A stretch of 64,000 bases of DNA, from the NCBI RefSeq assembly GCF_022758145.1, contig NZ_JAJVDH010000003.1:496001-560000 (forward strand). Direction: 5' to 3'. Under the pieces are notes generated by a model, which was not told the DNA's origin, did not search any database, and saw only the letters and a program-made list of their open reading frames with translations. The translations under genes and the position numbers were made by a program. Numbering within the stretch: the first letter of the stretch is position 1; each line of letters opens with the position of its first letter. This document shows positions 1-64,000 of the stretch, piece after piece. This DNA comes from Pontibacter vulgaris (GTDB lineage Bacteria > Bacteroidota > Bacteroidia > Cytophagales > Hymenobacteraceae).

Positions 1-555
1 GCTCATTACTTTTGCCAGCACCAGTGGGGCCAGAATGCCTAACATACCTTGCACCATTTGCGGCGATATACCAGCATTTTTAAACATATCGCCAAAACCA
101 CTCTTATTCATAAATGCCTGTGATGTAGGATCTTCACCTTGCTTCTGTGCTTCGTCGGCTTTATTAACATATTGGTCTAATATACTGTACTGATTCTGAT
201 CAATGCCCAGGTAATCGGCAATTTCCTGGATGCGTTTTTGTTCATCTGCTGTATACTTACCATCGGCTTTGGCAAAACTGATAATATCTGTTACAAACGT
301 AAACCGCAACTGGCTCTGCTTTAGCTGGTCAAGGCATTTTTGCAGACTGATCTGGGAAGGGTTCCTTGCAATCTGGGTCAGCTCCTGCTGCAGGTTTTCG
401 GGCAGTTCTGCTGCCTCACTCATCACCTCCAGAAACTCAAGTTCTTCGTCAGATGCATGCCCGTCGGCAGAGGCCAAGGTAGCCATGGCACCAAAATAAG
501 CCCCTTTTTCTTGTATGGTATAGTCTTTTAATAATGTAGTTTGTTCTTGTTCCAT
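1..555 (-). CDS. TerB-like (tellurite-resistance TerB fold) protein, 3' end outside window
   Basis: The reading frame starts with ATG at 555 and stays open to base 1, giving 185 codons with no stop, so the C-terminus lies outside the window. The N-terminus (MEQEQTTLLKDYTIQEKG) leads into AYFGAMATLASADGHASDEEL and later ISFAKADGKYTADEQKRI. These are two acidic helix-loop segments typical of the TerB fold, where Asp/Glu residues may bind metal. The end of the visible part (GMLGILAPLVLAKVM) is hydrophobic. The function is unknown; TerB-like proteins are linked to stress responses, but no ter operon is visible here. A terminator for the upstream gene lies just before it, so it probably has its own promoter. 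Confidence 0.6.
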   Translation of the reverse strand, partial: MEQEQTTLLKDYTIQEKGAYFGAMATLASADGHASDEELEFLEVMSEAAELPENLQQELTQIARNPSQISLQKCLDQLKQSQLRFTFVTDIISFAKADGKYTADEQKRIQEIADYLGIDQNQYSILDQYVNKADEAQKQGEDPTSQAFMNKSGFGDMFKNAGISPQMVQGMLGILAPLVLAKVMS

Positions 556-647
556 TAGCTTTCAGATGTATAGTTTGGTTCTTATTAACGAACTGTTTGG
601 CAGCAGGTTAAAGTTACCAAACGGATATTAAGCGGCCTAGTAACAAT

Positions 648-680
648 AAAGCCTGTGCGCTATTTTAGCGCACAGGCTTT
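648..680. terminator. Rho-independent terminator-like hairpin
   Basis: A perfect 15-bp stem (AAAGCCTGTGCGCTA, with its complement at 666-680) closes a 3-nt loop. It lies downstream of the minus-strand PP-loop gene ending at 729, in the right place to end that transcript. The right arm runs into TTATACTT, a copy of the abundant octamer. Confidence 0.85.
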
Positions 681-728
681 ATACTTTATTTTACATCCTG
701 ATTATCAGGCGAATAATAAATTTATACT

Positions 729-1505
729 TTAAGCTGACATAAAGCTTACCAGCATAGTAGCTTGTTGCAGCGTTTTCTTCAGGTTAGGCTTCATTTTTAC
801 CTCGAAAAAGTTGCGAGCCCGGCTTACCATTGGCAGGCGGTGCGACATACCATCTTCTACCACAATGCGGCAAGGCATGCAAACGCCGCACGGAATACCA
901 ATTTTTGTAGGCTTGTGGCAGAACCAGGTTTTGTTGAGTACATGTATAAACCCATGCTTAGTGGCAATGGCTTTCATATCAAGTTTTGTAAGCTCAATAA
1001 TAGGCCATCTGAAGCAGTTGAAAAGTATAACATCCGGATTCAGCGGCTGGCGGGCCAGGCGGTAAGTTGTTTTGTCGTCAGGGTTTTCGCGCTCCAGAAA
1101 CGGCCTGATATTGCGCCATACAAAGTTATTCTGGCGTGCTTCAATAGAAAGCTCCAGGTCATTTATGCCGAACTCAGCGGCCATGCGGGCAATCCATTCA
1201 TACTGTATGCCCAGGCGCTCTTTGGTAGCCATGCGCCAGTATTGTTGTGTAATAGTATCGTTAGGCTGTATGCTTTCTTTTTTTACAATTTTGGTAGGCA
1301 ACATCAGTTTAGCTTCCGCTGGCCAGTTACTTTTAACAAGCCTACGGATCTTTTCCATTGTTTTAAGCTCAACCGGCGTCGACTTGCGGTTGTTATCGAT
1401 AATATAATAGGTTTGCACCTCTTTTTTCTCAAGGAGGAGCAGTTGAAGCAATCTGAAAGTAGAATCCCAACCACTAGTCCATAGCATATTCACAGGCTTG
1501 CTCAT
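729..1505 (-). CDS. QueC-like PP-loop ATPase (adenine nucleotide alpha-hydrolase superfamily)
   Basis: This 258-aa protein begins with a PP-loop, SGWDST at residues 11-16. It is one residue shorter than the SGGxDS(S/T) of QueC. A four-cysteine cluster follows at C196, C206, C209 and C212 (CGVCMPC), the same arrangement as the zinc site of QueC, the 7-cyano-7-deazaguanine synthase. ATP-dependent activation of a substrate carboxylate or carbonyl is the likely chemistry. No queD, queE or queF homologue is next to it, and the altered PP-loop argues against simply calling it QueC. It stands alone between a terminator and 430 bp of AT-rich DNA. QueC-like proteins also occur in some defence systems, but nothing nearby supports that here. 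Confidence 0.6.
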   Translation of the reverse strand: MSKPVNMLWTSGWDSTFRLLQLLLLEKKEVQTYYIIDNNRKSTPVELKTMEKIRRLVKSNWPAEAKLMLPTKIVKKESIQPNDTITQQYWRMATKERLGIQYEWIARMAAEFGINDLELSIEARQNNFVWRNIRPFLERENPDDKTTYRLARQPLNPDVILFNCFRWPIIELTKLDMKAIATKHGFIHVLNKTWFCHKPTKIGIPCGVCMPCRIVVEDGMSHRLPMVSRARNFFEVKMKPNLKKTLQQATMLVSFMSA

Positions 1506-1936
1506 AGGTATTAGTAATGTAAAGAGTTATAAAAAATAAGCGCAACTATAAGCATATTCATATTTGAGCTAAATTAGAATAGTTAAAGAAAGAGCACTGT
1601 ATTTTAATTTCTATATATAATTATTGGTTTCAAGTAATTACGATATACCTGTAAAAAGGTGTTTATTTATATATATAATTTAGTTAAAAAATTTCTTCAC
1701 AAATCCTGAGCAATGAAATAGCCTGTAAATACACTGCAAAAGTCTATACTTTATTATATTATACTTTGAAGCTATTTGTTTCTGATGGACAGAAAACCTG
1801 AGTTATTTGTTTCTTTATATGAGCCAGCAGCTGAAAAAATGGCTTAAACAAGAAGCCTTAATACAACATAAAAAAAGGTGCTCTACAGAATATAAATTCT
1901 ATGGAGCACCTTTATCAGGTTTTCAGAACTAAATAA
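1506..1936. other. 431-bp AT-rich intergenic region without a gene
   Basis: No convincing reading frame lies here. It should carry the promoter of the minus-strand PP-loop gene at its left end and the pirin terminator at its right end (1874-1913). The sequence is dominated by A/T runs and includes one TTATACTT copy near 1750. Confidence 0.5.
1874..1913. terminator. Terminator hairpin downstream of pirin gene
   Basis: AAAGGTGCTC pairs with GAGCACCTTT at 1904-1913. An inner AGAAT/ATTCT pairing extends the stem around a short AT loop. It sits 24 bp beyond the stop codon of the minus-strand pirin gene. Confidence 0.8.
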
Positions 1937-2650
1937 TTAACGCATAGGCACTTCCATTAGCAGGACTTGCGCATCAGCGATGGCTTTAATGTTTAATGAT
2001 TCTGCATCTGTAATTCCCATGCCATCGCGGCGGCTAAGGTTTTCACCATTTACCTCTACAGCGCCTTCCAGCACAAACACATAAACTCCCTGCCCCTGCT
2101 TATGTAAAGTATAGGTCAGTTCTTTTCCGGCGTCAAGGTTTGCGAGCGAAAACCAGGCATCCTGGTTTATCCAAATGGCACCATCTGTTTTTTCCGGCGA
2201 TACCACTGTCTGCAATTTATTTTTCCGGTCTGCTACCTCAAAAGTCTTTTGCTCGTAACGCGGTGTTATGTCGTGCTCTTTTGGCAGCACCCAGATCTGC
2301 AAAAAGTTAACCTGCTCTGTTTTGGAGTGATTATACTCTGAGTGCGTAAGCCCGCTTCCGGCCGACATGATCTGTACATCGCCCGTATTGATTACTTTGC
2401 TTGTACCGGTAGAATCTTTATGCTCCAGCGCGCCTGCCAGCGGAATAGAAACAATCTCCATGTTATCGTGGGGGTGGGCGCCAAAACCCATACCCGGCGC
2501 TACAATATCATCGTTTAGCACGCGCAGCAAGCCAAAACCCATTCGCTCGGGGTTATAATAGCGCGCAAAACTGAATGTGTGGTGAGAATCGAGCCAGCCA
2601 TGATAAGCGTGTCCTCTTGTATCTGCTTTGTGAATTATATTTTTGCTCAT
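1937..2650 (-). CDS. Pirin family protein (YhhW-like bicupin, possible quercetinase)
   Basis: This 237-aa cytoplasmic bicupin has the metal ligands of the pirin/YhhW family: H59 and H61 in the AHPHDN motif, and H103 and E105 in the GLTHSEYN motif. The opening HKADTRGHAYHGWLDSHHTFSF is the classic pirin N-terminus. Some family members are quercetin 2,3-dioxygenases; others have roles tied to redox or electrophile stress. The gene stands alone, followed by its own terminator. Its promoter (TTG, 19 bp, TATATTTG) overlaps two copies of ATGTACATACA, also found at the nitroreductase gene near 24.5 kb, which suggests shared repression by a quinone- or electrophile-sensing regulator. Confidence 0.93.
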   Translation of the reverse strand: MSKNIIHKADTRGHAYHGWLDSHHTFSFARYYNPERMGFGLLRVLNDDIVAPGMGFGAHPHDNMEIVSIPLAGALEHKDSTGTSKVINTGDVQIMSAGSGLTHSEYNHSKTEQVNFLQIWVLPKEHDITPRYEQKTFEVADRKNKLQTVVSPEKTDGAIWINQDAWFSLANLDAGKELTYTLHKQGQGVYVFVLEGAVEVNGENLSRRDGMGITDAESLNIKAIADAQVLLMEVPMR

Positions 2651-2744
2651 TGCTTTATACTTTATTTTTCTAATTACCTGCTATACTTCCCGCTGACAAT
2701 GGATTTTAATTAATCTTAAATATTACCATGTGACTAACAGGTTT

Positions 2745-2774
2745 CAAATATACAACCTTTTAATGTACATACAA
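2745..2774 (-). promoter_or_regulatory. Bacteroidota-type promoter of pirin gene
   Basis: Read on the minus strand, TTG (2772-2774) is followed after 19 bp by TATATTTG (2745-2752). This matches the Bacteroidota pattern of -33 TTG and -7 TAnnTTTG. The predicted start of transcription is near 2738, leaving a leader of about 88 nt. Confidence 0.7.
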
Positions 2775-2788
2775 TTAATGTACATACA
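2762..2788. promoter_or_regulatory. Two direct copies of operator-like word AATGTACATACA
   Basis: AATGTACATACA occurs at 2762-2773 and again at 2777-2788, a 15-bp period. The first copy lies between the -33 and -7 elements of the pirin promoter and the second covers the -33 region and beyond. Each includes the palindrome TGTACA. The same 11-mer ATGTACATACA recurs once at the nitroreductase promoter at 24455. Placement over the promoter suggests a repressor site; the regulator is not in this window. Confidence 0.6.
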
Positions 2789-2898
2789 TAGTTTCAAATT
2801 ATTGTAATTAAAATAAGTAGTCAGCTACAAATAACTAGTTTCTATTTTAGCAAATCCAAAGCAAGTATAAACAGGATCTGACAAACAGCTACTACCAA

Positions 2899-3456
2899 TT
2901 AACTTTCTGCTAACTTCCTGAGGGCGAGCAAACAAAGCGCAACCGATCCGGAAACATTGATTTTACCGCTGAGTACCATACTTTCTACTTCATGGAGCGG
3001 TACTTTTAAAACTTCTATGCTTTCGGTTTCGTCCAGGTCTTGTTCGGCTACTTTTTGTGCATTGCGGGCAAGGAAAAAATAGATCTTATTCGTGTCTTTT
3101 GTAGGGTTATCAATCACCTCCAGCAAGGGCTCCACATTATCGGAAGTATAGCCGGTTTCTTCCAGCATTTCCCTTATGGCCGCGGCTTTTGGTTCGGTTT
3201 CGCCTTCGTCAATTACGCCACCCGGCAACTCTATAAAAATACCACCGGCAGCATGTTTGTACTGGCGCACAAAAATCACATGATTATCATCTGTTACCGG
3301 AAAAGTAAGGACCACATTCGGCCGTACGCTTACAAAATAATCATCCAGAACCTGTCCATCGGGCAGCTCTACGTGGTCGCGGCGCAGTGTATACCATTTA
3401 TGATCAAAAACTATATCCGACTTCAGCGTCTTCCAATGCTCAATTTCCTTTATCAT
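2899..3456 (-). CDS. Nudix hydrolase, ADP-ribose pyrophosphatase-like
   Basis: This 185-aa protein carries a Nudix box at about residues 79-103 (ELPGGVIDEGE, then IREMLEETGY). The spacing between the first Glu and the Arg-Glu pair is eight residues, one more than in MutT. The N-terminal strand-rich part (WYTLRRDHVELPDG) and the preceding glycine-rich loop resemble ADP-ribose pyrophosphatases, which split ADP-ribose to AMP and ribose 5-phosphate using Mg2+. The exact substrate cannot be read from sequence. It is likely transcribed alone, since a hairpin at 3509-3540 separates it from the upstream glycosyltransferase gene. Confidence 0.88.
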   Translation of the reverse strand: MIKEIEHWKTLKSDIVFDHKWYTLRRDHVELPDGQVLDDYFVSVRPNVVLTFPVTDDNHVIFVRQYKHAAGGIFIELPGGVIDEGETEPKAAAIREMLEETGYTSDNVEPLLEVIDNPTKDTNKIYFFLARNAQKVAEQDLDETESIEVLKVPLHEVESMVLSGKINVSGSVALCLLALRKLAES

Positions 3457-3508
3457 TCTTATATCTTATTCTTGGGGGTCTATTTTATACTTTACGCTAC
3501 AAAACAAA

Positions 3509-3540
3509 GCCACGCCGGTGCTATGCACAACAGGCGTGGC
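3509..3540. terminator. Terminator hairpin after the CgeB-like gene
   Basis: GCCACGCC pairs with GGCGTGGC at 3533-3540, and flanking AAACAA/TTGTTT can extend the stem. It lies 205 bp beyond the stop of the minus-strand gene ending at 3745 and before the Nudix gene. Confidence 0.7.
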
Positions 3541-3744
3541 TACTTGTTTAAGGTGAGATTTTTACCGTTTCCCCTGGAAAACATTTCGCAGGTTTTAGGG
3601 TTAATTTATACTTTAATCAGCAGCAAAACTATTAGGCTCTACTGCTGCTGCTTGGCTCAAAAACGACCGGGAAGTGTAGGTTTATACTTCGCTGCACTAA
3701 CATATAAACCGATTCAGTTCCTAAACATAACCAAGACTAATTAC

Positions 3745-4836
3745 TTAAGCAACCTGTTCTTTCATTTCTGTTTCTACAGTCATCAATTCCTGAACGTATT
3801 TTTCAAGCTCCAGGGCACGGTGGGCAGCGCTATGTTGTGTTACTACTTTTTTGCGGGCACGAGCGCCAATTGCCTTGCGCTCAGAATTGCAGATCTCCCG
3901 CAAATAGCAAAGCGTATCTTTTGCAGACCTGGCTACCAGAATTTCAGAACCGATATCAAAAATAGAATCCAGCCCATCCCAGTATTCCGAGATAATTGGT
4001 GTGCAACAAGCTGCTGCTTCGAAAAGGTGTGCAGTTGGCGAATAACCTGCTTTGCGCATGTCTGAGCTGGTCAGCTGCTGCGTAAAGCGCTGGCTGTTAT
4101 AGAAACTTCGATGCTCCTTTGGTTCTAATTTTTGAATGCGTTCTATATTTTCAGGCCAGGTTATACTTTTAGGAAGTTGCATACCTGCTACAGCAAACCT
4201 GCCTTGCGGCCACTGTTTTGCTGCTTCAACCATTAAACTTTCCAGGGCCGGCTGTTTATCATCAGCATTCATGTTAAGATAGCCCAGATCCCATTTTAAC
4301 TCCTGGTATTCGGGGAAGTAAAGATCAGAATCGAAGGAAAAATAAAGTGCCCGCGCTGCAGGAGCTCCATACTTCTTTTCCAATAGCTGCAATGTTGGCC
4401 CACCCGTTACAGATAAGTATAGATCATACTTCGGAATAAGGCTTATGTTTAGATAGTTGCAGTTCTGCCGCTTAAGTTGGGCCAGCGTTTGAGTTGTATT
4501 AAAGTCGTAAAAGGCCTTAATACCAAAGGCAGTCTGTACCACCCACTCTCCTACTGCTACGCCTTCTGTAACTTCAGAACCAACAATAACGAGTTCAGCC
4601 TCGCGTACCTGCTCTGTAAAACGCTGTTGCAGGTCATCTACAGATGCGTAATGCTCGGTCTTACAATAATCCAGACTCAGGAGGTTATCGGTGGCAGTTT
4701 GCAAAGGTTTATCACGTTCCAGGAAAAGCACCTCATGCCCTCTCTTTTTAAGCTCTTTCACCAGGCCACGCATGCTGGTGGCGTAGCCGTTTCCGAAGGA
4801 CGTTGGTATGGTCTGGCCAAGTATAACGATGTTCAT
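3745..4836 (-). CDS. CgeB-like glycosyltransferase
   Basis: This 363-aa protein begins with a Rossmann-like strand and glycine loop (MNIVILGQTIPTSFGNGYAT) and ends with a donor-binding region (YSPTAHLFEAAACCTPIISEYWDGLDSIF). That arrangement is typical of CgeB/DUF3880-type GT-B transferases. The region contains a Glu-rich helix equivalent to the nucleotide-sugar site. It probably transfers a sugar in the cytoplasm; donor and acceptor are unknown. It follows a GT4 gene by 58 bp on the same strand, so the two are probably one operon making a shared glycoconjugate. The pair is far from the large polysaccharide locus and has no flippase or polymerase next to it. Confidence 0.78.
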   Translation of the reverse strand: MNIVILGQTIPTSFGNGYATSMRGLVKELKKRGHEVLFLERDKPLQTATDNLLSLDYCKTEHYASVDDLQQRFTEQVREAELVIVGSEVTEGVAVGEWVVQTAFGIKAFYDFNTTQTLAQLKRQNCNYLNISLIPKYDLYLSVTGGPTLQLLEKKYGAPAARALYFSFDSDLYFPEYQELKWDLGYLNMNADDKQPALESLMVEAAKQWPQGRFAVAGMQLPKSITWPENIERIQKLEPKEHRSFYNSQRFTQQLTSSDMRKAGYSPTAHLFEAAACCTPIISEYWDGLDSIFDIGSEILVARSAKDTLCYLREICNSERKAIGARARKKVVTQHSAAHRALELEKYVQELMTVETEMKEQVA

Positions 4837-4894
4837 GCCTTTGCCTTTTTAAATAGTTTTACTTTGTAAAATGGTAATCTGAATGGTAATGAGC

Positions 4895-5995
4895 TTATAC
4901 TGCAACCGGCGTATTTATGAGCTGACGGTAAATGTGTCCGTAGTCCTGTGCCATTTGGTCTGAAGTATAACCGTGAGAGCGTTTTACTGAGCGGCAAGCC
5001 ATAATGTTACGGCAAAACTCGTCTTCAATCAGACTGTTGATTGTATCGCGAAGGTCGTCTGCATCCTGTGGGTTTACATACTTGGCAGCATTTCCCCAGA
5101 CCTCAGCCTGGCTTTCTGTTTTACCAATTACCAACGCACAACCCGACATGGCTGCTTCCAGAATGGTTAACCCGAAAGGCTCATACTTGGCAGGCAACGC
5201 GTAGATAGATGCTCTGGATAGCCAGTCAGATACTTCTTTGTTGCTTAGCTGGCCGAGAAAATGAACGTTCTCCAGTTCTATCGTTTCGCCAGTGGAAGGG
5301 TGTTTGTCTTCGCCGGCAATATATACCGGCCACTGCAGTTCTGAGGCAATATGAGCCAACATTGAAATATTCTTGGCTTCGTCCCAAACGCGGCCCATGC
5401 TAAAGATAAAAGGCTCTTTACGGCCAAACTGGAAATGATGCTGACCGCGACCATTGTAGATGACAGTACTGTTTTTGAACGGCCCGTATAGTTCATCGGC
5501 CTGGTGCATCATGGCCTGTGTTGGGGCCACTACTACATCAGCTGCCTGTAAACCTTTTGTAACTAACTCTTTATACTTGTTCCACTCTTTTGGTGCTTCT
5601 TCATCCTTAACGGCACGCCACCAAGACATTACGCACGAGTGCACCACCACCACCACTGGCTTTCCCCAGTTCAGGCTACCGTGCACCATCCCGTTCAGAT
5701 GTATCAGGTCTGGTTGTACTTCGTCGCGGAGTTGCAACAACCACTCGCCGGCTTTCTCAACGTCTTTCCAGGGTTCATCCATCCACTCCAGTTTATACTC
5801 GCTTTCATAGATAGTGAGGTTAGGTATAGATTCGATATCGCGGCGCTGCTCCTGGCTGAGTGGCGAGCCCATAGTAGCTACTGCTACCTGTGTGCCAAAA
5901 GGAGCAAGTGCTCTTACTAACTCCAGCGTGTACGTCCAGACACCGCCAACGGTATCCGATGTCATTAAGATCTTTGAGGGATGATGTGCTTCCAT
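4895..5995 (-). CDS. GT4-family glycosyltransferase
   Basis: This 366-aa GT-B enzyme has the N-terminal acceptor domain motif SDTVGGVWTYTLELVRAL, a Gly-rich loop seen in glycogen/sucrose-synthase-like GT4 proteins. The C-terminal donor motif EPFGLTILEAAMSG supplies the EX7E glutamates that hold the nucleotide sugar. FSMGRVWDEAKN marks the start of the donor domain. It is the first gene of a two-gene unit with the CgeB-like gene. A 913-bp gene-free region lies upstream. The substrate is unknown. Retaining chemistry is expected from the family. Confidence 0.88.
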   Translation of the reverse strand: MEAHHPSKILMTSDTVGGVWTYTLELVRALAPFGTQVAVATMGSPLSQEQRRDIESIPNLTIYESEYKLEWMDEPWKDVEKAGEWLLQLRDEVQPDLIHLNGMVHGSLNWGKPVVVVVHSCVMSWWRAVKDEEAPKEWNKYKELVTKGLQAADVVVAPTQAMMHQADELYGPFKNSTVIYNGRGQHHFQFGRKEPFIFSMGRVWDEAKNISMLAHIASELQWPVYIAGEDKHPSTGETIELENVHFLGQLSNKEVSDWLSRASIYALPAKYEPFGLTILEAAMSGCALVIGKTESQAEVWGNAAKYVNPQDADDLRDTINSLIEDEFCRNIMACRSVKRSHGYTSDQMAQDYGHIYRQLINTPVAV

Positions 5996-6908
5996 GATGT
6001 TATCTTCCGTGAATTTTTATCTGAAACTTCTGCAGTTTTTATACTTAGCTGCTTTGTTTTAAAACTTTATATTTTATTTAACCCAGTTCCGGCTTTCTCT
6101 ATGTTCCCTTATCAAATCCTGAAACTAACCTATCACTAAGCTAATTAGCGTCAGGCAAGGTAGTATTCACATGCTGGTTACCTGTAATACAGAAACAGAG
6201 ACAAGGGTGATTTGCCAGCTATAACACGCACCTTATACTCAGGCGCTGGTTTTTATGCCGTTCCGAATGCTGTTGGGGGTATAATCTGATTTATGGTTAG
6301 TAAAGTTTGTTTCATGCTGAAAGTAAAAATGCCTTCGCTAACCCGCCAAAGCGGATAGCCAATAATCTGAATACTGAATTATATATTTTAACCCTATAGG
6401 TATGGGTATAAAGCGGAACATAATTGTTAATGTCTTTTAGTACAGCCTCGTTGGCTGGCTCTATACCTTGCGTGTAATTTCTGGGATCGAGTTTGTGGGT
6501 ACAAAAGATAAGTAGCCACTCCGGTTAACTTCCGGAACCAGGCCATGCACGGATTTTACGTTCTGTAACTACCTTGCCAGCCAAATTTATGGGGTTCCTG
6601 TTTTCCGGTGCATTCTATTACGGGTTCACTTAACTTTCTGTTGGTTAAGTCACTCCCTTTTTTTCCAAATTTCCGTCAATTGCTTATTTAAACTACCTTT
6701 TCAACCCAAAACACACTGACAATCAGTACCTAATAAATATTAAAAATTTCTAATGATAACATAATTTGCTATGCCTATACTTCTCTGATGCTGGTAAGTA
6801 TAAGTAGGGGAGCCTGCTTAAGATAATGGCAGAAAAAAGTATTGGTTTGGGGAGAGCGTAGGTATTACCTTATATTTAGGAAGTAAACCAAAGTATAAGT
6901 ATAAACCC
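5996..6908. other. 913-bp intergenic region, longest in the window
   Basis: The region separates two divergent genes (GT4 on minus, GNAT on plus). I find no convincing reading frame, known RNA motif or strong hairpin. The GC content around 6130-6660 is close to that of coding DNA, so a decayed gene or an unrecognised RNA cannot be excluded. It ends with a tandem AAGTATAAGTATAA at 6891-6904, five bases before the GNAT start codon. Confidence 0.5.
6847..6878 (+). promoter_or_regulatory. Candidate promoter of GNAT gene
   Basis: TTG at 6847-6849 is followed after 21 bp by TATATTTA at 6871-6878, one mismatch from the Bacteroidota -7 consensus TAnnTTTG. The predicted transcript would start about 24 bp before the ATG. 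Confidence 0.4.
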
Positions 6909-7508
6909 ATGAATTTCGGTCAGGATATTATTTTAGAGGATAACCGCGTATTGCTGAGGCCGCTTCGGCTTACGGATGCTGCCAAACTGCAACCAATGGC
7001 CCTGGATGAAGATATCTGGAAGTATACCGTAACCAGAATTGGAAACGAACAGGAGCTGCAGCAATGGGCCGCCGAAGCAGAACGTAACAGGCGGGAAAAC
7101 CAGCGTTATACTTTTGTTATACTTGATAAAGAGACAGATACACTGGCTGGTAGCACAAGTTATGGGAACATATCGGTTGCAGATAAACGCCTCGAAATTG
7201 GCTGGACCTGGCTGGGAAAACCCTACAGAGGAAGCGGGCTGAACAGGCATTGCAAATTCTTGCTGCTCTCTTATGCTTTTGATGTACTGCAGTTTGAGCG
7301 GGTAGAACTAAAGACTGATGTGCTAAACCTGCGCTCGCGAAAGGCAATGTTAAAAATGGGAGCAACCGAAGAGGGCATACTGCGCAGCCATACCCAGATG
7401 CACGATGGCCGCCGCCGCGACACTATATTTTACAGTATACTACGGCACGAATGGCCCAAAATCAGGCAAACAGTTTTTCAGGATCTGCATTTCAAAAACA
7501 AAGTATAA
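6909..7508 (+). CDS. GNAT family N-acetyltransferase (RimJ/RimL type)
   Basis: This 199-aa protein has the RimJ/RimL-like opening LEDNRVLLRPLRLTDAAKL and the core EIGWTWLGKPYRGSGLNRHCKFLLLSYAF. That segment supplies the acetyl-CoA pyrophosphate-binding loop, a variant of Q/RxxGxG/A. It then has RVELKTDVLNLRSRKAMLKMGATEEGILR, the usual helix and strand of the Acetyltransf_3 family. It should transfer an acetyl group from acetyl-CoA to a protein N-terminus or small amine; the substrate is unknown. The histidine-phosphatase gene follows 54 bp later and is probably cotranscribed. Confidence 0.9.
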   Translation: MNFGQDIILEDNRVLLRPLRLTDAAKLQPMALDEDIWKYTVTRIGNEQELQQWAAEAERNRRENQRYTFVILDKETDTLAGSTSYGNISVADKRLEIGWTWLGKPYRGSGLNRHCKFLLLSYAFDVLQFERVELKTDVLNLRSRKAMLKMGATEEGILRSHTQMHDGRRRDTIFYSILRHEWPKIRQTVFQDLHFKNKV

Positions 7509-7562
7509 CCCAAACCTACTGCCTCCTGCGTATACTATGGCCAAACAAAATGTGCCATACTA

Positions 7563-8165
7563 TTGAGCCCGGCTAATCCCATACGTTCCTCCCATCACCG
7601 AATTATACTTATCCGGCATGCACGCCCTGAGGTATCCCGGAAGGGTTTATTCAGTGCCAGTGCTGCCAGGCAATATACCTCTGATTACGATGCCGCTTCT
7701 GTAGAACAATTTGTGCTAAGCCATGAAGCCATACCTTACAAAGAAATCAAGAAAGTACATTGCAGTACGCTTATCCGCTCTCAGCTCACGGCTAAAGCTA
7801 TTTTCGGCCCGGATACAAACTTGGTTATTGATCATACTTTCCGGGAATTTGAACGCCGTGTCTTCTCACTTCCGTTGCTGAAGTTACCCATCAGCCTGTG
7901 GTTACTGGCTGCCCGGATAGCCTGGTTTCTGGGGTTTAACAGCAGTGGCATAGAAACTTTCAGGCAGGCCCGCCAACGTGCCAAAGCCGCAGCTGCGCTG
8001 CTTGTTAACGATGCCGAACAAAACCAGACGGCAGTGCTGGTGGCGCATGGGCTGCTAAACTTTTTTATCCGAAAAGCTTTACAGCGCATGGGCTGGAAAA
8101 TAATAGAAAAAGGAGGAAGAGGCTACCTGGGGGTTACAGTTTTAGAAAAGGAACCAATTGCCTAA
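7563..8165 (+). CDS. Histidine phosphatase family protein
   Basis: This 200-aa protein has the catalytic RHA motif at residues 18-20 (IILIRHARPE), in which H19 would be phosphorylated, and a second catalytic His in VLVAHGLLNFF near the C-terminus. The fold is that of phosphoglycerate-mutase-like phosphatases, but the RHA in place of RHG and the short length do not point to a specific substrate. The start is TTG at 7563: the frame has no ATG before the RHA motif, and it is closed upstream by the same-frame stop of the GNAT gene. A 9-codon ATG frame (7537-7566) ends across this TTG and might couple translation. Confidence 0.82.
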   Translation: MSPANPIRSSHHRIILIRHARPEVSRKGLFSASAARQYTSDYDAASVEQFVLSHEAIPYKEIKKVHCSTLIRSQLTAKAIFGPDTNLVIDHTFREFERRVFSLPLLKLPISLWLLAARIAWFLGFNSSGIETFRQARQRAKAAAALLVNDAEQNQTAVLVAHGLLNFFIRKALQRMGWKIIEKGGRGYLGVTVLEKEPIA

Positions 8166-8440
8166 TTTGCCAAATGCAGCTTTAAAATTCTATTTAATAT
8201 CCAGCACAGTAACCCACAACTCTGCTTTAAATATAGATTTAGTAGTATATTTACTCTTCTACTGAATGTAAAACCATTCAGGCATTACGCCTACTAGTCC
8301 CCAATTTTAACTCTTCTAAACAAATAACAACTCAGTATGTTGATTTAAAGCATATTACACCTTTTGAAATATAACTATAACTATATAAAATACAATAAGT
8401 ATAATACTCTGATTTAATATTCAACATTTAATTAAAATCT

Positions 8441-11400
8441 ATGAAGAAGAATTTACTAATGAGCTTCTTTTTAGTCTTTGCGCTGATTGGCAGCGTATGG
8501 GCTCAGACTCAGACTGTATCCGGAAGGGTAACATCAGCCACAGACGGTTCGGCCCTGCCTGGAGTAACCGTGCTGGAAAGAGGCACTACAAATGGTGTAA
8601 CAACAGGTGCTAACGGCGATTTCACGCTTTCTGTGCAGCCAAATGCTACGTTGGTTTTCAGCTTTATTGGCATGATGCCGCAGGAGATTGCTGTAAACGG
8701 AAGGTCAACTATAAATGTGCAGATGCGCACCGATGAAAAGCAACTGAGCGAAGTGGTAGTTACAGGTTATGGTACCCAGGAACGTCGTGAGGTAACCGGC
8801 GCTACAGCTAAAGTAACCTCAAAGGAGCTGGAAAACTTACCCATAGTTGGTGTAGATCAAGCCATGCAGGGCCGTGCAGCTGGTGTTCAGATTTCGCAGA
8901 ACTCCGGTACACCAGGCAGCGGTATCAGCGTGCGTGTACGTGGTGCCACCTCAATTTCAGCCAGCAACCAGCCACTTTATGTAGTTGATGGCGTACCAAT
9001 GACAACCGGCGACTTCTCTCAGTTAGGTTATGGCGGCCAGAGTGTAAATGCCATTGCTGACCTGAACCCAGCCGACATCGAATCTATCGACATCCTGAAA
9101 GATGCTTCAGCAGCTGCTATTTATGGTTCGAGAGCGGCAAATGGTGTTGTACTGATCACCACAAAACGTGGATCGGCGCGCAAAACCCAGATAAACTTTA
9201 ACGCTTATACCGGTACCCAGAAGATGTGGAAAAAACCAAATTTTCTGAATGCAGCAGAGTATAAGGAAATCATGACGGAAGCCTACGTGAACGATGGCTA
9301 CCTTGATCCTGGCTCAACCTTCGATGACTTTATTGATTTTTACTACGGAGGCATAGATTTTGAGCAAACAGATACAGACTGGATTGACCAGGTTACACGT
9401 GATGCCGGCATCCACAACTATGAAATATCGCTTAATGGTGGCGATGCCAAAACGCGTTATTACCTGTCAGGCAACTACTTCGATCAGAAAGGTATCATCA
9501 TCGGCAGTGAGTATAAACGTTATTCTACCCGCCTGAACCTGGACCACCAGATAAATGATAAACTTGCTATGGGTACCAGCATTCAGCTGAGCCGCTCTGA
9601 CAATAGCCGTATCGTTAGCGACAACACCTTGTATGGTCCTTTTGCAAACTCACTGGCTGCATCACCAATCTGGCCGGTATACTATGATGAGACCGCCAAA
9701 CAATATACAAGGCCAAACTACTTCTATACTAACCCGGTAGCTGAAGGCACCGAAAATGATGATGAAACACAGAACCTGCGAGCTATAGGAAACATCTTTG
9801 CGCGCTATACTGTGGTTCCGGGCCTGGATGTGCAGGTAAAAGGTGGTTATGATGCACTTAACGTTGATGAGCGCCGCTATACACCAACAAATTATCCTGG
9901 ATCTTCGGCAACAGCCGTGGGCGGCTCTGCCACCAATGGTACCACAACAGTTACCAAACGACTTTTAGAAGCCACTGCAACTTACACCAAGCTCTTTAAT
10001 GAGTTACACAATGTATCTGCTGTAATTGGTACCAGCACCGAATATAATACACTGCGCCAGGCTTTTGTAACTGGTGAAGGCTTCCCTGGCGAGCAATTCC
10101 GTTATGTAGCCAGTGCAGCGCGTGTAAACGCAGGTTCTAACTCTTTTACAGAGAACACACTTCTTTCTTATTTTGGACGTGTAAACTACTCGTTTAAAGA
10201 CAGATACCTGCTTGGCTTAAACTTCCGTGCAGACGGTTCATCCCGTTTTGGCGAGAACAATCGCTTCGGTTTTTTCCCGTCTGTTTCTGTAGGCTGGAGG
10301 TTAATTGAAGAAGAATTCATGTCTGGCTTAGAAGCTTTAAGCGAGCTAAAACTTCGGGCATCTTATGGGATTACAGGTAACCAGGAGATCGGAAACAACA
10401 GCTTCCAGGCACTGATCACAGGATCTAATTACCAGGACCAGCCAGGTATCGCGCTTACGCAAATCCCTAACCCGGATCTGAAATGGGAAGAAACAAGCCA
10501 GCTGAACCTGGGTGCTGACCTAGGTGCGTTAAACGGACGTGTTAACCTGGCCATAGATTATTATATCAAGAAAACAGATAATCTGCTATTTACAAGACCA
10601 ATAGCCACCCAAAATGGATTTGCTGGCTATCAGTCTAACATTGGTGCTACAGAAAACAAAGGCTGGGAATTTGCCTTAAACACTGTAAACATTGATGGCG
10701 AAGGCGATGGTTTCCGCTGGACATCAGATTTTAACATCTCTTTTAACCGAAACAAAGTAACAGAGCTTTACCAGAACCAGGACATTTTCTACGGTTTTGG
10801 TGGTAACTCGCTCGTGCTGCGCGAAGGAGAGCCTATAGGTACATTCTATGGTTATATTGCTGATGGTGTTTACAGCACAACAGACGAAATTCCGGCTTCA
10901 CGCCAGGCAGAAGGTGCACAGGCCGGCGATGTAAACTTCCGCGACATAAACAACGATGGCATTATTACAGACGATGACCTAACCATTATAGGAAATGCAC
11001 AGCCTAACTTTGTAGGTGGTTTAACAAACGTTTTCCGATACAAAGGCTTTGACCTGAACGTATTCTTGCAATTCTCGCAAGGTAATGAAATTGCTAACCC
11101 GGCACACCAGTACCAGATGCACCTAGGCAACGACTTCCTCGATGATAACATGCTGGATGATGTAAAAGGACGCTGGAGACAGGAAGGCGACAAGACCGAT
11201 ATACCTCGTGCCACTGTTGATGACTTAAACGATAACAACCGTAGCAACTCATCCAGATTCATATACGATGGCTCTTACCTGCGCTTCAAGAACGTAATGT
11301 TAGGTTATACTTTGCCTGCATCTGTAACAGAACGCGTTAAGATGAGAAGCGTACGCGTTTATGCTCAGGCACAAAACCTGCTTACTTTCACAGACTACCC

Positions 11401-11515
11401 TGGATTTGACCCTGAAGTAAACTTTGCCGGTACTTCTAACACAACACTTGGCGTAGACTTTTATACTTTCCCGCAGACCCGTACCATCACATTTGGTATA
11501 AACGTAGGTTTCTAA
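8441..11515 (+). CDS. SusC/RagA family TonB-linked outer membrane transporter
   Basis: This 1024-aa protein has a signal peptide (cleavage after VWA), then a carboxypeptidase-regulatory-like domain (about residues 24-100) and a TonB-box region at LSEVVVTGYGTQ. The plug domain follows (LPIVGVDQAMQGRAAGVQI through SIDILKDASAAAIYGSRAANGVVLITTK), then a long C-terminal beta-barrel ending in phenylalanine (GINVGF). It should pair with the SusD lipoprotein encoded 22 bp downstream and import a bulky substrate using TonB energy. No glycoside hydrolase, peptidase or sigma/anti-sigma gene adjoins, so the substrate is open. Its first 100 residues closely resemble those of the second SusC at 13149. Confidence 0.96.
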   Translation: MKKNLLMSFFLVFALIGSVWAQTQTVSGRVTSATDGSALPGVTVLERGTTNGVTTGANGDFTLSVQPNATLVFSFIGMMPQEIAVNGRSTINVQMRTDEKQLSEVVVTGYGTQERREVTGATAKVTSKELENLPIVGVDQAMQGRAAGVQISQNSGTPGSGISVRVRGATSISASNQPLYVVDGVPMTTGDFSQLGYGGQSVNAIADLNPADIESIDILKDASAAAIYGSRAANGVVLITTKRGSARKTQINFNAYTGTQKMWKKPNFLNAAEYKEIMTEAYVNDGYLDPGSTFDDFIDFYYGGIDFEQTDTDWIDQVTRDAGIHNYEISLNGGDAKTRYYLSGNYFDQKGIIIGSEYKRYSTRLNLDHQINDKLAMGTSIQLSRSDNSRIVSDNTLYGPFANSLAASPIWPVYYDETAKQYTRPNYFYTNPVAEGTENDDETQNLRAIGNIFARYTVVPGLDVQVKGGYDALNVDERRYTPTNYPGSSATAVGGSATNGTTTVTKRLLEATATYTKLFNELHNVSAVIGTSTEYNTLRQAFVTGEGFPGEQFRYVASAARVNAGSNSFTENTLLSYFGRVNYSFKDRYLLGLNFRADGSSRFGENNRFGFFPSVSVGWRLIEEEFMSGLEALSELKLRASYGITGNQEIGNNSFQALITGSNYQDQPGIALTQIPNPDLKWEETSQLNLGADLGALNGRVNLAIDYYIKKTDNLLFTRPIATQNGFAGYQSNIGATENKGWEFALNTVNIDGEGDGFRWTSDFNISFNRNKVTELYQNQDIFYGFGGNSLVLREGEPIGTFYGYIADGVYSTTDEIPASRQAEGAQAGDVNFRDINNDGIITDDDLTIIGNAQPNFVGGLTNVFRYKGFDLNVFLQFSQGNEIANPAHQYQMHLGNDFLDDNMLDDVKGRWRQEGDKTDIPRATVDDLNDNNRSNSSRFIYDGSYLRFKNVMLGYTLPASVTERVKMRSVRVYAQAQNLLTFTDYPGFDPEVNFAGTSNTTLGVDFYTFPQTRTITFGINVGF

Positions 11516-11537
11516 CGAGCTAAAGGATACTAACATC

Positions 11538-12923
11538 ATGAAAAAATATTCGATTATACTTTTTGCGGCCCTGAGCCTTGGTGCTTTCAGTAGCTGCGAC
11601 GACATTCTGGATGTAGAGCCCACAACGGCTATAGAGGCAGAAGGTGCGGTTAAAGACTATACTACACTTAACCGCGAGGCCCTTGGTGCATACAGCGCTT
11701 TGCAGTCAGGTAACTATTACGGTTTCCGATACCTGCTTTACCAGGATGTTTATGCTGATAACATGCTGCATGCCGGTACTTTTACTACTGACCGCGAAGC
11801 ATCGGCAAGGCGTTTTAATGCTTCTAACTTACAATTATCCAGCACTTGGGCATCTATTTACACAGCAATTAACCGTGCCAACATTACCATACGCGATGCC
11901 GACCGCCTCACCAACATCAGTGAAGAGCAGCGCGCGGGCATAAAAGCGGAAATGTTGTTTATAAGAGCGCTTGCACACTTTGATCTTGTAAAGGTTTTTG
12001 GCGGTGTACCCATTGTTACTACCCCTACAACCACTATAGCAGAAATTCAGAATGCGCCACGCTCAACAGAAGCTCAGGTATACGATGCTATAATTACTGA
12101 TCTTCAGAATGCCAAAGCGGCTTTTGAAACTGCAGGCAATACTGCCAGCGCACTGGGTAAGCGCCGCAGCAGTGGCCTTGCTGCTTCTGCTCTGCTGGCG
12201 AGAGTGGCTTTACAACGTGGTAATAATGCACTGGCCGAACAGAATGCTAATGAAGTGATTACAAGTGGGGCGTATACTCTGGAATCAAATTTCGCTAACA
12301 TCTTCACTAGCGAATCTGGTCGTGAAATTATTTTCGAACTTGATTTCACACTTAACGACCAGAACGCGCTGGGCACAGCTTCAGATCCAGCCTCAGCAGG
12401 TCAGAAATTTTACCTGCGTGAAGCTGCTTTCAATGTTTTCAAAGCATCCGGAGATAGCGGAGACAAACGCTTTGCCGCAACTACACGCCAGCAAGGCACC
12501 CGTTACAGGTTGCTGAAGTATGAAGACGTTACAAACAATGCTGATAACGTACCGATAATACGTCTTGCTGAAATGTACCTGATCCGGGCTGAGGCGCGTG
12601 TAAGGCAAACGGCGAGTGGTGGCAATAATATTCTGCCAGCCGACTTACAGGTAATTTCCGATATCAACATGATACGCTCCCGAGCCGGTTTATCTCCTGT
12701 AACTGTACTAACCAACGCGCAGGCTTTAACAGAAATACTGGCACAACGTCGCCTGGAGTTTATTGGCGAAGGCTTCCGTTTTATGGATTTAAAGCGCTAT
12801 AATCAGACTTGCGAACGCCTGGGTTTCTGCCCTGAAGACCTGACAGACTTCCGCAACTTATGGCCAATTCCATTACAACAGATTGAGGTTAACCCTAACC
12901 TTACTCAGAACCCTGGTTACTAA
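11538..12923 (+). CDS. SusD/RagB family outer membrane lipoprotein
   Basis: This 461-aa lipoprotein has a signal peptide with lipobox ending at SSC. The mature start Cys-Asp-Asp resembles the acidic surface-export signal of Bacteroidota lipoproteins. The sequence then gives the typical SusD N-terminus ILDVEPTTA. TPR-like helices contain RALAHFDLVKVFGGVPIV, a hallmark of the family, and the C-terminal RagB/SusD region includes IIRLAEMYLIRAEARV and RRLEFIGEGFRFMDLKRY, ending NPNLTQNPGY. It should form the lid over the SusC barrel encoded just upstream and capture its substrate at the cell surface. A terminator follows at 12941. Confidence 0.96.
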   Translation: MKKYSIILFAALSLGAFSSCDDILDVEPTTAIEAEGAVKDYTTLNREALGAYSALQSGNYYGFRYLLYQDVYADNMLHAGTFTTDREASARRFNASNLQLSSTWASIYTAINRANITIRDADRLTNISEEQRAGIKAEMLFIRALAHFDLVKVFGGVPIVTTPTTTIAEIQNAPRSTEAQVYDAIITDLQNAKAAFETAGNTASALGKRRSSGLAASALLARVALQRGNNALAEQNANEVITSGAYTLESNFANIFTSESGREIIFELDFTLNDQNALGTASDPASAGQKFYLREAAFNVFKASGDSGDKRFAATTRQQGTRYRLLKYEDVTNNADNVPIIRLAEMYLIRAEARVRQTASGGNNILPADLQVISDINMIRSRAGLSPVTVLTNAQALTEILAQRRLEFIGEGFRFMDLKRYNQTCERLGFCPEDLTDFRNLWPIPLQQIEVNPNLTQNPGY

Positions 12924-12940
12924 TAACCGACTATAGTATA

Positions 12941-12974
12941 AAAAAAGAGGCTTCGGAAACGGAGCCTCTTTTTT
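12941..12974. terminator. Terminator after first SusCD pair
   Basis: AAAAAAGAGGCT pairs with AGCCTCTTTTTT at 12963-12974 around a short loop, giving a classical stem with a U-tract 18 bp after the SusD stop. It ends the first SusC-SusD transcript and separates it from the second pair. Confidence 0.92.
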
Positions 12975-13148
12975 TATGCCCTTTTATAATATCATCCGCA
13001 TTTTCTGTATAGCCTCTCCAGAGTAAACAGCTTAAATCCTTGGCCATTTCCGGGAACATCATACTATTAAAAATTTATAAAATCTTTATATAATTTAATT
13101 CGTTTAAAATATATTCCTATAAAAACATCACCAAATATCTTCCAAAAC

Positions 13149-16127
13149 ATGAAAAAAATTATACTCCTGTTAGTGCTGTACCTTTCTTTAGTTGGTGAGG
13201 TATGGGCACAGACATTAACCGTTTCTGGTCGGGTAACATCAGGTACCGATGGCTCAGCCTTACCAGGGGTTACGGTACTCCAACGTGGCACAAGCAATGG
13301 TACAACTACTGGCTCCAATGGTGAATTTAACCTGACTGTACCAACCAATGCTACTTTGGTATTCAGCTTTATAGGTATGGCTACCCAGGAAATACCTGTA
13401 AACGGACGATCTACTATAAATGTAACACTCCGTGCCGACGAGAAACAATTGAGCGAAGTGGTAGTTACAGGGTATGGCACGCAGCTTAAGCAGGAACTTA
13501 CCGGTAACATAGCCCGGGTATCAGGTGATGAGATTGCCAACATACCGACTCCAACGCTGGAATCTACACTGCAGGGCCGGGCAGCTGGTGTGTATATTAA
13601 CCAGGGTAGTGGCAAGTTGGGCTCAGGATTAAATATCCGTGTAAGGGGCTCTTCATCTGTTTCGGCAAGCAACCAGCCGCTTTATGTAGTAGATGGCATA
13701 CCCGTTACGTCAGCCGACCTGGGTTCTGCCAACGCTGAGCCCCTAAACCCTATTGCCGACATCAACCCCAACGATATAGAATCGATAGAAATCCTGAAAG
13801 ATGCATCTGCAGCCGCCATTTACGGTTCAAGAGCCTCCAACGGTGTAGTACTGATAACAACCAAAAGCGGCAAGGCTGGTAAAACAAATGTTAACTTTAA
13901 CTACTATACAGGTTTTAGCAAAGCTACCCGCATCCGGAAGTTTTTAAACTCGCAACAATACATAGAGCTGTTTACAGAAGCTGCTGAAAATGAAGGCTAC
14001 GATGCCGCAGAGGAATTTGAAGGCAACGGACTGGACATCAACTCAACTTATAATCAGGAGTGGTGGGAAGAACCATTCCGGACCGGCAGTGTATCACAGT
14101 ATGAGGTAACACTGAATGGTGGAACTGAAAAAACACGCTTCTACATAAATACCAACTATAATACACAGGACGGTATTATCATTGGCAACGAATTCGACAG
14201 GGCTTCCGGGCGCTTTAACCTGGACCATAGTATAAACGACCGATTCAGGGTGGGTACCAATATCTCATTAATCCGCACTTTGAACCAGCGTGTATCAGAC
14301 GACAACGCCTTTTCTAACCCGGTACAGCTGAACGCTCTTCCTCCTATCCAGCCAAAGATTGACCCTGCAACCGGCGAATTGAACAGGAATACATTATACT
14401 ATAATAACCTGATCGATCAGACAGACGGCTTTAACGAGGCTACCACACACAGAACCATAAGCAACGCCTTTCTTGAGTTTGATATTCTTAAAAACCTGAC
14501 CTTCAGAACTGAACATGGCATTGACTACCTGAACTTAAAAGAAGAGTTATACTTGGGGCGTAATACCGAAGATGGCGGACCAACCGGCTATGGCTACCAG
14601 AACCAGCTCACTTCCACTAACTATAACACCAACAACACTTTAACTTTCAATACCCTCCTTAATGATATACATAAATTAGAGCTACTGGGCGGTTTCAGTT
14701 ATCAGCGAAGCAGAACAGATGCAGGCTCTGTAGAAGGACGCGGTTTCCCGAACGATAACTTTAAGAAAATAGCCAGCGCAGCCCGTATTACCAGTGGCTC
14801 CACTACAGGTACCGGCTATAATTTTGCTTCATACTTTGCCCGAGCCAATTATGTACTAAAAGAGCGTTATCTGTTCAGTGGCAGTGTGCGCGTAGATGGT
14901 TCATCCAGGTTTGGCGAGGGTAACCGTTATGGTACCTTCCCGGCAGCTTCAGTTGGATGGATCATCAATCAGGAGCCCTTCCTGGGAGGGGTGAATACGG
15001 TTAGCTTCCTGAAACTGAGAGCCAGCTATGGCCTTACAGGAAATGCCGAGATCGGGAACTTTGCCCCGCTAGCCCTGTACGAAGCTAATTTTTACGCAGA
15101 TCAGGCAGGTATTATACTTACCACCCTACCAAACAAGGATTTGCAATGGGAAAAAACAACCCAGTTTGATGTAGGCCTGGACTATGGTTTATTCGACGAT
15201 AGAATAACAGGTGAAATAGACTATTACGTTAAAAATACCAACGACCTGCTACTTAACCTGCCAATACCAGGCTATAACGGCTTTACCATCATTACAAAAA
15301 ACCTCGGAAAGCTGGAAAACAAAGGAATTGAGTTTGTAATAAACTCCCGCAACCTGGTTGGAGCATTTGAATGGACCACAAACTTTAATATTTCCCGCAA
15401 CCGCAATAAAGTAACCGACCTGAACGGATCTACCATCTTTGGCGGTTCCCGTTTTGTGGGCCAGATCAGAGAAAACGAGCCGATGGGCGTTTTCTGGGGT
15501 CCTAAGTACGCAGGCGTAGACCCTCAGAACGGCGATGCCTTATACTATGTGAAAGCCGGTAGCAACGAAACCACAAACGACTACAGCCTTGCCGAAGATC
15601 AGAAAATTGGCGACCCCAATCCTGAATTTCTGGGAGGTATAACCAACAATTTCTCTTTCAAAGGATTTGATTTGGGTATACTTATGCAGTTTGTGCAGGG
15701 CAACGACCTTTATAATGTGGCAGGCTTCTTCCAATCGGTTAACGCTGATTATTTTGATAACCAGACAACAGATCAGTTGGATAGATGGCAGAACCCGGGA
15801 GATATAACAGATGTGCCGCAAGCCAGGCTCTACGCCGGAAACGGAGCAGGCAAGTCTTCCAGGTGGGTGCAGGATGGTTCATTTCTGCGCATCAACTATG
15901 TAAACCTGGGCTACAATATTCCTAAAGACCTGATTGGCAGGCTTAAGTTAGCTTCTGCTAAAATATACCTGCAGGCAACAAACCTTGCTACTTTCACTGA
16001 TTATGAAGGCTATGACCCTGAAGTAAACACTACCTACTTTGGCCGCAGCAATATTACCCTTGGCCACGACTTTTATACGCCGCCGCTTGCCAAAACATTT
16101 ACAATAGGTATAAACATCGGTCTGTAA
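13149..16127 (+). CDS. SusC/RagA family TonB-linked outer membrane transporter (second pair)
   Basis: This 992-aa protein has the same domain order as the SusC at 8441: signal peptide ending VWAQ, carboxypeptidase-like domain, TonB box LSEVVVTGYGTQ, plug (TLQGRAAGVYINQ through SIEILKDASAAAIYGSRASNGVVLITTKSG) and beta-barrel ending GINIGL. The N-terminal domain and plug are highly similar to the first copy; the barrel diverges. That pattern suggests an old tandem duplication with change in substrate choice. The partner SusD starts 16 bp after its stop. No regulator is adjacent. Confidence 0.96.
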   Translation: MKKIILLLVLYLSLVGEVWAQTLTVSGRVTSGTDGSALPGVTVLQRGTSNGTTTGSNGEFNLTVPTNATLVFSFIGMATQEIPVNGRSTINVTLRADEKQLSEVVVTGYGTQLKQELTGNIARVSGDEIANIPTPTLESTLQGRAAGVYINQGSGKLGSGLNIRVRGSSSVSASNQPLYVVDGIPVTSADLGSANAEPLNPIADINPNDIESIEILKDASAAAIYGSRASNGVVLITTKSGKAGKTNVNFNYYTGFSKATRIRKFLNSQQYIELFTEAAENEGYDAAEEFEGNGLDINSTYNQEWWEEPFRTGSVSQYEVTLNGGTEKTRFYINTNYNTQDGIIIGNEFDRASGRFNLDHSINDRFRVGTNISLIRTLNQRVSDDNAFSNPVQLNALPPIQPKIDPATGELNRNTLYYNNLIDQTDGFNEATTHRTISNAFLEFDILKNLTFRTEHGIDYLNLKEELYLGRNTEDGGPTGYGYQNQLTSTNYNTNNTLTFNTLLNDIHKLELLGGFSYQRSRTDAGSVEGRGFPNDNFKKIASAARITSGSTTGTGYNFASYFARANYVLKERYLFSGSVRVDGSSRFGEGNRYGTFPAASVGWIINQEPFLGGVNTVSFLKLRASYGLTGNAEIGNFAPLALYEANFYADQAGIILTTLPNKDLQWEKTTQFDVGLDYGLFDDRITGEIDYYVKNTNDLLLNLPIPGYNGFTIITKNLGKLENKGIEFVINSRNLVGAFEWTTNFNISRNRNKVTDLNGSTIFGGSRFVGQIRENEPMGVFWGPKYAGVDPQNGDALYYVKAGSNETTNDYSLAEDQKIGDPNPEFLGGITNNFSFKGFDLGILMQFVQGNDLYNVAGFFQSVNADYFDNQTTDQLDRWQNPGDITDVPQARLYAGNGAGKSSRWVQDGSFLRINYVNLGYNIPKDLIGRLKLASAKIYLQATNLATFTDYEGYDPEVNTTYFGRSNITLGHDFYTPPLAKTFTIGINIGL

Positions 16128-16143
16128 TTAAACCTCTGAGATC

Positions 16144-17583
16144 ATGAAACTTAAAAATAAAATACTAACGATTATACTGCTAACCTTACTGGGTGCAACC
16201 GCCTGCGATGACATGCTGGATGTAGAACCGCAACAGGGGGTAAATGCAGAAGATGCCATTAACACAGCTGATGACCTGGAAAGTGCCGTGATAGGTATGT
16301 ATTCTATATTAGGTGGTCCGCAGCTTTACGGCACTAACCTTATAATTCTTCCAGAGCTGTTAGGAGCCGAAGAAAACCTGCGTTGGCGGGGCACTTTCCA
16401 GAGTTACCGAGAGCTGGAAGGCAAAACCATGACAGCAGATAATGCCGAAGCCAGCCGCACCTGGATAGCAGCCTACAATGCCATCAACCTGGCAAACATC
16501 ATTTTGAGCAACCTAGATGTAGTTGAAGACCAGGACCAGCGTGCCAGAATAGAGGGTGAAGCTCTTTTTGTAAGAGGTACTATGCATTTTGAGTTAGTAA
16601 GGCTTTATGCCAAAGACTGGAACGATGGTGACCCTGCGCAAAATCCAGGAGTGCTCGTTCGCACTACACCAACTACTACAGAAGCCGAAGCCAGAACGCA
16701 ATATGACCGTGCAAGTGTAGCTGCAGTTTATACACAGGTAATACAGGATTTACAAAGAGCAAAAGAGTTACTGCCCGAGATAAACGATAACCGCGCTACC
16801 ACATATGCTGCCAGCGCTTTTCTGGCAAGAGTATACTTGCAGAAAAGCGACTTTACCCTGGCCCGTGACGAAGCAAACCGTGTAATAGAGAGCAATTTAT
16901 ACAGACTCAACCCAACGGTAACGGCTGCTTTCCGAAACGACAATACTGCAGAAGTGATATTTGAAATACAGCAGAACGACCAGAATAATGCCGGCGATGC
17001 AAATGATGGATTATCTACGTTTTATGCCAGTTTGCCCGGTATCGGAAGAGGCGATGTACAGATCATCAGCGATTTTGATCCGGATGCCAATCCAAACCGC
17101 TATACCACCTACGACCTGTATGAGGAAAACGACACCCGCCTGACAGATCTTTTCTACATAGGCTCTGGCAGACGTGCAGGGCGCATATATGCGGGCAAGT
17201 GGCTAAGTCCGGGCCAAAACCTGCCTATTGTTCGCCTGGCAGAAATGTACCTGATTCGGGCCGAAGCAAATTTTAGACTAGGTACATCGGTTGGTGCCAG
17301 CCCAGTAGCAGACGTTAATATGGTGCGTAACAGAGCGGGTATAACAGAACTTACCCGTGTAACCCTGGCTGATATTTTGTTGGAACGCCGCCTGGAACTT
17401 GCCTATGAAGGAGCCCGCATACATGACCTGAGAAGGACAAAGACAGATTTACAGGGGCGCGATGCCGACACCGGTGAAATACTCTATACTATTCCCTGGA
17501 ATGATCCGACCCTCATACTTCCTATTCCGAAACGTGAGATTGATGCCAGTGGCGGTCAGTTGGAGCAAAATCCTGGGTACTAA
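16144..17583 (+). CDS. SusD/RagB family outer membrane lipoprotein (second pair)
   Basis: This 479-aa lipoprotein has a lipobox at LGATAC followed by Asp-Asp and the SusD start MLDVEPQQG. The helical region contains GEALFVRGTMHFELVRLYAKDW and the C-terminal part has LPIVRLAEMYLIRAEANF and ERRLELAYEGARIHDLRR, ending LEQNPGY. It should be the surface lid of the SusC at 13149. It differs clearly from the first SusD in the middle of the protein, where ligand contacts lie, so the two pairs may take different substrates. A strong terminator follows. Confidence 0.96.
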   Translation: MKLKNKILTIILLTLLGATACDDMLDVEPQQGVNAEDAINTADDLESAVIGMYSILGGPQLYGTNLIILPELLGAEENLRWRGTFQSYRELEGKTMTADNAEASRTWIAAYNAINLANIILSNLDVVEDQDQRARIEGEALFVRGTMHFELVRLYAKDWNDGDPAQNPGVLVRTTPTTTEAEARTQYDRASVAAVYTQVIQDLQRAKELLPEINDNRATTYAASAFLARVYLQKSDFTLARDEANRVIESNLYRLNPTVTAAFRNDNTAEVIFEIQQNDQNNAGDANDGLSTFYASLPGIGRGDVQIISDFDPDANPNRYTTYDLYEENDTRLTDLFYIGSGRRAGRIYAGKWLSPGQNLPIVRLAEMYLIRAEANFRLGTSVGASPVADVNMVRNRAGITELTRVTLADILLERRLELAYEGARIHDLRRTKTDLQGRDADTGEILYTIPWNDPTLILPIPKREIDASGGQLEQNPGY

Positions 17584-17597
17584 ACCCATACCTTTAC

Positions 17598-17630
17598 AAA
17601 AAAGAGGGCCTGTAGTAGGCCCTCTTTTTT
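17598..17630. terminator. Terminator after second SusCD pair
   Basis: AAAAAAGAGGGCC pairs with GGCCCTCTTTTTT at 17618-17630 with a 7-nt loop, 14 bp after the SusD stop. The A-rich left arm means it could work on both strands, also ending the surE transcript that approaches from the right. Confidence 0.92.
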
Positions 17631-17841
17631 TATATCCCAATTTCGCAATCAGTAATAATTTTAAGTTATACTTTAAAGCTACAGACTACCCGAAGCTGGA
17701 AATGTTTCTCTATTAAATCATAATAACTTATATTAAATAAAGAGTTTATACTTCCCTGTTTAAAATGAGTAGAGTTGCAAAGTATAAAAAGCGCCCGCAA
17801 CTAAAGTATAGCTAAAGCGGTGTTTTTATAAAGTATGGTTC

Positions 17842-18615
17842 CTAAATATCCCACTCGTTAAGTATGGAAATGGCATGGTGAGCAGTCATATCATACTGGC
17901 AAGGCACCACTGAAACATAATTATTTGAAATGGCCCACTCATCTGTATCTTCTCCTTTATCAAAGTTAACGAAGCTGCCTGTCATCCAGAAGTAGCGGCG
18001 GTTGCGTGGGTCCAGGCGCTCATCAAACTCTTCCTGCCATTTAGCATGCGCCTGACGGCAAATTTTAACGCCCTTTATTTTCTCCTTGCCCTTCATCGGG
18101 AAGTTAACATTCAAGGCGGTGTTCTCTGGTATCCCATTGTCCAGGGCCTGGCGGATGATCAGCTCTACAAATTCTTCGGTATGTGAAAAATCAGCTTCAT
18201 GGCCGTAATCGCAAAGCGAAAAACCAATAGCCGGCATACCTTCAATAGCTGCCTCTATGGCCGCCGACATAGTACCTGAATACAGCACGCTTATACTTGA
18301 GTTGGAGCCATGGTTGATGCCACTTATTACAAGGTCAGGTCTTCTGTCTTTCAGCACGTGGTGCTTGGCCAGTTTCACGCAATCAGCCGGCGTGCCCGAA
18401 CATTCGTATGCCTCTACATCAAGGTCGTTAAAAGCAATAGATTTATCCAGGCGCAGTGTATTACCTATTGTGATGGCGTGCCCCATTCCAGATTGCGGCC
18501 CATCAGGCGCTACTACCACAACTTCTCCCAATTTCAAAGCCACCGTTACCAGTGTCCGGATGCCAGGCGCAGTGATACCGTCGTCGTTCGATACCAATAT
18601 TAATGGTTTAGCCAT
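17842..18615 (-). CDS. surE: 5'/3'-nucleotidase SurE
   Basis: This 257-aa protein has the SurE signature: LVSNDDG with D11 and D12 as metal ligands, S42 in APDGPQSGMGHAIT, and N101 in SGINHGSN. CSGTPADCVKLA and LYSGTMSAAIEAA complete the active-site pocket. SurE removes phosphate from nucleoside monophosphates and short polyphosphates with a divalent metal. The gene is alone on the minus strand, and its 121-bp upstream gap to the divergent lipoprotein gene must contain both promoters. Length matches the family. Confidence 0.96.
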   Translation of the reverse strand: MAKPLILVSNDDGITAPGIRTLVTVALKLGEVVVVAPDGPQSGMGHAITIGNTLRLDKSIAFNDLDVEAYECSGTPADCVKLAKHHVLKDRRPDLVISGINHGSNSSISVLYSGTMSAAIEAAIEGMPAIGFSLCDYGHEADFSHTEEFVELIIRQALDNGIPENTALNVNFPMKGKEKIKGVKICRQAHAKWQEEFDERLDPRNRRYFWMTGSFVNFDKGEDTDEWAISNNYVSVVPCQYDMTAHHAISILNEWDI

Positions 18616-18736
18616 TTCTACTATATAAAGTTAATTTATAATATAATAAACGAAATATGATTTCGTGCTAATATACGACAACCCGCTTCAGGGCATCAAG
18701 GTTTAACAATAAAATAACTTATTTACAACAGATAAG

Positions 18737-19351
18737 ATGTTCAAGAATATAATTTACGCCATACTGCTGGGAATAGCCATGGCTGCCTGCCTGGATAACC
18801 GTGAAAATGTTAGTGAAGAAAAGGCCACAACTGCCAGCGAAACAAGCCCTGTAATTCCTTCTGAGGAAATCCCGGAAATTGACCCTGCAACGTTTCTGAT
18901 TGCCAAAGACCAGGCAGGAAGTATAAAAATCGGAATGCCGGTAGAGCAAATGCGCCAAAACGTGCCCGCCGCTTTTACTATAACTGACACTATCTTAAAC
19001 AAGGAAGGACAGCAATATACTGCTTATGTACTAAAAACTGCAGGCGAAAAACGAAGCCTGTTGGTAGAGCAAATCTGTGAGCCAGCCTGCAAAGTATGGC
19101 GAATTACTGTACTAAGCCCTGATTTTAAAACAGCAAGCGGTATAGTCATAGGCTCTAAGTATGATGAGGTGCGCCAAAAGTATAAAATTAACTATGTGAG
19201 CCCTGGCGAAGGAATCTTTGTAGCAGTAGATGAAGCAGCCGGCTTCAGTTTTGTTCTGGATAAGCCTAACTTACCCGCCGGCAACCCCGCAAACCTAAAG
19301 CCTGATGATATTCCAGCTAATACATTGGTGAAAAGCATTTTAATATATTAG
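18737..19351 (+). CDS. Predicted lipoprotein of unknown function
   Basis: This 204-aa protein has a short signal peptide ending in the lipobox IAMAAC, then a low-complexity, Glu/Ser/Thr-rich linker (residues 22-48) and a C-terminal domain starting SIKIGMPVEQMRQNVP. That domain contains a CEPAC motif, which could form a disulfide, and a repeated pattern (KIGMPVEQMRQ, VIGSKYDEVRQ) like the paired units of SmpA/BamE-like or DUF-type lipoproteins. I do not recognise the family. The DoxX gene follows closely on the same strand and the two probably form an operon that ends at the hairpin at 19861. Confidence 0.65.
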   Translation: MFKNIIYAILLGIAMAACLDNRENVSEEKATTASETSPVIPSEEIPEIDPATFLIAKDQAGSIKIGMPVEQMRQNVPAAFTITDTILNKEGQQYTAYVLKTAGEKRSLLVEQICEPACKVWRITVLSPDFKTASGIVIGSKYDEVRQKYKINYVSPGEGIFVAVDEAAGFSFVLDKPNLPAGNPANLKPDDIPANTLVKSILIY

Positions 19352-19391
19352 GCTTTTGCAATATTTAACGATTATTCGTAACATTGCTTTC

Positions 19392-19835
19392 ATGGCACTA
19401 CTTCGCTCACGTTACAATTACAGGCCACTTGGTCTTCTACTACTTAGGTTAGGCATAGGCTTTATGTTTATTTTACACGGCTGGCCCAAACTGGCAGGTG
19501 GCCCTGAGAAATGGGCACAAATTGGCAGCTCCATGGAAATGTTTGGGGTTAGTTTTGCTCCGGTATTCTGGGGTTTTATGGCAGGCTTTGCTGAAGCTGT
19601 AGGTGGCTTTTTACTAATGATAGGCTTGTTCTTCAGGCCTGTTTGTGTGCTGTTATTTATAACGATGGCAGTAGCAACTACAAGTCATGCTCTTTCTGGC
19701 GACGGATTTGGCGGTTATTCCCATGCGGCAGAAGCTGCCATCCTGTTCTTCTCCCTGATCTTTATCGGCCCTGGCAAGTATAGCCTGGACAATGCATTAT
19801 TCCCGAATAAGAAAGATCGCAACAGGTACTTTTAA
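19392..19835 (+). CDS. DoxX family membrane protein
   Basis: The protein of 147 aa (from ATG at 19392) has four hydrophobic segments and the DoxX opening LLLLRLGIGFMFILHGWPKLAGGPEKWAQIG. It also has GFAEAVGGFLLMIGLFFRP and GDGFGGYSHAAEAAILFFS. A longer form starting at TTG 19356 is possible, but the ATG fits the family better. DoxX proteins are small inner-membrane proteins linked to redox metabolism; the reaction is uncertain. It lies 40 bp after the lipoprotein stop, with a terminator downstream. Confidence 0.88.
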   Translation: MALLRSRYNYRPLGLLLLRLGIGFMFILHGWPKLAGGPEKWAQIGSSMEMFGVSFAPVFWGFMAGFAEAVGGFLLMIGLFFRPVCVLLFITMAVATTSHALSGDGFGGYSHAAEAAILFFSLIFIGPGKYSLDNALFPNKKDRNRYF

Positions 19836-19860
19836 TTACCAACAAGTACAAGGATATATT

Positions 19861-19890
19861 AAAAGCAGAAGTGTAATAGCTTCTGCTTTT
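19861..19890 (+). terminator. Terminator after DoxX gene
   Basis: AAAAGCAGAAG pairs with CTTCTGCTTTT at 19880-19890 around an 8-nt loop and is followed by more T residues, 25 bp after the DoxX stop. Confidence 0.9.
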
Positions 19891-19961
19891 TTATTTTCTG
19901 CAAACCGGTTTTAAGCAGAAATTTTAGTTTTCGATTAATTAATCTTTACCGTTTTCCCCTT

Positions 19962-19988
19962 TGTCATTTCGAGCAGTAGTGAGAAATT
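19962..19988 (+). repeat. REP-like unit, TGTCATTTCGA...GAGAAAT family
   Basis: This single unit begins TGTCATTTCGAG and ends TGAGAAAT. It matches, with changes in the middle, the paired units at 56591-56665 and a decayed reverse copy at 35000-35025. It is intergenic. Confidence 0.6.
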
Positions 19989-20009
19989 TTATTCGCTAAA
20001 GTATAAATT

Positions 20010-20044
20010 CACCCATGGCCCATCCCAGGAGAGGAATTCCGCTA
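20010..20044 (+). repeat. Degenerate REP-like unit, CACCCC/CTCC-GGAGGGG family
   Basis: CACCC, CCATCCCAGGAGAGGAATTCC and GCTA align with the better preserved copy at 34628-34665, which reads CCCCTCCAAGGAGGGG with GAATTTC after it. Both copies are directly preceded by AAAGTATAAA. The centre of this copy has lost perfect symmetry. Confidence 0.5.
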
Positions 20045-20309
20045 GTGTGCTTGTTTACGTATAGTTTTATAGTTGCCTTAATCATCTCCCAACCCCACCC
20101 TAAACCATTCCTGTAATTTCAACTTCAAAAGGGCACATTCGGCTATTTTTACTTTCCTGTCATACCGGCAAAAGGAAAGATATGAACTTTCCAAAGTATA
20201 AACTACGGCTTAAATCTGATTCCCGTACCAAGGCTGAAATGATTTTTAACTCTACCATTTCTAAGCAGAAATAACTATCATTACAAACTCATCATTACAA
20301 ACCTTATTC

Positions 20310-22067
20310 ATGTTATCAACTCTACTACTGGCGGCCCTGCTTAGTACAGGCGCTCCCGATAATAGCAAAACTGACTTAAAAACACCTTACGAGAAAGGAA
20401 ATGGCAACCAGACTGCCACCTACGAAGAAGCTATAGACTGGTACAAGAATTTCGACCGTGCTTACGAGGAAGTGAAGATGGTGCCTTATGGCTATACTGA
20501 CTCCGGCAGGCCCTTACACCTGGTAGTTATTTCTACAGATAAAGATTTTGATCCGGCTTCTATCAGGCAAAAAAATAAACGTGTATTATTAATCCAGAAT
20601 GGTATACACCCCGGTGAGCCGGAAGGTATAGATGCGACTATGATGCTGGCGCGCGATTACCTTCAGGATAAAAACCGCCGCAAGCAGCTCGATAACGTTG
20701 TACTGGCCATTATTCCGGTATACAACATTGGCGGTGCTCTTAACCGCAACAACCATACCCGCACGAATCAGAACGGCCCGGAAAGCTATGGTTTCCGGGG
20801 CAATGCCCGTAACCTCGACCTGAACCGCGACTACATCAAAACTGATTCAAAAAACGCCCAGCTCTTCCACCTCGTTTTCCGCGATTGGGACCCGGATGTG
20901 TTTATGGATAACCATACGTCCAACGGGGCCGATTACCAGCACGTGATGACGCTGATAGGAACGCAGCACAACAAACTAAACCCAACACTAGCTGGCTACC
21001 TGAAAGGCAAAATGCTTCCTGCGCTTTACGATGGCATGAAGAAAGACAAATTCCCGATGGTGCCCTACATGAACACTGTAAATGAAACGCCGGATAAAGG
21101 CATTATCGGTTTTATGGAGTCTCCGCGCTACGCCACAGGTTATACTGCGCTTTACAACACCATTGGTTTTGTGCCCGAAACGCACATGCTTAAGCCTTTC
21201 GACCAGCGCGTAAAAGCAACTTACCAGCTCATGGAAAACATGATTGAAACCGTAAGCCGCGATGCAAAAGTAATAGGTGAGTTACGTGCCAAGGCAAAAC
21301 AGGAAACACTGGCTCAGAAAAACTTCCCGTTGGATTGGAAACTGGATACTACTAAAGTAGAACAAATCCCTTTTCTGGGCTATGCCGCCAAGTATAAACC
21401 TAGTGAAGTAAGCGGTTTGGATCGTTTATACTATGACCGTAAGGCCCCTTATTCTAAAAAGATAAACTACTACAATACCTTTACGCCTACAGTAACAGTA
21501 CAAAAGCCGGTGGCTTACATTATTCCGCAGGCATGGCGCGAGGTAATTGACCGCCTGAAACTTAACCAGGTGCAGATGCGCCAGCTTAAGCGCGACACCA
21601 CCATCACCCTCGATTCATACTATATAACAGATTACAAAACAGGCCAGCGACCTTACGAAGGACATTACCTGCACAGCAACACAAAAGTTGAGACGCGCAC
21701 CATACCACGCCAGTTTTTGAAAGGCGATTACGTAGTTTACCTGAACCAGGAAGCAAACCGCTTTTTAGTGGAAACACTCGAACCGCAGGCTGTAGATTCT
21801 TACTTTAACTGGAATTTCTTCGATTCTATACTGATGCAGAAAGAGTATTTTTCGAGCTATGTGTTTGAAGACCTGGCTGCAGAGTATCTGAAAAAGAATC
21901 CGAAGCTACGTGAGCAACTCGAGGAGCGCAGAAAGAAAGACCCTGAGTTTGCAAAAAATGGTCGTGCCCAACTGGATTTTGTATACCGCAACTCGCCTAA
22001 CTATGAGCCTACACACAACCTTTACCCGGTAGGCCGCCTGATGCAGGACATAAAACTTCCGTTGTAA
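20310..22067 (+). CDS. M14 family zinc carboxypeptidase, secreted
   Basis: This 585-aa protein has a short hydrophobic N-terminus, then the M14 zinc-site motif HPGE (H100 and E103 in GIHPGEPEGIDATMM) and third ligand H202 in MDNHTSNG. RNLDLNRDY (around 167-175) supplies the substrate-binding Arg/Asn residues. E290 in FVPETHML is the likely catalytic base. It should cleave C-terminal residues from peptides in the periplasm or outside the cell. The C-terminal 250 residues are an extra domain seen in large Bacteroidota members. The gene is monocistronic, with a terminator 24 bp downstream. Confidence 0.9.
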   Translation: MLSTLLLAALLSTGAPDNSKTDLKTPYEKGNGNQTATYEEAIDWYKNFDRAYEEVKMVPYGYTDSGRPLHLVVISTDKDFDPASIRQKNKRVLLIQNGIHPGEPEGIDATMMLARDYLQDKNRRKQLDNVVLAIIPVYNIGGALNRNNHTRTNQNGPESYGFRGNARNLDLNRDYIKTDSKNAQLFHLVFRDWDPDVFMDNHTSNGADYQHVMTLIGTQHNKLNPTLAGYLKGKMLPALYDGMKKDKFPMVPYMNTVNETPDKGIIGFMESPRYATGYTALYNTIGFVPETHMLKPFDQRVKATYQLMENMIETVSRDAKVIGELRAKAKQETLAQKNFPLDWKLDTTKVEQIPFLGYAAKYKPSEVSGLDRLYYDRKAPYSKKINYYNTFTPTVTVQKPVAYIIPQAWREVIDRLKLNQVQMRQLKRDTTITLDSYYITDYKTGQRPYEGHYLHSNTKVETRTIPRQFLKGDYVVYLNQEANRFLVETLEPQAVDSYFNWNFFDSILMQKEYFSSYVFEDLAAEYLKKNPKLREQLEERRKKDPEFAKNGRAQLDFVYRNSPNYEPTHNLYPVGRLMQDIKLPL

Positions 22068-22090
22068 AGTATAGATTGCTCAGAAAGTAT

Positions 22091-22116
22091 AAAAGCCACC
22101 TACGCAGGTGGCTTTT
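22091..22116. terminator. Terminator after M14 peptidase gene
   Basis: AAAAGCCACCT pairs with AGGTGGCTTTT at 22106-22116 around a 4-nt loop, followed by T residues. An AAGTATAA copy touches the left arm and TTATACTT lies just beyond. The same AAAAGCCACC arms recur in the terminator at 25146. Confidence 0.93.
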
Positions 22117-22222
22117 TTGTTGGCTTATACTTTGAAATTTTAGTAGCCCCGCAGTTTATACTTAGTTAACGCCTGAACTATAGGCCTTTACAAGAGTAAA
22201 CTATAGGATAGCAAGTATAACT

Positions 22223-23500
22223 ATGGAGTTACCGGAAGGCTTTCAGAAGATGATGGATTTTGGCCTTGTAGAAGCATTGCTTGGCCGCCGCTCCCGCCGT
22301 TTTTTTATGGGTGCCGAAATTCCGGATGGCATTTTTGCCTATAAATCGAAACAGGCTCCTCTCCCACTTTCTGAGCTTGAAAAACTGCTTGTTGTTGCGG
22401 CCTGTGCCGGTAATACAAGTTGGCACCACATGATCTTTAGGGCGCAGCGCTATGCTCCGCACCTTTCGAACTATGCTGGCGCAGCAAGTGGACGTACTTT
22501 CCCTTCTGCTGCCGGTTTCCATACAAGTATGACATTTTTTACGGATGATGAAGGTGTTTACGTGCTTAATAACCGCGATGCTCCGGCCACTGCTGAAAGA
22601 GATAAGGATGGAAACCTGAACCTGGAAGATGTCTTAAATGCATTGAAAAGCCAGATTACAAAACTACAGAATGGGCGTGTGGGCGTGCCCTGTGAAGTAC
22701 CTTATATAGAAGCGCATAATACCTGGGTTGTAAATAAGCCTGGCACGCTGCTGGTTATGCCTGTTGGCGATCTGTCGCAGCATGTATTGCTCGGTTTATG
22801 CTATATGCTCCAGAATGGAATGGTGCTGACTGATGACATCAACAAAAGACCAATTCCCGGAATAGAAAAGTATAACCATATGCTAGCCCCGCAAAGTGTA
22901 TGGCCCATTACTTTTCTGGAGCAATGGTCGATGGCGGAACTGGCGGCGGAATTAAGTACGAGCTGCTATGCCGGTGCCCTGATGTTGCAGGCAATGGGCC
23001 TGGGCGGCTGGATGTTTGATGGCGTTGACCCCCTAAGTATGTTGGGTGCAAGTGGCAACCCAAACGTACCAGGCCTGGGCTTCAGGTACGACTCAGATGA
23101 ACGCTGGCCTTACCCAAACGTAACCGGCCTGAAAGGAATAATGGAAGGTTATTGCCCCCCTCATTACCCAACCATGCGTGCTGCAGTGGAAGCAATCTGC
23201 GACAGGAAGTTCGGAAAAGGCGGCCCTTTTAATACGACCACGCCCGGCCCTTGGAAAGAATCTGCAAAAGTACGTGGCGCTGCAGAAGTGCATCCAGAAG
23301 AATTCAGAGAATGCGTTGCCTTGCAGGCGCAATATATTTACGATACGTTTGGGAAGTTTCCGGGCACAGTACCTTCCATTTTTATACTTACCTACCTGCA
23401 GGCGCACCACCTGGACCTTGAATTTTACGATACCTTTTTTAAACCGGGCTCATACCTTACAACACACGCCGGGCACATGGCTAACTGGCATAAATTGTAG
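22223..23500 (+). CDS. Uncharacterised protein with nitroreductase-like features
   Basis: This 425-aa protein is not one I can name. The first 120 residues contain ALLGRRSRRFF, PLPLSELEKLLVVAACAG and SGRTFPSAAGFHTSMTFFTDDEGVYVLNN. These follow the order of SagB/nitroreductase enzymes: an Arg-Ser-Arg FMN-binding stretch, a leading helix, then a PSAG-type loop. GALMLQAMGLGGWMFDGVDP may match the second FMN-binding part. It would then be a cytoplasmic flavin-dependent oxidoreductase of unusual length, with an added C-terminal domain of unknown role (from about residue 300). No signal peptide is seen. An AAGTATAA copy lies directly upstream of the ATG. A typical nitroreductase gene lies 1 kb downstream. 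Confidence 0.5.
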   Translation: MELPEGFQKMMDFGLVEALLGRRSRRFFMGAEIPDGIFAYKSKQAPLPLSELEKLLVVAACAGNTSWHHMIFRAQRYAPHLSNYAGAASGRTFPSAAGFHTSMTFFTDDEGVYVLNNRDAPATAERDKDGNLNLEDVLNALKSQITKLQNGRVGVPCEVPYIEAHNTWVVNKPGTLLVMPVGDLSQHVLLGLCYMLQNGMVLTDDINKRPIPGIEKYNHMLAPQSVWPITFLEQWSMAELAAELSTSCYAGALMLQAMGLGGWMFDGVDPLSMLGASGNPNVPGLGFRYDSDERWPYPNVTGLKGIMEGYCPPHYPTMRAAVEAICDRKFGKGGPFNTTTPGPWKESAKVRGAAEVHPEEFRECVALQAQYIYDTFGKFPGTVPSIFILTYLQAHHLDLEFYDTFFKPGSYLTTHAGHMANWHKL

Positions 23501-23549
23501 TTATTCAGCAAGTATAATTGCACCTCCTGTTTTCTCTTTTCATGCTGAA

Positions 23550-24128
23550 TTACATAATGCGATAGCCATACTTAAAAAGCAGTGTCCCGCTCCAATCGCC
23601 GTTGCTGTAAGGCTGTGCCATTGCCTTTATACTTGCCAAAGACTTTTCGCCAACGGAAAACTCATTTTCCAGGATCAGGTTCAGGCCAGGCAATAATTTA
23701 CCCTCCGGATTATCTGGTACAACATCGCCCTTATTTTTGTACCAGTGGTTCATGTATAAAATTGTAGCACCTGTTCCGAGCTTCAGGTTATAGTTTCGGT
23801 TATTCCCAAAAGGCGAAAGAAATACATTTCCATCCACATGTGTAGCCAGGGCATAATGTTTCAGATCTTCGCTTATAATACTGGTTCTGTTTCCATAACC
23901 CAAGCCTACAGCCACCGAACCACTAATCAGTTTATTATACTTCTTGGTCAGTTCGGCTTCCATCGCGCCAACTAAGATATTCGCATTTGTTTCTTCCTGT
24001 GCTAATAGCAAACCACCAATTCCTACTTTTATATCCAATTTACCTTCGAGCCCTGTTTGAGCCCGGGCAATTTCTGATAGCCCAAACAGCATGACAATAA
24101 ATATGATTAACCAGAAATTCTTATTCAT
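23550..24128 (-). CDS. Predicted outer membrane beta-barrel protein, unknown function
   Basis: This 192-aa protein has a clear signal peptide (cleavage after ARA-Q) and a mature part of alternating polar and hydrophobic strands with many Gly and aromatic residues, ending GTLLFKYGYRIM. That fits a small outer-membrane beta-barrel with a C-terminal aromatic strand. I see no enzyme motif. It converges with the gene ending at 23500, only 49 bp away, and diverges from the nitroreductase gene at 24496. Confidence 0.6.
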   Translation of the reverse strand: MNKNFWLIIFIVMLFGLSEIARAQTGLEGKLDIKVGIGGLLLAQEETNANILVGAMEAELTKKYNKLISGSVAVGLGYGNRTSIISEDLKHYALATHVDGNVFLSPFGNNRNYNLKLGTGATILYMNHWYKNKGDVVPDNPEGKLLPGLNLILENEFSVGEKSLASIKAMAQPYSNGDWSGTLLFKYGYRIM

Positions 24129-24445
24129 TTGCTTTTTATATGGCTTTTAAAATTTGACTGAATCTTTAACGGCAGAACACCTCTCTTTTATATAAATATT
24201 TTAATTTAATTTTTAATTTATTAATCAACAATTCCATAATGCAGTGATAATGGTTAATTATGAAAGCCATTTAAATAACTGACAACCAATCACCTAAATA
24301 ATTTACAACAAACCACTTATACTCCATACTTCAATTACTATTTGCTTATAAAACACAAAACAATTTGCAGGTATAAGTAAAACCTTAAACCGCAGCTTTA
24401 AAAAAGCTTGCAGGAAACTATTGCATTACATGAAGCGTTATTGTT

Positions 24446-24453
24446 TATATTTG
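24446..24453 (+). promoter_or_regulatory. -7 box of nitroreductase gene
   Basis: TATATTTG matches the Bacteroidota -7 consensus TAnnTTTG exactly and lies 42 bp before the ATG. A TTG 22 bp upstream (24421-24423) may serve as the -33 element, at slightly long spacing. Confidence 0.55.
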
Positions 24454-24454
24454 C

Positions 24455-24465
24455 ATGTACATACA
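24455..24465 (+). promoter_or_regulatory. Operator-like word ATGTACATACA at nitroreductase promoter
   Basis: The 11-mer begins two bases after the -7 box, covering the expected start of transcription. It is identical to the two copies upstream of the pirin gene (2763-2773, 2778-2788). Binding here would block RNA polymerase. The regulator is not encoded in the window. Confidence 0.6.
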
Positions 24466-24495
24466 TTATTTGTATAGATAATAATAAGAATAAAT

Positions 24496-25128
24496 ATGAG
24501 CCTTTTAAAGCATTTGAATTGGAGATATGCCACCAAGCGTATGACAGGTGAGCAAGTACCACAGGAAAAAGTTGATTATATTCTGGAAGCGACACGTTTA
24601 TCAGCTTCGTCTATGGGTTTGCAGCCATACACTATTTTAGTAGTTGAGGATGCGGACCTGCGCAAGCAGATTCAGAAAGTTGCCTATAACCAGCCACAGA
24701 TTGCAGAAGCATCGCACCTTCTTATTTTTGCCGCCTGGGATAATGTGACAGAAACACAGGTAGATGAGTATATGCAGAATATTGCCGCTGTACGTAATGT
24801 ACCAGTTGAGTCTCTTGCTGATTTTAAAAACAGCCTGATGGGTGCTGTAGTTAGCCGTACACAGGAGCAAAAATATGAGTGGGCCGCACGCCAGGCGTAT
24901 ATTGCACTAGGCACCGCTTTGGCCGCAGCCGCAGAGCAAGGCGTAGATGCCACCCCTATGGAAGGCTTTGACCCTACTGCCCTGGATGAGCTCCTGAACC
25001 TGAAAGAAAAAGGATTACGCAGCGTAACAATGCTTCCGTTGGGTTACCGCCACGTAGAAGCCGATTTCTTAGCAACTGCTAAAAAAGTACGCCGTAGCAA
25101 AGACAAGCTGTTTGTAAAACTTGCCTAA
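24496..25128 (+). CDS. NfsB-like nitroreductase family NAD(P)H oxidoreductase
   Basis: This 210-aa flavoprotein opens with LLKHLNWRYATKRM, the nitroreductase FMN-binding start. It continues ATRLSASSMGLQPYTILVVED (the loop around FMN), AARQAYIALGTALAAAAEQGVDATPMEGFDP (the NfsB/YdjA-like helix and substrate lid) and VTMLPLGYRHVEADF near the end. It should use NAD(P)H to reduce quinones, nitro compounds or flavins through FMN. Its promoter shares the ATGTACATACA word with the pirin gene, suggesting induction by electrophiles or quinones. A perfect terminator follows. Confidence 0.93.
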   Translation: MSLLKHLNWRYATKRMTGEQVPQEKVDYILEATRLSASSMGLQPYTILVVEDADLRKQIQKVAYNQPQIAEASHLLIFAAWDNVTETQVDEYMQNIAAVRNVPVESLADFKNSLMGAVVSRTQEQKYEWAARQAYIALGTALAAAAEQGVDATPMEGFDPTALDELLNLKEKGLRSVTMLPLGYRHVEADFLATAKKVRRSKDKLFVKLA

Positions 25129-25145
25129 GTATAAAAACATCACAT

Positions 25146-25183
25146 AAACACAAAAGCCACCTGAATCGGTGGCTTTTGTGTTT
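25146..25183. terminator. Long bidirectional terminator after nitroreductase gene
   Basis: AAACACAAAAGCCACC pairs perfectly with its complement at 25168-25183 (16 bp, 6-nt loop). It lies between the convergent nitroreductase and DUF885 genes, so it can end both transcripts. Confidence 0.95.
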
Positions 25184-25230
25184 ATATAATTAGTGCTTCT
25201 TCCCTTGTTGCTGAAGAACAAGTATAAATG

Positions 25231-26550
25231 CTATTTCAGCATTGAGGCTGTGGCCGGGTTAGAAAGCAGCTCACCGAAAAGCTCCCATCGCTTGGCAGGG
25301 TTATCTTCAGTGCCGCCATTGGTTTCTATGTAATTGCGTACCAGTTGCTTGCCCAGGTTATAATTGATAACGTAGCTGCGGTATTTATCCATAAAGCGGG
25401 TGCGTTGCAGCGCTTTGTCTTTTGGGTACATGTTATACTTTACCAGCATATCAGCAGCTTGCTCGCGCGATATTTTTCCATCCAGGTATAGCCTGGCAGA
25501 TTCGTTGCCGGCAAAATCAAGCTGGCCCATTTTACCAAGTATAGCATAGTAGCGGTCTGCCTCGGCAGCATTTAAACCTGCCAGCGGAAACAGCACTTCT
25601 TTCTCAAATTTTATACGCTCCTTCGCCGGGAAAGCCACATCAATGCCATAGTTGGCACTGCCTTCGGCTATTAAACTCTGTGGCGAAAAAAGAGGGTAAA
25701 TTGAGTATTCTTTCCAACCTTTTTTATCCACTAAGTTCTGCTCCAGTAACACATTAAATACGTGGTGGCCCGGGTAACCTTCGTGCGAGGCCAGGTCAAT
25801 GGCTCGCTCAATATAGATCGGAAAATCGGTGTTGATCTGTATTAAACTATAGCCTTTGCCTTTGTAATAATTGTAACCAGACCAGGCTTTATCGGTCACG
25901 AATTCGAGTTTAAAGTTTTCGTTTTCAGGCAGTTTATAATGCACTTTGGTACGATTGCGAGCTTCTGCAATGGCAGCTTTAAAAACGGCATCTAACTTAG
26001 CTTTCGGTATCTCAAATTTTACGCGGTAGGCATCCCAGCGCTCGCTTATACTTCCTTTGCCCGGCAACTCGCGGTCTATGGCTGTAAGTATAGAATCGAA
26101 ATGGGCCAGTTCGTAGTGTGGAGGTACAGCATCATAAAGTAGTCTGGCTTCTTCGTCAAAGCTATACTTTTTGCCCTGCATCATCTCTACTTTGGTAATA
26201 GCAGCCAGCACCTGTTTCTTAAACATCACCAACCGTCGATTCTCATCTACAGGCAATTTATCGGTTTCCTGAGCCTCTAACTGCTGTTGTATAGCTTTAA
26301 ATTCAGCTAAAAATTCTTCGGCAGGCAGCGAGTCGGCTGCTTCTCCGGTTGGTTTCCATTCTTCAGGCCCATAGTAAGCATCCACCACATCGCTGTCGTA
26401 TTGGCCCAGTTTAAGCAGAGTTTTAACGTAGCGCTCGGCCAGTTGGTCCATGGTAACTACATCGGTTTTCCCGGTTTCAGTTTTAGTCGATGAACAAGCC
26501 CAGCAGGCAGCAAGCAGCAATAGAAGAAATGTTTTTTTCAGAGTTTGCAT
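25231..26550 (-). CDS. DUF885-type metallopeptidase-like lipoprotein
   Basis: This 439-aa protein has a signal peptide with a lipobox at LAAC (C16). Its key motif is SHEGYPGHH at residues 255-263, which is diagnostic for DUF885, a family thought to be zinc peptidases related to thermolysin-like proteins. A downstream Glu in LIAEGSANYG would be the third metal ligand. It should sit in the periplasm or outer membrane, anchored by lipid. The substrate is unknown. It is monocistronic. Confidence 0.85.
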   Translation of the reverse strand: MQTLKKTFLLLLLAACWACSSTKTETGKTDVVTMDQLAERYVKTLLKLGQYDSDVVDAYYGPEEWKPTGEAADSLPAEEFLAEFKAIQQQLEAQETDKLPVDENRRLVMFKKQVLAAITKVEMMQGKKYSFDEEARLLYDAVPPHYELAHFDSILTAIDRELPGKGSISERWDAYRVKFEIPKAKLDAVFKAAIAEARNRTKVHYKLPENENFKLEFVTDKAWSGYNYYKGKGYSLIQINTDFPIYIERAIDLASHEGYPGHHVFNVLLEQNLVDKKGWKEYSIYPLFSPQSLIAEGSANYGIDVAFPAKERIKFEKEVLFPLAGLNAAEADRYYAILGKMGQLDFAGNESARLYLDGKISREQAADMLVKYNMYPKDKALQRTRFMDKYRSYVINYNLGKQLVRNYIETNGGTEDNPAKRWELFGELLSNPATASMLK

Positions 26551-26664
26551 GTAAGGTAATTATAGTTCAGGAAGGCAAGTTATGGTTGTTTGGGCAAGAT
26601 GAAAAAGTATAGCTCAGGATTTATACTTAGCCGGTAATTGTATCGGCTAAGTATAAGAAAGTGT

Positions 26665-26731
26665 CGGTAAAAGGACCAGACCTACGGCGTTCGCAAAACC
26701 TCGGAGCGTCTTCGCAGGAGCTACGCACGCT
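26665..26731. repeat. Possible REP-like element
   Basis: A GC-rich segment with two related ends (AGACCTACGG ... AACCTCGGAGCG and CGCACGCTGAGAGGCCTGTT) lies between PhzF and DUF885 genes. It stands out from the AT-rich surroundings, is flanked by AAGTATAA and TTATACTT, and resembles the mosaic GC-rich repeats near dnaG. Only one copy of this type is in the window, so the call is tentative. Confidence 0.35.
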
Positions 26732-26746
26732 GAGAGGCCTGTTAGT

Positions 26747-27535
26747 TTATACTTCTATTTCGCCGGTGAGGTAGGTTACGGCATTGCCCGTTATTTTTAC
26801 CCTGTCGCCCAGGTATTCGCATGTTAAGTCGCCCTGCCTTTTAGAGAGTTGTTTGGCTGTTAAGGTTTTTTTGTCCAGCTTTTTGTTCCAGTAAGGCGTT
26901 AGCGTGGTATGTGCCGAACCGGTTACAGGGTCTTCGGATATGCCTACCTGCGGGCAAAAGAACCGCGATACAAAATCCACTCCGTTGCCAGGAGCCGAAA
27001 CGATAACGCCCCGCGCTTCAACCGAATTTATAAGGTTTATATCCGGTGCAAAACAAGCCACATCATCTTCCGAAGTATAAATCAACAGGTAGTCGGTTTT
27101 ACCTTTATAGGTTTCCAGCGGAGCCTTTCCGAAGGCTTTTACCAGAGCTTCCGGTGTTTCAGTTTTTTCCAGCTTATCTGTGGGGAAGTTCAGCGTAAGG
27201 GCATTTCCTTGCTTTTCAACGGTAAGCAGTCCGCTACGCCGCGAGTATAGTTTAACCGGATTGGTTGGATGGTTGTAATAGCGGAACAACACATAAGCTG
27301 CGGCCAGCGTGGCGTGCCCGCACAGGTCAACTTCTACGGTTGGCGTAAACCAGCGTATCTCGTAATCCTCACCGGTTTTCACCACAAAAGCAGTTTCGGC
27401 AAGGTTATTTTCTGCAGCTATACTTTGCATTTTCGCATCATCGAGCCACGCATCGAGCACACAAACAGCAGCCGGGTTGCCACCAAAAACTTTATCTGTA
27501 AAAGCGTCTATCTGGTATAGTTTAATTTTTGCCAA
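26747..27535 (-). CDS. PhzF family isomerase-like protein
   Basis: This 262-aa protein has the PhzF opening IDAFTDKVFGGNPAAVCVL. The catalytic glutamate is E47 in NNLAETAFV and H74 in DLCGHATLAAA is present. The second half contains GISEDPVTGSAHTTLTPYW, which supplies the mirror-image Asp and Gly-Ser residues of the diaminopimelate-epimerase-like fold. PhzF isomerises an intermediate of phenazine synthesis, but no other phenazine genes are here, so a general isomerase role is more likely. The gene is preceded on its 5' side by a terminator for the dipeptidase. Confidence 0.92.
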   Translation of the reverse strand: MAKIKLYQIDAFTDKVFGGNPAAVCVLDAWLDDAKMQSIAAENNLAETAFVVKTGEDYEIRWFTPTVEVDLCGHATLAAAYVLFRYYNHPTNPVKLYSRRSGLLTVEKQGNALTLNFPTDKLEKTETPEALVKAFGKAPLETYKGKTDYLLIYTSEDDVACFAPDINLINSVEARGVIVSAPGNGVDFVSRFFCPQVGISEDPVTGSAHTTLTPYWNKKLDKKTLTAKQLSKRQGDLTCEYLGDRVKITGNAVTYLTGEIEV

Positions 27536-27580
27536 GGCGAGTATGGTTTATAGTTTGGTTAAAGTATGAAAATAAGAAAA

Positions 27581-27613
27581 AAGGGTGAACTGTCAGCTTA
27601 ACAATTCACCCTT
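27581..27613. terminator. Terminator after M19 dipeptidase gene
   Basis: AAGGGTGAA pairs with TTCACCCTT at 27605-27613. Further pairing (CTGT with ACAA, imperfect) may lengthen the stem. On the minus strand it follows the dipeptidase stop at 27646 by 33 bp, and its A-rich side gives the U-tract on that strand. Confidence 0.85.
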
Positions 27614-27645
27614 CCCGCTAATGATGCTATACTTCTACTTCAAAA

Positions 27646-28857
27646 TCAGCTTTTCTGTACTTTGGAATTCTCCCGGAACAGGCGTAAAAAGTTGCCGCCC
27701 AGAATCTTCTCAATATCTTTTTTGCTATAGCCTCTGGCCAGCAACTCTTTTGTTATCAGCGGCATATCTGCTACGCTATCCAACTGCTTTGGCGTTGACG
27801 TGATGCCATCAAAATCAGAGCCTAAACCTACATGGTCTACACCAACTAATTTTACTATATGGTCCAGGTGATCGAGCAGCAAAGCTAAAGGCGGGCGGAG
27901 GTCAGCGGCTTCCTGCGGATAAGCATTGGCAGCCCAAACGGCTATTTCATCCCGCGATTTATTGAGCTGTCGCAGAGAATCTATTTCAGCCTGATGCCTG
28001 GTCATGAACGCTTTCTGGCGCTTTTCAAAAGCAGGATCCAGGAAACCGGAGAAGAAGTTAAGGTGAATTACACCGCCGTTTTTACCCACAGCTTTTATCT
28101 GCTCGTCGTTCAGGTTACGAAAATGCGGATTAATGCCATGCACACAACTATGCGAAACAATTACAGGTTTTGTAGTGGTCTGGATTGCATCCCAGAAAGT
28201 CTGCTCACCAACGTGGCTTAGGTCCACCATCATTCCCAGCTCATTCATTCTTTGTACTACCTGCCTGCCAAAGTCGTTCAGCCCTTTTTTAGCGTTTGGC
28301 ACCGTACCTTCTGCTTCATCTTTGGCCGAACTTGCCCAGGAAGTAGAGTTGTTCCAGGTCAGGGTCATGTAGCGTGCGCCACGATTGTAAAGTTCATCGA
28401 GGTAACTGAGGTTATCCTCTATCATATGGCCGCCTTCCACACCAATCATGGCTGCCATCTTCTTCAGCTTCACGGTTTTTAATAATTCTTCCGGCGTTTT
28501 TACAACCACCATTTTATCCGGGTTGCGGGCCGCAATTGCATTCAGGGTATCGATCTGTAGTTTTGCAAAATTAAAGCCCCTGCCCATGCCATAGGTTTCG
28601 TCGCTCCACACCGAGAATATCTGCACATCTACCCCTCCCTTTTTAAAGCGCGCCAGGTCAGAGTGCGTTTTGCCGGTCAGATCTTTAGCAATGTCCAGCC
28701 CTTCCAAAACAGAAATCAGAACATCGTTATGGGTGTCTACCACAATGGCTTTCTCATGGAGTGTTTTGTAATTCTGTGCATTTGCAGCCACGTTGCCCAG
28801 TAAAAAAGCGCCAAACGCAAGACTGCCGGCAACCAAACCTTTATACTTCATATTCAA
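27646..28857 (-). CDS. M19 family membrane dipeptidase, exported
   Basis: This 403-aa protein has a signal peptide (cleavage after ANA-Q) and the renal-dipeptidase start VVDTHNDVL, with H43 and D45 as zinc ligands. MIGVEGGHMIEDN carries the bridging Glu, and VSHSCVHGINPHFRNLNDEQ and HVGLGSDFDG (with its later Asp) supply the remaining ligands and substrate contacts. It should hydrolyse dipeptides, including D-amino-acid-containing ones, in the periplasm. It has its own terminator and is followed by a PhzF gene. Confidence 0.94.
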   Translation of the reverse strand: MNMKYKGLVAGSLAFGAFLLGNVAANAQNYKTLHEKAIVVDTHNDVLISVLEGLDIAKDLTGKTHSDLARFKKGGVDVQIFSVWSDETYGMGRGFNFAKLQIDTLNAIAARNPDKMVVVKTPEELLKTVKLKKMAAMIGVEGGHMIEDNLSYLDELYNRGARYMTLTWNNSTSWASSAKDEAEGTVPNAKKGLNDFGRQVVQRMNELGMMVDLSHVGEQTFWDAIQTTTKPVIVSHSCVHGINPHFRNLNDEQIKAVGKNGGVIHLNFFSGFLDPAFEKRQKAFMTRHQAEIDSLRQLNKSRDEIAVWAANAYPQEAADLRPPLALLLDHLDHIVKLVGVDHVGLGSDFDGITSTPKQLDSVADMPLITKELLARGYSKKDIEKILGGNFLRLFRENSKVQKS

Positions 28858-29148
28858 GTTTTATAGCGTGATATCATTTAGTTAGGCAACAAAAGCGGCC
28901 TACGCATTAAATATAAGAAATCGAAAGTATAACTACTACTTAGGATGAAGTATGTAATACCCTATCTTTCCAAGATGGTCCTGTATAAGTCGTCGAAAAC
29001 AGTAATACCTTATTTGCCTTCACTTCCCAGGATAAATATTCTGCCATAAACTGCTCCGGCCCTACCATTACCTAAGAAAGTAGCTACTATACTACAAACT
29101 CCTGTTAGCTGTCCATCCCGATTAATACTTACCTGCTGCAGCAGCCTG

Positions 29149-30228
29149 TTATTTTATACTTTGAATGATATCGCCAGTATCTACAGTGGCGCGTTTTACC
29201 TTCTCCTTCTTATCTCCCATAAGGAAGTAAAAGTTACTGAAGTAAGATGGCAATCCTTCGGCTGCGTGATCTGTGCTGGTTCTTATCTCAAAGTGCAAGT
29301 GCGGGAAAAAAGAGCTGCCGGAAACACCAATCTGCCCTATTTGCTGCCCCTGCTGTACATTGTCGCCAACTTTAAGAGGTATGCTGCTTTGCTTCAGGTG
29401 CCCGTACATGCTAAGCTCTCCTTTGCTATGCTCCACTACTACATAGTTGCCGTAAAGCGCCAGCGCGTTTGTTTTCAAGCTGGGCACATCGAACTTCTTG
29501 TTATCAGGCTGATCGTTTCGTACTGCCACCACTTTACCTGCTGCCACCGCCTGCACTCCGGCGCCGTAGCCATACCAGTCTTCATCTGCTTTCCCATCCG
29601 ATTTATACTTTTTGTTCGCTGCATCCACCACTACAAAATCATAGGCATAGCGCATAAAATTGGAAGCAAGGCCTAATTCTTTAATCGGTGGAAATTCATA
29701 GTTGAAGCGGCGGTGGTGAGAAAGCTGGTCGTGGCCATCGTATACCAACAGCCTTTGCTTCAATGGAAGTATAAGCGCCGTTTTCTGCTTGTATGCCACA
29801 GGCTCTACAACTTTTTCTACTATCGTCTCCTGCCCTTTCGGACCAGAGAACACAAACTCATACTTTATAGTTTTAACAGGCAAGGCAGCCGGATAAGGCG
29901 GGAAAGGATTAAACAAAAGATGCCGCTCTGCACCGCTCCACTGCCGTACCGCGATGGTTTCTATACTTGGTGCTGTACCATTGTTATCTAAAAACTTTTG
30001 CTGCAACAACTGTCCTTTCGCATCATACACCGACATGGTTAGCTTGTCGAGTTGCAGAGAGTCCTGCGATTTATTTTCTATCACAAAATCAAAGTTGCAG
30101 ACTTGTTGCCCCCGCACCTGCTCTATCAATATTACATCAGGTTTTGCGCTGACAACTATCTTTTGCTGTGCTTTCATACTTAGTGCAACAAATAGCAGCA
30201 GCGTGAGTAGTATGTGTCTATCTCTCAT
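29149..30228 (-). CDS. M23 family peptidase (LytM domain), secreted
   Basis: This 359-aa protein has a signal peptide (MKAQQ site), an N-terminal beta-sandwich-like half (about residues 22-160) and a C-terminal LytM domain. The zinc motif appears as HHRRF near residue 183, YAYDF (Asp), YGHLK and HLHFE, in the usual HxxxD...HxH order. The Asp is further from the first His than in small LytM proteins. M23 enzymes cut peptidoglycan cross-bridges or other Gly-rich peptides in the periplasm. No neighbour suggests a more specific job. It lies alone, with 290 bp of gene-free DNA downstream. Confidence 0.88.
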   Translation of the reverse strand: MRDRHILLTLLLFVALSMKAQQKIVVSAKPDVILIEQVRGQQVCNFDFVIENKSQDSLQLDKLTMSVYDAKGQLLQQKFLDNNGTAPSIETIAVRQWSGAERHLLFNPFPPYPAALPVKTIKYEFVFSGPKGQETIVEKVVEPVAYKQKTALILPLKQRLLVYDGHDQLSHHRRFNYEFPPIKELGLASNFMRYAYDFVVVDAANKKYKSDGKADEDWYGYGAGVQAVAAGKVVAVRNDQPDNKKFDVPSLKTNALALYGNYVVVEHSKGELSMYGHLKQSSIPLKVGDNVQQGQQIGQIGVSGSSFFPHLHFEIRTSTDHAAEGLPSYFSNFYFLMGDKKEKVKRATVDTGDIIQSIK

Positions 30229-30403
30229 TATTAATTCTTTTTATTGATTTCTTTGGGTAAGCAATAAAGTTACTTAGCCATTTATATAATCTGGCAAAAA
30301 TTACAATTATTCATACAAATAATAATAAACAAAAAAGAGAAGATTTGAGAAACAGCAATCCGTTTTGCTGAAAATGGCCTCAGCAACTATTAAACAAAAA
30401 AGC

Positions 30404-30411
30404 TATATTTG
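30404..30411 (+). promoter_or_regulatory. -7 box upstream of ABC transporter operon
   Basis: TATATTTG at 30404-30411 matches TAnnTTTG exactly. No TTG is at the ideal distance upstream. It covers the TTG at 30409 that could open a longer frame, so translation should start downstream, at 30451. Confidence 0.5.
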
Positions 30412-30450
30412 TTTAGCCTGCTGTTGGGCGAACTCTTAACCAAGTATAAT

Positions 30451-31350
30451 TTGGCTATAGTCTTAAGTATAGAAAACCTCTCGAAGAAGTATGGTAGCCT
30501 GAAAGCGGTAGACCAATTAACACTTCAGGTAGAAGAAGGCAGCATTTATGGTTTGCTGGGGCCAAACGGCAGCGGAAAAACCACCACGCTTGGCATGGTG
30601 CTGGATGTGATACGGCCCGGTGACGGCAGTTTTTCTTGGTTCGGGAATGGCATCAGCAAAGAGACAAAGCAACGGGTTGGGGCTTTGCTCGAAACACCAA
30701 ATTTTTACCCCTACCTGAGTGCTAAGCAAAACCTACAGGTAGTAGCCGATATTAAAGGCGCGGATTACAGCAACATCAATAAGATGCTGGACCTGGTAGG
30801 TTTGGGAAGTCGTGGCAACTCCGCTTTTAAAGGTTTTTCGCTGGGCATGAAACAGCGCCTGGCTTTGGCCGCGGCCATGCTTAACGACCCTGAAGTGCTG
30901 GTGCTGGACGAGCCTACTAATGGCCTTGACCCGCAAGGCATAGCTGAAGTGCGCGACCTTATACTTCGTATTGCGGCACAAGGCAAAACCATTATACTTG
31001 CCAGCCACCTCCTGGACGAAGTAGAGAAAGTATGCACGCACGTTGCCGTATTGCAAAATGGCAAATTACTGGCCAGCGGCCCTGTAGCAGATATTCTGGC
31101 TGCAAATGAAAATGTCCTTATCAGTACTCCAGACACTGAGCGGGCGCTTGCGTTGCTGGCCCATCTGCCTTACGTAGCCAATTTCAGGCGCGAAAAAGAG
31201 TTTATTATACTTACCCTTCAGGAGGGCTATAACAGCACAGATATTAACCGCGATATGTTTGCGCAGAATATTGTGCTGTCGCAACTAATAGTGCGCCGCA
31301 AAAGCCTGGAAGCCCAGTTTCTGGAAATCATTAACACGGAATCAAAATGA
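30451..31350 (+). CDS. ABC transporter ATP-binding protein
   Basis: This protein of about 299 aa has Walker A GPNGSGKT, the ABC signature FSLGMKQRLALA, Walker B VLVLDEPTNGLD and the H-loop ASHLLDEV. This is the pattern of the drug/lipid-type ABC-2 exporter family. The start is TTG at 30451 (MAIVLSIENLSKKYG), because the longer frame from 30409 would begin inside the predicted -7 box. Its end overlaps the permease start by 4 bp (ATGA), showing translational coupling. The C-terminal 90 residues are a regulatory extension typical of CcmA/DrrA-like subunits. The exported substrate is unknown. Confidence 0.92.
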   Translation: MAIVLSIENLSKKYGSLKAVDQLTLQVEEGSIYGLLGPNGSGKTTTLGMVLDVIRPGDGSFSWFGNGISKETKQRVGALLETPNFYPYLSAKQNLQVVADIKGADYSNINKMLDLVGLGSRGNSAFKGFSLGMKQRLALAAAMLNDPEVLVLDEPTNGLDPQGIAEVRDLILRIAAQGKTIILASHLLDEVEKVCTHVAVLQNGKLLASGPVADILAANENVLISTPDTERALALLAHLPYVANFRREKEFIILTLQEGYNSTDINRDMFAQNIVLSQLIVRRKSLEAQFLEIINTESK

Positions 31351-32117
31351 ACTTACTACGCATAGAGTTTAGAAAAATATTCCCATACCGCACGTTCTGG
31401 GCAATACTTGGCATTTATACTTTGCTGTTAATCCTGATTGTGTATGCGAGCAGCAACATTACCATAAACGGACAAACGATGGGCAGTTCAACCTATCAGT
31501 TTCCGGGAATCTGGCAACGCCTTACCTTTATTGCCAGCTACTTTAACCTGCTGCTTGGTATACTTATAATTGTACTCGTATCGGATGAGTATAGCTTCCG
31601 TACTTTTCGCCAGCAAGTGATAGATGGCTTATCGCGTACCGAGCTGGTGAAGGCTAAATTTTATGTGGTACTGGCCATAGCTTCTTTCAGTACTATATTT
31701 CTGTTAGCACTGGGCTTATACTTTGGCTTGCTTTATAGTGCTACCAAAGGATTCGAAACGGTCGTCAGCCAGATCGATTTCCTCTCATATTATTTTGTGC
31801 AGTCGGTGGCCTATATGGTGCTGGCTTTGTTTTTCTGTATACTTATCCGGAAGAGTGGTTTAGCCATCATCGCGTTTATTGCCTACGCCAAAATAATAGA
31901 GCCATTACTGCATTTTGGCCTGGATGACAAGCTGGATAAATTTCTGCCTATGAAAGTGCTGTCGAGCCTTACGCCTATGCCCGGCCAGGAAATGCTGGAC
32001 CAGTTAACTACCCCGACTGATATGCTGACGCCACAATGGGCTGTGTTACCCGCGCTGGTTTATACTGGTTTGCTGTTACTGTTTTCTTATTTGATTTTGA
32101 AAATGCGTGATCTTTAA
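31347..32117 (+). CDS. ABC-2 type transporter permease
   Basis: This 256-aa integral membrane protein has about six hydrophobic segments and the ABC-2 opening LLRIEFRKIFPYRTFWAIL. Its cytoplasmic loop EYSFRTFRQQVIDGLSRTELVKAKF is the coupling helix that would contact the ATPase. It overlaps the ATP-binding gene by 4 bp and the two form a complete exporter as a dimer of each. Its stop is only 3 bp from the stop of the convergent gene at 32121. Confidence 0.9.
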   Translation: MNLLRIEFRKIFPYRTFWAILGIYTLLLILIVYASSNITINGQTMGSSTYQFPGIWQRLTFIASYFNLLLGILIIVLVSDEYSFRTFRQQVIDGLSRTELVKAKFYVVLAIASFSTIFLLALGLYFGLLYSATKGFETVVSQIDFLSYYFVQSVAYMVLALFFCILIRKSGLAIIAFIAYAKIIEPLLHFGLDDKLDKFLPMKVLSSLTPMPGQEMLDQLTTPTDMLTPQWAVLPALVYTGLLLLFSYLILKMRDL

Positions 32118-32120
32118 TGT

Positions 32121-32795
32121 TTACAAGCTGTTATAATAGTTAACTATAGTCGTTAGCTCATAAGGATCTTCGTAGCTCAGATCGTTATTCTTTACAAAAG
32201 CTTTAACCAGGTCCGATTTCTTACCAAAGAGAGCATGCAATTGCTTCCGCACATTTTTCAATGTCATAATATCACCATTGGGCAGCAGAGCGAAGTATGA
32301 AAAGCGGGGCTTCATTTCCGGATCGGAAGCTGAGGGTTCGTAATAAGTATCCAGAGATGCGAATCGGCGAATGGCACTGCGGCTGCTTCCCTTTTGTATA
32401 TTCGATTCGCGCATGATCAGGGTAATGGCTCCCTGGTTAAGCTGTTCAAAAAATGTGGGCTTTTTAAAATCGCTGCCTTCCTTGCCTAAATTCCAGTTAT
32501 ATGATCTGTAAAGATGCGGGCGGCCACTGGGTACTTCGTTTACAATAAAATAATCCACATTTACCGGTGATAAAGTGCTGGTATAACCTTCGTTGTGCTT
32601 AACTTCTATCACATCCTGGCTGCGGTGGTACGTTATGGCGCCAATCAGGCTATCGCCGTTAATGAGCATTACTTTACCAGAAGGCCACTCCTGCACGTCC
32701 GGGTTACTGCTAATCTGTGCTGTTACTAATCCGGGTATTATAAAAAACATAAGTACCGGCAGTCTCAATAGCCAGTATTTTAATACTCTCTTCAT
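32121..32795 (-). CDS. Secreted protein of unknown function
   Basis: This 224-aa protein has a signal peptide (cleavage around VTA-Q) and a mature part with VMLINGDSLIGAITYHRSQDVIEV, resembling a small beta-rich domain often seen in Bacteroidota exported proteins of unknown role. The C-terminal half is helical and charged (KKSDLVKAFVKNND). No catalytic motif is visible. It is convergent with, and almost touches, the ABC permease gene. Confidence 0.6.
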   Translation of the reverse strand: MKRVLKYWLLRLPVLMFFIIPGLVTAQISSNPDVQEWPSGKVMLINGDSLIGAITYHRSQDVIEVKHNEGYTSTLSPVNVDYFIVNEVPSGRPHLYRSYNWNLGKEGSDFKKPTFFEQLNQGAITLIMRESNIQKGSSRSAIRRFASLDTYYEPSASDPEMKPRFSYFALLPNGDIMTLKNVRKQLHALFGKKSDLVKAFVKNNDLSYEDPYELTTIVNYYNSL

Positions 32796-33130
32796 AGACT
32801 TTTATAATTTAAGATAAGGATGAACGCCTCTTAAACAACATCACACTTTAAGCACAGTAAATCAACGCATTAATGCACATTGGTGGCAATCCTATATATC
32901 TTAAAATCAGAATTTTGTTGCCTATATAGTTCAATTTAACCAGTGTTTATACATAAAATATAATCGGTTTGAATTTCAATAGCAGTTATTTCAAATAAGT
33001 TTTCTTTTACATGACTTAATGAAAGACCGAATATTGTCTCTTTATTAAGTCTGGAGGGTTTAAAAACAAAACACCTGCACCATTGCCTGAAAGCAATGGT
33101 GCAGGTGTTCCTGATATATTAAAATTATAC
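32796..33130. other. 335-bp AT-rich intergenic region
   Basis: No gene is seen. The right end has the ribBA terminator. A 39-nt hairpin (33013-33051, GACTTAAT with ATTAAGTC and inner pairing) lies just beyond that terminator and is of unknown function. The left end should hold the promoter of the minus-strand secreted-protein gene. Confidence 0.45.
33070..33109. terminator. Strong terminator after ribBA
   Basis: AACACCTGCACCATTGC pairs perfectly with its complement at 33093-33109 (17 bp, 6-nt loop). It lies 22 bp beyond the ribBA stop on the minus strand, followed there by T residues. Confidence 0.93.
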
Positions 33131-34360
33131 TTAGTCCTTCAGGATATTGTGACCAAGTTTATCGCGCTTTGTGGTTAGGTATTTCTGATTGTGCTCGTTA
33201 GGGGCTATTTCATTAGGCACATTATCAACCACTTCCAGTCCATAACCTATCAGGCCGGTTCGCTTTCTTGGATTGTTTGTAATGAGCTTCATTTTAGTAA
33301 CACCAAGGTCGCGAAGAATTTGAGCACCAACGCCATAATCACGGTTATCCATATCAAAGCCAAGTTTCAGGTTAGCCTCAACGGTATCCAGTCCCTGCTC
33401 CTGTAATTTATAGGCCTTCAACTTATTAATAAGGCCAATACCACGGCCTTCCTGGTTCATGTACACAATTACTCCTTTGCCTTCGCGCTCAATCATACGC
33501 ATAGCTTCATGTAACTGAGGACCGCAATCGCAACGGCAAGAGCCGAAAATATCGCCGGTTACGCAAGACGAATGCACCCGTACCAATACAGGCTCGCCCG
33601 GCTCCCAGGTACCTTTTACCAAAGCCAGATGCTTGGCACCATTACTGCGTTGCGTAAAGGCATACAAATCAAACGTACCAAAATCGGTTGGCAACTGTAC
33701 TGCAATTTCACGCTCTATCAGGCTTTCCTTTTTAAGGCGGTATTCTATAAGGTCTTTTATAGAGATCAGTTTAAGGTCGAAACGTTCGGCAACTTTCACC
33801 AGGTCTGGCAGTCGGGCCATAGTACCGTCTTCGTTCATGATCTCGATAAGTACACCAGCAGGCGCAAGCCCTGCCAGTTGTGCCAGGTCAACGGCAGCTT
33901 CGGTATGACCGGCACGTCTTAACACGCCTTCTTTCTTGGCTTTAAGCGGAAAAATATGGCCCGGTTTTCCAAGCGAGTGCGGATCTGTTGTAGGGTCTAC
34001 AAGGGCCTGTATGGTTTTGGCACGATCAGAAGCTGAAATACCGGTAGTACAGCCATGCCCGATCAGGTCTACTGACACTGTAAAAGGCGTAGCGTGAAGC
34101 GCAGTGTTGCGGCCAACCATCAGCTCCAGGCCAAGCTCATCGCAACGCTCTTCTGTTAGGGGGCAGCAAATAAGGCCGCGGCCATGCGTAGCCATAAAGT
34201 TGATGATCTCGGGTGTTACCTTTTCGGCAGCACAAATAAAATCGCCTTCATTTTCGCGGTCATCATCATCTACCACAATAATGATTTTACCCTGACGGAT
34301 ATCCTCAATGGCGGACTCTATTGAATCAAGTTTTATGGGTTCTGTTTGTGTAGTATCCAT
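33131..34360 (-). CDS. ribBA: Bifunctional riboflavin enzyme RibBA
   Basis: This 409-aa fusion makes two riboflavin precursors. The N-terminal DHBP synthase (RibB, residues 1-205) has the acidic metal-binding loop [10 protein letters not shown] at 31-40 and HGCTTGISA. The C-terminal GTP cyclohydrolase II (RibA, from about 215) has zinc ligands C266, C277 and C279 ([16 protein letters not shown]) and the active-site loop NQEGRGIGL. The two reactions give 3,4-dihydroxy-2-butanone 4-phosphate and the pyrimidine intermediate. No FMN-riboswitch pattern is seen upstream. A TAGATTTG -7 box lies 65 bp before the ATG. Confidence 0.98.
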
Positions 34361-34424
34361 TTCTATGTTCTTATACTTGTTTCAGCTTTTGGCCACAAGT
34401 TTTAATGTTTAGCTAACTGCGATA

Positions 34425-34432
34425 CAAATCTA
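34425..34432 (-). promoter_or_regulatory. -7 box of ribBA
   Basis: On the minus strand TAGATTTG (TAnnTTTG) lies 65 bp upstream of the ATG. A TTG at 34447-34449 is only 14 bp away, so the -33 element is uncertain. Confidence 0.4.
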
Positions 34433-34627
34433 AAAAGTTTATGTCGCAATCCCGTTTTATTTGGATAACACTTTAGCAAGAGGTTTAGTTGAATTGAGGA
34501 ATAGTTAGTAGATTTTGCATGGGATTTTATACTTCTATGCGCTCCTTATTGTGTAATGGTGCTTTTAATTGCCACTATTTCTGTTATCTCGGTGGTATGA
34601 GAGATCTGAATCTGCTAAAGTATAAAC

Positions 34628-34665
34628 CCACCCCTGCCCCCTCCAAGGAGGGGAATTTCTGCTAT
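34628..34665 (+). repeat. REP-like palindrome, CCCCTCC-GGAGGGG family
   Basis: CACCCCTGCCCCCTCC is followed by AAGGAGGGGAATTTC. The core CCCCTCC/GGAGGGG (34638-34653) forms a hairpin. Related units are at 56551-56581 and, decayed, at 20010-20044 and 40528-40551. It is directly preceded by AAAGTATAAA. Confidence 0.7.
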
Positions 34666-34708
34666 AGCTGTAGTTGAAAGTATACTTTTATAGTTACAAA
34701 CCTCGCGC

Positions 34709-34728
34709 GGACAGGTCGCGACCTATCC
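34709..34728 (+). repeat. 20-bp near-palindrome around GGTCGCGACC
   Basis: GGACAGGTCGCGACCTATCC is palindromic except for one pair, and is followed by CTACA. It is a single intergenic copy resembling dispersed palindromic repeats. I see no second copy in the window. Confidence 0.5.
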
Positions 34729-34761
34729 CTACAAATCACTTGCTTCCAGTTGCATAACTGC

Positions 34762-34906
34762 TAAGAAAGCAGTGTTCTTTCCAGTCCTTGGGTTGAGCGC
34801 CTTCTATTGTTGCGGTGCCCGCAAGGGAAGCCCGCAGCGGAGCGAGGAGCAGCGTCAATAGACAGTGCGATGCCAAAGGACGAGCCCTCGCGGGCTTGGA
34901 GCGAGC
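34762..34906 (-). repeat. GC-rich repeat, left copy flanking dnaG
   Basis: The last 27 bases (34880-34906) are the exact reverse complement of 37219-37245, whose core reads GCTCGCTCCAAGCCCGCGAG. The preceding 115 bases align more loosely with 37246-37370, sharing GCTCCGC, GGGCACCG and AAGGCGC in the same order. The copies are inverted around dnaG. Confidence 0.75.
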
Positions 34907-34999
34907 CAAAGTATAAATTGAAACAATAGGTAAGCAAGGCTAAAGATAAAAGTATAGCCTGTTTACCAGTAGAAGACAACTAAACTTTGAAATAGTATC

Positions 35000-35025
35000 A
35001 GACTTCTCTTTCGTTGAAATGACAA
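35000..35025 (-). repeat. Decayed REP-like unit (reverse orientation)
   Basis: AGACTTCTC followed by CGTTGAAATGACA resembles the reverse form of the TGTCATTTCGA...GAGAAATCT unit at 56591. It lies 27 bp beyond the dnaG stop. Confidence 0.5.
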
Positions 35026-35051
35026 ACTACCATTTGAATTGAAAAAAGCAC

Positions 35052-36989
35052 TTACTTAAACACTACAATCCCTAACATATCCCCCATTTGCTTATGGAGT
35101 TTCTTTAGGCTCATTACGTAAGTTATCTGGGTAATTTGCTCCTGCGGGTCAGTTACAAGTTTTAATTTACCGGCTTCTATGTTTACAACACTCTCCAGGT
35201 AGCGGAACTTCAGGCGTAAAACAGCGCGCTCGGTACCATAAGGCAAAAGATCCGACTCATGCGGTACATATATCTGATGGGTAGCCCAGTTAGGACTTAG
35301 TTCGTAAGGGTCCGAGAGCAGGTTAGTAGTTTCGGTACGTATTTCGTTATCCGGGTAATTAATAAAATCATCCGCTGACGGAAGTATACCCTGATTAAGC
35401 TTGTCTTTTACAATTTCTACCAGCCGGCGGTAAATCGGGGTCTGGAATTCGATATCTTCTAATTGCTCCAGAATATAATGGCTGGTTGTAATGCCATCTT
35501 CCAGTAAGCGGTCGGGGTAGCTAAGCAGCATGCGCACAATTTCGCGTTCGTAACGCTTAAGGGCATCATTTTCATTGGTATCAGTTTCATACTCCGCCGC
35601 CTCAGCAGCTAAAGCCGCCTGCTCATAATCAAAGTAATCTTCTTCGGGGCTGCCAGTTTTGGGCTGTTGCTGCTGCTGGCGCCCCTGTAACTGCATTTTA
35701 TTGTATTCCGAGATCAGCAGTTGCTCATCTATATCAAAAATCAGGCTACAGCTCTGGAAGAATACAGTACGCTTGATTGAATCCGGTATCTTGGCAATAG
35801 ACGTAACGATCTCACGTATGGCTTCGGCTTTCTTAACCGGGTTTCCTTGCGCTTCGGCAGCATACAGGCTGGTTTTGAAAGAGATAAAATCCTGTGAATG
35901 CTCACGGACATACTTTTTAAAAGCCTCATCCCCAACCTTTTGTATGTAAGAGTCAGGGTCATCGCCTTCCGGAAACGTAACTACATTCACGTTCAGGCCA
36001 TTTTCCAGGATCAGGTCGATACCACGCAACGAAGCTTTTACGCCTGCCGCATCGCCATCATACAGTACCGTAATGTTTTGGGTATAGCGTGCAATTAATT
36101 TGATCTGCCCTTCTGTAAGCGAAGTACCCGAAGAAGCTACCACATTCTCGATGCCGCCCTGGTGCAGCGAGATCACATCCAGATAACCCTCTACCAGGTA
36201 GCAAAGATCCTGCATACGCATCGCCTGTTTCGCCTGAAACAAACCATACAGCACATTACTTTTGTGGTAAATATCCGACTCAGGTGAGTTAAGATATTTA
36301 GGACTTTTCTTGTCGTTTGATTTTAAGGTACGCGCCCCAAAGCCAACCACACGGCCCGAAACGTTATGGATCGGAAACATGACACGTGCCCGGAAACGAT
36401 CGTATCGCTTATCGTCTTTAACTATGGTAAGACCGGTAGCCTCCAGGTATTGCTGCTTATAACCGGCCTTTAATGCGGCATCCGTAAAATCAGACCATCC
36501 GTCTAAACTATAGCCCAGCTCAAATTTACGTATGGTGTTGCCGCTGATGCCGCGCTCTTTCAGGTATGCCTGCCCAATTCCGCCCTGCTCGTGTTGCGTC
36601 AGGTTTTGCTGGTAATGCTTATTAGCGAAATCAGAAACAATAAAAAGGCTATCGCGGTCGCTTTGCTCTTTTGCATACTCCGGGTTTGCCTGCTCTTCCG
36701 GCACTTCAATGCCATACTTTTTGGCCAGGTACTTAAGCGCTTCCGGAAAGCTGGTGCCCTCCACATCCATGATAAACTGCACCGAGTTACCCGCCTTGCC
36801 GCAACCAAAGCACTTGTAAATACCTTTAGCAGGCGATACAGAAAAAGAAGGTGATTTCTCGTGGTGAAAGGGGCAGCACGCCCACATGTTCTGTCCCTTT
36901 TTCTTGAGCGACACAAAATCACCCACTACCTCTACTATATCAGCCTGGGCAATAATCTGGTCAACGGTTTCTTTGGGTATCAGCGACAT
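35052..36989 (-). CDS. dnaG: DNA primase DnaG
   Basis: This 645-aa primase has the CHC2 zinc site C39-x2-H42...C60-x2-C63 in CCPFHHEKSPSF and YKCFGCGKAGN. The catalytic core follows, with the RNA-polymerase-like domain (FRARVMFPIHNVSGRVVGFGARTL) and the Toprim residues E266 (LVEGYLDV) and D310/D312 (VLYDGDAAG). A glutamine-rich linker near residue 430 leads to the C-terminal helicase-interaction domain. It makes RNA primers at replication forks. The gene is alone, not in an rpsU-dnaG-rpoD operon, and is flanked on both sides by inverted copies of a GC-rich repeat. A TATCTTTG -7 box lies 23 bp upstream. Confidence 0.98.
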   Translation of the reverse strand: MSLIPKETVDQIIAQADIVEVVGDFVSLKKKGQNMWACCPFHHEKSPSFSVSPAKGIYKCFGCGKAGNSVQFIMDVEGTSFPEALKYLAKKYGIEVPEEQANPEYAKEQSDRDSLFIVSDFANKHYQQNLTQHEQGGIGQAYLKERGISGNTIRKFELGYSLDGWSDFTDAALKAGYKQQYLEATGLTIVKDDKRYDRFRARVMFPIHNVSGRVVGFGARTLKSNDKKSPKYLNSPESDIYHKSNVLYGLFQAKQAMRMQDLCYLVEGYLDVISLHQGGIENVVASSGTSLTEGQIKLIARYTQNITVLYDGDAAGVKASLRGIDLILENGLNVNVVTFPEGDDPDSYIQKVGDEAFKKYVREHSQDFISFKTSLYAAEAQGNPVKKAEAIREIVTSIAKIPDSIKRTVFFQSCSLIFDIDEQLLISEYNKMQLQGRQQQQQPKTGSPEEDYFDYEQAALAAEAAEYETDTNENDALKRYEREIVRMLLSYPDRLLEDGITTSHYILEQLEDIEFQTPIYRRLVEIVKDKLNQGILPSADDFINYPDNEIRTETTNLLSDPYELSPNWATHQIYVPHESDLLPYGTERAVLRLKFRYLESVVNIEAGKLKLVTDPQEQITQITYVMSLKKLHKQMGDMLGIVVFK

Positions 36990-37011
36990 GGAAGTATACT
37001 TTGAGGAATTA

Positions 37012-37019
37012 CAAAGATA
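37012..37019 (-). promoter_or_regulatory. -7 box of dnaG
   Basis: On the minus strand TATCTTTG matches TAnnTTTG and lies 23 bp before the dnaG ATG. No clear TTG is at the usual -33 distance. Confidence 0.4.
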
Positions 37020-37218
37020 GTATTCTAGCTGAAGCTGGAGCTTAGTGAATTATACTTTTTATTATAAATGCGGATTGGAGGAGCTCAGAGTATATCTGTG
37101 CACTATTGATAACTTGCAAGTGGTTTATTGATAACGTAAACTTAGGAGTTCTGCCTTATCTATTGTAGCGGCCTTTATTCCTTAGTTTCATTTACCTAAA
37201 GTTTTATAGTTAGCATTT

Positions 37219-37370
37219 GCTCGCTCCAAGCCCGCGAGGGCTCGTTTTCCTGCTCGCCACTGTGGTGAGTCCTGCCTTCGGCTCCGCCTGCAGGCTGCCC
37301 TAAACGGGCACCGGACACACCAAGGCGCCTCACAGAAAAACTGGGAACAGTTTTCCTTCGATTAAGGACA
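37219..37370 (+). repeat. GC-rich repeat, right copy flanking dnaG
   Basis: Begins with the 27-bp unit GCTCGCTCCAAGCCCGCGAG...CTCGT (37219-37245), identical in inverted orientation to 34880-34906. The rest is a mosaic of short GC-rich inverted pieces, for example GCCTGCAGGC and GCCC/GGGC, with counterparts in the left copy. Confidence 0.75.
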
Positions 37371-37449
37371 CAAGATTATACTCCTATTCTTTGATTTTAA
37401 ATGTAACAATCTGAAAGACGATTCATTACCAAATCAAGTAGAAACAAAA

Positions 37450-37484
37450 AGGGCAAGTATAAACTTTACAGCTATACTTGCCCT
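37450..37484. terminator. Terminator after fahA built from the octamer
   Basis: AGGGCAAGTATA pairs with TATACTTGCCCT at 37473-37484 around an 11-nt loop. It lies 23 bp beyond the fahA stop on the minus strand. The top of the stem is an inverted pair of AAGTATA. Confidence 0.85.
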
Positions 37485-37506
37485 GTTATACTTCTGATTA
37501 ATGATT

Positions 37507-38778
37507 TTATAAAGCTGGCAAAACTTTCGCTTTTACCTCGCCGAAACCAATTCTGATGCCATCGCGCTCACCATAGCCGCGCATGATAACGGTATCTTCA
37601 TCGTTAATAAACTTACGCTCTGTGCCGTCTGATAATTTTATAGGTTGCGTGCCGCGCCAGGTAAGCTCCAGCATAGAACCGTAAGAGTCCTTCTCATGGC
37701 CGCTTATAGTGCCTGAAGCATACATATCTCCAACCTGTATGTTACAACCATTACTGGACTGATGTGCCAGCTGCTGGTTCATATTCCAGTACATATACTT
37801 AAAGTTAGAGCGGCAAACGCTGTTTTCCTTTCCTCCCTCCGGCTTGATCAATACTTCCAGGTTAATGTCGTAGTTGTGGTGGCCGTTAAACTCCAGGTAT
37901 GGCAATGGCTTAGGATCCTGAACCGGTCCTTTTACTTTGAATGGTTGCAGTGCATCCAGCGTTACTACCCATGGCGAAATAGACGATGCAAAACTTTTAG
38001 CCAGGAATGGCCCTAATGGCACATATTCCCAGGTCTGAATATCACGTGCCGACCAGTCGTTAAATAATACTAAGCCAAAGATATAGTTATCTGCCTCGTT
38101 TGGTGTTATACTTTCTCCAAGCTTAGTTTCCCTGCCTGTAATAAAAGCAACTTCCAATTCAAAGTCCAGAAGTTTAGTAGGGCCAAATGTCGGGGCATCT
38201 TCGTTAGGAGCCTTAGTTTGTCCGTTTGGTCTACGGATGTCGACACCGGAAACTACGATGGAAGAAGCACGGCCATGATAACCGATCGGAATATGCTTCC
38301 AGTTTGGTAACAATGCATTTTTGGGATCGCGGAACATGGTACCCACGTTGGTAGCGTGCTCAATGCTGGAGTAAAAATCGGTATAGTTGCCAACCTTAAC
38401 AGGCATTAGCATACGGGCATCCTGCATTCTTACCAGGCAATCGTCCATCAGCTCCCTGTTGGAGCTTATCTCTTCGTTATCGTTGCGCAAAAGTTCTGAT
38501 ACCCGATTACGCACCGCGCGCCAGATTGGCTTACCCAACGAAATGAAATCATTCAGGTATGGGCGGTGAAATACTGTAGGGTCTATATCAATCAGCTCAA
38601 ACAAATTATTCTGTGCAACTGCATACAGATCAAGTATATAATCGCCGATGGCAACTCCTACACGTGGGTCTTTCCCGGCAGTTTCAAAAATACCAAAAGG
38701 CAGGTTTTGTATAGGAAAATCGCTGTTAGGCGCTATTTGTATCCAGGAATGGAGCGATGGGTCGTTGGCTTTTAACAT
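37507..38778 (-). CDS. fahA: Fumarylacetoacetase
   Basis: This 423-aa hydrolase aligns with animal FAH by its metal and catalytic residues: D134 and H141 in NYTDFYSSIEHATNVG, R150, E207 and E209 in DFELEVAFI, and D241 in LFNDWSARDIQTWEY. FAH splits fumarylacetoacetate to fumarate and acetoacetate, the last step of tyrosine breakdown. The other tyrosine-degradation genes (hppD, hmgA) are not in the window. It has its own promoter-like TATATTTG 27 bp upstream and a terminator downstream, so it is probably monocistronic. Confidence 0.97.
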   Translation of the reverse strand: MLKANDPSLHSWIQIAPNSDFPIQNLPFGIFETAGKDPRVGVAIGDYILDLYAVAQNNLFELIDIDPTVFHRPYLNDFISLGKPIWRAVRNRVSELLRNDNEEISSNRELMDDCLVRMQDARMLMPVKVGNYTDFYSSIEHATNVGTMFRDPKNALLPNWKHIPIGYHGRASSIVVSGVDIRRPNGQTKAPNEDAPTFGPTKLLDFELEVAFITGRETKLGESITPNEADNYIFGLVLFNDWSARDIQTWEYVPLGPFLAKSFASSISPWVVTLDALQPFKVKGPVQDPKPLPYLEFNGHHNYDINLEVLIKPEGGKENSVCRSNFKYMYWNMNQQLAHQSSNGCNIQVGDMYASGTISGHEKDSYGSMLELTWRGTQPIKLSDGTERKFINDEDTVIMRGYGERDGIRIGFGEVKAKVLPAL

Positions 38779-38804
38779 AGCTGTATCTAGCAGGTTTGTA
38801 CAGA

Positions 38805-38812
38805 CAAATATA
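38805..38812 (-). promoter_or_regulatory. -7 box of fahA
   Basis: On the minus strand TATATTTG lies 27 bp before the ATG and matches TAnnTTTG exactly. No TTG is seen at the usual distance upstream. Confidence 0.45.
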
Positions 38813-38845
38813 GTTGTTTTGACTTGGAAGGTAAAGTATAAATAA

Positions 38846-38880
38846 AACAGGCGAAGTTACTAAGTATAACTTCGCCTGTT
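38846..38880. terminator. Terminator after the Mrp-NifU operon
   Basis: AACAGGCGAAGTT pairs perfectly with AACTTCGCCTGTT at 38868-38880. The loop contains AAGTATAA. It lies 31 bp after the NifU-like gene on the minus strand. Confidence 0.9.
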
Positions 38881-38910
38881 AAAGACTTATTTTTGAAAGT
38901 ATAACGTAGC

Positions 38911-39177
38911 CTAAGCCATTGGTGTCATGTTCACAGCTTCAACAGCTTTGATTTCAGGCACAGCCTTCAACACTGATTGCTCTACGCCGGCCTTCAATGT
39001 CATAGTAGACATAGGGCAGGTACCACAAGCGCCTAGCAACTCCAGCTTAAGTACCATATCCTCTGTTACTTCCAGCACCTTCACGTTACCGCCATCAGCC
39101 TCTAAATAAGGCCTGATCTGGTCTAACGCACTTTCGATGCGAAGCAGGAAATCGTTGTCTACGTTTAGGACTGCCAT
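38911..39177 (-). CDS. NifU C-terminal domain iron-sulfur carrier
   Basis: This 88-aa protein is a stand-alone NifU C-terminal domain. It has IRPYLEADGGNVKVLEV and the cluster-binding cysteines C51 and C54 in GACGTCPMSTMTLKAGVE. Such proteins hold a 4Fe-4S cluster between two subunits and pass it to target proteins. It lies 5 bp after the Mrp gene in the same direction, and the two Fe-S carriers are almost certainly one operon, with promoter upstream of Mrp and terminator at 38846. Confidence 0.95.
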   Translation of the reverse strand: MAVLNVDNDFLLRIESALDQIRPYLEADGGNVKVLEVTEDMVLKLELLGACGTCPMSTMTLKAGVEQSVLKAVPEIKAVEAVNMTPMA

Positions 39178-39182
39178 TTCAA

Positions 39183-40286
39183 TTAGCTTTTAATTTCTAC
39201 AATTTTGGTTTTAGACAAGGTAGCATTGCGTACAGAAACCTGCTGCGCCACTGCCTGTGCCAACTCAATGAAAACACCTGAAGCCGGAGAATCGTTCTGC
39301 ATGGCCACCGGTGTTCCCGCATCGCCACTTTCGCGGATGCCTTGTACCAATGGTACCTGGCCAAGCAAAGGCACTTCGTACTTATCTGCCAGCTGCTGGC
39401 CGCCACCTTCACCAAATATATAATACTTGTTTTCAGGAAGCTCAGCAGGTGTAAAGTATGCCATGTTCTCTACTATACCTAGTATAGGTACGTTTATCTG
39501 AGGCTGACGGAACATCTGAAGACCTTTCATGGCATCAGCCAAAGCAACTTTCTGTGGCGTAGTCACGATCACAACACCAGTTACCGGCAAGGCCTGTACC
39601 ATTGTCAGGTGAATGTCTGAAGTTCCGGGAGGTAAATCGATAAGCAGGTAATCGAGGTCGCCCCATTCTACATCCGTAATAAACTGGCGCAAAGCCGAGC
39701 TGGCCATTGGGCCACGCCAGATAACGGCATTATCAGCAGGCGTAAGGAAACCAATTGACATCATTTTGATGCCATATTTTTCTACAGGGATAATAAAGTT
39801 CTTACCGTGGTCGCCCTGCACTACATGCGGACGCTCTTCCTCGGTACCGAACATAGTTGGTATAGACGGGCCATAAATATCGGCATCTATCAAACCTACT
39901 TTTGCACCAGTCTGCGCCAGCCCAATAGCCAGGTTTGTTGTTACCGTAGATTTACCTACGCCACCTTTACCCGAAGCAACTGCAATAATATTTTTCACGC
40001 CAGTAAGTACAGCGTTGTTATCTGCTCTACCCGATGTTACACGCGAAGTCATATTCACAGTAACTTCTGCTTCTTTATCCACCATTGTATGAATGGCCCG
40101 GATACAGGCATTGCGAATCAGGTCTTTAAGCGGGCAGGCCGGTGTTGTAAGTATAACAGTGAAGCTCACGTTTTTGCCGTCAACTGCTACATCCTCCACC
40201 ATGTTCAGGGTGACCAGGTCTTTGCCAAGATCCGGTTCCTCTACATAGCTGAGGGCTTTTAATATATCTTCTTTTGTGATAGCCAT
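39183..40286 (-). CDS. Mrp/ApbC family iron-sulfur carrier ATPase
   Basis: This 367-aa protein has an N-terminal MIP18-like (DUF59) domain (MAITKEDILKALSYVEEPDLGKDLV) and a P-loop domain with the deviant Walker A GKGGVGKS at 106-113. DADIYGPSIPTMFG and LPPGTSDIHLTMVQ follow. The CxxC cluster-binding site found in most Mrp/Nbp35 proteins is missing: the segment reads MAYFTPAELPENKYYIFG. I chose the ATG at 40286 over an upstream one at 40352, because the conserved domain begins there and a TATCTTTG promoter box lies between the two. It probably helps assemble or deliver Fe-S clusters together with the adjacent NifU protein. Confidence 0.93.
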   Translation of the reverse strand: MAITKEDILKALSYVEEPDLGKDLVTLNMVEDVAVDGKNVSFTVILTTPACPLKDLIRNACIRAIHTMVDKEAEVTVNMTSRVTSGRADNNAVLTGVKNIIAVASGKGGVGKSTVTTNLAIGLAQTGAKVGLIDADIYGPSIPTMFGTEEERPHVVQGDHGKNFIIPVEKYGIKMMSIGFLTPADNAVIWRGPMASSALRQFITDVEWGDLDYLLIDLPPGTSDIHLTMVQALPVTGVVIVTTPQKVALADAMKGLQMFRQPQINVPILGIVENMAYFTPAELPENKYYIFGEGGGQQLADKYEVPLLGQVPLVQGIRESGDAGTPVAMQNDSPASGVFIELAQAVAQQVSVRNATLSKTKIVEIKS

Positions 40287-40317
40287 AAGTATAGAATAGC
40301 TTGCTTTAAATGCCCTG

Positions 40318-40325
40318 CAAAGATA
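40318..40325 (-). promoter_or_regulatory. -7 box of Mrp-NifU operon
   Basis: On the minus strand TATCTTTG matches TAnnTTTG and lies 32 bp before the chosen ATG at 40286. A TTG 24 bp upstream of it might act as -33 element. Confidence 0.45.
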
Positions 40326-40527
40326 CAAACAAATTATTCTATTCGCATGCAATAAGCCAATTCTAAACTAACAAGCTACTATGGTTCATAGTTTAGAGTT
40401 ATAACTTGTTTTAGATATTGCGTGCTTAATCGTCGTTAAACTTGCTGAGTTTTAAAAATGAAAGTGAAGTATAAATTTTGGAGCCATATTCATAACTCTA
40501 AGCTTTCCAATTCGGATAAAAGCCAAG

Positions 40528-40551
40528 GTGGGGTTGGGGTGGTTGGATACC
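40528..40551 (-). repeat. Decayed REP-like unit (CACCCC family, reverse)
   Basis: CCAAGGTGGGGTTGGGGTGG is the reverse complement of a CCACCCCAACCCCACCTTGG stretch, matching the first half of the CACCCCTAACCCCTCC units at 56549 and 34630. Confidence 0.4.
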
Positions 40552-40817
40552 TGTAACAATAGAACTATATTGTCAACTATAGCATCAGCCAAAATGCATT
40601 CTTGGCAGAGGCTCCAATATAGGTTTATACTTTACTGTACCAAGTATCACAATCGTTATTGAAACCTTTGGCTAAAGTTTTCATTTATTTGGGCGGCATT
40701 AAATCAGGTAACAAAACTAATTGCCTCTTCAAATCAATCAGCATGGCAGAATCTGGATCTAAAATGGGCTGTGCTACTAGCTATACAGATTGGGTTCTTT
40801 AACAGATTTAAAAATGA

Positions 40818-40847
40818 GAAGGCCTGCAACTCATGTTACAGGCCTTC
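40818..40847. terminator. Terminator after the FlaA1-like dehydratase gene
   Basis: GAAGGCCTG pairs with CAGGCCTTC at 40839-40847, with inner AAC/GTT pairing continuing the stem. It lies 28 bp after the stop of the minus-strand gene. Confidence 0.85.
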
Positions 40848-40874
40848 AATATTCATCAAATAAAGTATAAACTT

Positions 40875-42812
40875 TTAGTTCACCAGGGGAGAATCCAGCT
40901 TCTCGAATCTGGAATTTTTGCTGATAAACTCCGGTACGATGTCCTTCATTTTACGAACAACTTTGGTATCATCGCCGTGTTTATTTAAGCTGATAAGTTC
41001 ATTTAAATCCAGCACCACTTTATCGTAAGCATACTGCCTAACTTTTGATATTTTGATTTTGCTGTGGTGCGTTGGTATTGTCTGCTCTTCTTCGTTCAAC
41101 AACTCCTCGTATAGCTTCTCGCCTGGGCGAAGTCCTGTATACACGATCTCAATATCTTTAGCCGTTAACCCAGCCAGTTTTATCATTTTTTTAGCCAGAT
41201 CTACAATCTTCACTGGCTCGCCCATGTCAAATATAAATATCTCACCTCCATTGCCCATAGTACCGGCTTCCAATACCAATTGTACAGCCTCTGGTATGGT
41301 CATGAAGTAACGGGTGATATCCGGGTGTGTAACAGTAATTGGGCCGCCTTTCTCTATTTGAGAACGGAATCGCGGAATTACAGAACCATTAGAGCCAAGT
41401 ACATTTCCGAAGCGGGTAGTGATAAATTTTGTATGAGGCAACAGCATCTCGCTTAGCGAATCGTCATTGCCAAAATCTTCCGGACGCATGGTATTAAGCG
41501 ATTGGATATAGATTTCTGCGATACGTTTAGATGCCCCCATAATATTGGTTGGATTAACCGCTTTGTCTGTTGAGATCATCACAAATTTCTCCACATCAAA
41601 ACTCATGGAAAGATCTGCCAGGTTTTTGGTACCCTTTACATTTGTAAGTATAGCTTCCGATGGGTTGTTCTCCATCATTGGCACATGCTTATAAGCCGCA
41701 GCGTGGTAAACAAATTGTGGTGTATGCTCTTTAAACATGGCATACATCCTGTCGAAATTCTGGATATCGCCTACACAAAGAACAATGTTAGCATCCGGAT
41801 AAGTCTCTTCGATTTCCAGTTGAAGCTCATGTAACGGCGATTCGGCCTGGTCGCAAATAATAAGCATTTCCGGCTTATAGTTTAATACCTGGCGAACAAT
41901 TTCAGAGCCAATTGATCCTGCTCCGCCAGTTACAAGCACACGTTTTCCGGCAATGTCGTTACTGATCCTGTCGTTTTCAATAACAATTGGCGGGCGCTGC
42001 AGCAGATCTTCGATCTTCAGGTCCTGGATCTGGTTCATGCGCAGGTGCCCGGACATCCATTCATCTGTAGGCGGAACAGTTAGTACTTTTATACCAAGCT
42101 CAATACATTTTTCGATTGCCTGCTTTTTTGCCGGAGCCTTTAAGTCCTCGCTTAGTACCAGCAATTTATCAATGTAGAGCTTATTCTGCAGTTTCTCAAT
42201 TTCATCTACATGATACACACGTACCTGGTGGATGTCCTTGTTTACTTTATTTGGGTTGTCATCCAGGAAACCGGCAATAACAAACTTACCCATACCACTG
42301 GCTTCAAGGGCATGTTTTACCAAGATAGAGTAACTATCTGCTCCGTAAATTAATACCGTTTCCTTTTCATCTGTGGTGTTTCTTCTTAAAAAGAAGAACA
42401 TACTTTTTGCCCCAATTCTTAGCATCGTAAGCAGGGAGGCAGAAATAAAGAAATTAAGAATCAGAACGACGTAGATATTTACCGAGTCGATATGATACAC
42501 AGGCTCTACCCATATATTTACAAGAGCACTGTATGTTAAACTGGAGGTAAGTACAGCTGTAAAAATTCGATATACATCCTGAATGCTGGAATATCTGATC
42601 AAGCCAGTGTGCAAACGCATCATGTAAAACACGACTACAGAAACGCAACAATATAGACCAATATAGATAAAGAAATGGCCTCTAAGGATATTTACAAATT
42701 CGAATTGCTTAATCAGGAAGAAAGATAGGATAAATGCCCAGCTCGTGATCACCTGGTCCATCAATAGAATTATCCATTTAGGCAATGATCTGTTCAGTAA
42801 AAATACCTTCAT
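40875..42812 (-). CDS. Membrane-bound UDP-sugar 4,6-dehydratase (FlaA1/WbpM/PglF-like)
   Basis: This 645-aa protein has four N-terminal membrane segments (about residues 14-135), a CoA-binding-like domain, and a C-terminal SDR domain with NAD motif TGGAGSIG at 295-302. The catalytic residues are those of the large inverting-type dehydratases: T415-D-K in ISTDKAVNPTN, then M425 in place of Tyr and K429 (MxxxK). It should turn UDP-GlcNAc into UDP-2-acetamido-4-keto-2,4,6-trideoxyhexose. It is separated from the main polysaccharide operon by 636 bp and its own terminator, but is probably the first enzyme of the 4-amino-sugar branch that uses the aminotransferase next door. Confidence 0.93.
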   Translation of the reverse strand: MKVFLLNRSLPKWIILLMDQVITSWAFILSFFLIKQFEFVNILRGHFFIYIGLYCCVSVVVFYMMRLHTGLIRYSSIQDVYRIFTAVLTSSLTYSALVNIWVEPVYHIDSVNIYVVLILNFFISASLLTMLRIGAKSMFFFLRRNTTDEKETVLIYGADSYSILVKHALEASGMGKFVIAGFLDDNPNKVNKDIHQVRVYHVDEIEKLQNKLYIDKLLVLSEDLKAPAKKQAIEKCIELGIKVLTVPPTDEWMSGHLRMNQIQDLKIEDLLQRPPIVIENDRISNDIAGKRVLVTGGAGSIGSEIVRQVLNYKPEMLIICDQAESPLHELQLEIEETYPDANIVLCVGDIQNFDRMYAMFKEHTPQFVYHAAAYKHVPMMENNPSEAILTNVKGTKNLADLSMSFDVEKFVMISTDKAVNPTNIMGASKRIAEIYIQSLNTMRPEDFGNDDSLSEMLLPHTKFITTRFGNVLGSNGSVIPRFRSQIEKGGPITVTHPDITRYFMTIPEAVQLVLEAGTMGNGGEIFIFDMGEPVKIVDLAKKMIKLAGLTAKDIEIVYTGLRPGEKLYEELLNEEEQTIPTHHSKIKISKVRQYAYDKVVLDLNELISLNKHGDDTKVVRKMKDIVPEFISKNSRFEKLDSPLVN

Positions 42813-43355
42813 ACTCTGAAAGTTTGTTTTAAGGGTGTTGGTGCAAGTGCAATATATTGTGCCTCTGTATAAAAACGTTGACCCATTTTACTATAAATAC
42901 TATAAGTATAAACCCGAAATAAAATGCTTTACCTCAATTGCTATACTGTTCAATGATTTATTAACTCGATCTTGCAAAATAAATTGCATGCAAAGATAAG
43001 TCTAAAGCTAAAATATGACAAAACTATTTCAACTATTAAATAAGCAGCCTACTCAATCTTGGTTAATTACAAATTAAACTTATACTATATCAATTAACAT
43101 GTTTTTAAATTCAATGCAAAATTGAACAAGAATACTCGGATTAAATCTACAGCTAGTATATTTTGAATAGAACAGAAGAAAATACCTAATTAATCATCTG
43201 ATAATAAGGTAACTAATAAAACAAGTGTAATACTGACTTACTGAAGGGATTTTACACAGAACAAAATAACGTATAGTATAGCTTAAAACTTGGACAGCCT
43301 AAGTTTAGTAAAACTGAAAGAATATAATTTATGCTATATTTTAGTGAAGGGCTTT

Positions 43356-43381
43356 GTACTTATACTTAAAAGTATAAGTAC
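43356..43381. repeat. Octamer palindrome between operons
   Basis: GTACTTATACTT is followed by AA and then its reverse complement AAGTATAAGTAC, an inverted pair of the AAGTATAA word with 12-bp arms. It lies 24 bp past the terminator of the polysaccharide operon. Confidence 0.8.
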
Positions 43382-43404
43382 ACGGTAGATTTATCAATAA
43401 TTAA

Positions 43405-43445
43405 CATAACTAGGGCAACGAACTATATTCTTTGCCCCAGTTATG
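43405..43445. terminator. Terminator of the main polysaccharide operon
   Basis: CATAACTAGGGCAA pairs, with one mismatch, with TTGCCCCAGTTATG at 43432-43445 around a 13-nt loop. It lies just after the aminotransferase stop on the minus strand, so it ends the long transcript. Confidence 0.8.
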
Positions 43446-43448
43446 TTT

Positions 43449-44594
43449 CTATTTACTTAAAACTGTATTGAAGCAAGCTTCTGTCTTTTCTATAACTCTT
43501 TGAAGATCATCTTCGGTTAAGTTTGAGCCGGATGGCAGGCAAAGTCCTCTTTCAAAGAGTCTTTCACTTGTACCATCACCATAAAAAGGAGCTTCAGCAA
43601 AAATTGGCTGCAGGTGCATTGGTTTCCAGAGCGGGCGGCTTTCTATATTGTCTTTCTCAAGCGCCAAACGCAAATCTTCACGGCTAACACCAGAAGCATC
43701 ATCCACCAATATAGTTGTCAGCCACCTGTTTGAATAGTAATCTGAATCCGGTTCTTCCGCAAAAGAAACAGCGTTGTTACCCTCAAAGGCTTTTTTATAG
43801 AATTCAGTATTCTTTCGGCGCTGCTGCACACGATCAGTCAATACTTCCATCTGGCCACGTCCGATACCCGCGCAGATATTACTCATGCGGTAGTTGTAGC
43901 CAATATGTGAGTGTTGGTAATGAGGAGCGTTATCACGAGCCTGCGTAGCCAGGAAACGTGCTTTTTTGATCCACTCTTCGTTAGTAGAAACCAGCGCTCC
44001 ACCACCAGAAGTAGTAATAATCTTATTGCCATTGAATGACAAAATGCTCATGGCGCCAAAAGTACCAAGCTGTTTTCCTTTGTAGCTGGAGCCCAGCGCC
44101 TCAGCAGCATCTTCTACAACTGGTATTTCATAGGTATCAGCTATTTCCATAATGCGGTCCATTTCGGCTGGCATGCCGTACAGGTGAACTACTATGATGG
44201 CTTTAGGCTTACTGCCTTTGCTGATTCTGTCTTGTATAGCAGTCTCCAGATGCTCAGGCGACATATTCCAGGTGCGATCTTCGCTATCCACAAAAACAGG
44301 CGTTGCGCCCTGGTAAGCAATTGGATTAGCAGAAGCCGAGAACGTCATAGACTGGCAGATCACTTCATCGCCAGCCTTTACACCAAGTATGATTAATGCT
44401 AAATGAAGTGCTGCCGTACCAGAACTAAGAGCGGCCACATGCACATTGTTACCTAAAAAGCTTTCCAGGTCCTTTTCAAAACCATCTACATTTGGCCCTA
44501 GTGGCGCAATCCAGTTTGTATCAAAAGCTTCTTTTACATACTTCTCTTCCGAACCGCCCATGTGCGGAGAAGAGAGCCATATTTTGTTATTCAT
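43449..44594 (-). CDS. DegT/DnrJ/EryC1/StrS (PglE-like) PLP aminotransferase
   Basis: This 381-aa enzyme has the sugar-aminotransferase pattern: SSGTAAL (58-64) binding PLP phosphate, EDAAEALGS (161-169) with the PLP-contact Asp, and FNGNK with lysine K191 as Schiff base. HIGYNYRMSNICAGIGRGQM marks the dimer interface. It probably adds the 4-amino group to the UDP-4-keto-6-deoxy-HexNAc made by the FlaA1-like dehydratase at 40875. Its start is 1 bp from the formyltransferase stop, so they are translated together. Confidence 0.94.
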   Translation of the reverse strand: MNNKIWLSSPHMGGSEEKYVKEAFDTNWIAPLGPNVDGFEKDLESFLGNNVHVAALSSGTAALHLALIILGVKAGDEVICQSMTFSASANPIAYQGATPVFVDSEDRTWNMSPEHLETAIQDRISKGSKPKAIIVVHLYGMPAEMDRIMEIADTYEIPVVEDAAEALGSSYKGKQLGTFGAMSILSFNGNKIITTSGGGALVSTNEEWIKKARFLATQARDNAPHYQHSHIGYNYRMSNICAGIGRGQMEVLTDRVQQRRKNTEFYKKAFEGNNAVSFAEEPDSDYYSNRWLTTILVDDASGVSREDLRLALEKDNIESRPLWKPMHLQPIFAEAPFYGDGTSERLFERGLCLPSGSNLTEDDLQRVIEKTEACFNTVLSK

Positions 44595-44595
44595 T

Positions 44596-45372
44596 TTATT
44601 TTGCTATATTCTTTTCTTCAGTAATCTGAATCTGTACTCTGTACTTTTTCCCGTTCTTCTCGAAATAAGCCGCCTCTGCCAAAGAGTTCGTTGTTAAGGC
44701 TCTTAATTTTTTAAGCAACTCTCCCGCTTTATACTCTTCTTCAAGATTTATCTCCTGAACCTCAGGCTTAAAAAGATCTTTCCGGTTATGAGATGTACCA
44801 AGACTTAGATTTTGCACCTGACCGTTTGGTTCTAGCTTTATAATAGATGGAAAAGCTTCTTTAAAAACATCTAATTCCAAGTCCTTAAGCCTTCTATATA
44901 AACTATTTGCTGTATCATTTGGCAGTACATCTAATTGTTTCTGATGTATTATGTCACCAGCATCTAGTTCTTCAGACATAAAATGTAAAGTTGCTCCGAT
45001 TGGAGTTCCTTCTAATATGGCCCATGTAGGTGTATGCCACCCCCTGTTATAGGGCAGATAAGCCGGATGCAGATTGAGAAAGCCAATTTTAGGTATATTA
45101 AGAACTTCTTTCCGAATAATATAAGGAAAATGAATACCTATTATATAATCAGGCTGCAACTCTTCAAAAAGAGCAATAGCCCCCGGAGCCTTAAAATCTA
45201 CTCCTCTAAAGATTAGCTCCTGTGGTAATCTACTTAACGAAATAAGTTCCTCTGCATGTGAAGCTCTGTCCTCTCCTGAAACTAATAGTGCTGCTGGTTC
45301 ATAGCCTTGCTGCATTAGATAACTAAGAACACTTAATGCTATATCACGGTCACCTGCAAAAATATACTTCAT
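44596..45372 (-). CDS. Sugar N-formyltransferase (Fmt-like)
   Basis: This 258-aa protein has the formyltransferase core FLNLHPAYLPYNRGWHTPTWAI with N100 and H102, plus D140 in ELDAGDIIHQK, forming the Asn-His-Asp triad. It is shorter than methionyl-tRNA formyltransferase and lies among sugar genes, so it most likely formylates an amino sugar from N10-formyl-tetrahydrofolate. The likely acceptor is the 4-amino-sugar made by the neighbouring aminotransferase. In pgl-type clusters the corresponding slot is usually an acetyltransferase (PglD). Its ATG overlaps the preceding small gene's stop by 4 bp. The base composition is more AT-rich than the chromosome around it. Confidence 0.88.
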   Translation of the reverse strand: MKYIFAGDRDIALSVLSYLMQQGYEPAALLVSGEDRASHAEELISLSRLPQELIFRGVDFKAPGAIALFEELQPDYIIGIHFPYIIRKEVLNIPKIGFLNLHPAYLPYNRGWHTPTWAILEGTPIGATLHFMSEELDAGDIIHQKQLDVLPNDTANSLYRRLKDLELDVFKEAFPSIIKLEPNGQVQNLSLGTSHNRKDLFKPEVQEINLEEEYKAGELLKKLRALTTNSLAEAAYFEKNGKKYRVQIQITEEKNIAK

Positions 45373-45731
45373 ACTTTAATTCTATTGTAGGCATTTAAAA
45401 AAGACTCTTTTGCTTCTTTAGGAAAGGGTAAGCTATTCGGAAACCTTTCAAAAACAAATATAGTGGAAAGAGAAGGATTTAATTCCTGTACGAGTTCATC
45501 AAACTGAGCCATCCATACATCATAATGGGCTATAAGCTGTAAGGCATGTACACTTTGCTCATCATCAAAGATTCCTAAGCTTGTTTCAAGCTGCTGATAG
45601 ATTCTATCATTTGCCTTTCTAATACAAGAAGCGTAGAGGAAGATCTTCTCTCTTAGATAGCTTGCATAGGCATTGTCAGCCCTCTTAAACTGATAATACA
45701 GCTCTTTTAAAACGATAGAATTATCACTCAT
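45369..45731 (-). CDS. Small protein of unknown function between formyltransferase and PGT
   Basis: This 120-aa predicted cytoplasmic protein is mostly helical, with a charged and aromatic N-terminus (KELYYQFKRADNAYASYLREK) and no membrane segment, signal peptide or enzyme motif. I do not recognise it. Its ATG overlaps the end of the PGT gene by 8 bp and its stop overlaps the formyltransferase start by 4 bp (ATGA), so all three are translationally coupled. That makes a role in the formyl-sugar or initiation step plausible, perhaps as a partner protein. Confidence 0.6.
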   Translation of the reverse strand: MSDNSIVLKELYYQFKRADNAYASYLREKIFLYASCIRKANDRIYQQLETSLGIFDDEQSVHALQLIAHYDVWMAQFDELVQELNPSLSTIFVFERFPNSLPFPKEAKESFLNAYNRIKV

Positions 45732-46332
45732 GATTTCCGGTAAAGTACTGCACAGTTGCCTGGCCCTCTTGGCTGATTCCTTCTGATTTAAAGACTTTAA
45801 TTATAGTTAATAATACAATCTTTAAATCTAATAACAGACTGCAGTTATTAACATACCATACATCGTACTCAAACTTCCTGCTCCAGCTTATAGTATTTCT
45901 GCCATTAACTTGTGCCCATCCTGTTATACCAGGCCTTACCTCATGCCTTCTGCTTTGCTCTTCGTTGTATAGCGGTAGGTACTCTACAAGCAAAGGCCGT
46001 GGCCCAACTAAGCTCATATCTCCCTTGATAACATTTAGTAGCTGTGGTATTTCATCTAGAGATGTCTTACGCACAAATTTACCGATAACTGTAAGTCTTT
46101 TACCATCAGGCAACAGATTCCCATTGGCATCTTTCAAGTCGTTCATGGTTTTAAACTTTATAACCTTGAAAATTCTACTATTTTTACCTGGTCGTGCTTG
46201 TAAAAAAAATGGCTTTCCATGATTTGCAATTGCCAAACATATGGTAACAACTATAAAAATGGGCAGAGCAACAACAAATGCTGTAGAGGAAAGAGTAATA
46301 TCAATGAGCGGCTTTATAAAGCTACGATACAT
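45724..46332 (-). CDS. Initiating phosphoglycosyltransferase (PglC/WbaP C-domain type)
   Basis: This 202-aa monotopic PGT has one N-terminal membrane re-entrant helix (about residues 8-36) and the catalytic pair D93-E94 in SLDEIPQLLNVIKGDMSLVGPRPL. The RPGITGWAQVNGR loop follows. It should transfer a sugar 1-phosphate from a UDP-sugar to undecaprenyl phosphate, starting the repeat unit. The absence of the large N-terminal domain of WbaP places it with PglC/WecP-like small PGTs. The UDP-linked formamido-sugar is the obvious candidate donor. Confidence 0.95.
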   Translation of the reverse strand: MYRSFIKPLIDITLSSTAFVVALPIFIVVTICLAIANHGKPFFLQARPGKNSRIFKVIKFKTMNDLKDANGNLLPDGKRLTVIGKFVRKTSLDEIPQLLNVIKGDMSLVGPRPLLVEYLPLYNEEQSRRHEVRPGITGWAQVNGRNTISWSRKFEYDVWYVNNCSLLLDLKIVLLTIIKVFKSEGISQEGQATVQYFTGNHE

Positions 46333-47521
46333 AAAGATGTTTTTTCTGTTCTTGTACCTGAACCTCTTTAGTTAGACTCCTGTACTCTTTTAAGAGTTGC
46401 TGCCACAAATATTGCTGATCATAACGAGATACTATCATCTGTCTGCTTATACTTGCCATCCGTATCAACGTAGATTCATCTTTTATTAGAAACTCTAAAG
46501 CCTTTTCTAATGCTTTCGCATCCTTAGCTGGCACAATTAAACCGTTCAAACCATGCTCAATTATTTCATTGCAGCCATTTATATCACTTACAACGCATGG
46601 CACACCCATAGCTCCTGCCTGCATCACCACATTAGGAAAACCTTCTCTATAACTAGGTAAAATAAAAATGTCGCTTATTGCCAAGAATGGCCTGACATCT
46701 TCCTGATAATCTGTAAAGCATATATTTGGATTATGTAAGATAGCTCTTTCGGTTTGTTCATGAAGAGCATCTAACTCACGTTCAAAAGGACCTACAATTA
46801 CTAATTTCAGGTTATGATGTTTGCTAATAAGGTTTATAAAAGACTCTACTAATTCGTTTACTCCTTTATCTGTCACAACCCGACCAACAAAACACAATAC
46901 CTTATCAGTTGAGCTTATTTTCAGTTCAGCTTTGAGCTTCTCCTTAGCTGTATTATCAATAGTGGATGGAGCAAAATGGTTAGTATCTATGCCATTAGAA
47001 CTTCCGTTACCTATTACACCAAGTTTACCAGGAGAGCACAAATCGTTCTCTAACATGATCTCCATCATCTTATAAGAATTAGAATAGACATTACAAGCAC
47101 AAGCACTTGTAAGCCGTTCAGTTAGTACTAAGATTTTCCGCTTAATACCATCAGCTTCTAATAATGGTAAGCCTGCCACAGTATGCATACGAACAGGAAC
47201 TCTTGCCAGCCATGCCGCCAACATCCCTATCAAACCTGCTTTAGGGGTATGTGTATGTACAATTTGGGGCTTCTCCTTTTTAAATAACAGGTAAAGCTTT
47301 GCTAGTGATACGAGATCACTAATAGGAGACACTATTCGTGTCATATTTATTCCTACAACTCTAATGCTCTGCTCATCAGATACTCTTCTAAGAAGCTCAC
47401 CTTGAGAAGCCACCCCAATTACCTCATAATGGCTATTCATAAACTTAAGTTGTTTACCAAGTAGTTTATGTAAAGAAAGAGGAACAGTAGTGACTCTTAC
47501 TAATTTTGGTTTGGGTAACAT
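46322..47521 (-). CDS. GT4 glycosyltransferase (PglA/CapM-like)
   Basis: This 399-aa GT-B protein has the acceptor-domain segment VHTHTPKAGLIGMLAAWLARVPVRMHTVAG, typical of GT4 enzymes acting second in lipid-linked glycan assembly. The donor site is REGFPNVVMQAGAMG, in which the second Glu of EX7E reads as Gln, a known variant in this subfamily. It should add the second sugar to the lipid-linked primer made by the PGT next to it, with which it overlaps by 11 bp. It contains one of the few octamer copies (46447) in the AT-rich core. Confidence 0.9.
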   Translation of the reverse strand: MLPKPKLVRVTTVPLSLHKLLGKQLKFMNSHYEVIGVASQGELLRRVSDEQSIRVVGINMTRIVSPISDLVSLAKLYLLFKKEKPQIVHTHTPKAGLIGMLAAWLARVPVRMHTVAGLPLLEADGIKRKILVLTERLTSACACNVYSNSYKMMEIMLENDLCSPGKLGVIGNGSSNGIDTNHFAPSTIDNTAKEKLKAELKISSTDKVLCFVGRVVTDKGVNELVESFINLISKHHNLKLVIVGPFERELDALHEQTERAILHNPNICFTDYQEDVRPFLAISDIFILPSYREGFPNVVMQAGAMGVPCVVSDINGCNEIIEHGLNGLIVPAKDAKALEKALEFLIKDESTLIRMASISRQMIVSRYDQQYLWQQLLKEYRSLTKEVQVQEQKKHLYVS

Positions 47522-47536
47522 AAAGAAAATGGCAAG

Positions 47537-48709
47537 TTAAGCTAATTTAAGACTTAGATCTTTAAGAATAGATTGGTAAAAATTATCTCTCTTCTCATCT
47601 AATTTTTCCTTTTGAAATGGTCTTATCAATTCAATACTTCTAAGAGATTGTCTGTATAGTATTTCCCTATCACAAATGACTCTATTGATTTGTTCCGATA
47701 ATCTCCTGAAGTCTTTTGCATCATGTAAAAATTCATCATCAACTATATCGGGTATACCGCCGACTTTAGATCCCAATACAGGACACCCAACACTCATTGC
47801 TTCTAATAAAGCTCTTGGCATTCCCTCAGTTAATGATGGTTGTACATATAAACTAAGGGTTGATAAAAAATCAAAAATTTCTTTCCCAGACTCTTTAGGA
47901 CCTATAAATTTTATATTTGATGATAACTTTAATTTATTTGCCAAATCAATTATCCAAGCATGATCTCCCTTGCCTACAAAATATAACTCTATTTGGTCTC
48001 TCGCAGATTTGTCAATAAGTGATATTGCTTTTAACAGTACATCTTGACCTTTATATTTTGCATCAAACCCACCTATTAACCCAATCTTTACTTTTTGCTG
48101 CAAGAAGCGTTCTTTGACAATATCATTATATTCAAATGTTCTTGTTATGACAACATCTGAAATTGATGCATTAACACCATTAGTTGGATAATCTATCTGT
48201 AGCTTTTTCTGTGTAACATAAGACACGTAACTAGCTCTACTAACTATCCACCTATTAATAAATTCAAAAATTGAGCTGATAATTTTTCCTTTCAATGAGC
48301 CGTGTGTAACCATTGCTTCTTTTGCATTTCCAACTTGCTCAACAATGAATGGTTTATTGATCTTTATACATATAAAGCCTGCTATGAAGCTTAAAACACT
48401 TGGCAGTCTTATTAAAATCACATCAGCCTTCTGAACCTGCAGATTGATTTGTTTATACAATCTTCTGAAGTTAATAAAAAGGCTTAATGTTGAAGAATAT
48501 CTTTCTGTTAATTCAAATACTACTGAATTATCATCAAGATTGGAAATCACTTTCTTATCTTTCTTATTTCCACTTCTTCGCGCAAAGACATGGACTTTCC
48601 TAAAATACTTTAAATAGTTTAACCAAACCTTACTAGGAAGTCCCCCCCCACTATATACTTTGTCAAGTTCTTGAAAGAACGGATGATCATGTATAAATAA
48701 TAACTTCAT
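47537..48709 (-). CDS. GT4 glycosyltransferase
   Basis: This 390-aa protein has a GT4 donor motif EGMPRALLEAMSVGCPVLGSKVGGIPDIV and an IGLIGGFDAKYKGQDVLLKAI domain-opening sequence. The N-terminus (MKLLFIHDHPFFQ) is the usual first strand. It probably adds one sugar of the repeat unit in the cytoplasm; the donor is unknown. Its start overlaps the stop of the adjacent acyltransferase gene by 4 bp. It is very AT-rich compared with flanking chromosome. Confidence 0.9.
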   Translation of the reverse strand: MKLLFIHDHPFFQELDKVYSGGGLPSKVWLNYLKYFRKVHVFARRSGNKKDKKVISNLDDNSVVFELTERYSSTLSLFINFRRLYKQINLQVQKADVILIRLPSVLSFIAGFICIKINKPFIVEQVGNAKEAMVTHGSLKGKIISSIFEFINRWIVSRASYVSYVTQKKLQIDYPTNGVNASISDVVITRTFEYNDIVKERFLQQKVKIGLIGGFDAKYKGQDVLLKAISLIDKSARDQIELYFVGKGDHAWIIDLANKLKLSSNIKFIGPKESGKEIFDFLSTLSLYVQPSLTEGMPRALLEAMSVGCPVLGSKVGGIPDIVDDEFLHDAKDFRRLSEQINRVICDREILYRQSLRSIELIRPFQKEKLDEKRDNFYQSILKDLSLKLA

Positions 48710-49299
48710 ATTTCTTTTATTAATCGGGCAGGCACTCCACCAAAAATTGCGTTAGACCTTACATCTCTATTTACGACTGCACCAGCTGCGACAATAGCTC
48801 TTGAGTTAATATTGACTCCACCTAAAATTCTGCACCCACATGCTATCCAAACATCATTATTGATAAATACACTTTTAGTAGTTACACTATTATACTTGAT
48901 AGGTAAAGTGTAATCACTCCAATTATGATCAGCAGATAATATAGATGTATTATGTGCTATGGAAACATCATTCCCAATTTTGATTCCACCTGCACCATCT
49001 ATATAACAGTTTGGATGTATACTCACATTGTCACCTATTTCTATAAATTCCCAGTAAATAAAATTTACATTTTTACCTACTCGTACATTATCTCCACATT
49101 TTTTTATTAAACATTTTAACAAAATATACCTCAATCCTACAAAGGGCAATTGAGAGAAAGGACTAACTAAATCCCATATAAATACATGTAATGCTTTTGG
49201 CAATGTTTTGAATCCAGCCACTAACAGATTAATCAAAAATATATTTTTTTTGAACTTCTGTCGTCCTGTTATTCTATTTGCGTTCTCTACATAACTCAT
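48706..49299 (-). CDS. Left-handed beta-helix acyltransferase (LbH family)
   Basis: This 197-aa protein has hexapeptide repeats (CGDNVRVGKNVNFI, EIGDNVSIHPNCYI, KIGNDVSIAHNTSIL) and the SADHNW and NNDVWIACGCRILGGV segments of maltose-O-acetyltransferase-like enzymes. It should form a trimer that O-acetylates a sugar of the repeat unit using acetyl-CoA. It overlaps the upstream GT gene by 26 bp and the downstream GT gene by 4 bp. A hydrophobic stretch (residues 21-65) might give membrane contact. Confidence 0.9.
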   Translation of the reverse strand: MSYVENANRITGRQKFKKNIFLINLLVAGFKTLPKALHVFIWDLVSPFSQLPFVGLRYILLKCLIKKCGDNVRVGKNVNFIYWEFIEIGDNVSIHPNCYIDGAGGIKIGNDVSIAHNTSILSADHNWSDYTLPIKYNSVTTKSVFINNDVWIACGCRILGGVNINSRAIVAAGAVVNRDVRSNAIFGGVPARLIKEI

Positions 49300-50401
49300 C
49301 TAAAAACTCATTAAACAACTTATTTGGATTATATTTATTAATGGCCCATGCTGAGAGGTTATCTATAGTAGAATTACTTGATAGGTGATATGCTTCCAAA
49401 ATTTGGCGACTATAACCTTCTACATCATTAGTGTCTAACAACTGTCTGTGCAACTCTTCTGGAACGGTCTCTTTTATAGGCTCAATATTAGATGCAATGA
49501 TTGGTAGTCCTGTTATAAGAGCTTCTATTAAAGAATTAGGCTGACCTTCTGTAATGGAAGGGAAGAAAAATATATCAAAACTTTTAAGAACTCTATTTAT
49601 ATCAGCTCTATAACCAAGCAATAAAACCCTATGTCTTAGTATTGAATCCGAAGCAACATTTTTATTAATTAGCCTTTCTGTATTCTTACCACAAAGTATA
49701 AAATAAATATTATTATTTTCATTGCAAACTTTTTCAGCTACTTGAAGAATTGTTGAATGATTTTTAGCACTATTGACTCGCCCTGTATGACCAACAACAA
49801 AAGCTTTCTTAGGTATCCCTATTTCCTCTCTAATAATACTTTTATCTACACTCAAAATAAAGCTAGAAGCATCTATACCATTATATATTACTTTAAATTT
49901 ATGTTTTTCAAAATTATAAAGGGAAGGAAAGAAGAAATGTAAAGCAGATTTAGAGTTTGAAAGAATCTTCGTAGCACTTTTGATAACAAGCCAATTCATA
50001 AGTTTGTTATAAATTAGCCTTAAAGTTGTTTCTTTAAAATGATTTTGAGAACCTCTGTAAAAGACTATTCTGTTTTTAACAGCAGCAACTCTAGCAATAA
50101 GTAGAGTTAACCCTGCAAAATTACCTGTGAAATCACAAACTGCATCAAATTGTTCGCGCTTAAAAAAAAGATAAAGAGTTTTCCAGCTAAGTATATTATA
50201 AAATCCAACAGGCAAGATAATGACGTTAACATTTTCTAACGCAGCATATTGTTGCTTGAGTTCACCTATTCTTCCACCTTTACAAATCACATATGCTTGA
50301 TACTCTCCTCCGGTAAATCTTAAAAATCTCAATAGATAATTTTCTATACCACCTGCATCAAGGGCAGTAACAAAAAAAGCAAACTTTTTAACTTTACTCA
50401 T
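49274..50401 (-). CDS. GT4 glycosyltransferase
   Basis: This 375-aa protein has FVTALDAGGIENYLLRFLRF, the acceptor-side loop of GT4 enzymes, and the donor motif EGQPNSLIEALITGLPIIAS. VVGHTGRVNSAKNHSTIL marks the second domain. It should add another sugar to the repeat unit. Very high AT content, with one octamer copy at 49690. It overlaps the polymerase gene by 8 bp. Confidence 0.9.
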   Translation of the reverse strand: MSKVKKFAFFVTALDAGGIENYLLRFLRFTGGEYQAYVICKGGRIGELKQQYAALENVNVIILPVGFYNILSWKTLYLFFKREQFDAVCDFTGNFAGLTLLIARVAAVKNRIVFYRGSQNHFKETTLRLIYNKLMNWLVIKSATKILSNSKSALHFFFPSLYNFEKHKFKVIYNGIDASSFILSVDKSIIREEIGIPKKAFVVGHTGRVNSAKNHSTILQVAEKVCNENNNIYFILCGKNTERLINKNVASDSILRHRVLLLGYRADINRVLKSFDIFFFPSITEGQPNSLIEALITGLPIIASNIEPIKETVPEELHRQLLDTNDVEGYSRQILEAYHLSSNSTIDNLSAWAINKYNPNKLFNEFLDELCRERK

Positions 50402-51812
50402 ATTTTATACTGAACCGCTTTATTATAAAACTATCAATCACGAGAGTCCAAACAATGGCTTTCAAAGGAGTTAAAATATTTGATCTATTTAGATAGAGTG
50501 CAACTGTAATTAAAATTAAATATACTACAACCACCCTATGTTTCTTGTTGTATAAAGCATTAAACGTTAAAAAGGAAATAAAATATCCAAAAACAATCAT
50601 TATAAAAGCTGTGCCAACTATCCCCACATTTATATACAAGTCAGCAATAATTTCTGAGCCTTCACCATACTGAAAGAAGACCCCTTGACTTTGTATAGTG
50701 AAGAAATAAGATGATGAAAGATATATTATTGGCAAATTTGTTAAAGATATATAAGCACTACTACCAAACGGGACAACCCCTACAAGGTCAGAAACTATAG
50801 TTGCACCATTTAAATAAGGATGCTTTTCAGGCACAATATCTAAAGCTGAATAGAGAATTCTTACACTAGATGCTAATTCATCTGTGGGATTGAAATCCTT
50901 TTCATTGTCTTGCAAATTTTTAAATCCTTCAGAGAGTATATTTGTACTTCTCTGAGAAGCGTCTCGTGTTCTACCTTCTCGAATGATTGTAAATAAAATT
51001 GACCCTATCAAGATCAATGAGATGAGAAAGCCAAATGATACATGTTTTTGATAAATTGAATAACCACCTAATATCAAAAGTACTAATTCCATTAATGGGC
51101 CTCGATCGCCTGCTTTTAAAAACATTAAACAATAAACAAATAATAGGATAAGCAACGTTTTGTTATAAAATAAGATACTTACTATATTTTGTTTATTGAG
51201 TTTAATTCCTTTGCTGTTTATAAAAAAGTATATAATCCTTAGATATAAAATAATTCTTAAAAATAAAAAAATATAAGTCGCCCCTGCACCCCAATTTTCT
51301 GTTCCAGAATAGCTGCCACTTAAAAAATCCTTCCCAACTAAACCTATAAAAAATATCATTAAAACCCAAAGCATCGCATCTATTGCTTTTGTCTTAACAT
51401 AAAAGTCTTTACTTTTTATTATTATATTAAATCTTCTTAAAAAAAGATTATATCCTATCAACCAAAGCAACAACAAAATCGAACTTAACCATGTCGCAAA
51501 ATTAACTACATGTTTATTAACCCAAATAAAGCTAGGTTTTTCAGGCTCTATACCTAAGCTTGCTAGAAACGGAATTTGGAAATGAACAATTAGAAAGCCG
51601 ATTAAAAATAAAACATCAAATCTTACCCACGTTTTATAGTATTTTCTAGTTGTATAGAAAAACCAGAAAACATTAACAACACAAATAATTGATAAAAATC
51701 CTACTTTTTCTTCATTAAAAACTTCATTCCTTCCGGGGGTTAAATATAGTACTACTATAAGTGATATAACTAAAAGCAAATATTTATTAAAAAGATATAA
51801 TTTATTTTGCAT
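50394..51812 (-). CDS. wzy: Polysaccharide polymerase (Wzy-like)
   Basis: This 472-aa membrane protein has about eleven hydrophobic segments and a large periplasmic loop containing EGRTRDASQRSTNI and a further region ending YLSSSYFFTIQSQGVFFQYGEGSE. Size, topology and position next to wzx and GT genes identify it as the O-antigen or capsule polymerase that joins repeat units in the periplasm. Sequence conservation in this family is low, so assignment rests on topology and context; the REGRTRDA loop supports the O-antigen polysaccharide polymerase family. Confidence 0.8.
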   Translation of the reverse strand: MQNKLYLFNKYLLLVISLIVVLYLTPGRNEVFNEEKVGFLSIICVVNVFWFFYTTRKYYKTWVRFDVLFLIGFLIVHFQIPFLASLGIEPEKPSFIWVNKHVVNFATWLSSILLLLWLIGYNLFLRRFNIIIKSKDFYVKTKAIDAMLWVLMIFFIGLVGKDFLSGSYSGTENWGAGATYIFLFLRIILYLRIIYFFINSKGIKLNKQNIVSILFYNKTLLILLFVYCLMFLKAGDRGPLMELVLLILGGYSIYQKHVSFGFLISLILIGSILFTIIREGRTRDASQRSTNILSEGFKNLQDNEKDFNPTDELASSVRILYSALDIVPEKHPYLNGATIVSDLVGVVPFGSSAYISLTNLPIIYLSSSYFFTIQSQGVFFQYGEGSEIIADLYINVGIVGTAFIMIVFGYFISFLTFNALYNKKHRVVVVYLILITVALYLNRSNILTPLKAIVWTLVIDSFIIKRFSIKYE

Positions 51813-51829
51813 TATTTTCTTTACAATTT

Positions 51830-52348
51830 TTATTTCTTCATAAATTGCTTATCTTGTAAAGCCAATAGATAATTCCGCTTTTCTACATATCCCATCATCT
51901 TTGTTCCAGTATTGAATTTAGAAAGCTTTCTCTTTAAATCTTTTACTTCTCCTACTACCCTACCAGGATTACCGACAACAACACAATTGTTTTCAATACT
52001 TCTTGTAACAATTGTACCCGCCCCAATTACAACATTATCCCCAATACTTACACCGGGCATAATCATTGAACAGTTACCAATGTAAACATTGTTACCAACT
52101 TTGATTTTCCCAAAGCAATCGAAAGAGGGATGTTCTTCTCTAAATACCCATCCACCACCATGTGTAAAAAATCGTACATCACTAGTTATCTGCACATGGT
52201 TACCAATTTCAATTAAATAAGGTTCTGATCCAAAGTACCGAGTGGCTATAGAACATTTATCTCCAATTTTTACACCAATATGCCTAGCATATTGTTCGTC
52301 TGTCCACAGAATTTTTCTATATAAATTAATTACCCTTTGCCAAATCAT
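51830..52348 (-). CDS. Hexapeptide-repeat acyltransferase
   Basis: This 172-aa protein has hexapeptide repeats (KIGDKCSIATRYFG, EIGNHVQITSDVRFF, KVGNNVYIGNCSMIMPGVSIGDNVVIGAGTIVTR), a His in RFFTHGGGW in the place of the catalytic histidine, and CVVVGNPGRVVG at the end. It probably O- or N-acetylates a sugar of the surface glycan. It overlaps the AsnB gene by 23 bp. Confidence 0.88.
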   Translation of the reverse strand: MIWQRVINLYRKILWTDEQYARHIGVKIGDKCSIATRYFGSEPYLIEIGNHVQITSDVRFFTHGGGWVFREEHPSFDCFGKIKVGNNVYIGNCSMIMPGVSIGDNVVIGAGTIVTRSIENNCVVVGNPGRVVGEVKDLKRKLSKFNTGTKMMGYVEKRNYLLALQDKQFMKK

Positions 52349-54155
52349 TTATATTAACTTTTTTATACCACTTGGCCAAAACGTACAATCGCCATATATT
52401 TATAGAATAATCATTTTTACCTAGTAAATGTTTATTTAATTGTTCCTTGAACTTTTCTATATCAAGATTTGAAACTGTTCTAAGGAACTTATCATTTAAC
52501 TCTTTTAATACATCGTCTCTTAAATCTTCTCTTATCCATTTACCTAAAGGTATTGCAAATCCCTTTTTGGGTTGATTGAAAACATCTTGAGGTATGTACT
52601 CCTTCAATATATCTTTAAGTATTTTTTTCTTTGATCCTTTGTTATATCTATAATTTATTGGTAAGCTTCTAGCAAATTCTATTATTCTATAATCTAAAAA
52701 TGGGCTCCTAACTTCTACTGAATAAGCCATGCTACCACGATCAACCTTTACATTGCTATCATTTTCTAACCATAATTTTATATTTAGGTCAGCAGCTCTT
52801 TGCTTTGGACTATGGGACAATTTTTTATATTGTTCATAATATTTAAGCCAACTATTATTTTTATTCTTATGAACACTGCTAAAACCAGTGAATATTTTAT
52901 ATGCAAGTTCATCACTATTCTTTGAGCTTAATATTTCACTAATAGTCTCTGGTCTGCCTCCAAAAATTTTGTACCATGGGATCCTCGCCAAAAACCTCCT
53001 TAACAAATGAGGCACAAACTGAATTTTTTCAAATTTATTTATTAAATCAAAATGAATATAGCCTAAAAAGCTTTCGTCTCCACCATCACCTGATAAAGCT
53101 ACAGTAACATTTTCTTTCGTAACTGAGTTTAATAAAAGAGTTGGAAGAGCAGACGAATCCGCAAAAGGCTCATCAAACACTTGAAAAAATTTTGGAAGAA
53201 GCTCTAATATTTCATTCGGTCTACACTTCGTTTTTGTATGTCTACTACCAATTATTTTGCTATATTCTTCTGCAACTTTACTTTCATCATAATTTTTATC
53301 TTCAAACCCAATTGTATATGTTTGAATTGGATTATCAGATAACTTGCTAGCGAGACTGGCAACCAATGCTGAATCAATACCACCTGACAAAAAAGCTCCA
53401 ATTGGCACATCAGATTGCATCCTAATTTTCACAGCATCTTTTAAAAGCTCATGTAACTCTCTCTTTGCTTCTTCATAAGAAATTGAATTTTTATGCTCAA
53501 CTTTCTTAAGATTCCAATATTCTATTATATTGAAGCTCTTAGATTCTATATCTATTTCCATATAGTTTCCAGGAGACAACTTGTATACGTCCTTTAATAT
53601 TGAAAATGGACTTGGTACATATCCGCAATCTAAATAGATAGATACAGCTTCGTCAGAAACTTTACTATTTTTACTTATTAATGGACCTAATTGACTACAA
53701 ATCTCAAATTCACCGTCTTTCCAGTAATAATAAAATGGCTTTACACCTACCCTATCTCTTGCTGCAAAAATCTTGTGTTTTTCTATATCATAGATAGCAA
53801 AAGCAAACATTCCATTTAACTTAGCAAGGATTTGCTTTCCCCATTCCTGGTAACCTATTATCAAAACTTCTGTATCACTTTCTGTTTCAAATTGATATCC
53901 AATTTCAGATAATTCATTCCTAATATCCTTAAAATTATATATCTCCCCATTAAAGACAATACTTAGATTTTTATATCGATATGGTTGATTTGATCTAGTG
54001 TCTAAGTCTAATATTGATAATCTTAAATGCCCAAGACTAATTTTATTAATCTTTTCATAGCCTAGGTTATCAGGCCCTCTATATTCAATTAAATTTAATT
54101 TCTCGATAACTTTTGATTTTTCAAAAGGTATATTAGTTAGATATATTCCACACAT
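52326..54155 (-). CDS. Asparagine synthase-like amidotransferase (glutamine-hydrolysing)
   Basis: This 609-aa enzyme has the N-terminal glutaminase with nucleophile C2 (MCGIYLTN), FNGEIYNFKDIR and SDTEVLIIGY, and a C-terminal synthetase with the PP-loop LSGGIDSALVA. The length fits AsnB. Inside polysaccharide loci such enzymes amidate uronic acids; here UDP-GalNAcA made by the WbpO and WbpP homologues is the natural target, as for WbpS-type proteins in Pseudomonas O-antigen clusters. A plain asparagine synthetase role cannot be excluded from sequence alone. Confidence 0.88.
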   Translation of the reverse strand: MCGIYLTNIPFEKSKVIEKLNLIEYRGPDNLGYEKINKISLGHLRLSILDLDTRSNQPYRYKNLSIVFNGEIYNFKDIRNELSEIGYQFETESDTEVLIIGYQEWGKQILAKLNGMFAFAIYDIEKHKIFAARDRVGVKPFYYYWKDGEFEICSQLGPLISKNSKVSDEAVSIYLDCGYVPSPFSILKDVYKLSPGNYMEIDIESKSFNIIEYWNLKKVEHKNSISYEEAKRELHELLKDAVKIRMQSDVPIGAFLSGGIDSALVASLASKLSDNPIQTYTIGFEDKNYDESKVAEEYSKIIGSRHTKTKCRPNEILELLPKFFQVFDEPFADSSALPTLLLNSVTKENVTVALSGDGGDESFLGYIHFDLINKFEKIQFVPHLLRRFLARIPWYKIFGGRPETISEILSSKNSDELAYKIFTGFSSVHKNKNNSWLKYYEQYKKLSHSPKQRAADLNIKLWLENDSNVKVDRGSMAYSVEVRSPFLDYRIIEFARSLPINYRYNKGSKKKILKDILKEYIPQDVFNQPKKGFAIPLGKWIREDLRDDVLKELNDKFLRTVSNLDIEKFKEQLNKHLLGKNDYSINIWRLYVLAKWYKKVNINDLAKGN

Positions 54156-54233
54156 ACTTTGAAATTTTAACTTATTTTAAACTTATCAATTAAGCTTGAA
54201 ATAAATCCATTAATCTTAATAAATTTAAAAAGG

Positions 54234-55490
54234 TTATTTGCTTTTACTTTCCTTATATAACTTATAAATAATTACTGTTAAGTACATCACTAGCATAAGT
54301 ATTTCGTTAGTGATTATGACATAGCATATTTTGCTCAAATTTATTGTCTCATGTCCATTTATCCAGAGAAGTAGAAATAAAGTCGCGAAACCTATAATAT
54401 GAATTGGTAATTTAACCCAATCAATTCTCATGCTAGTAATTGCAGTACCTATTAAATTATAGGAAAATGAAAATGCAGTTCCAATTAATATTAAAATTAA
54501 AATATCATTATATTTTGAATATGTTTCTGTATAGATAACCTTCAATATTGTGTCTCCCCAAAACAAGAATGGGATTAACAAAATAAGTCCAGCACTAAAT
54601 CCAAAAACCACTAATCGAAATACTTTTAAAACAAATTCCTTATATCTTTCATTAATATAGCTATTAGCTAAACTAACTATTTGTACCTGAGCAACCGAAG
54701 AAACAACTTGTCCTCCGATATTTTTAATATACATCAATGCTCCGAATATGCTTAACTCACTTAACCCTATTTTTTTTTCAATAAACAATCTAGGATAATT
54801 AAAATAATAATTATTTAGTAGTAATGTAAAAAAAACAGGCCCACCAAGAATCAAAAAGCTTCGCCAATCATTTTTTGATAAGCTTGTAAAAGAAATTTTA
54901 GCAACAAAATTTCTTTTAATTAGCAATTTGCGTTCATAAATAATATAAAAGAGACACCAGACTAATAGATATACAATTAAAATCCCAGTTATATTTTTGA
55001 TAAATATTGAGCAAATTAGAACAACTACAATGCTTGATATTCCTCTAAAAAGTTTTGAAATAGCTATCAAGTCTTGTCTACTTTCTTTATGATAAACTCC
55101 GTGTACTAAATCAATTTGTGATTCAATTACTTTGGAAAAAGCGACAACTATTATAATATTATATATTTCCCTTTTAGCAACTAGAATTAAAATAACAACT
55201 ATTATTATCCCAACAATATTAGTTAAAGTTCTAAATGTCAGATATTGATTAAATCTTTGTTTTCCATTTTTATCAGTGATATAAAAGTATCTTAACTGCA
55301 TATCTAATGCAGCAAAGATTGGCGTCACAAAAGCAAGTGCGTAAATAAAAGCACCAACATCATCCTCTGAATAAGTTTTAATTAATATTAAAAGGATACC
55401 ATATTGACATAAAGAGTATATAGTATTACCAATAAACGCATAACCATAGCTAATTTTATCAATGAGTTTATTTTTTAATGCAAAAATCAA
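54234..55490 (-). CDS. wzx: Oligosaccharide flippase (Wzx-like, MOP family)
   Basis: This 418-aa membrane protein has about twelve hydrophobic segments, with the family opening (LIDKISYGYAFIGNTIYSLCQYGILLILI). It should flip the lipid-linked repeat unit across the inner membrane for the polymerase. It is among the most AT-rich genes of the window and lacks the octamer, in line with acquisition from elsewhere. No other flippase gene is in the locus. Confidence 0.88.
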   Translation of the reverse strand: MIFALKNKLIDKISYGYAFIGNTIYSLCQYGILLILIKTYSEDDVGAFIYALAFVTPIFAALDMQLRYFYITDKNGKQRFNQYLTFRTLTNIVGIIIVVILILVAKREIYNIIIVVAFSKVIESQIDLVHGVYHKESRQDLIAISKLFRGISSIVVVLICSIFIKNITGILIVYLLVWCLFYIIYERKLLIKRNFVAKISFTSLSKNDWRSFLILGGPVFFTLLLNNYYFNYPRLFIEKKIGLSELSIFGALMYIKNIGGQVVSSVAQVQIVSLANSYINERYKEFVLKVFRLVVFGFSAGLILLIPFLFWGDTILKVIYTETYSKYNDILILILIGTAFSFSYNLIGTAITSMRIDWVKLPIHIIGFATLFLLLWINGHETINLSKICYVIITNEILMLVMYLTVIIYKLYKESKSK

Positions 55491-55511
55491 ATCTTAACAG
55501 TTTTTGTTGTA

Positions 55512-56492
55512 CTAGATTCCTTTGTAGAAAGTATATGTCAATTTTAAACCTTTGTTGATATCGAATTGCGGGACATACCCAAATAACATTTGCGCTTTTG
55601 TAACATCTGCTAAACTATGCTTTACATCGCCTTTCCGCTCTTCTCTATATTGAGGCTTTAAATTGATACCACCAACTTCATTTACCCTACTCCACAGCAT
55701 ATTTAAAGTTGTCCTTTCCCCAAAAGCAATATTCACTACTTCATGCTGTGTTATATTTACAGCTAATATTGCCTTAATATTAGCCTGAACAGCATTTTCC
55801 ACAAAAGTGAAATCGCGACTAGTCTCACCATCTCCATTTATGAAAGGAGCTTCACCTTTCAAAGCTGATTCAATAAACAAAGGAATTACAGCAGCATATG
55901 GCCCTTTAGGATTTTGCTTTGGACCGAACACATTAAAGTAACGAAGTCCTATAGTATGAAAGTCGTAAGTTCTAGAGAATACATCACCATATAACTCATT
56001 AACATACTTGGTGATAGCATAAGGAGAAAGTGGCCTTCCAATTTTATCTTCTACCTTAGGTAAACCCGGATGATCGCCGTAGGTGCTGGAGCTGGCAGCG
56101 TATACCAGTCGTTTCACTCCTGCATCGCGGGCTGCCACTAACATGTTCAGGAAACCACTTACGTTTACATCGTTGCTGGTTATAGGATCATTGATAGAAC
56201 GAGGCACAGAACCAAGAGCTGCCTGGTGACTTACATAATCTATTCCCTCCAATGCCTTCCTGCAAGTCTCCAGGTCTCGAATATCACCTTCTATTAATTC
56301 GAAAGCAGGGTTAGATTTAAACTCCTCTATGTTTGCATGTGAGCCAGTCGCAAAATTGTCCAGTACTCGTACTTTGCCTGCACCATATTTAAGCAGGTAC
56401 TCTACTATATTAGAACCTATAAAACCGGCGCCGCCAGTAACTAAGAATCTAAATTGGCTAAGGTCTTCGGAATGATATTGGGTTTCGTACAC
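55512..56492 (-). CDS. UDP-GlcNAc/UDP-GlcNAcA C4-epimerase (WbpP/TviC-like)
   Basis: This 326-aa extended SDR has NAD motif TGGAGFIG (19-26), then ASSSTYGDHPGLPKVED and the catalytic Y158 and K162 in SPYAITK. The DHPGLPK stretch is typical of WbpP-type epimerases that interconvert UDP-GlcNAc and UDP-GalNAc. With the dehydrogenase at 56688 it would supply UDP-GalNAcA. Base composition changes within the gene: the first half is near the chromosome average, the second half matches the AT-rich core. A 195-bp gap with REP-like repeats separates it from the dehydrogenase gene. Confidence 0.94.
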   Translation of the reverse strand: MYETQYHSEDLSQFRFLVTGGAGFIGSNIVEYLLKYGAGKVRVLDNFATGSHANIEEFKSNPAFELIEGDIRDLETCRKALEGIDYVSHQAALGSVPRSINDPITSNDVNVSGFLNMLVAARDAGVKRLVYAASSSTYGDHPGLPKVEDKIGRPLSPYAITKYVNELYGDVFSRTYDFHTIGLRYFNVFGPKQNPKGPYAAVIPLFIESALKGEAPFINGDGETSRDFTFVENAVQANIKAILAVNITQHEVVNIAFGERTTLNMLWSRVNEVGGINLKPQYREERKGDVKHSLADVTKAQMLFGYVPQFDINKGLKLTYTFYKGI

Positions 56493-56532
56493 TTCGGGGA
56501 GAATTATGAATGATGAATTAGGAATAATGAAT

Positions 56533-56581
56533 GGGTGGTATTCAAACCACCCCTAACCCCTCCTTGTCTAAGGAGGGGAAT
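56533..56581 (+). repeat. REP-like unit with two hairpins (CACCCC family)
   Basis: GGGTGGT pairs with ACCACCC (56546-56552), then CCCCTCCTT (56557-56565) pairs with AAGGAGGGG (56570-56578). It is related to the unit at 34628-34665. It lies inside the polysaccharide operon, between the epimerase and dehydrogenase genes. Confidence 0.75.
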
Positions 56582-56590
56582 TTATTCTGG

Positions 56591-56665
56591 TGTCATTTCG
56601 AATGTAATGAGAAATCTGGGAGCTGTAATTTGATTTTCAGATTTCTCACTACATTCGAAATGACA
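56591..56665. repeat. REP-like inverted pair (TGTCATTTCGA family)
   Basis: A 28-base unit (56591-56618, starting TGTCATTTCGAATG) is repeated in inverted orientation at 56638-56665, with 27 of 28 bases complementary and a 19-nt loop. This BIME-like pair would fold into a long hairpin. Single decayed units are at 19962 and 35000. It may stabilise or attenuate the wza-wzc-wbpO part of the operon transcript. Confidence 0.85.
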
Positions 56666-56687
56666 ATTATTACATCTTTATGATTAA

Positions 56688-57992
56688 TTATAGCCTTGCG
56701 TCAGCTAGTTCTTTTGGAAGTACGCCTTTTACATCGTAGATCACGGCATTTTCTTTGCAGAGCTTGCTTAGATCAAGATCTTTGAACTCATCATGAGATA
56801 CTGCAAGTATAACAGCATCGCAGTTGCTAGTGCCGTTTAGCTCTTTTACCGAGTCCCAACCATACTCATGCTTCACTTCGGCAGGTTCAGCCCATGGGTC
56901 GTAAATCGTGATGTTGGTATCATAACCTTTCAGCGTTTGCAGGATATCTACAACTTTAGTGTTGCGCACATCCGGGCAGTTTTCTTTGAAGGTAACGCCC
57001 AGCACCAGGATGTTGGCTCCTTTTACCGGTATATCCTTTTTCACCATTAGTTTGATCACTTCATGTGCCACATATTCGCCCATGCCATCGTTCAGGCGGC
57101 GACCAGCCAGGATAATCTCTGGATGATAGCCTACTTCCTGCGCTTTCTGTGCCAGGTAGTAAGGGTCCACGCCAATACAGTGTCCACCAACCAGACCAGG
57201 TTTAAACTTCAGGAAGTTCCATTTGGTGCCTGCTGCCTGTAATACCTCATCTGTATCTATATCCAGGCGGTTAAAGATCTTTGCCAGCTCATTTACAAAA
57301 GCAATATTAATATCGCGCTGTGCATTCTCGATTACCTTGGCAGCCTCTGCCACCTTTATAGAAGTCGCTTTGTGCGTGCCGGCTACAATAACAGATCTAT
57401 ATAACTGATCTACCTTTTCAGCAGCCTCTGGCGTTGAGCCGGAAGTTATTTTCAGGATCTTGGCAACGGTGTGTTCTTTATCGCCCGGATTAATGCGCTC
57501 AGGGGAATAACCGGCAAAGAAGTCTTCATTAAACTTTAATCCAGAAACGCGCTCCAGCACAGGCACGCATTCATCTTCTGTTACGCCCGGATAAACAGTA
57601 GATTCATATACCACAATGTCGCCGCATTTCAAGACTTTGCCTACAGTTTCGCTGGCTTTGTAAAGTGGCGTCAGGTCAGGGCGATTATGTTTATCTACAG
57701 GGGTAGGTACTGTAATAATAAAGAAATTGCATCCCTGTATTTTCTCCAGTTCCGTTGTGCAATACAAGCCTTTATTTGTAGTGCAGTCCTCTGTGATCAC
57801 GCTTTTCAGCAGATCTTCCGATACTTCCAGGGTATGATCCAGCCCATTATTCAGTTCCTCAACCCTTGCTTTGTTAATATCGAAGCCAAAGGTTTTAAAT
57901 TTTTTGGCAAACTCAACTGCGAGTGGTAGCCCCACATAGCCTAAACCGATTACTGCAATTTTAGCGTTCTCTACTGTAGCTATACCTGACAT
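56688..57992 (-). CDS. UDP-N-acetyl-hexosamine 6-dehydrogenase (WbpO/TviB-like)
   Basis: This 434-aa enzyme has the NAD-binding start [20 protein letters not shown], then [33 protein letters not shown], and the catalytic C272 in [15 protein letters not shown]. These match the WbpO/TviB/WbpA type that oxidises UDP-HexNAc to UDP-HexNAcA in two steps. With the WbpP-like epimerase it should make UDP-GalNAcA. Its GC content is that of the normal chromosome. The gap to Wzc is 47 bp. Confidence 0.94.
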
Positions 57993-58039
57993 ATGATTAT
58001 TATTAACTTGTTTACGTCTAATCTAAAATTAAAAAAGTT

Positions 58040-60409
58040 CTAAACACCTATTCCTACTTTACTTCTAATCTTTTTGTTCCAGGACTTTGTGGTATTATTT
58101 TCTACATCACCGTAGCCATAACCGTAGCCATAACCGTAGCCATAACCGTAGTTGTTTTCTTTCTTAGCATCATTCAGTACTACCATCGGGTGTTTCAGCT
58201 TTTTCTGCTTATAGATATCATCAATAATAGCTACATGGTTCTTATAGGTGTAATTGTAGCGGATAATGTAGATGCTGGAATCAATAAACGGTGCCAGGTT
58301 AAAGGCATCGGCTACCTGCCCTACCGGCGAAGTATCGATTAACACATAATCAAATTTGGACTTCAGTTCTTCCAGCAGTTGCTCTACCCGCTCACTCAGC
58401 ATCAGTTCGGCCGGGTTAGGCGGTACTGGGCCGGAACCGATCACAAACAGGTTCGGCGAAATTTCAGTAGGCTTTACCACATCCTCTATAGAGAGGGCAT
58501 CTGATACTAAGTAATTCGTAATACCAACATCGTTTGTCAGGCCAAGGCTGCGGATCAGGCGTGGCTTTCGGAAGTCGAAACCTAGTATAACCACCTTCTT
58601 ATCGGTAAGCGCCAGGCTTGCGCCAAAGTTAATAGTAAAGAAAGTTTTGCCCTCACCACTGATGCTGGAGGTAACCAGGATTACTTTATTGCTTTTGCCA
58701 GCCGTTGCAAACTGAATGTTTGTGCGGATAAGGCGGAACATCTCGGCTACAGGGCTTCTGCTATCTTCTGTTACGACCAGGGTATTATCAGAATCACTAT
58801 GGTAAATTTCACCCAAAACAGGTGTTTTAGTAGTGCTCTCTACATCTTTGTATTGCTGTACCTTATCGTTCAGCAGGTCTTTTACATATATACCAGCAAA
58901 AGGCACTCCTAACCCTACTAATAATGCCAGCAGGTATATTAATTGCTTTTTAGGCTCTACCGGGAAATCGCCTGCTGTGGCGGCATCAATTACGCGTGAG
59001 TTGGAAACTGTAGCCGCCAGCGATAGCGCTGATTCTTCTCTTTTCTGCAGCAGGTACAGGTACAAGCCCTCCTTTATACTTTGCTGACGCGCAATTTCAA
59101 CCAGTTCCTTTTCAATGGAAGGCACCTCGTTGATCTTAGACTCAAACTGTTCTGAGCTTCTTTGTAGGTTATTACGCGTAATAACCAATCCGCCTTTAAT
59201 GTTGCGCAGGTTCTCCAGCACATTGGCACGCAGGTTGGTAAGTTGCTCGTTAATATTCTGCACAAGCGGGTTATTAAGCTGCGTTGTTCTCAACAGGCGT
59301 TGGCGCTCCAGTTGCAGTTCATTGAATTTAGAGATCAAACTTAATAAGGTGGGGTCTTCGATGTTCAGTGTGCTAGGCACCAAGTCGAACTGGCCGTTTC
59401 TCCTGGAGAGGTAGTTTTCTATAGACTCCAGCACACTGATGCGTATACCAAGATCAGCCAGCTGTTTATTATAATCGCCGGCCTTCTGCAGGTATAAGCT
59501 TGCCTCCGACTTTACATCTGTTACGTTGTTCTGGCGCTTATACTTTTCTACATCTTTTTCCACATCAGAAAGCTCGGTAGTCAGGTAACCCATACGCTCA
59601 TCTATAAATTTTATAGTGCTTGCCGCTATCAGGTTTTTATCTTCTACTTCTTCTGTGTTATAAACTTCGATAAGTTTATTCAATATAGCCTCTCCTTTTG
59701 CCGGAACAGGATCTAACAAACTCAGGCTAAGCACGCTAGCATTTTTATTAACAGGAACTACTATTAATTTTTGATTAAAATCCTCCGAAAGTTTACGTGT
59801 ATCATGGAATTTCACCGTCACTTCACGGCCTTCGGTCGCACTTGCAGCCCCGGCTACAACCGTAAAGGTAGCATAAGGCTTCTGTATCTGCTGGCCGAAC
59901 TGGTGCCTTGTTGTAGTATGGCCGTCTTCTTCAAGCTCAAAGTTGTTATTGCCTTTCAGGTGTACCGTAACTGTTTTGTCAAAGGCAGCCGAATCGAGCT
60001 TGCTGATGATAACTTTAATAGGCGCAGACTGGCCAAAAACTTCCGTACGCTTGATTCTGCCATCCACATAATAACTGGTGTGCAGCGAAAGCTCATTAAA
60101 AACACGATGCATCAGGCTCTTTGCCTTCAGCACCTCTATTTCGTTGTCAATGTTTTTACCTGTTTGAAAAATCTCCAGGTCTTCAAAAACAGCAGCCTCA
60201 GATAAAGATGGTCCCTTTTTGTCATCTTTGATTAGTAAGGTCATGCTTACCTTGTATTGCGGTGTTGTATAGCGCAGGTACAGGAAGGCAATACCCAGGC
60301 ACAATACCACGGCTAAAGCAAACAAATACCAGTAGCGCAGGTACTTGTACAAAATGCCTTTAATATCTATTTGCTCAGACTCTAGCTGAAAAACGTCTTG
60401 CTCGGCCAT
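58040..60409 (-). CDS. wzc: Polysaccharide co-polymerase and tyrosine autokinase (Wzc-like)
   Basis: This 789-aa protein has two membrane helices (about 28-46 and 490-508) around a periplasmic Wzz-type domain with coiled coils (about 270-440). A cytoplasmic BY-kinase domain follows, with Walker A SSISGEGKT (581-589), A' VVILGFDFRKP (606-616) and Walker B YVLIDTSP (688-695). The C-terminal tail holds seven tyrosines, 754-766, alternating with Gly. They are encoded by 3.5 copies of a 12-bp repeat (58109-58150). Autophosphorylation of such tails controls export and chain length. The gene lies 15 bp after wza. Confidence 0.95.
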   Translation of the reverse strand: MAEQDVFQLESEQIDIKGILYKYLRYWYLFALAVVLCLGIAFLYLRYTTPQYKVSMTLLIKDDKKGPSLSEAAVFEDLEIFQTGKNIDNEIEVLKAKSLMHRVFNELSLHTSYYVDGRIKRTEVFGQSAPIKVIISKLDSAAFDKTVTVHLKGNNNFELEEDGHTTTRHQFGQQIQKPYATFTVVAGAASATEGREVTVKFHDTRKLSEDFNQKLIVVPVNKNASVLSLSLLDPVPAKGEAILNKLIEVYNTEEVEDKNLIAASTIKFIDERMGYLTTELSDVEKDVEKYKRQNNVTDVKSEASLYLQKAGDYNKQLADLGIRISVLESIENYLSRRNGQFDLVPSTLNIEDPTLLSLISKFNELQLERQRLLRTTQLNNPLVQNINEQLTNLRANVLENLRNIKGGLVITRNNLQRSSEQFESKINEVPSIEKELVEIARQQSIKEGLYLYLLQKREESALSLAATVSNSRVIDAATAGDFPVEPKKQLIYLLALLVGLGVPFAGIYVKDLLNDKVQQYKDVESTTKTPVLGEIYHSDSDNTLVVTEDSRSPVAEMFRLIRTNIQFATAGKSNKVILVTSSISGEGKTFFTINFGASLALTDKKVVILGFDFRKPRLIRSLGLTNDVGITNYLVSDALSIEDVVKPTEISPNLFVIGSGPVPPNPAELMLSERVEQLLEELKSKFDYVLIDTSPVGQVADAFNLAPFIDSSIYIIRYNYTYKNHVAIIDDIYKQKKLKHPMVVLNDAKKENNYGYGYGYGYGYGYGDVENNTTKSWNKKIRSKVGIGV
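58109..58150 (-). repeat. 12-bp tandem repeat encoding Tyr-Gly tail of Wzc
   Basis: On the minus strand TACGGTTATGGC is repeated three times and followed by TACGGT, all exact. Each unit adds two Tyr-Gly pairs without shifting the frame, so slippage would change the number of tyrosines. Confidence 0.95.
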
Positions 60410-60424
60410 GCCTACAGGTATTGA

Positions 60425-61192
60425 TTAAAGAATTCTCGAAAGTATAATTGCTATTGCAGACATAGTTGCTGCTATAATTGTAGTGTTCCTTGGATTTACA
60501 GTTGCTTGTATTGCCTTGGCTTTATCAGGTTCCACGTACACGATATCATTCTGCTGCAGGTTAAAGTATGGGGAACTTAGTAAGTCTTTGCTATTAAGAT
60601 TAACCCTAACTGTATTTTTAACACCTTCTTTTTCCCTGATGATCAAAACATTCTCGCGTCTGCCAAAAGCTGTCATGTCACCTGCCAGGCCGAGCGCTTC
60701 CAGTATGTTTATCTTATCGTTAGGGATAGTAAAAGTAGAAGGTTTATTGACTTCGCCGATTACTGTTACTTTAAAATTCAGGAAACGAACATTTACGATC
60801 GGATCTTTCAGATAATCTTTAAGCTCAGCAATAATCTTGTTTTTTGCTTCTGCTTTGGTCAGGCCACCAAGTTTTAATTTTCCAACAATCGGAAAATCTA
60901 TGAAGCCATTTTCATCTACCAGGTAGCCTTCGTTTGTTGTACTGGCTGTGGGGTTCAGATTGCTTCCGGTTGGTGTAAGTACTCCTCGGTTAAACAATGC
61001 ATTAGACTCAGGATTCAGGCTACTGATCGTAATACTCAGAAGATCATCTGGTTGAATTCTTGTCTGAGTGCTGTTAAGTGTATCAGAAAAAGCTGCCTGT
61101 TCCTTTAAATCGCTGAAATAAGCAAGGTTTCTGGTTGGACCGCAAGACACAAGAAAAAGAAAACCAAGAAAGTATAAAAGTTTAATCTTCAT
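60425..61192 (-). CDS. wza: Polysaccharide export outer membrane lipoprotein (Wza-like)
   Basis: This 255-aa lipoprotein has a signal peptide ending in the lipobox FLVSC (C17). The polysaccharide-export domain (RIQPDDLLSITISSLNPESNALF) and a SLBB-type segment (KVTVIGEVNKPSTFTIPNDKINILEALGLAG) follow. A C-terminal hydrophobic helix (TTIIAATMSAIAIILSRIL) would span the outer membrane, as in Wza. It should form the outer-membrane export channel with Wzc beneath it. It is the first gene of the polysaccharide operon, so the operon promoter must lie in the 680-bp gap upstream. Confidence 0.95.
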   Translation of the reverse strand: MKIKLLYFLGFLFLVSCGPTRNLAYFSDLKEQAAFSDTLNSTQTRIQPDDLLSITISSLNPESNALFNRGVLTPTGSNLNPTASTTNEGYLVDENGFIDFPIVGKLKLGGLTKAEAKNKIIAELKDYLKDPIVNVRFLNFKVTVIGEVNKPSTFTIPNDKINILEALGLAGDMTAFGRRENVLIIREKEGVKNTVRVNLNSKDLLSSPYFNLQQNDIVYVEPDKAKAIQATVNPRNTTIIAATMSAIAIILSRIL

Positions 61193-61874
61193 GTTTAGAA
61201 TTCGTGGATCAAAGTCTGCATATATTTCTAATTTCTGCTAGAAACCTGAGACGCCATCTTGGATATCTCGTACTGCAAACATTTTTCAAAATTAGGCAAA
61301 ATGTTTGCTAAAAGCATTTATAAAATGTTAAAAAAACAAAAAACTTATCTCAAACACTTTTAAATCAACAATTTAACACCCATTACAGCAATTCAATCTA
61401 CAAATAAAGCCAATTTAGCTGCAAGCTCTAATTCAACTCAAAAATAAATAAATTACAATTTATTACACATTAAACTATAAAAATATTTAAATGGTTATAG
61501 AGCACAATGAGTATGATAAGGCAAAAAATCAGCTGAAAGTTTCAGCGTGAAATATTTTATTTAAAAAGTAAGGAGCATTAAGTGCTACAGATTTGTATTT
61601 AGACACATTGTATACTCTTATTGGAGCTATCAGATTAAAAATCATACTTATATAAAGTATTGTTATTTTATATAAGTACTACTACCTGTAGTCAATTATA
61701 GTGGTATATCTTCGGTATTGCATATTTAAACATAAACTGTTAGTCGCCCAAGACTGCCATACATTTTATGACATTATAGTATATTGCAAGGCTTTTTACT
61801 GGTTGAAGCTACTGTTTTCTCAGAGCCTCACTTACTAACGACCAGGTATACCTTAAAGTATCCAACATCAAAAG
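61193..61874. other. 682-bp AT-rich region, divergent promoters of the polysaccharide operon and flavin reductase gene
   Basis: No reading frame is supported. The region has long A/T runs, especially 61315-61500. A TAATTTTG box on the minus strand (61287-61294) would fit a -7 element of wza, but no good -33 partner is present. No JUMPStart-like element (GGCGGTAG) or obvious UpxY-type leader is visible, so the regulation of the operon is unknown. Confidence 0.5.
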
Positions 61875-62774
61875 ATGAAATCAATAAACCCGAAAGAAGT
61901 TAAAACTGCCGAGTTTCATGCTTTATTATTAGGCGCTATTGCGCCCAGGCCGATTGCTTTTGCCAGCACTACCGATGGTGAAGGCAACGTAAACCTGAGC
62001 CCGTTCAGTTTCTTTAACGTGTTCAGTGCCAAGCCTCCCATACTTGTTTTTTCACCTGCCCGGCGTGTACGCGACAACACAAGCAAACACACGTTGGAGA
62101 ATGTGATCAAAACAAAAGAGGTAGTAATCAATATTGCCAATTTTGATATTGTGGAGCAATTATCCTTGGCCAGCACGGAATATGCAGAAGGTATAAATGA
62201 ATTTATAAAATCTGGCCTTACCCCAGAAGCCAGCCAGTTTGTACAACCGCCGCGAGTTAAGGAAGCTCCTGTGGCTTTTGAATGCCGCGTGAATGAAGTA
62301 ATTAGCTTAGGGCCAGAAGGAGGCGCCGGCAACCTCGTAATTTGCGAGGTTTTGCTGATGCATGTAAGTGAGCAGGTCCTGGATGAACATGGTAAGATCA
62401 GCCCTTTTAAATTAGATGCTGTGGCTCGTATGGGTGGCGATTATTACCTGCGCGCAAACGGCGACTGCATTTTCGAGCTTCCAAAGCCAGTTTTAAACAA
62501 AGGAATCGGGGTAGATGCGCTCCCAGATCATATCCGCAACAGTTCTATACTTACCGGGAACAATTTAGGAAGGCTTGGTAATACTGAAGTAATTCCATCT
62601 GAAGAAGATGTGGAAACATATAAATCAGAACCTATGGTAGACTATACATTAAACAAGTATAAAGCGGATACTCCTAAACTAAAGCATGAGTTGGAATTAC
62701 TGGGCAAAAAGCTTTTGGAAGATAACCAGGTACAGGCAGCCTGGAAAGTACTTTTGTTAAGTGGGCAGGTATAA
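61875..62774 (+). CDS. Flavin reductase family protein (FMN-binding split barrel)
   Basis: This 299-aa protein has the flavin-reductase-like start LLLGAIAPRPIAFASTTDGEGNVNLSPFSFFNVFSAKPPILVFSP, including the SPFS and FNVFS FMN contacts, and later TKEVVINIANFDIVEQLSLAS. The domain ends near residue 200; the C-terminal 90 residues are helical and lack a known motif. It should bind FMN and act as a reductase or as part of a two-component oxygenase; no partner oxygenase adjoins. It has no homologue nearby in the same operon. Confidence 0.9.
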   Translation: MKSINPKEVKTAEFHALLLGAIAPRPIAFASTTDGEGNVNLSPFSFFNVFSAKPPILVFSPARRVRDNTSKHTLENVIKTKEVVINIANFDIVEQLSLASTEYAEGINEFIKSGLTPEASQFVQPPRVKEAPVAFECRVNEVISLGPEGGAGNLVICEVLLMHVSEQVLDEHGKISPFKLDAVARMGGDYYLRANGDCIFELPKPVLNKGIGVDALPDHIRNSSILTGNNLGRLGNTEVIPSEEDVETYKSEPMVDYTLNKYKADTPKLKHELELLGKKLLEDNQVQAAWKVLLLSGQV

Positions 62775-62966
62775 ATAGTCGGAACCTATACTCTACAAAG
62801 TATAAATGCTGCAAATTTGAGTGCAGCTGTAATCAGTGACTGTGTGTTTGAGGAGGTGTGTAACTTGTACAAGTTGAAAATTTGCTGATAAAGCAACTCA
62901 CATGTTAAGCTATCGCAAAACTTGAGGTATGCACGGACAAGGTATATTAAGCTCAAATTATCCTCT

Positions 62967-63002
62967 AAAGTATAAAACCCGCTAAGGCGGGTTTTATACT
63001 TT
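62967..63002. terminator. Bidirectional terminator made with the octamer
   Basis: AAAGTATAAAACCCGC pairs perfectly with its complement at 62987-63002 (16 bp) around a TAAG loop. It lies between the convergent flavin-reductase and alanine-dehydrogenase genes and is an inverted pair of AAGTATAA with a GC-rich tip. Confidence 0.95.
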
Positions 63003-63045
63003 ATGGAGGTATAGCTTCTAAAATCTATTGTCTATTGTCTACCGT

Positions 63046-64000
63046 CTAATTTCTTACTGCAATCATCAGCCCAAGCTCCTTATAACGCATTCCGAATTTC
63101 TTGGCAATGTGCGCGTTGGTTAAGCTACCTCTGTAAATATAGACGCCGCTACGGTAATGCTCATTAGTAAACAGCACTTCGTTTATGCCGCCATACTTTG
63201 AGATTTCAGAAAAAATTGGTGTAAATATATTGCTGAGTGCATTAGTCGCCGTTCTGGGCACACGCGAAGCGATGTTTGGTACGCAATAATGTATGATATC
63301 ATACTTGCGGTAAATAGGGCGGCTATGCGAGGTAAGTTCTGATGTTTCGAAACAACCACCCTGGTCTATGCAAACATCAATAATTACGGAGCCTGGGTCC
63401 ATTTGCGCAATTACGCTTTCTTCTACCATGCAGGTAATTTTACCTTCTTCGGCAACAAGTGCCCCAATAACCACATCTGCCTGCTTTATCTCGTTGTAAA
63501 GCACTGTTTTATCGAGCGTAGAAGTAAATATCTGCGAGCCAATGTTGTGCTTCAGGCGGCGAAGTTTGTAAATATGGTTATCAAAAACTTTTACTTCAGC
63601 CCCAAGTCCTAAGGCAGCGCGGGCAGCATATTCGGCTACAGTGCCGGCACCAAGTATAACTACCTTGGATGGTGGCACACCTGTAATTCCGCCAAGTATA
63701 ACCCCTTTGCCATCGTTGCTGCTGCTCAGGTATTCTGCCGCAATCAGCATCACCGTACTTCCGGCAATTTCACTCATGGCACGAACCACAGGTTTAGATT
63801 CTGATTTATCGCGGATCAGCTCAAAAGAAATAGCATTGATTTTTTTTCGGAGCAGCGCATTAATGTAATCTGAGGTAAGATTGCCGAAGTGAAGAGCGGA
63901 GATTAGTGTCTGGCCGGGGCGCAGGTATTCAATTTCGTCGTAAGTTGGAGGCGCTACTTTCAGTATGATATTGGCCTGGTATACTTCATCTATAGAGTAA
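63046..64000 (-). CDS. ald: Alanine dehydrogenase, 5' end outside window
   Basis: The frame is open from the window edge to the stop at 63046, leaving at least 317 codons of the C-terminal part. It contains VRAMSEIAGSTVMLIAAEYL, the NAD-binding loop VVILGAGTVAEYAARAALGLGAEV and DVCIDQGGCFETSELTSH, as in AlaDH/PNT proteins. YSIDEVYQANIILKVAPPT and RPGQTLISALHF at the visible start are also typical. It should convert alanine to pyruvate and ammonia with NAD. An apparent GTG start at 63789 is internal to the protein, since conserved sequence continues upstream. Confidence 0.93.
   Translation of the reverse strand, partial: YSIDEVYQANIILKVAPPTYDEIEYLRPGQTLISALHFGNLTSDYINALLRKKINAISFELIRDKSESKPVVRAMSEIAGSTVMLIAAEYLSSSNDGKGVILGGITGVPPSKVVILGAGTVAEYAARAALGLGAEVKVFDNHIYKLRRLKHNIGSQIFTSTLDKTVLYNEIKQADVVIGALVAEEGKITCMVEESVIAQMDPGSVIIDVCIDQGGCFETSELTSHSRPIYRKYDIIHYCVPNIASRVPRTATNALSNIFTPIFSEISKYGGINEVLFTNEHYRSGVYIYRGSLTNAHIAKKFGMRYKELGLMIAVRN

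Follow-up and report, generated by a model that had tools for sequence, protein, structure and literature searches.

The window, a 64,000-nucleotide stretch of the genome of Pontibacter vulgaris (Bacteroidota; nearest to P. ruber), carries dnaG, a polysaccharide-type gene cluster, SusC/D-type genes and a short word, AAGTATAR, that recurs on both strands (Table 1). A sequence-only reading of this DNA had put the exact copies of the main octamer, counted in its two orientations as AAGTATAA and TTATACTT, at roughly 95; direct counting gives 97, and the octamer is the top-ranked 8-mer among the 64,000 nt. The further AAGTATAR copies that it had described beyond the main octamer are present as well, as 22 copies of the companion form AAGTATAG/CTATACTT. 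All five tandem or inverted arrangements that it had cited read as described, save that the direct pair given as 7103-7122 ends two bases later.

Table 1. Features of the P. vulgaris window (positions within the 64,000 nt).
Feature	Position	Strand	Remarks
AAGTATAR copies	1..64000	both	97 AAGTATAA (46 +, 51 -) and 22 AAGTATAG (13 +, 9 -); direct counts
Two overlapping direct copies, AAGTATAAGTATAA	6891..6904	+	sequence read
Two direct copies	7103..7124	-	sequence read
dnaG (DNA primase)	35052..36989	-	basis for placement and for finding relatives; contains no word
Inverted pair of word core, intergenic, terminator-like stem	37450..37484	.	sequence read
Polysaccharide-type gene cluster	40875..61192	-	PseB-, asparagine synthase- and Wzc-like genes; word-poor; absent from P. 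ruber site
Inverted pair, perfect palindrome GTACTTATACTTAAAAGTATAAGTAC	43356..43381	.	sequence read
Inverted pair flanking GC-rich stem, terminator-like	62967..63002	.	sequence read

The excess extends to the whole genome and lies far above expectation. Across the 4.19 Mb, AAGTATAA/TTATACTT occurs 2987 + 3141 = 6128 times, and the word read backwards, which serves as the control, occurs 86 + 91 = 177 times. A 464-kb sample of the genome, made up of the window and 20 further stretches, contains 673 copies where a second-order Markov model built after masking the word expects 35. Excesses are also observed in genome G031, in which AACTATAG is found 647 times against 8 expected, and in G021, in which AAGTATAA is found 415 times against 9.4 expected.

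Pontibacter species differ in the word that they carry, and these dialects share a TATA(R) core: AAGTATAR, AACTATAR, AGGTATAG and ATATATAR. Two genomes (G027 and G033) each carry two dialects together, and some species, represented by eight genomes, are without any word. On a tree of DnaG the dialect labels require 7 changes when 'weak' is treated as a label, and word versus no word requires 3 when the 'weak' rows are left out. The check in related genera that the sequence-only reading had proposed indicates that the excess is restricted to the genus: no comparable word was seen in stretches of ~7-22 kb from Rufibacter, Adhaeribacter, Hymenobacter, Algoriphagus and others, and AAGTATAA stands at most about a tenth above control in all 22 genomes sampled from the order's other families. 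Within L038 (other-genera stretches), a repeat-like CCCTAAAC stands out.

Copies of the word are conserved between species. In eight Pontibacter species pairs that we selected, words are conserved at 246 of 401 sites and scrambled words at 1490 of 5275; because conserved sites were counted from both genomes of a pair, the Fisher P for this comparison is too small, and the rates stand. When the window is compared with P. ruber, 13 of 25 words are kept, against 42 of 275 for the control. At L029 and L030, where AAGTATAA is the minority word, it is not conserved above control (2/9 and 2/6). Single differences between a word and its partner site occur at every one of the eight positions and include both transitions and transversions, the direction of change being unpolarised.

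The word is scarce on some DNA. On plasmids of three genomes it is 19.5-, 3.0- and 5.8-fold rarer than in the remainder of each genome, and these plasmids may be recent arrivals. Within the window, the polysaccharide-type cluster holds 12 of the 119 AAGTATAR copies, and its coding DNA has 9 words in 19.4 kb versus 53 in the other 35.0 kb of coding DNA (Poisson P 1e-5). At the equivalent site in P. ruber, genes from both flanks of the cluster are separated by no more than about 5 kb. The SusC/D-type genes of the window are word-poor too. When the 164-kb region around the window is compared with 160 kb of P. ruber, ortholog-bearing genes have 1.62 words per kb and ortholog-less genes, most of which may have their match elsewhere in P. 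ruber, have 1.51; absence from the 160-kb stretch alone is therefore no predictor of word poverty.

A further question is whether Pontibacter has the genes with which such a word could be used. For Riemerella anatipestifer, also of the Bacteroidota, genes annotated ComEC, DprA, ComF and HhH are described as essential for transformation in the part of PMC8459023 drawn on here, and every one of the 50 Pontibacter genomes has a detectable representative of each of these four kinds (comEC, dprA, HhH and ComF-type). All four are open in P. vulgaris. They are likewise still open in all eight word-less genomes, so the word and the competence genes are not gained and lost in step. In G022 and G009 the whole set of four is interrupted by stops or frame breaks, with most of the adjoining genes open, and many words are retained despite the broken competence genes. 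The excess of near-misses per word, taken as a gauge of decay and based on small numbers, is 0.238 in G022, where four genomes that share its word give 0.082, 0.179, 0.189 and 0.103; for G009 it is 0.141 versus 0.043 in pooled relatives. For both genomes, the nearest sister stretches that were compared diverge by about 19-23%, a distance at which a comparison of word loss would have little power. The comEC frame of the AACTATAG-rich G018 is short, at 561 residues versus about 705.

No motor ATPase of a pilus or type II secretion system was detected in the 50 genomes by a PF00437 search covering this protein, with 31 candidates scored in most genomes; the matches were shorter than 70 residues, and in 3 of 50 genomes they lay marginally above the cut-off. 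The receptor side was approached through gene neighbourhoods and through DUF5689, which is a domain of the downstream protein of an essential pair in Riemerella (PMC8459023, in part). In Pontibacter, DUF5689 is found in 22 of 50 genomes, with none in P. vulgaris, falls into two size classes and does not track the word, and it was rejected as the receptor. One member of its larger class is open in the competence-broken G022. Beside the smaller class lies a neighbour that we take, by eye, to be SusD-like in 4 of 5 loci viewed. The surroundings of comEC (15 stretches, 14 genomes) contain no gene that tracks the word, and inspection by eye of the comF surroundings in P. vulgaris revealed nothing conspicuous; neither the comEC surroundings nor DUF5689 yielded a receptor candidate.

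Could this pattern come from plain base composition, from codon usage, from promoter or terminator function, or from mobile repeats scattered over the genome? The word is AT-rich and three of its pairs in the window make terminator-like stems, but this explanation is already refuted, by the Markov excess and the reversed-word control and by where the copies lie. Coding copies number 423 against 46.6 ± 5.5 after synonymous shuffling (60 shuffles), which rules out codon bias and bears out the earlier argument that it is inadequate as a cause. Shared transposed repeats, which had been named as a condition to check, are ruled out as well: around copies in the 464 kb no long flank is held in common, there being nothing beyond a preferred A beside the word, and the information is limited to about nine bases. 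A promoter word is rejected because 432 of 653 classed copies lie entirely within genes, in both directions and in all five stop-free reading positions. Between genes, copies are densest where the neighbours converge (6.25 per kb), with lower values for tandem (3.48) and diverging (2.53) neighbours. The sequence-only reading had proposed that inverted pairs are used as terminators, and three pairs of the window do form terminator-like stems, but a general use of this kind is not borne out: among words spaced 8-60 bp in the 464 kb, 89 pairs are direct and 73 inverted, so inverted pairs are not preferred, and a terminator role as the cause of the excess is unsupported. A recombination signal like Chi, or some other word oriented by replication (KOPS type), belongs to a class in which over-represented octamers do exist (PMC4390886, in part), but copies of the Pontibacter word are strand-neutral, with no clear preference relative to GC skew or replication. 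In 20 stretches of 20 kb each, strand counts are 157/159 at positive and 346/378 at negative skew in G031, and 158/127 and 144/154, respectively, in G021; the near-balanced orientation noted in the window recurs, for AAGTATAR, in every block when the 464-kb sample is divided into nine of 50 kb and one of 14 kb, the most uneven being 55 to 36. Since strand bias is not clear by GC skew, and copies also favour non-coding DNA (3.5 per kb versus 1.1 in coding DNA), such a signal is set aside as very improbable.

Two further explanations retain a small share of probability. The word might be bound by an abundant protein that shapes the nucleoid or organises the chromosome, or might mark self DNA and so protect it from a defence nuclease, with dialects following the protein. 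Its tolerance profile, strict at positions 4-6 and looser at 3 and 7-9, resembles reading by a protein, and the low counts on plasmids and in the cluster that looks acquired would suit any self mark; on the other hand, it is mainly among uptake words that we know of marks numbering in the thousands and differing in dialect between close relatives, and we regard this explanation as unlikely. Slightly less likely still is that DNA modification or mismatch repair favours the word wherever DNA replicates, with no role in uptake, as for the cyanobacterial HIP1, a likeness that the sequence-only reading had drawn. HIP1 and the alternate HIPs are, like the Pontibacter word, very frequent short words that are greatly over-represented and have alternates in some relatives, but they are palindromic and accompany methyltransferases (PMC4390886, in the part drawn on here), whereas the main Pontibacter words (AAGTATAA, AACTATAG, AGGTATAG and ATATATAA) are non-palindromic, so the likeness holds for frequency and alternates and is weaker overall. 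Moreover, differences hit each of the eight positions with both kinds of substitution (direction not polarised), which a single lesion or mismatch type would not produce, and the word is 3- to 19.5-fold rarer on the plasmids of three genomes, though recent arrival could account for that.

We return to the likeness to DNA-uptake sequences that had been proposed at the outset. In its favour are the excess, the presence on both strands, the dialects, the conservation, the low density on three plasmids and in one cluster that P. ruber lacks, and the competence genes, open in P. vulgaris and broken as a set in two species, and on this pattern in the genomes we consider that AAGTATAR is probably (roughly 0.7) this Pontibacter's dialect of a self word of the DNA-uptake type. 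We hypothesize that a surface or periplasmic receptor would bind the word and favour uptake, or processing, of word-bearing DNA, that transformation and recombination would then raise copy number, and that a shift in receptor preference would shift the dialect. Such a receptor would be part of a Bacteroidota-type uptake apparatus; since the search for a pilus-motor ATPase detected none in the 50 genomes, a pilin of the ComP or ComN kind, mounted on the usual machine, is an improbable candidate.

To our knowledge, uptake words are known only from the Pasteurellaceae and Neisseriaceae, two families in which a type IV pilus machine bears the receptor. The uptake signal sequences of the Pasteurellaceae likewise number in the thousands across a genome and have a core with less strict flanks, but their motif is longer, includes AT-rich helper segments and acts in uptake via type IV pilus parts; in Pontibacter the information lies within about nine bases and the motor was not detected. 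The DNA uptake sequences of the Neisseriaceae, as presented in the part of PMC3630211 drawn on here, resemble the Pontibacter words in being short, non-palindromic, genic as well as intergenic and present in thousands of copies, in varying by dialect while keeping a conserved core (CTG in the Neisseriaceae, TATA(R) in Pontibacter), in the co-occurrence of two dialects in one genome (Simonsiella there, G027 and G033 here) and in having relatives without an obvious word. Pontibacter differs in the word itself and in phylum, in showing no preference for inverted pairs, a common but not strictly defining trait of uptake words, and in the undetected pilus motor, which leaves no usual machine for a ComP system. 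In searches of the open-access literature (subscription papers and preprints lying outside it), no title reported an uptake word for Pontibacter or for Bacteroidota/Bacteroidetes, and among the matches listed for papers containing the letters AAGTATAA no title concerned such a word. The term 'uptake sequence' is absent from the available text of the Riemerella papers PMC8459023 and PMC8383284.

Taken together, we think it reasonably likely that these words represent the first DNA-uptake-sequence system of the Bacteroidota, with a TATA(R) core, upstream switching among AAG, AAC, AGG and ATA, and a receptor that would work without a type IV pilus. If true, self-marking of DNA for transformation would have arisen again, on a different uptake machine. 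With two competence-broken species, word-less sisters and cultured strains among some fifty sequenced species, the origin, spread and change of the word become directly testable. The proposal also points to a candidate DNA receptor in a phylum where outer-membrane uptake is poorly understood.

An exact count of the word in the window gives 46 copies of AAGTATAA and 51 of its reverse complement TTATACTT, in agreement with the roughly 95 copies that the sequence-only reading had counted by eye, and 22 further copies end in G. The window belongs to contig 3 of a host genome of 4,191,305 bases in 36 contigs, in which the word occurs 2987 + 3141 times and the same letters written backwards 86 + 91 times. 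The Markov expectation suggested as a check is far exceeded, since a 464-kb sample of this genome holds 673 words vs 35 expected under a second-order model built with the word masked. No long common flank surrounds the word in this sample; the next base is A in 56% of copies, and the preceding base is weakly informative (39% A). One-letter variants in excess there carry G (13.8-fold) or C (6.2-fold) at the last base, C at base 3 (7.8-fold) or G at base 7 (6.2-fold), with smaller excesses at bases 1 and 2 and little tolerance at bases 4–6.

Could codon usage produce such an excess? Synonymous codons were shuffled within each gene, which preserves the proteins and the per-gene codon usage, and coding copies numbered 46.6 ± 5.5 (60 shuffles, maximum 63) vs the 423 seen. 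Codon usage is thereby ruled out as the cause, as the earlier reading had claimed, and the reversed word showed no excess under the same shuffle (14 vs 22). All five stop-avoiding reading positions are occupied by coding copies (93, 77, 56, 114 and 82), and the sixth, where the word brings in TAA, holds only 10. With genes defined as open frames of at least 90 codons, chosen by length and not from curated annotation, intergenic DNA holds 3.5 words per kb vs 1.1 within genes, and words are densest between converging genes. A Chi- or KOPS-like signal is a further candidate; however, word orientation is close to balanced in all ten blocks of the 464-kb sample, as already perceived in the window, and on either side of the GC skew in two compared genomes (G031 and G021, 20 stretches each), and this balance speaks against signals of either kind. 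The three terminator-like inverted pairs named in the sequence-only reading exist, but close neighboring words over 464 kb have no general inverted preference (89 direct vs 73 inverted).

Nor is the conservation of the word readily obtained from one mutation or repair bias alone. Across eight hand-chosen species pairs, with conserved places counted from both sides, an identical word stands at the aligned place for 246 of 401 words vs 1490 of 5275 scrambled words made of the same letters, and 72 one-letter differences, unpolarised, are spread over each of the eight positions and comprise many substitution kinds. For the window stretch compared with Pontibacter ruber, 13 of 25 words are conserved vs 42 of 275 controls.

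The genes of the window include dnaG and SusC/RagA-type receptors, and the encoded DnaG shares 90% identity with the P. ruber protein. Among the 50 Pontibacter genomes compared, this genome counted, whole-genome counts of AAGTATAA were obtained for 37 and split the genus: 19 (this genome included) hold 2246–7030 copies, and the others a few hundred each. Other species have an excess of AACTATAG (6288–8208 copies in 5 of 50 genomes) or of AGGTATAG (2823–5222 copies in 12 of 50), and G027 and G033 carry two words together (AACTATAG 2617 and 2002; AAGTATAA 3911 and 4476). Minor words are also present, with 907 AACTATAG vs 179 reversed in this genome and 2125 AAGTATAA in P. fetidus of the AACTATAR group. 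G102 has few AACTATAG and AGGTATAG, 1 AAGTATAA in the 20 kb counted, and the dialect ATATATAR (ATATATAA, 59 vs 8.7 in 120 kb). A strong word is thus found in 40 of 50 genomes: 20 AAGTATAR (among them, probably, G094, G095 and G104, classed by AAGTATAA count), 2 mixed, 5 AACTATAR, 12 AGGTATAG and 1 ATATATAR. The word is weak in G007 and in G103 (GGTATAAA/GGTATGGC). A strong word is absent from eight of the 50 (G002, G024, G025, G026, G028, G034, G097 and G101), where AAGTATAA is 1.3- to 3.7-fold above its control (probable values for G097 and G101); the search for other words covered 20–104 kb in each of these but G034. Common to all dialects is TATA, mostly followed by R, and the bases in front vary. 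A DnaG tree was built from 29 Pontibacter rows plus three outgroup rows (16 of 29 inner branches well supported, 7 open); on it the dialect labels, with weak as one label, need 7 changes, and word vs no word needs 3. In 22 genomes checked from the same order but different families, the word is near or below control. As separate observations, word-less genomes are larger (5.2–6.5 Mb, n = 8) than word-bearing ones (3.8–5.5 Mb, n = 40; P 1e-5 in a Mann-Whitney test without correction for kinship, over 48 of 50 genomes with the two weak-word ones left out), and AATTATGAATTATGAA-type repeats, apparently unrelated to the word, are in excess in stretches of two genera (L021/L128, P. harenae; L042, Adhaeribacter rhizoryzae).

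Three plasmids are poor in AAGTATAA relative to the rest of their genomes: that of P. kalidii (whole, 73.8 kb) has 4 copies, 19.5-fold below the rest of G021; that of P. akesuensis (100 of 116 kb counted) 12, 5.8-fold below G001; and that of P. actiniarum (200 of 204 kb counted) 31, 3.0-fold below G020. Identical sequence links G021 and G001 to the species named here. The polysaccharide-type cluster of the window is likewise word-poor vs the remaining coding DNA (53 words in 35.0 kb), and it is absent between the corresponding flank genes of P. ruber, which lie within about 5 kb of each other. Counter to this, genes in the 164 kb round the window have similar word densities with and without a match in the compared P. 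ruber stretch of 160 kb (1.62 and 1.51 per kb). Moreover, dnaG and SusC/D-type genes are word-poor as well, though not known to be foreign, which indicates that protein constraint matters. The genes of the word-poor stretch of G031 are, by eye, presumably SusC/D-like, ABC-type and DUF262-like, and the spacing of the dense AGGTATAG repeat of G020 resembles that of a CRISPR or another kind of tandem array.

Features located in the window and in compared Pontibacter genomes
Feature	Location	Observation
Polysaccharide-type gene cluster	window 40875-61192	word-poor, 9 words in 19.4 kb coding
Word-poor stretch (L180)	G031 contig 1, 700001-720000	5 words in 20 kb; about 50 usual there
AGGTATAG repeat	G020 contig 1, 1944098-1946633	AGGTATAG at intervals of about 66 bases across 2.5 kb
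Shortened comEC of G018	stretch L161, 9360-11027	frame about 555 residues vs about 705 in relatives

Genes for comEC, dprA, a comEA-like HhH protein (about 310–330 residues) and a ComF-type protein, the last with matches under the family's strict cut-off throughout, are detectable in all 50 genomes. In Riemerella, also of the Bacteroidota, PMC8459023 describes genes annotated ComEC, DprA and ComF and an HhH protein as essential for transformation. All four genes have frame breaks and stops in G022 (stretches L221, L222, L223 and L271), and in G009 (L228, L229, L230 and L270) all four contain stops, two of them frame breaks too; most genes that adjoin them within these stretches are open. Of the 50 genomes searched, these two alone have stops within the best match to comEC, dprA and comF; for the HhH gene the genome-wide search picks out G022, and direct comparison reveals an early stop in G009. 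G022 and G009 are two natural losses of transformation genes. That four genes are broken in one and the same pair out of 50 genomes is expected of a single pathway, so transformation is probably real in Pontibacter. Both genomes still carry words despite these breaks, which may be too young to show in them. G018, bearer of the shortened comEC frame, is very rich in AACTATAG. Neither a pilus motor nor a type II secretion motor was detected in the 50 genomes, where PF00437 matches are all <70 residues, and this is what chiefly sets Pontibacter apart from the two families known to have uptake words.

The closest parallel is provided by the Neisseriaceae dialects; as described in PMC3630211, they share a conserved core, one genome mixes them, and some relatives show no obvious word. 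HIP1 is described in PMC4390886 as a palindrome tied to methyltransferases. On the basis of its excess, dialects, conservation, strand neutrality, scarcity on three plasmids and the competence pathway, we take the word as a putative DNA-uptake sequence. Word-less species would then be competent without a word, or would use one not visible in the samples. We hypothesize that a predicted receptor would read TATA(R) with the dialect bases in front and favor word-bearing DNA, such that word-bearing alleles would enter more often and the copy number would climb.
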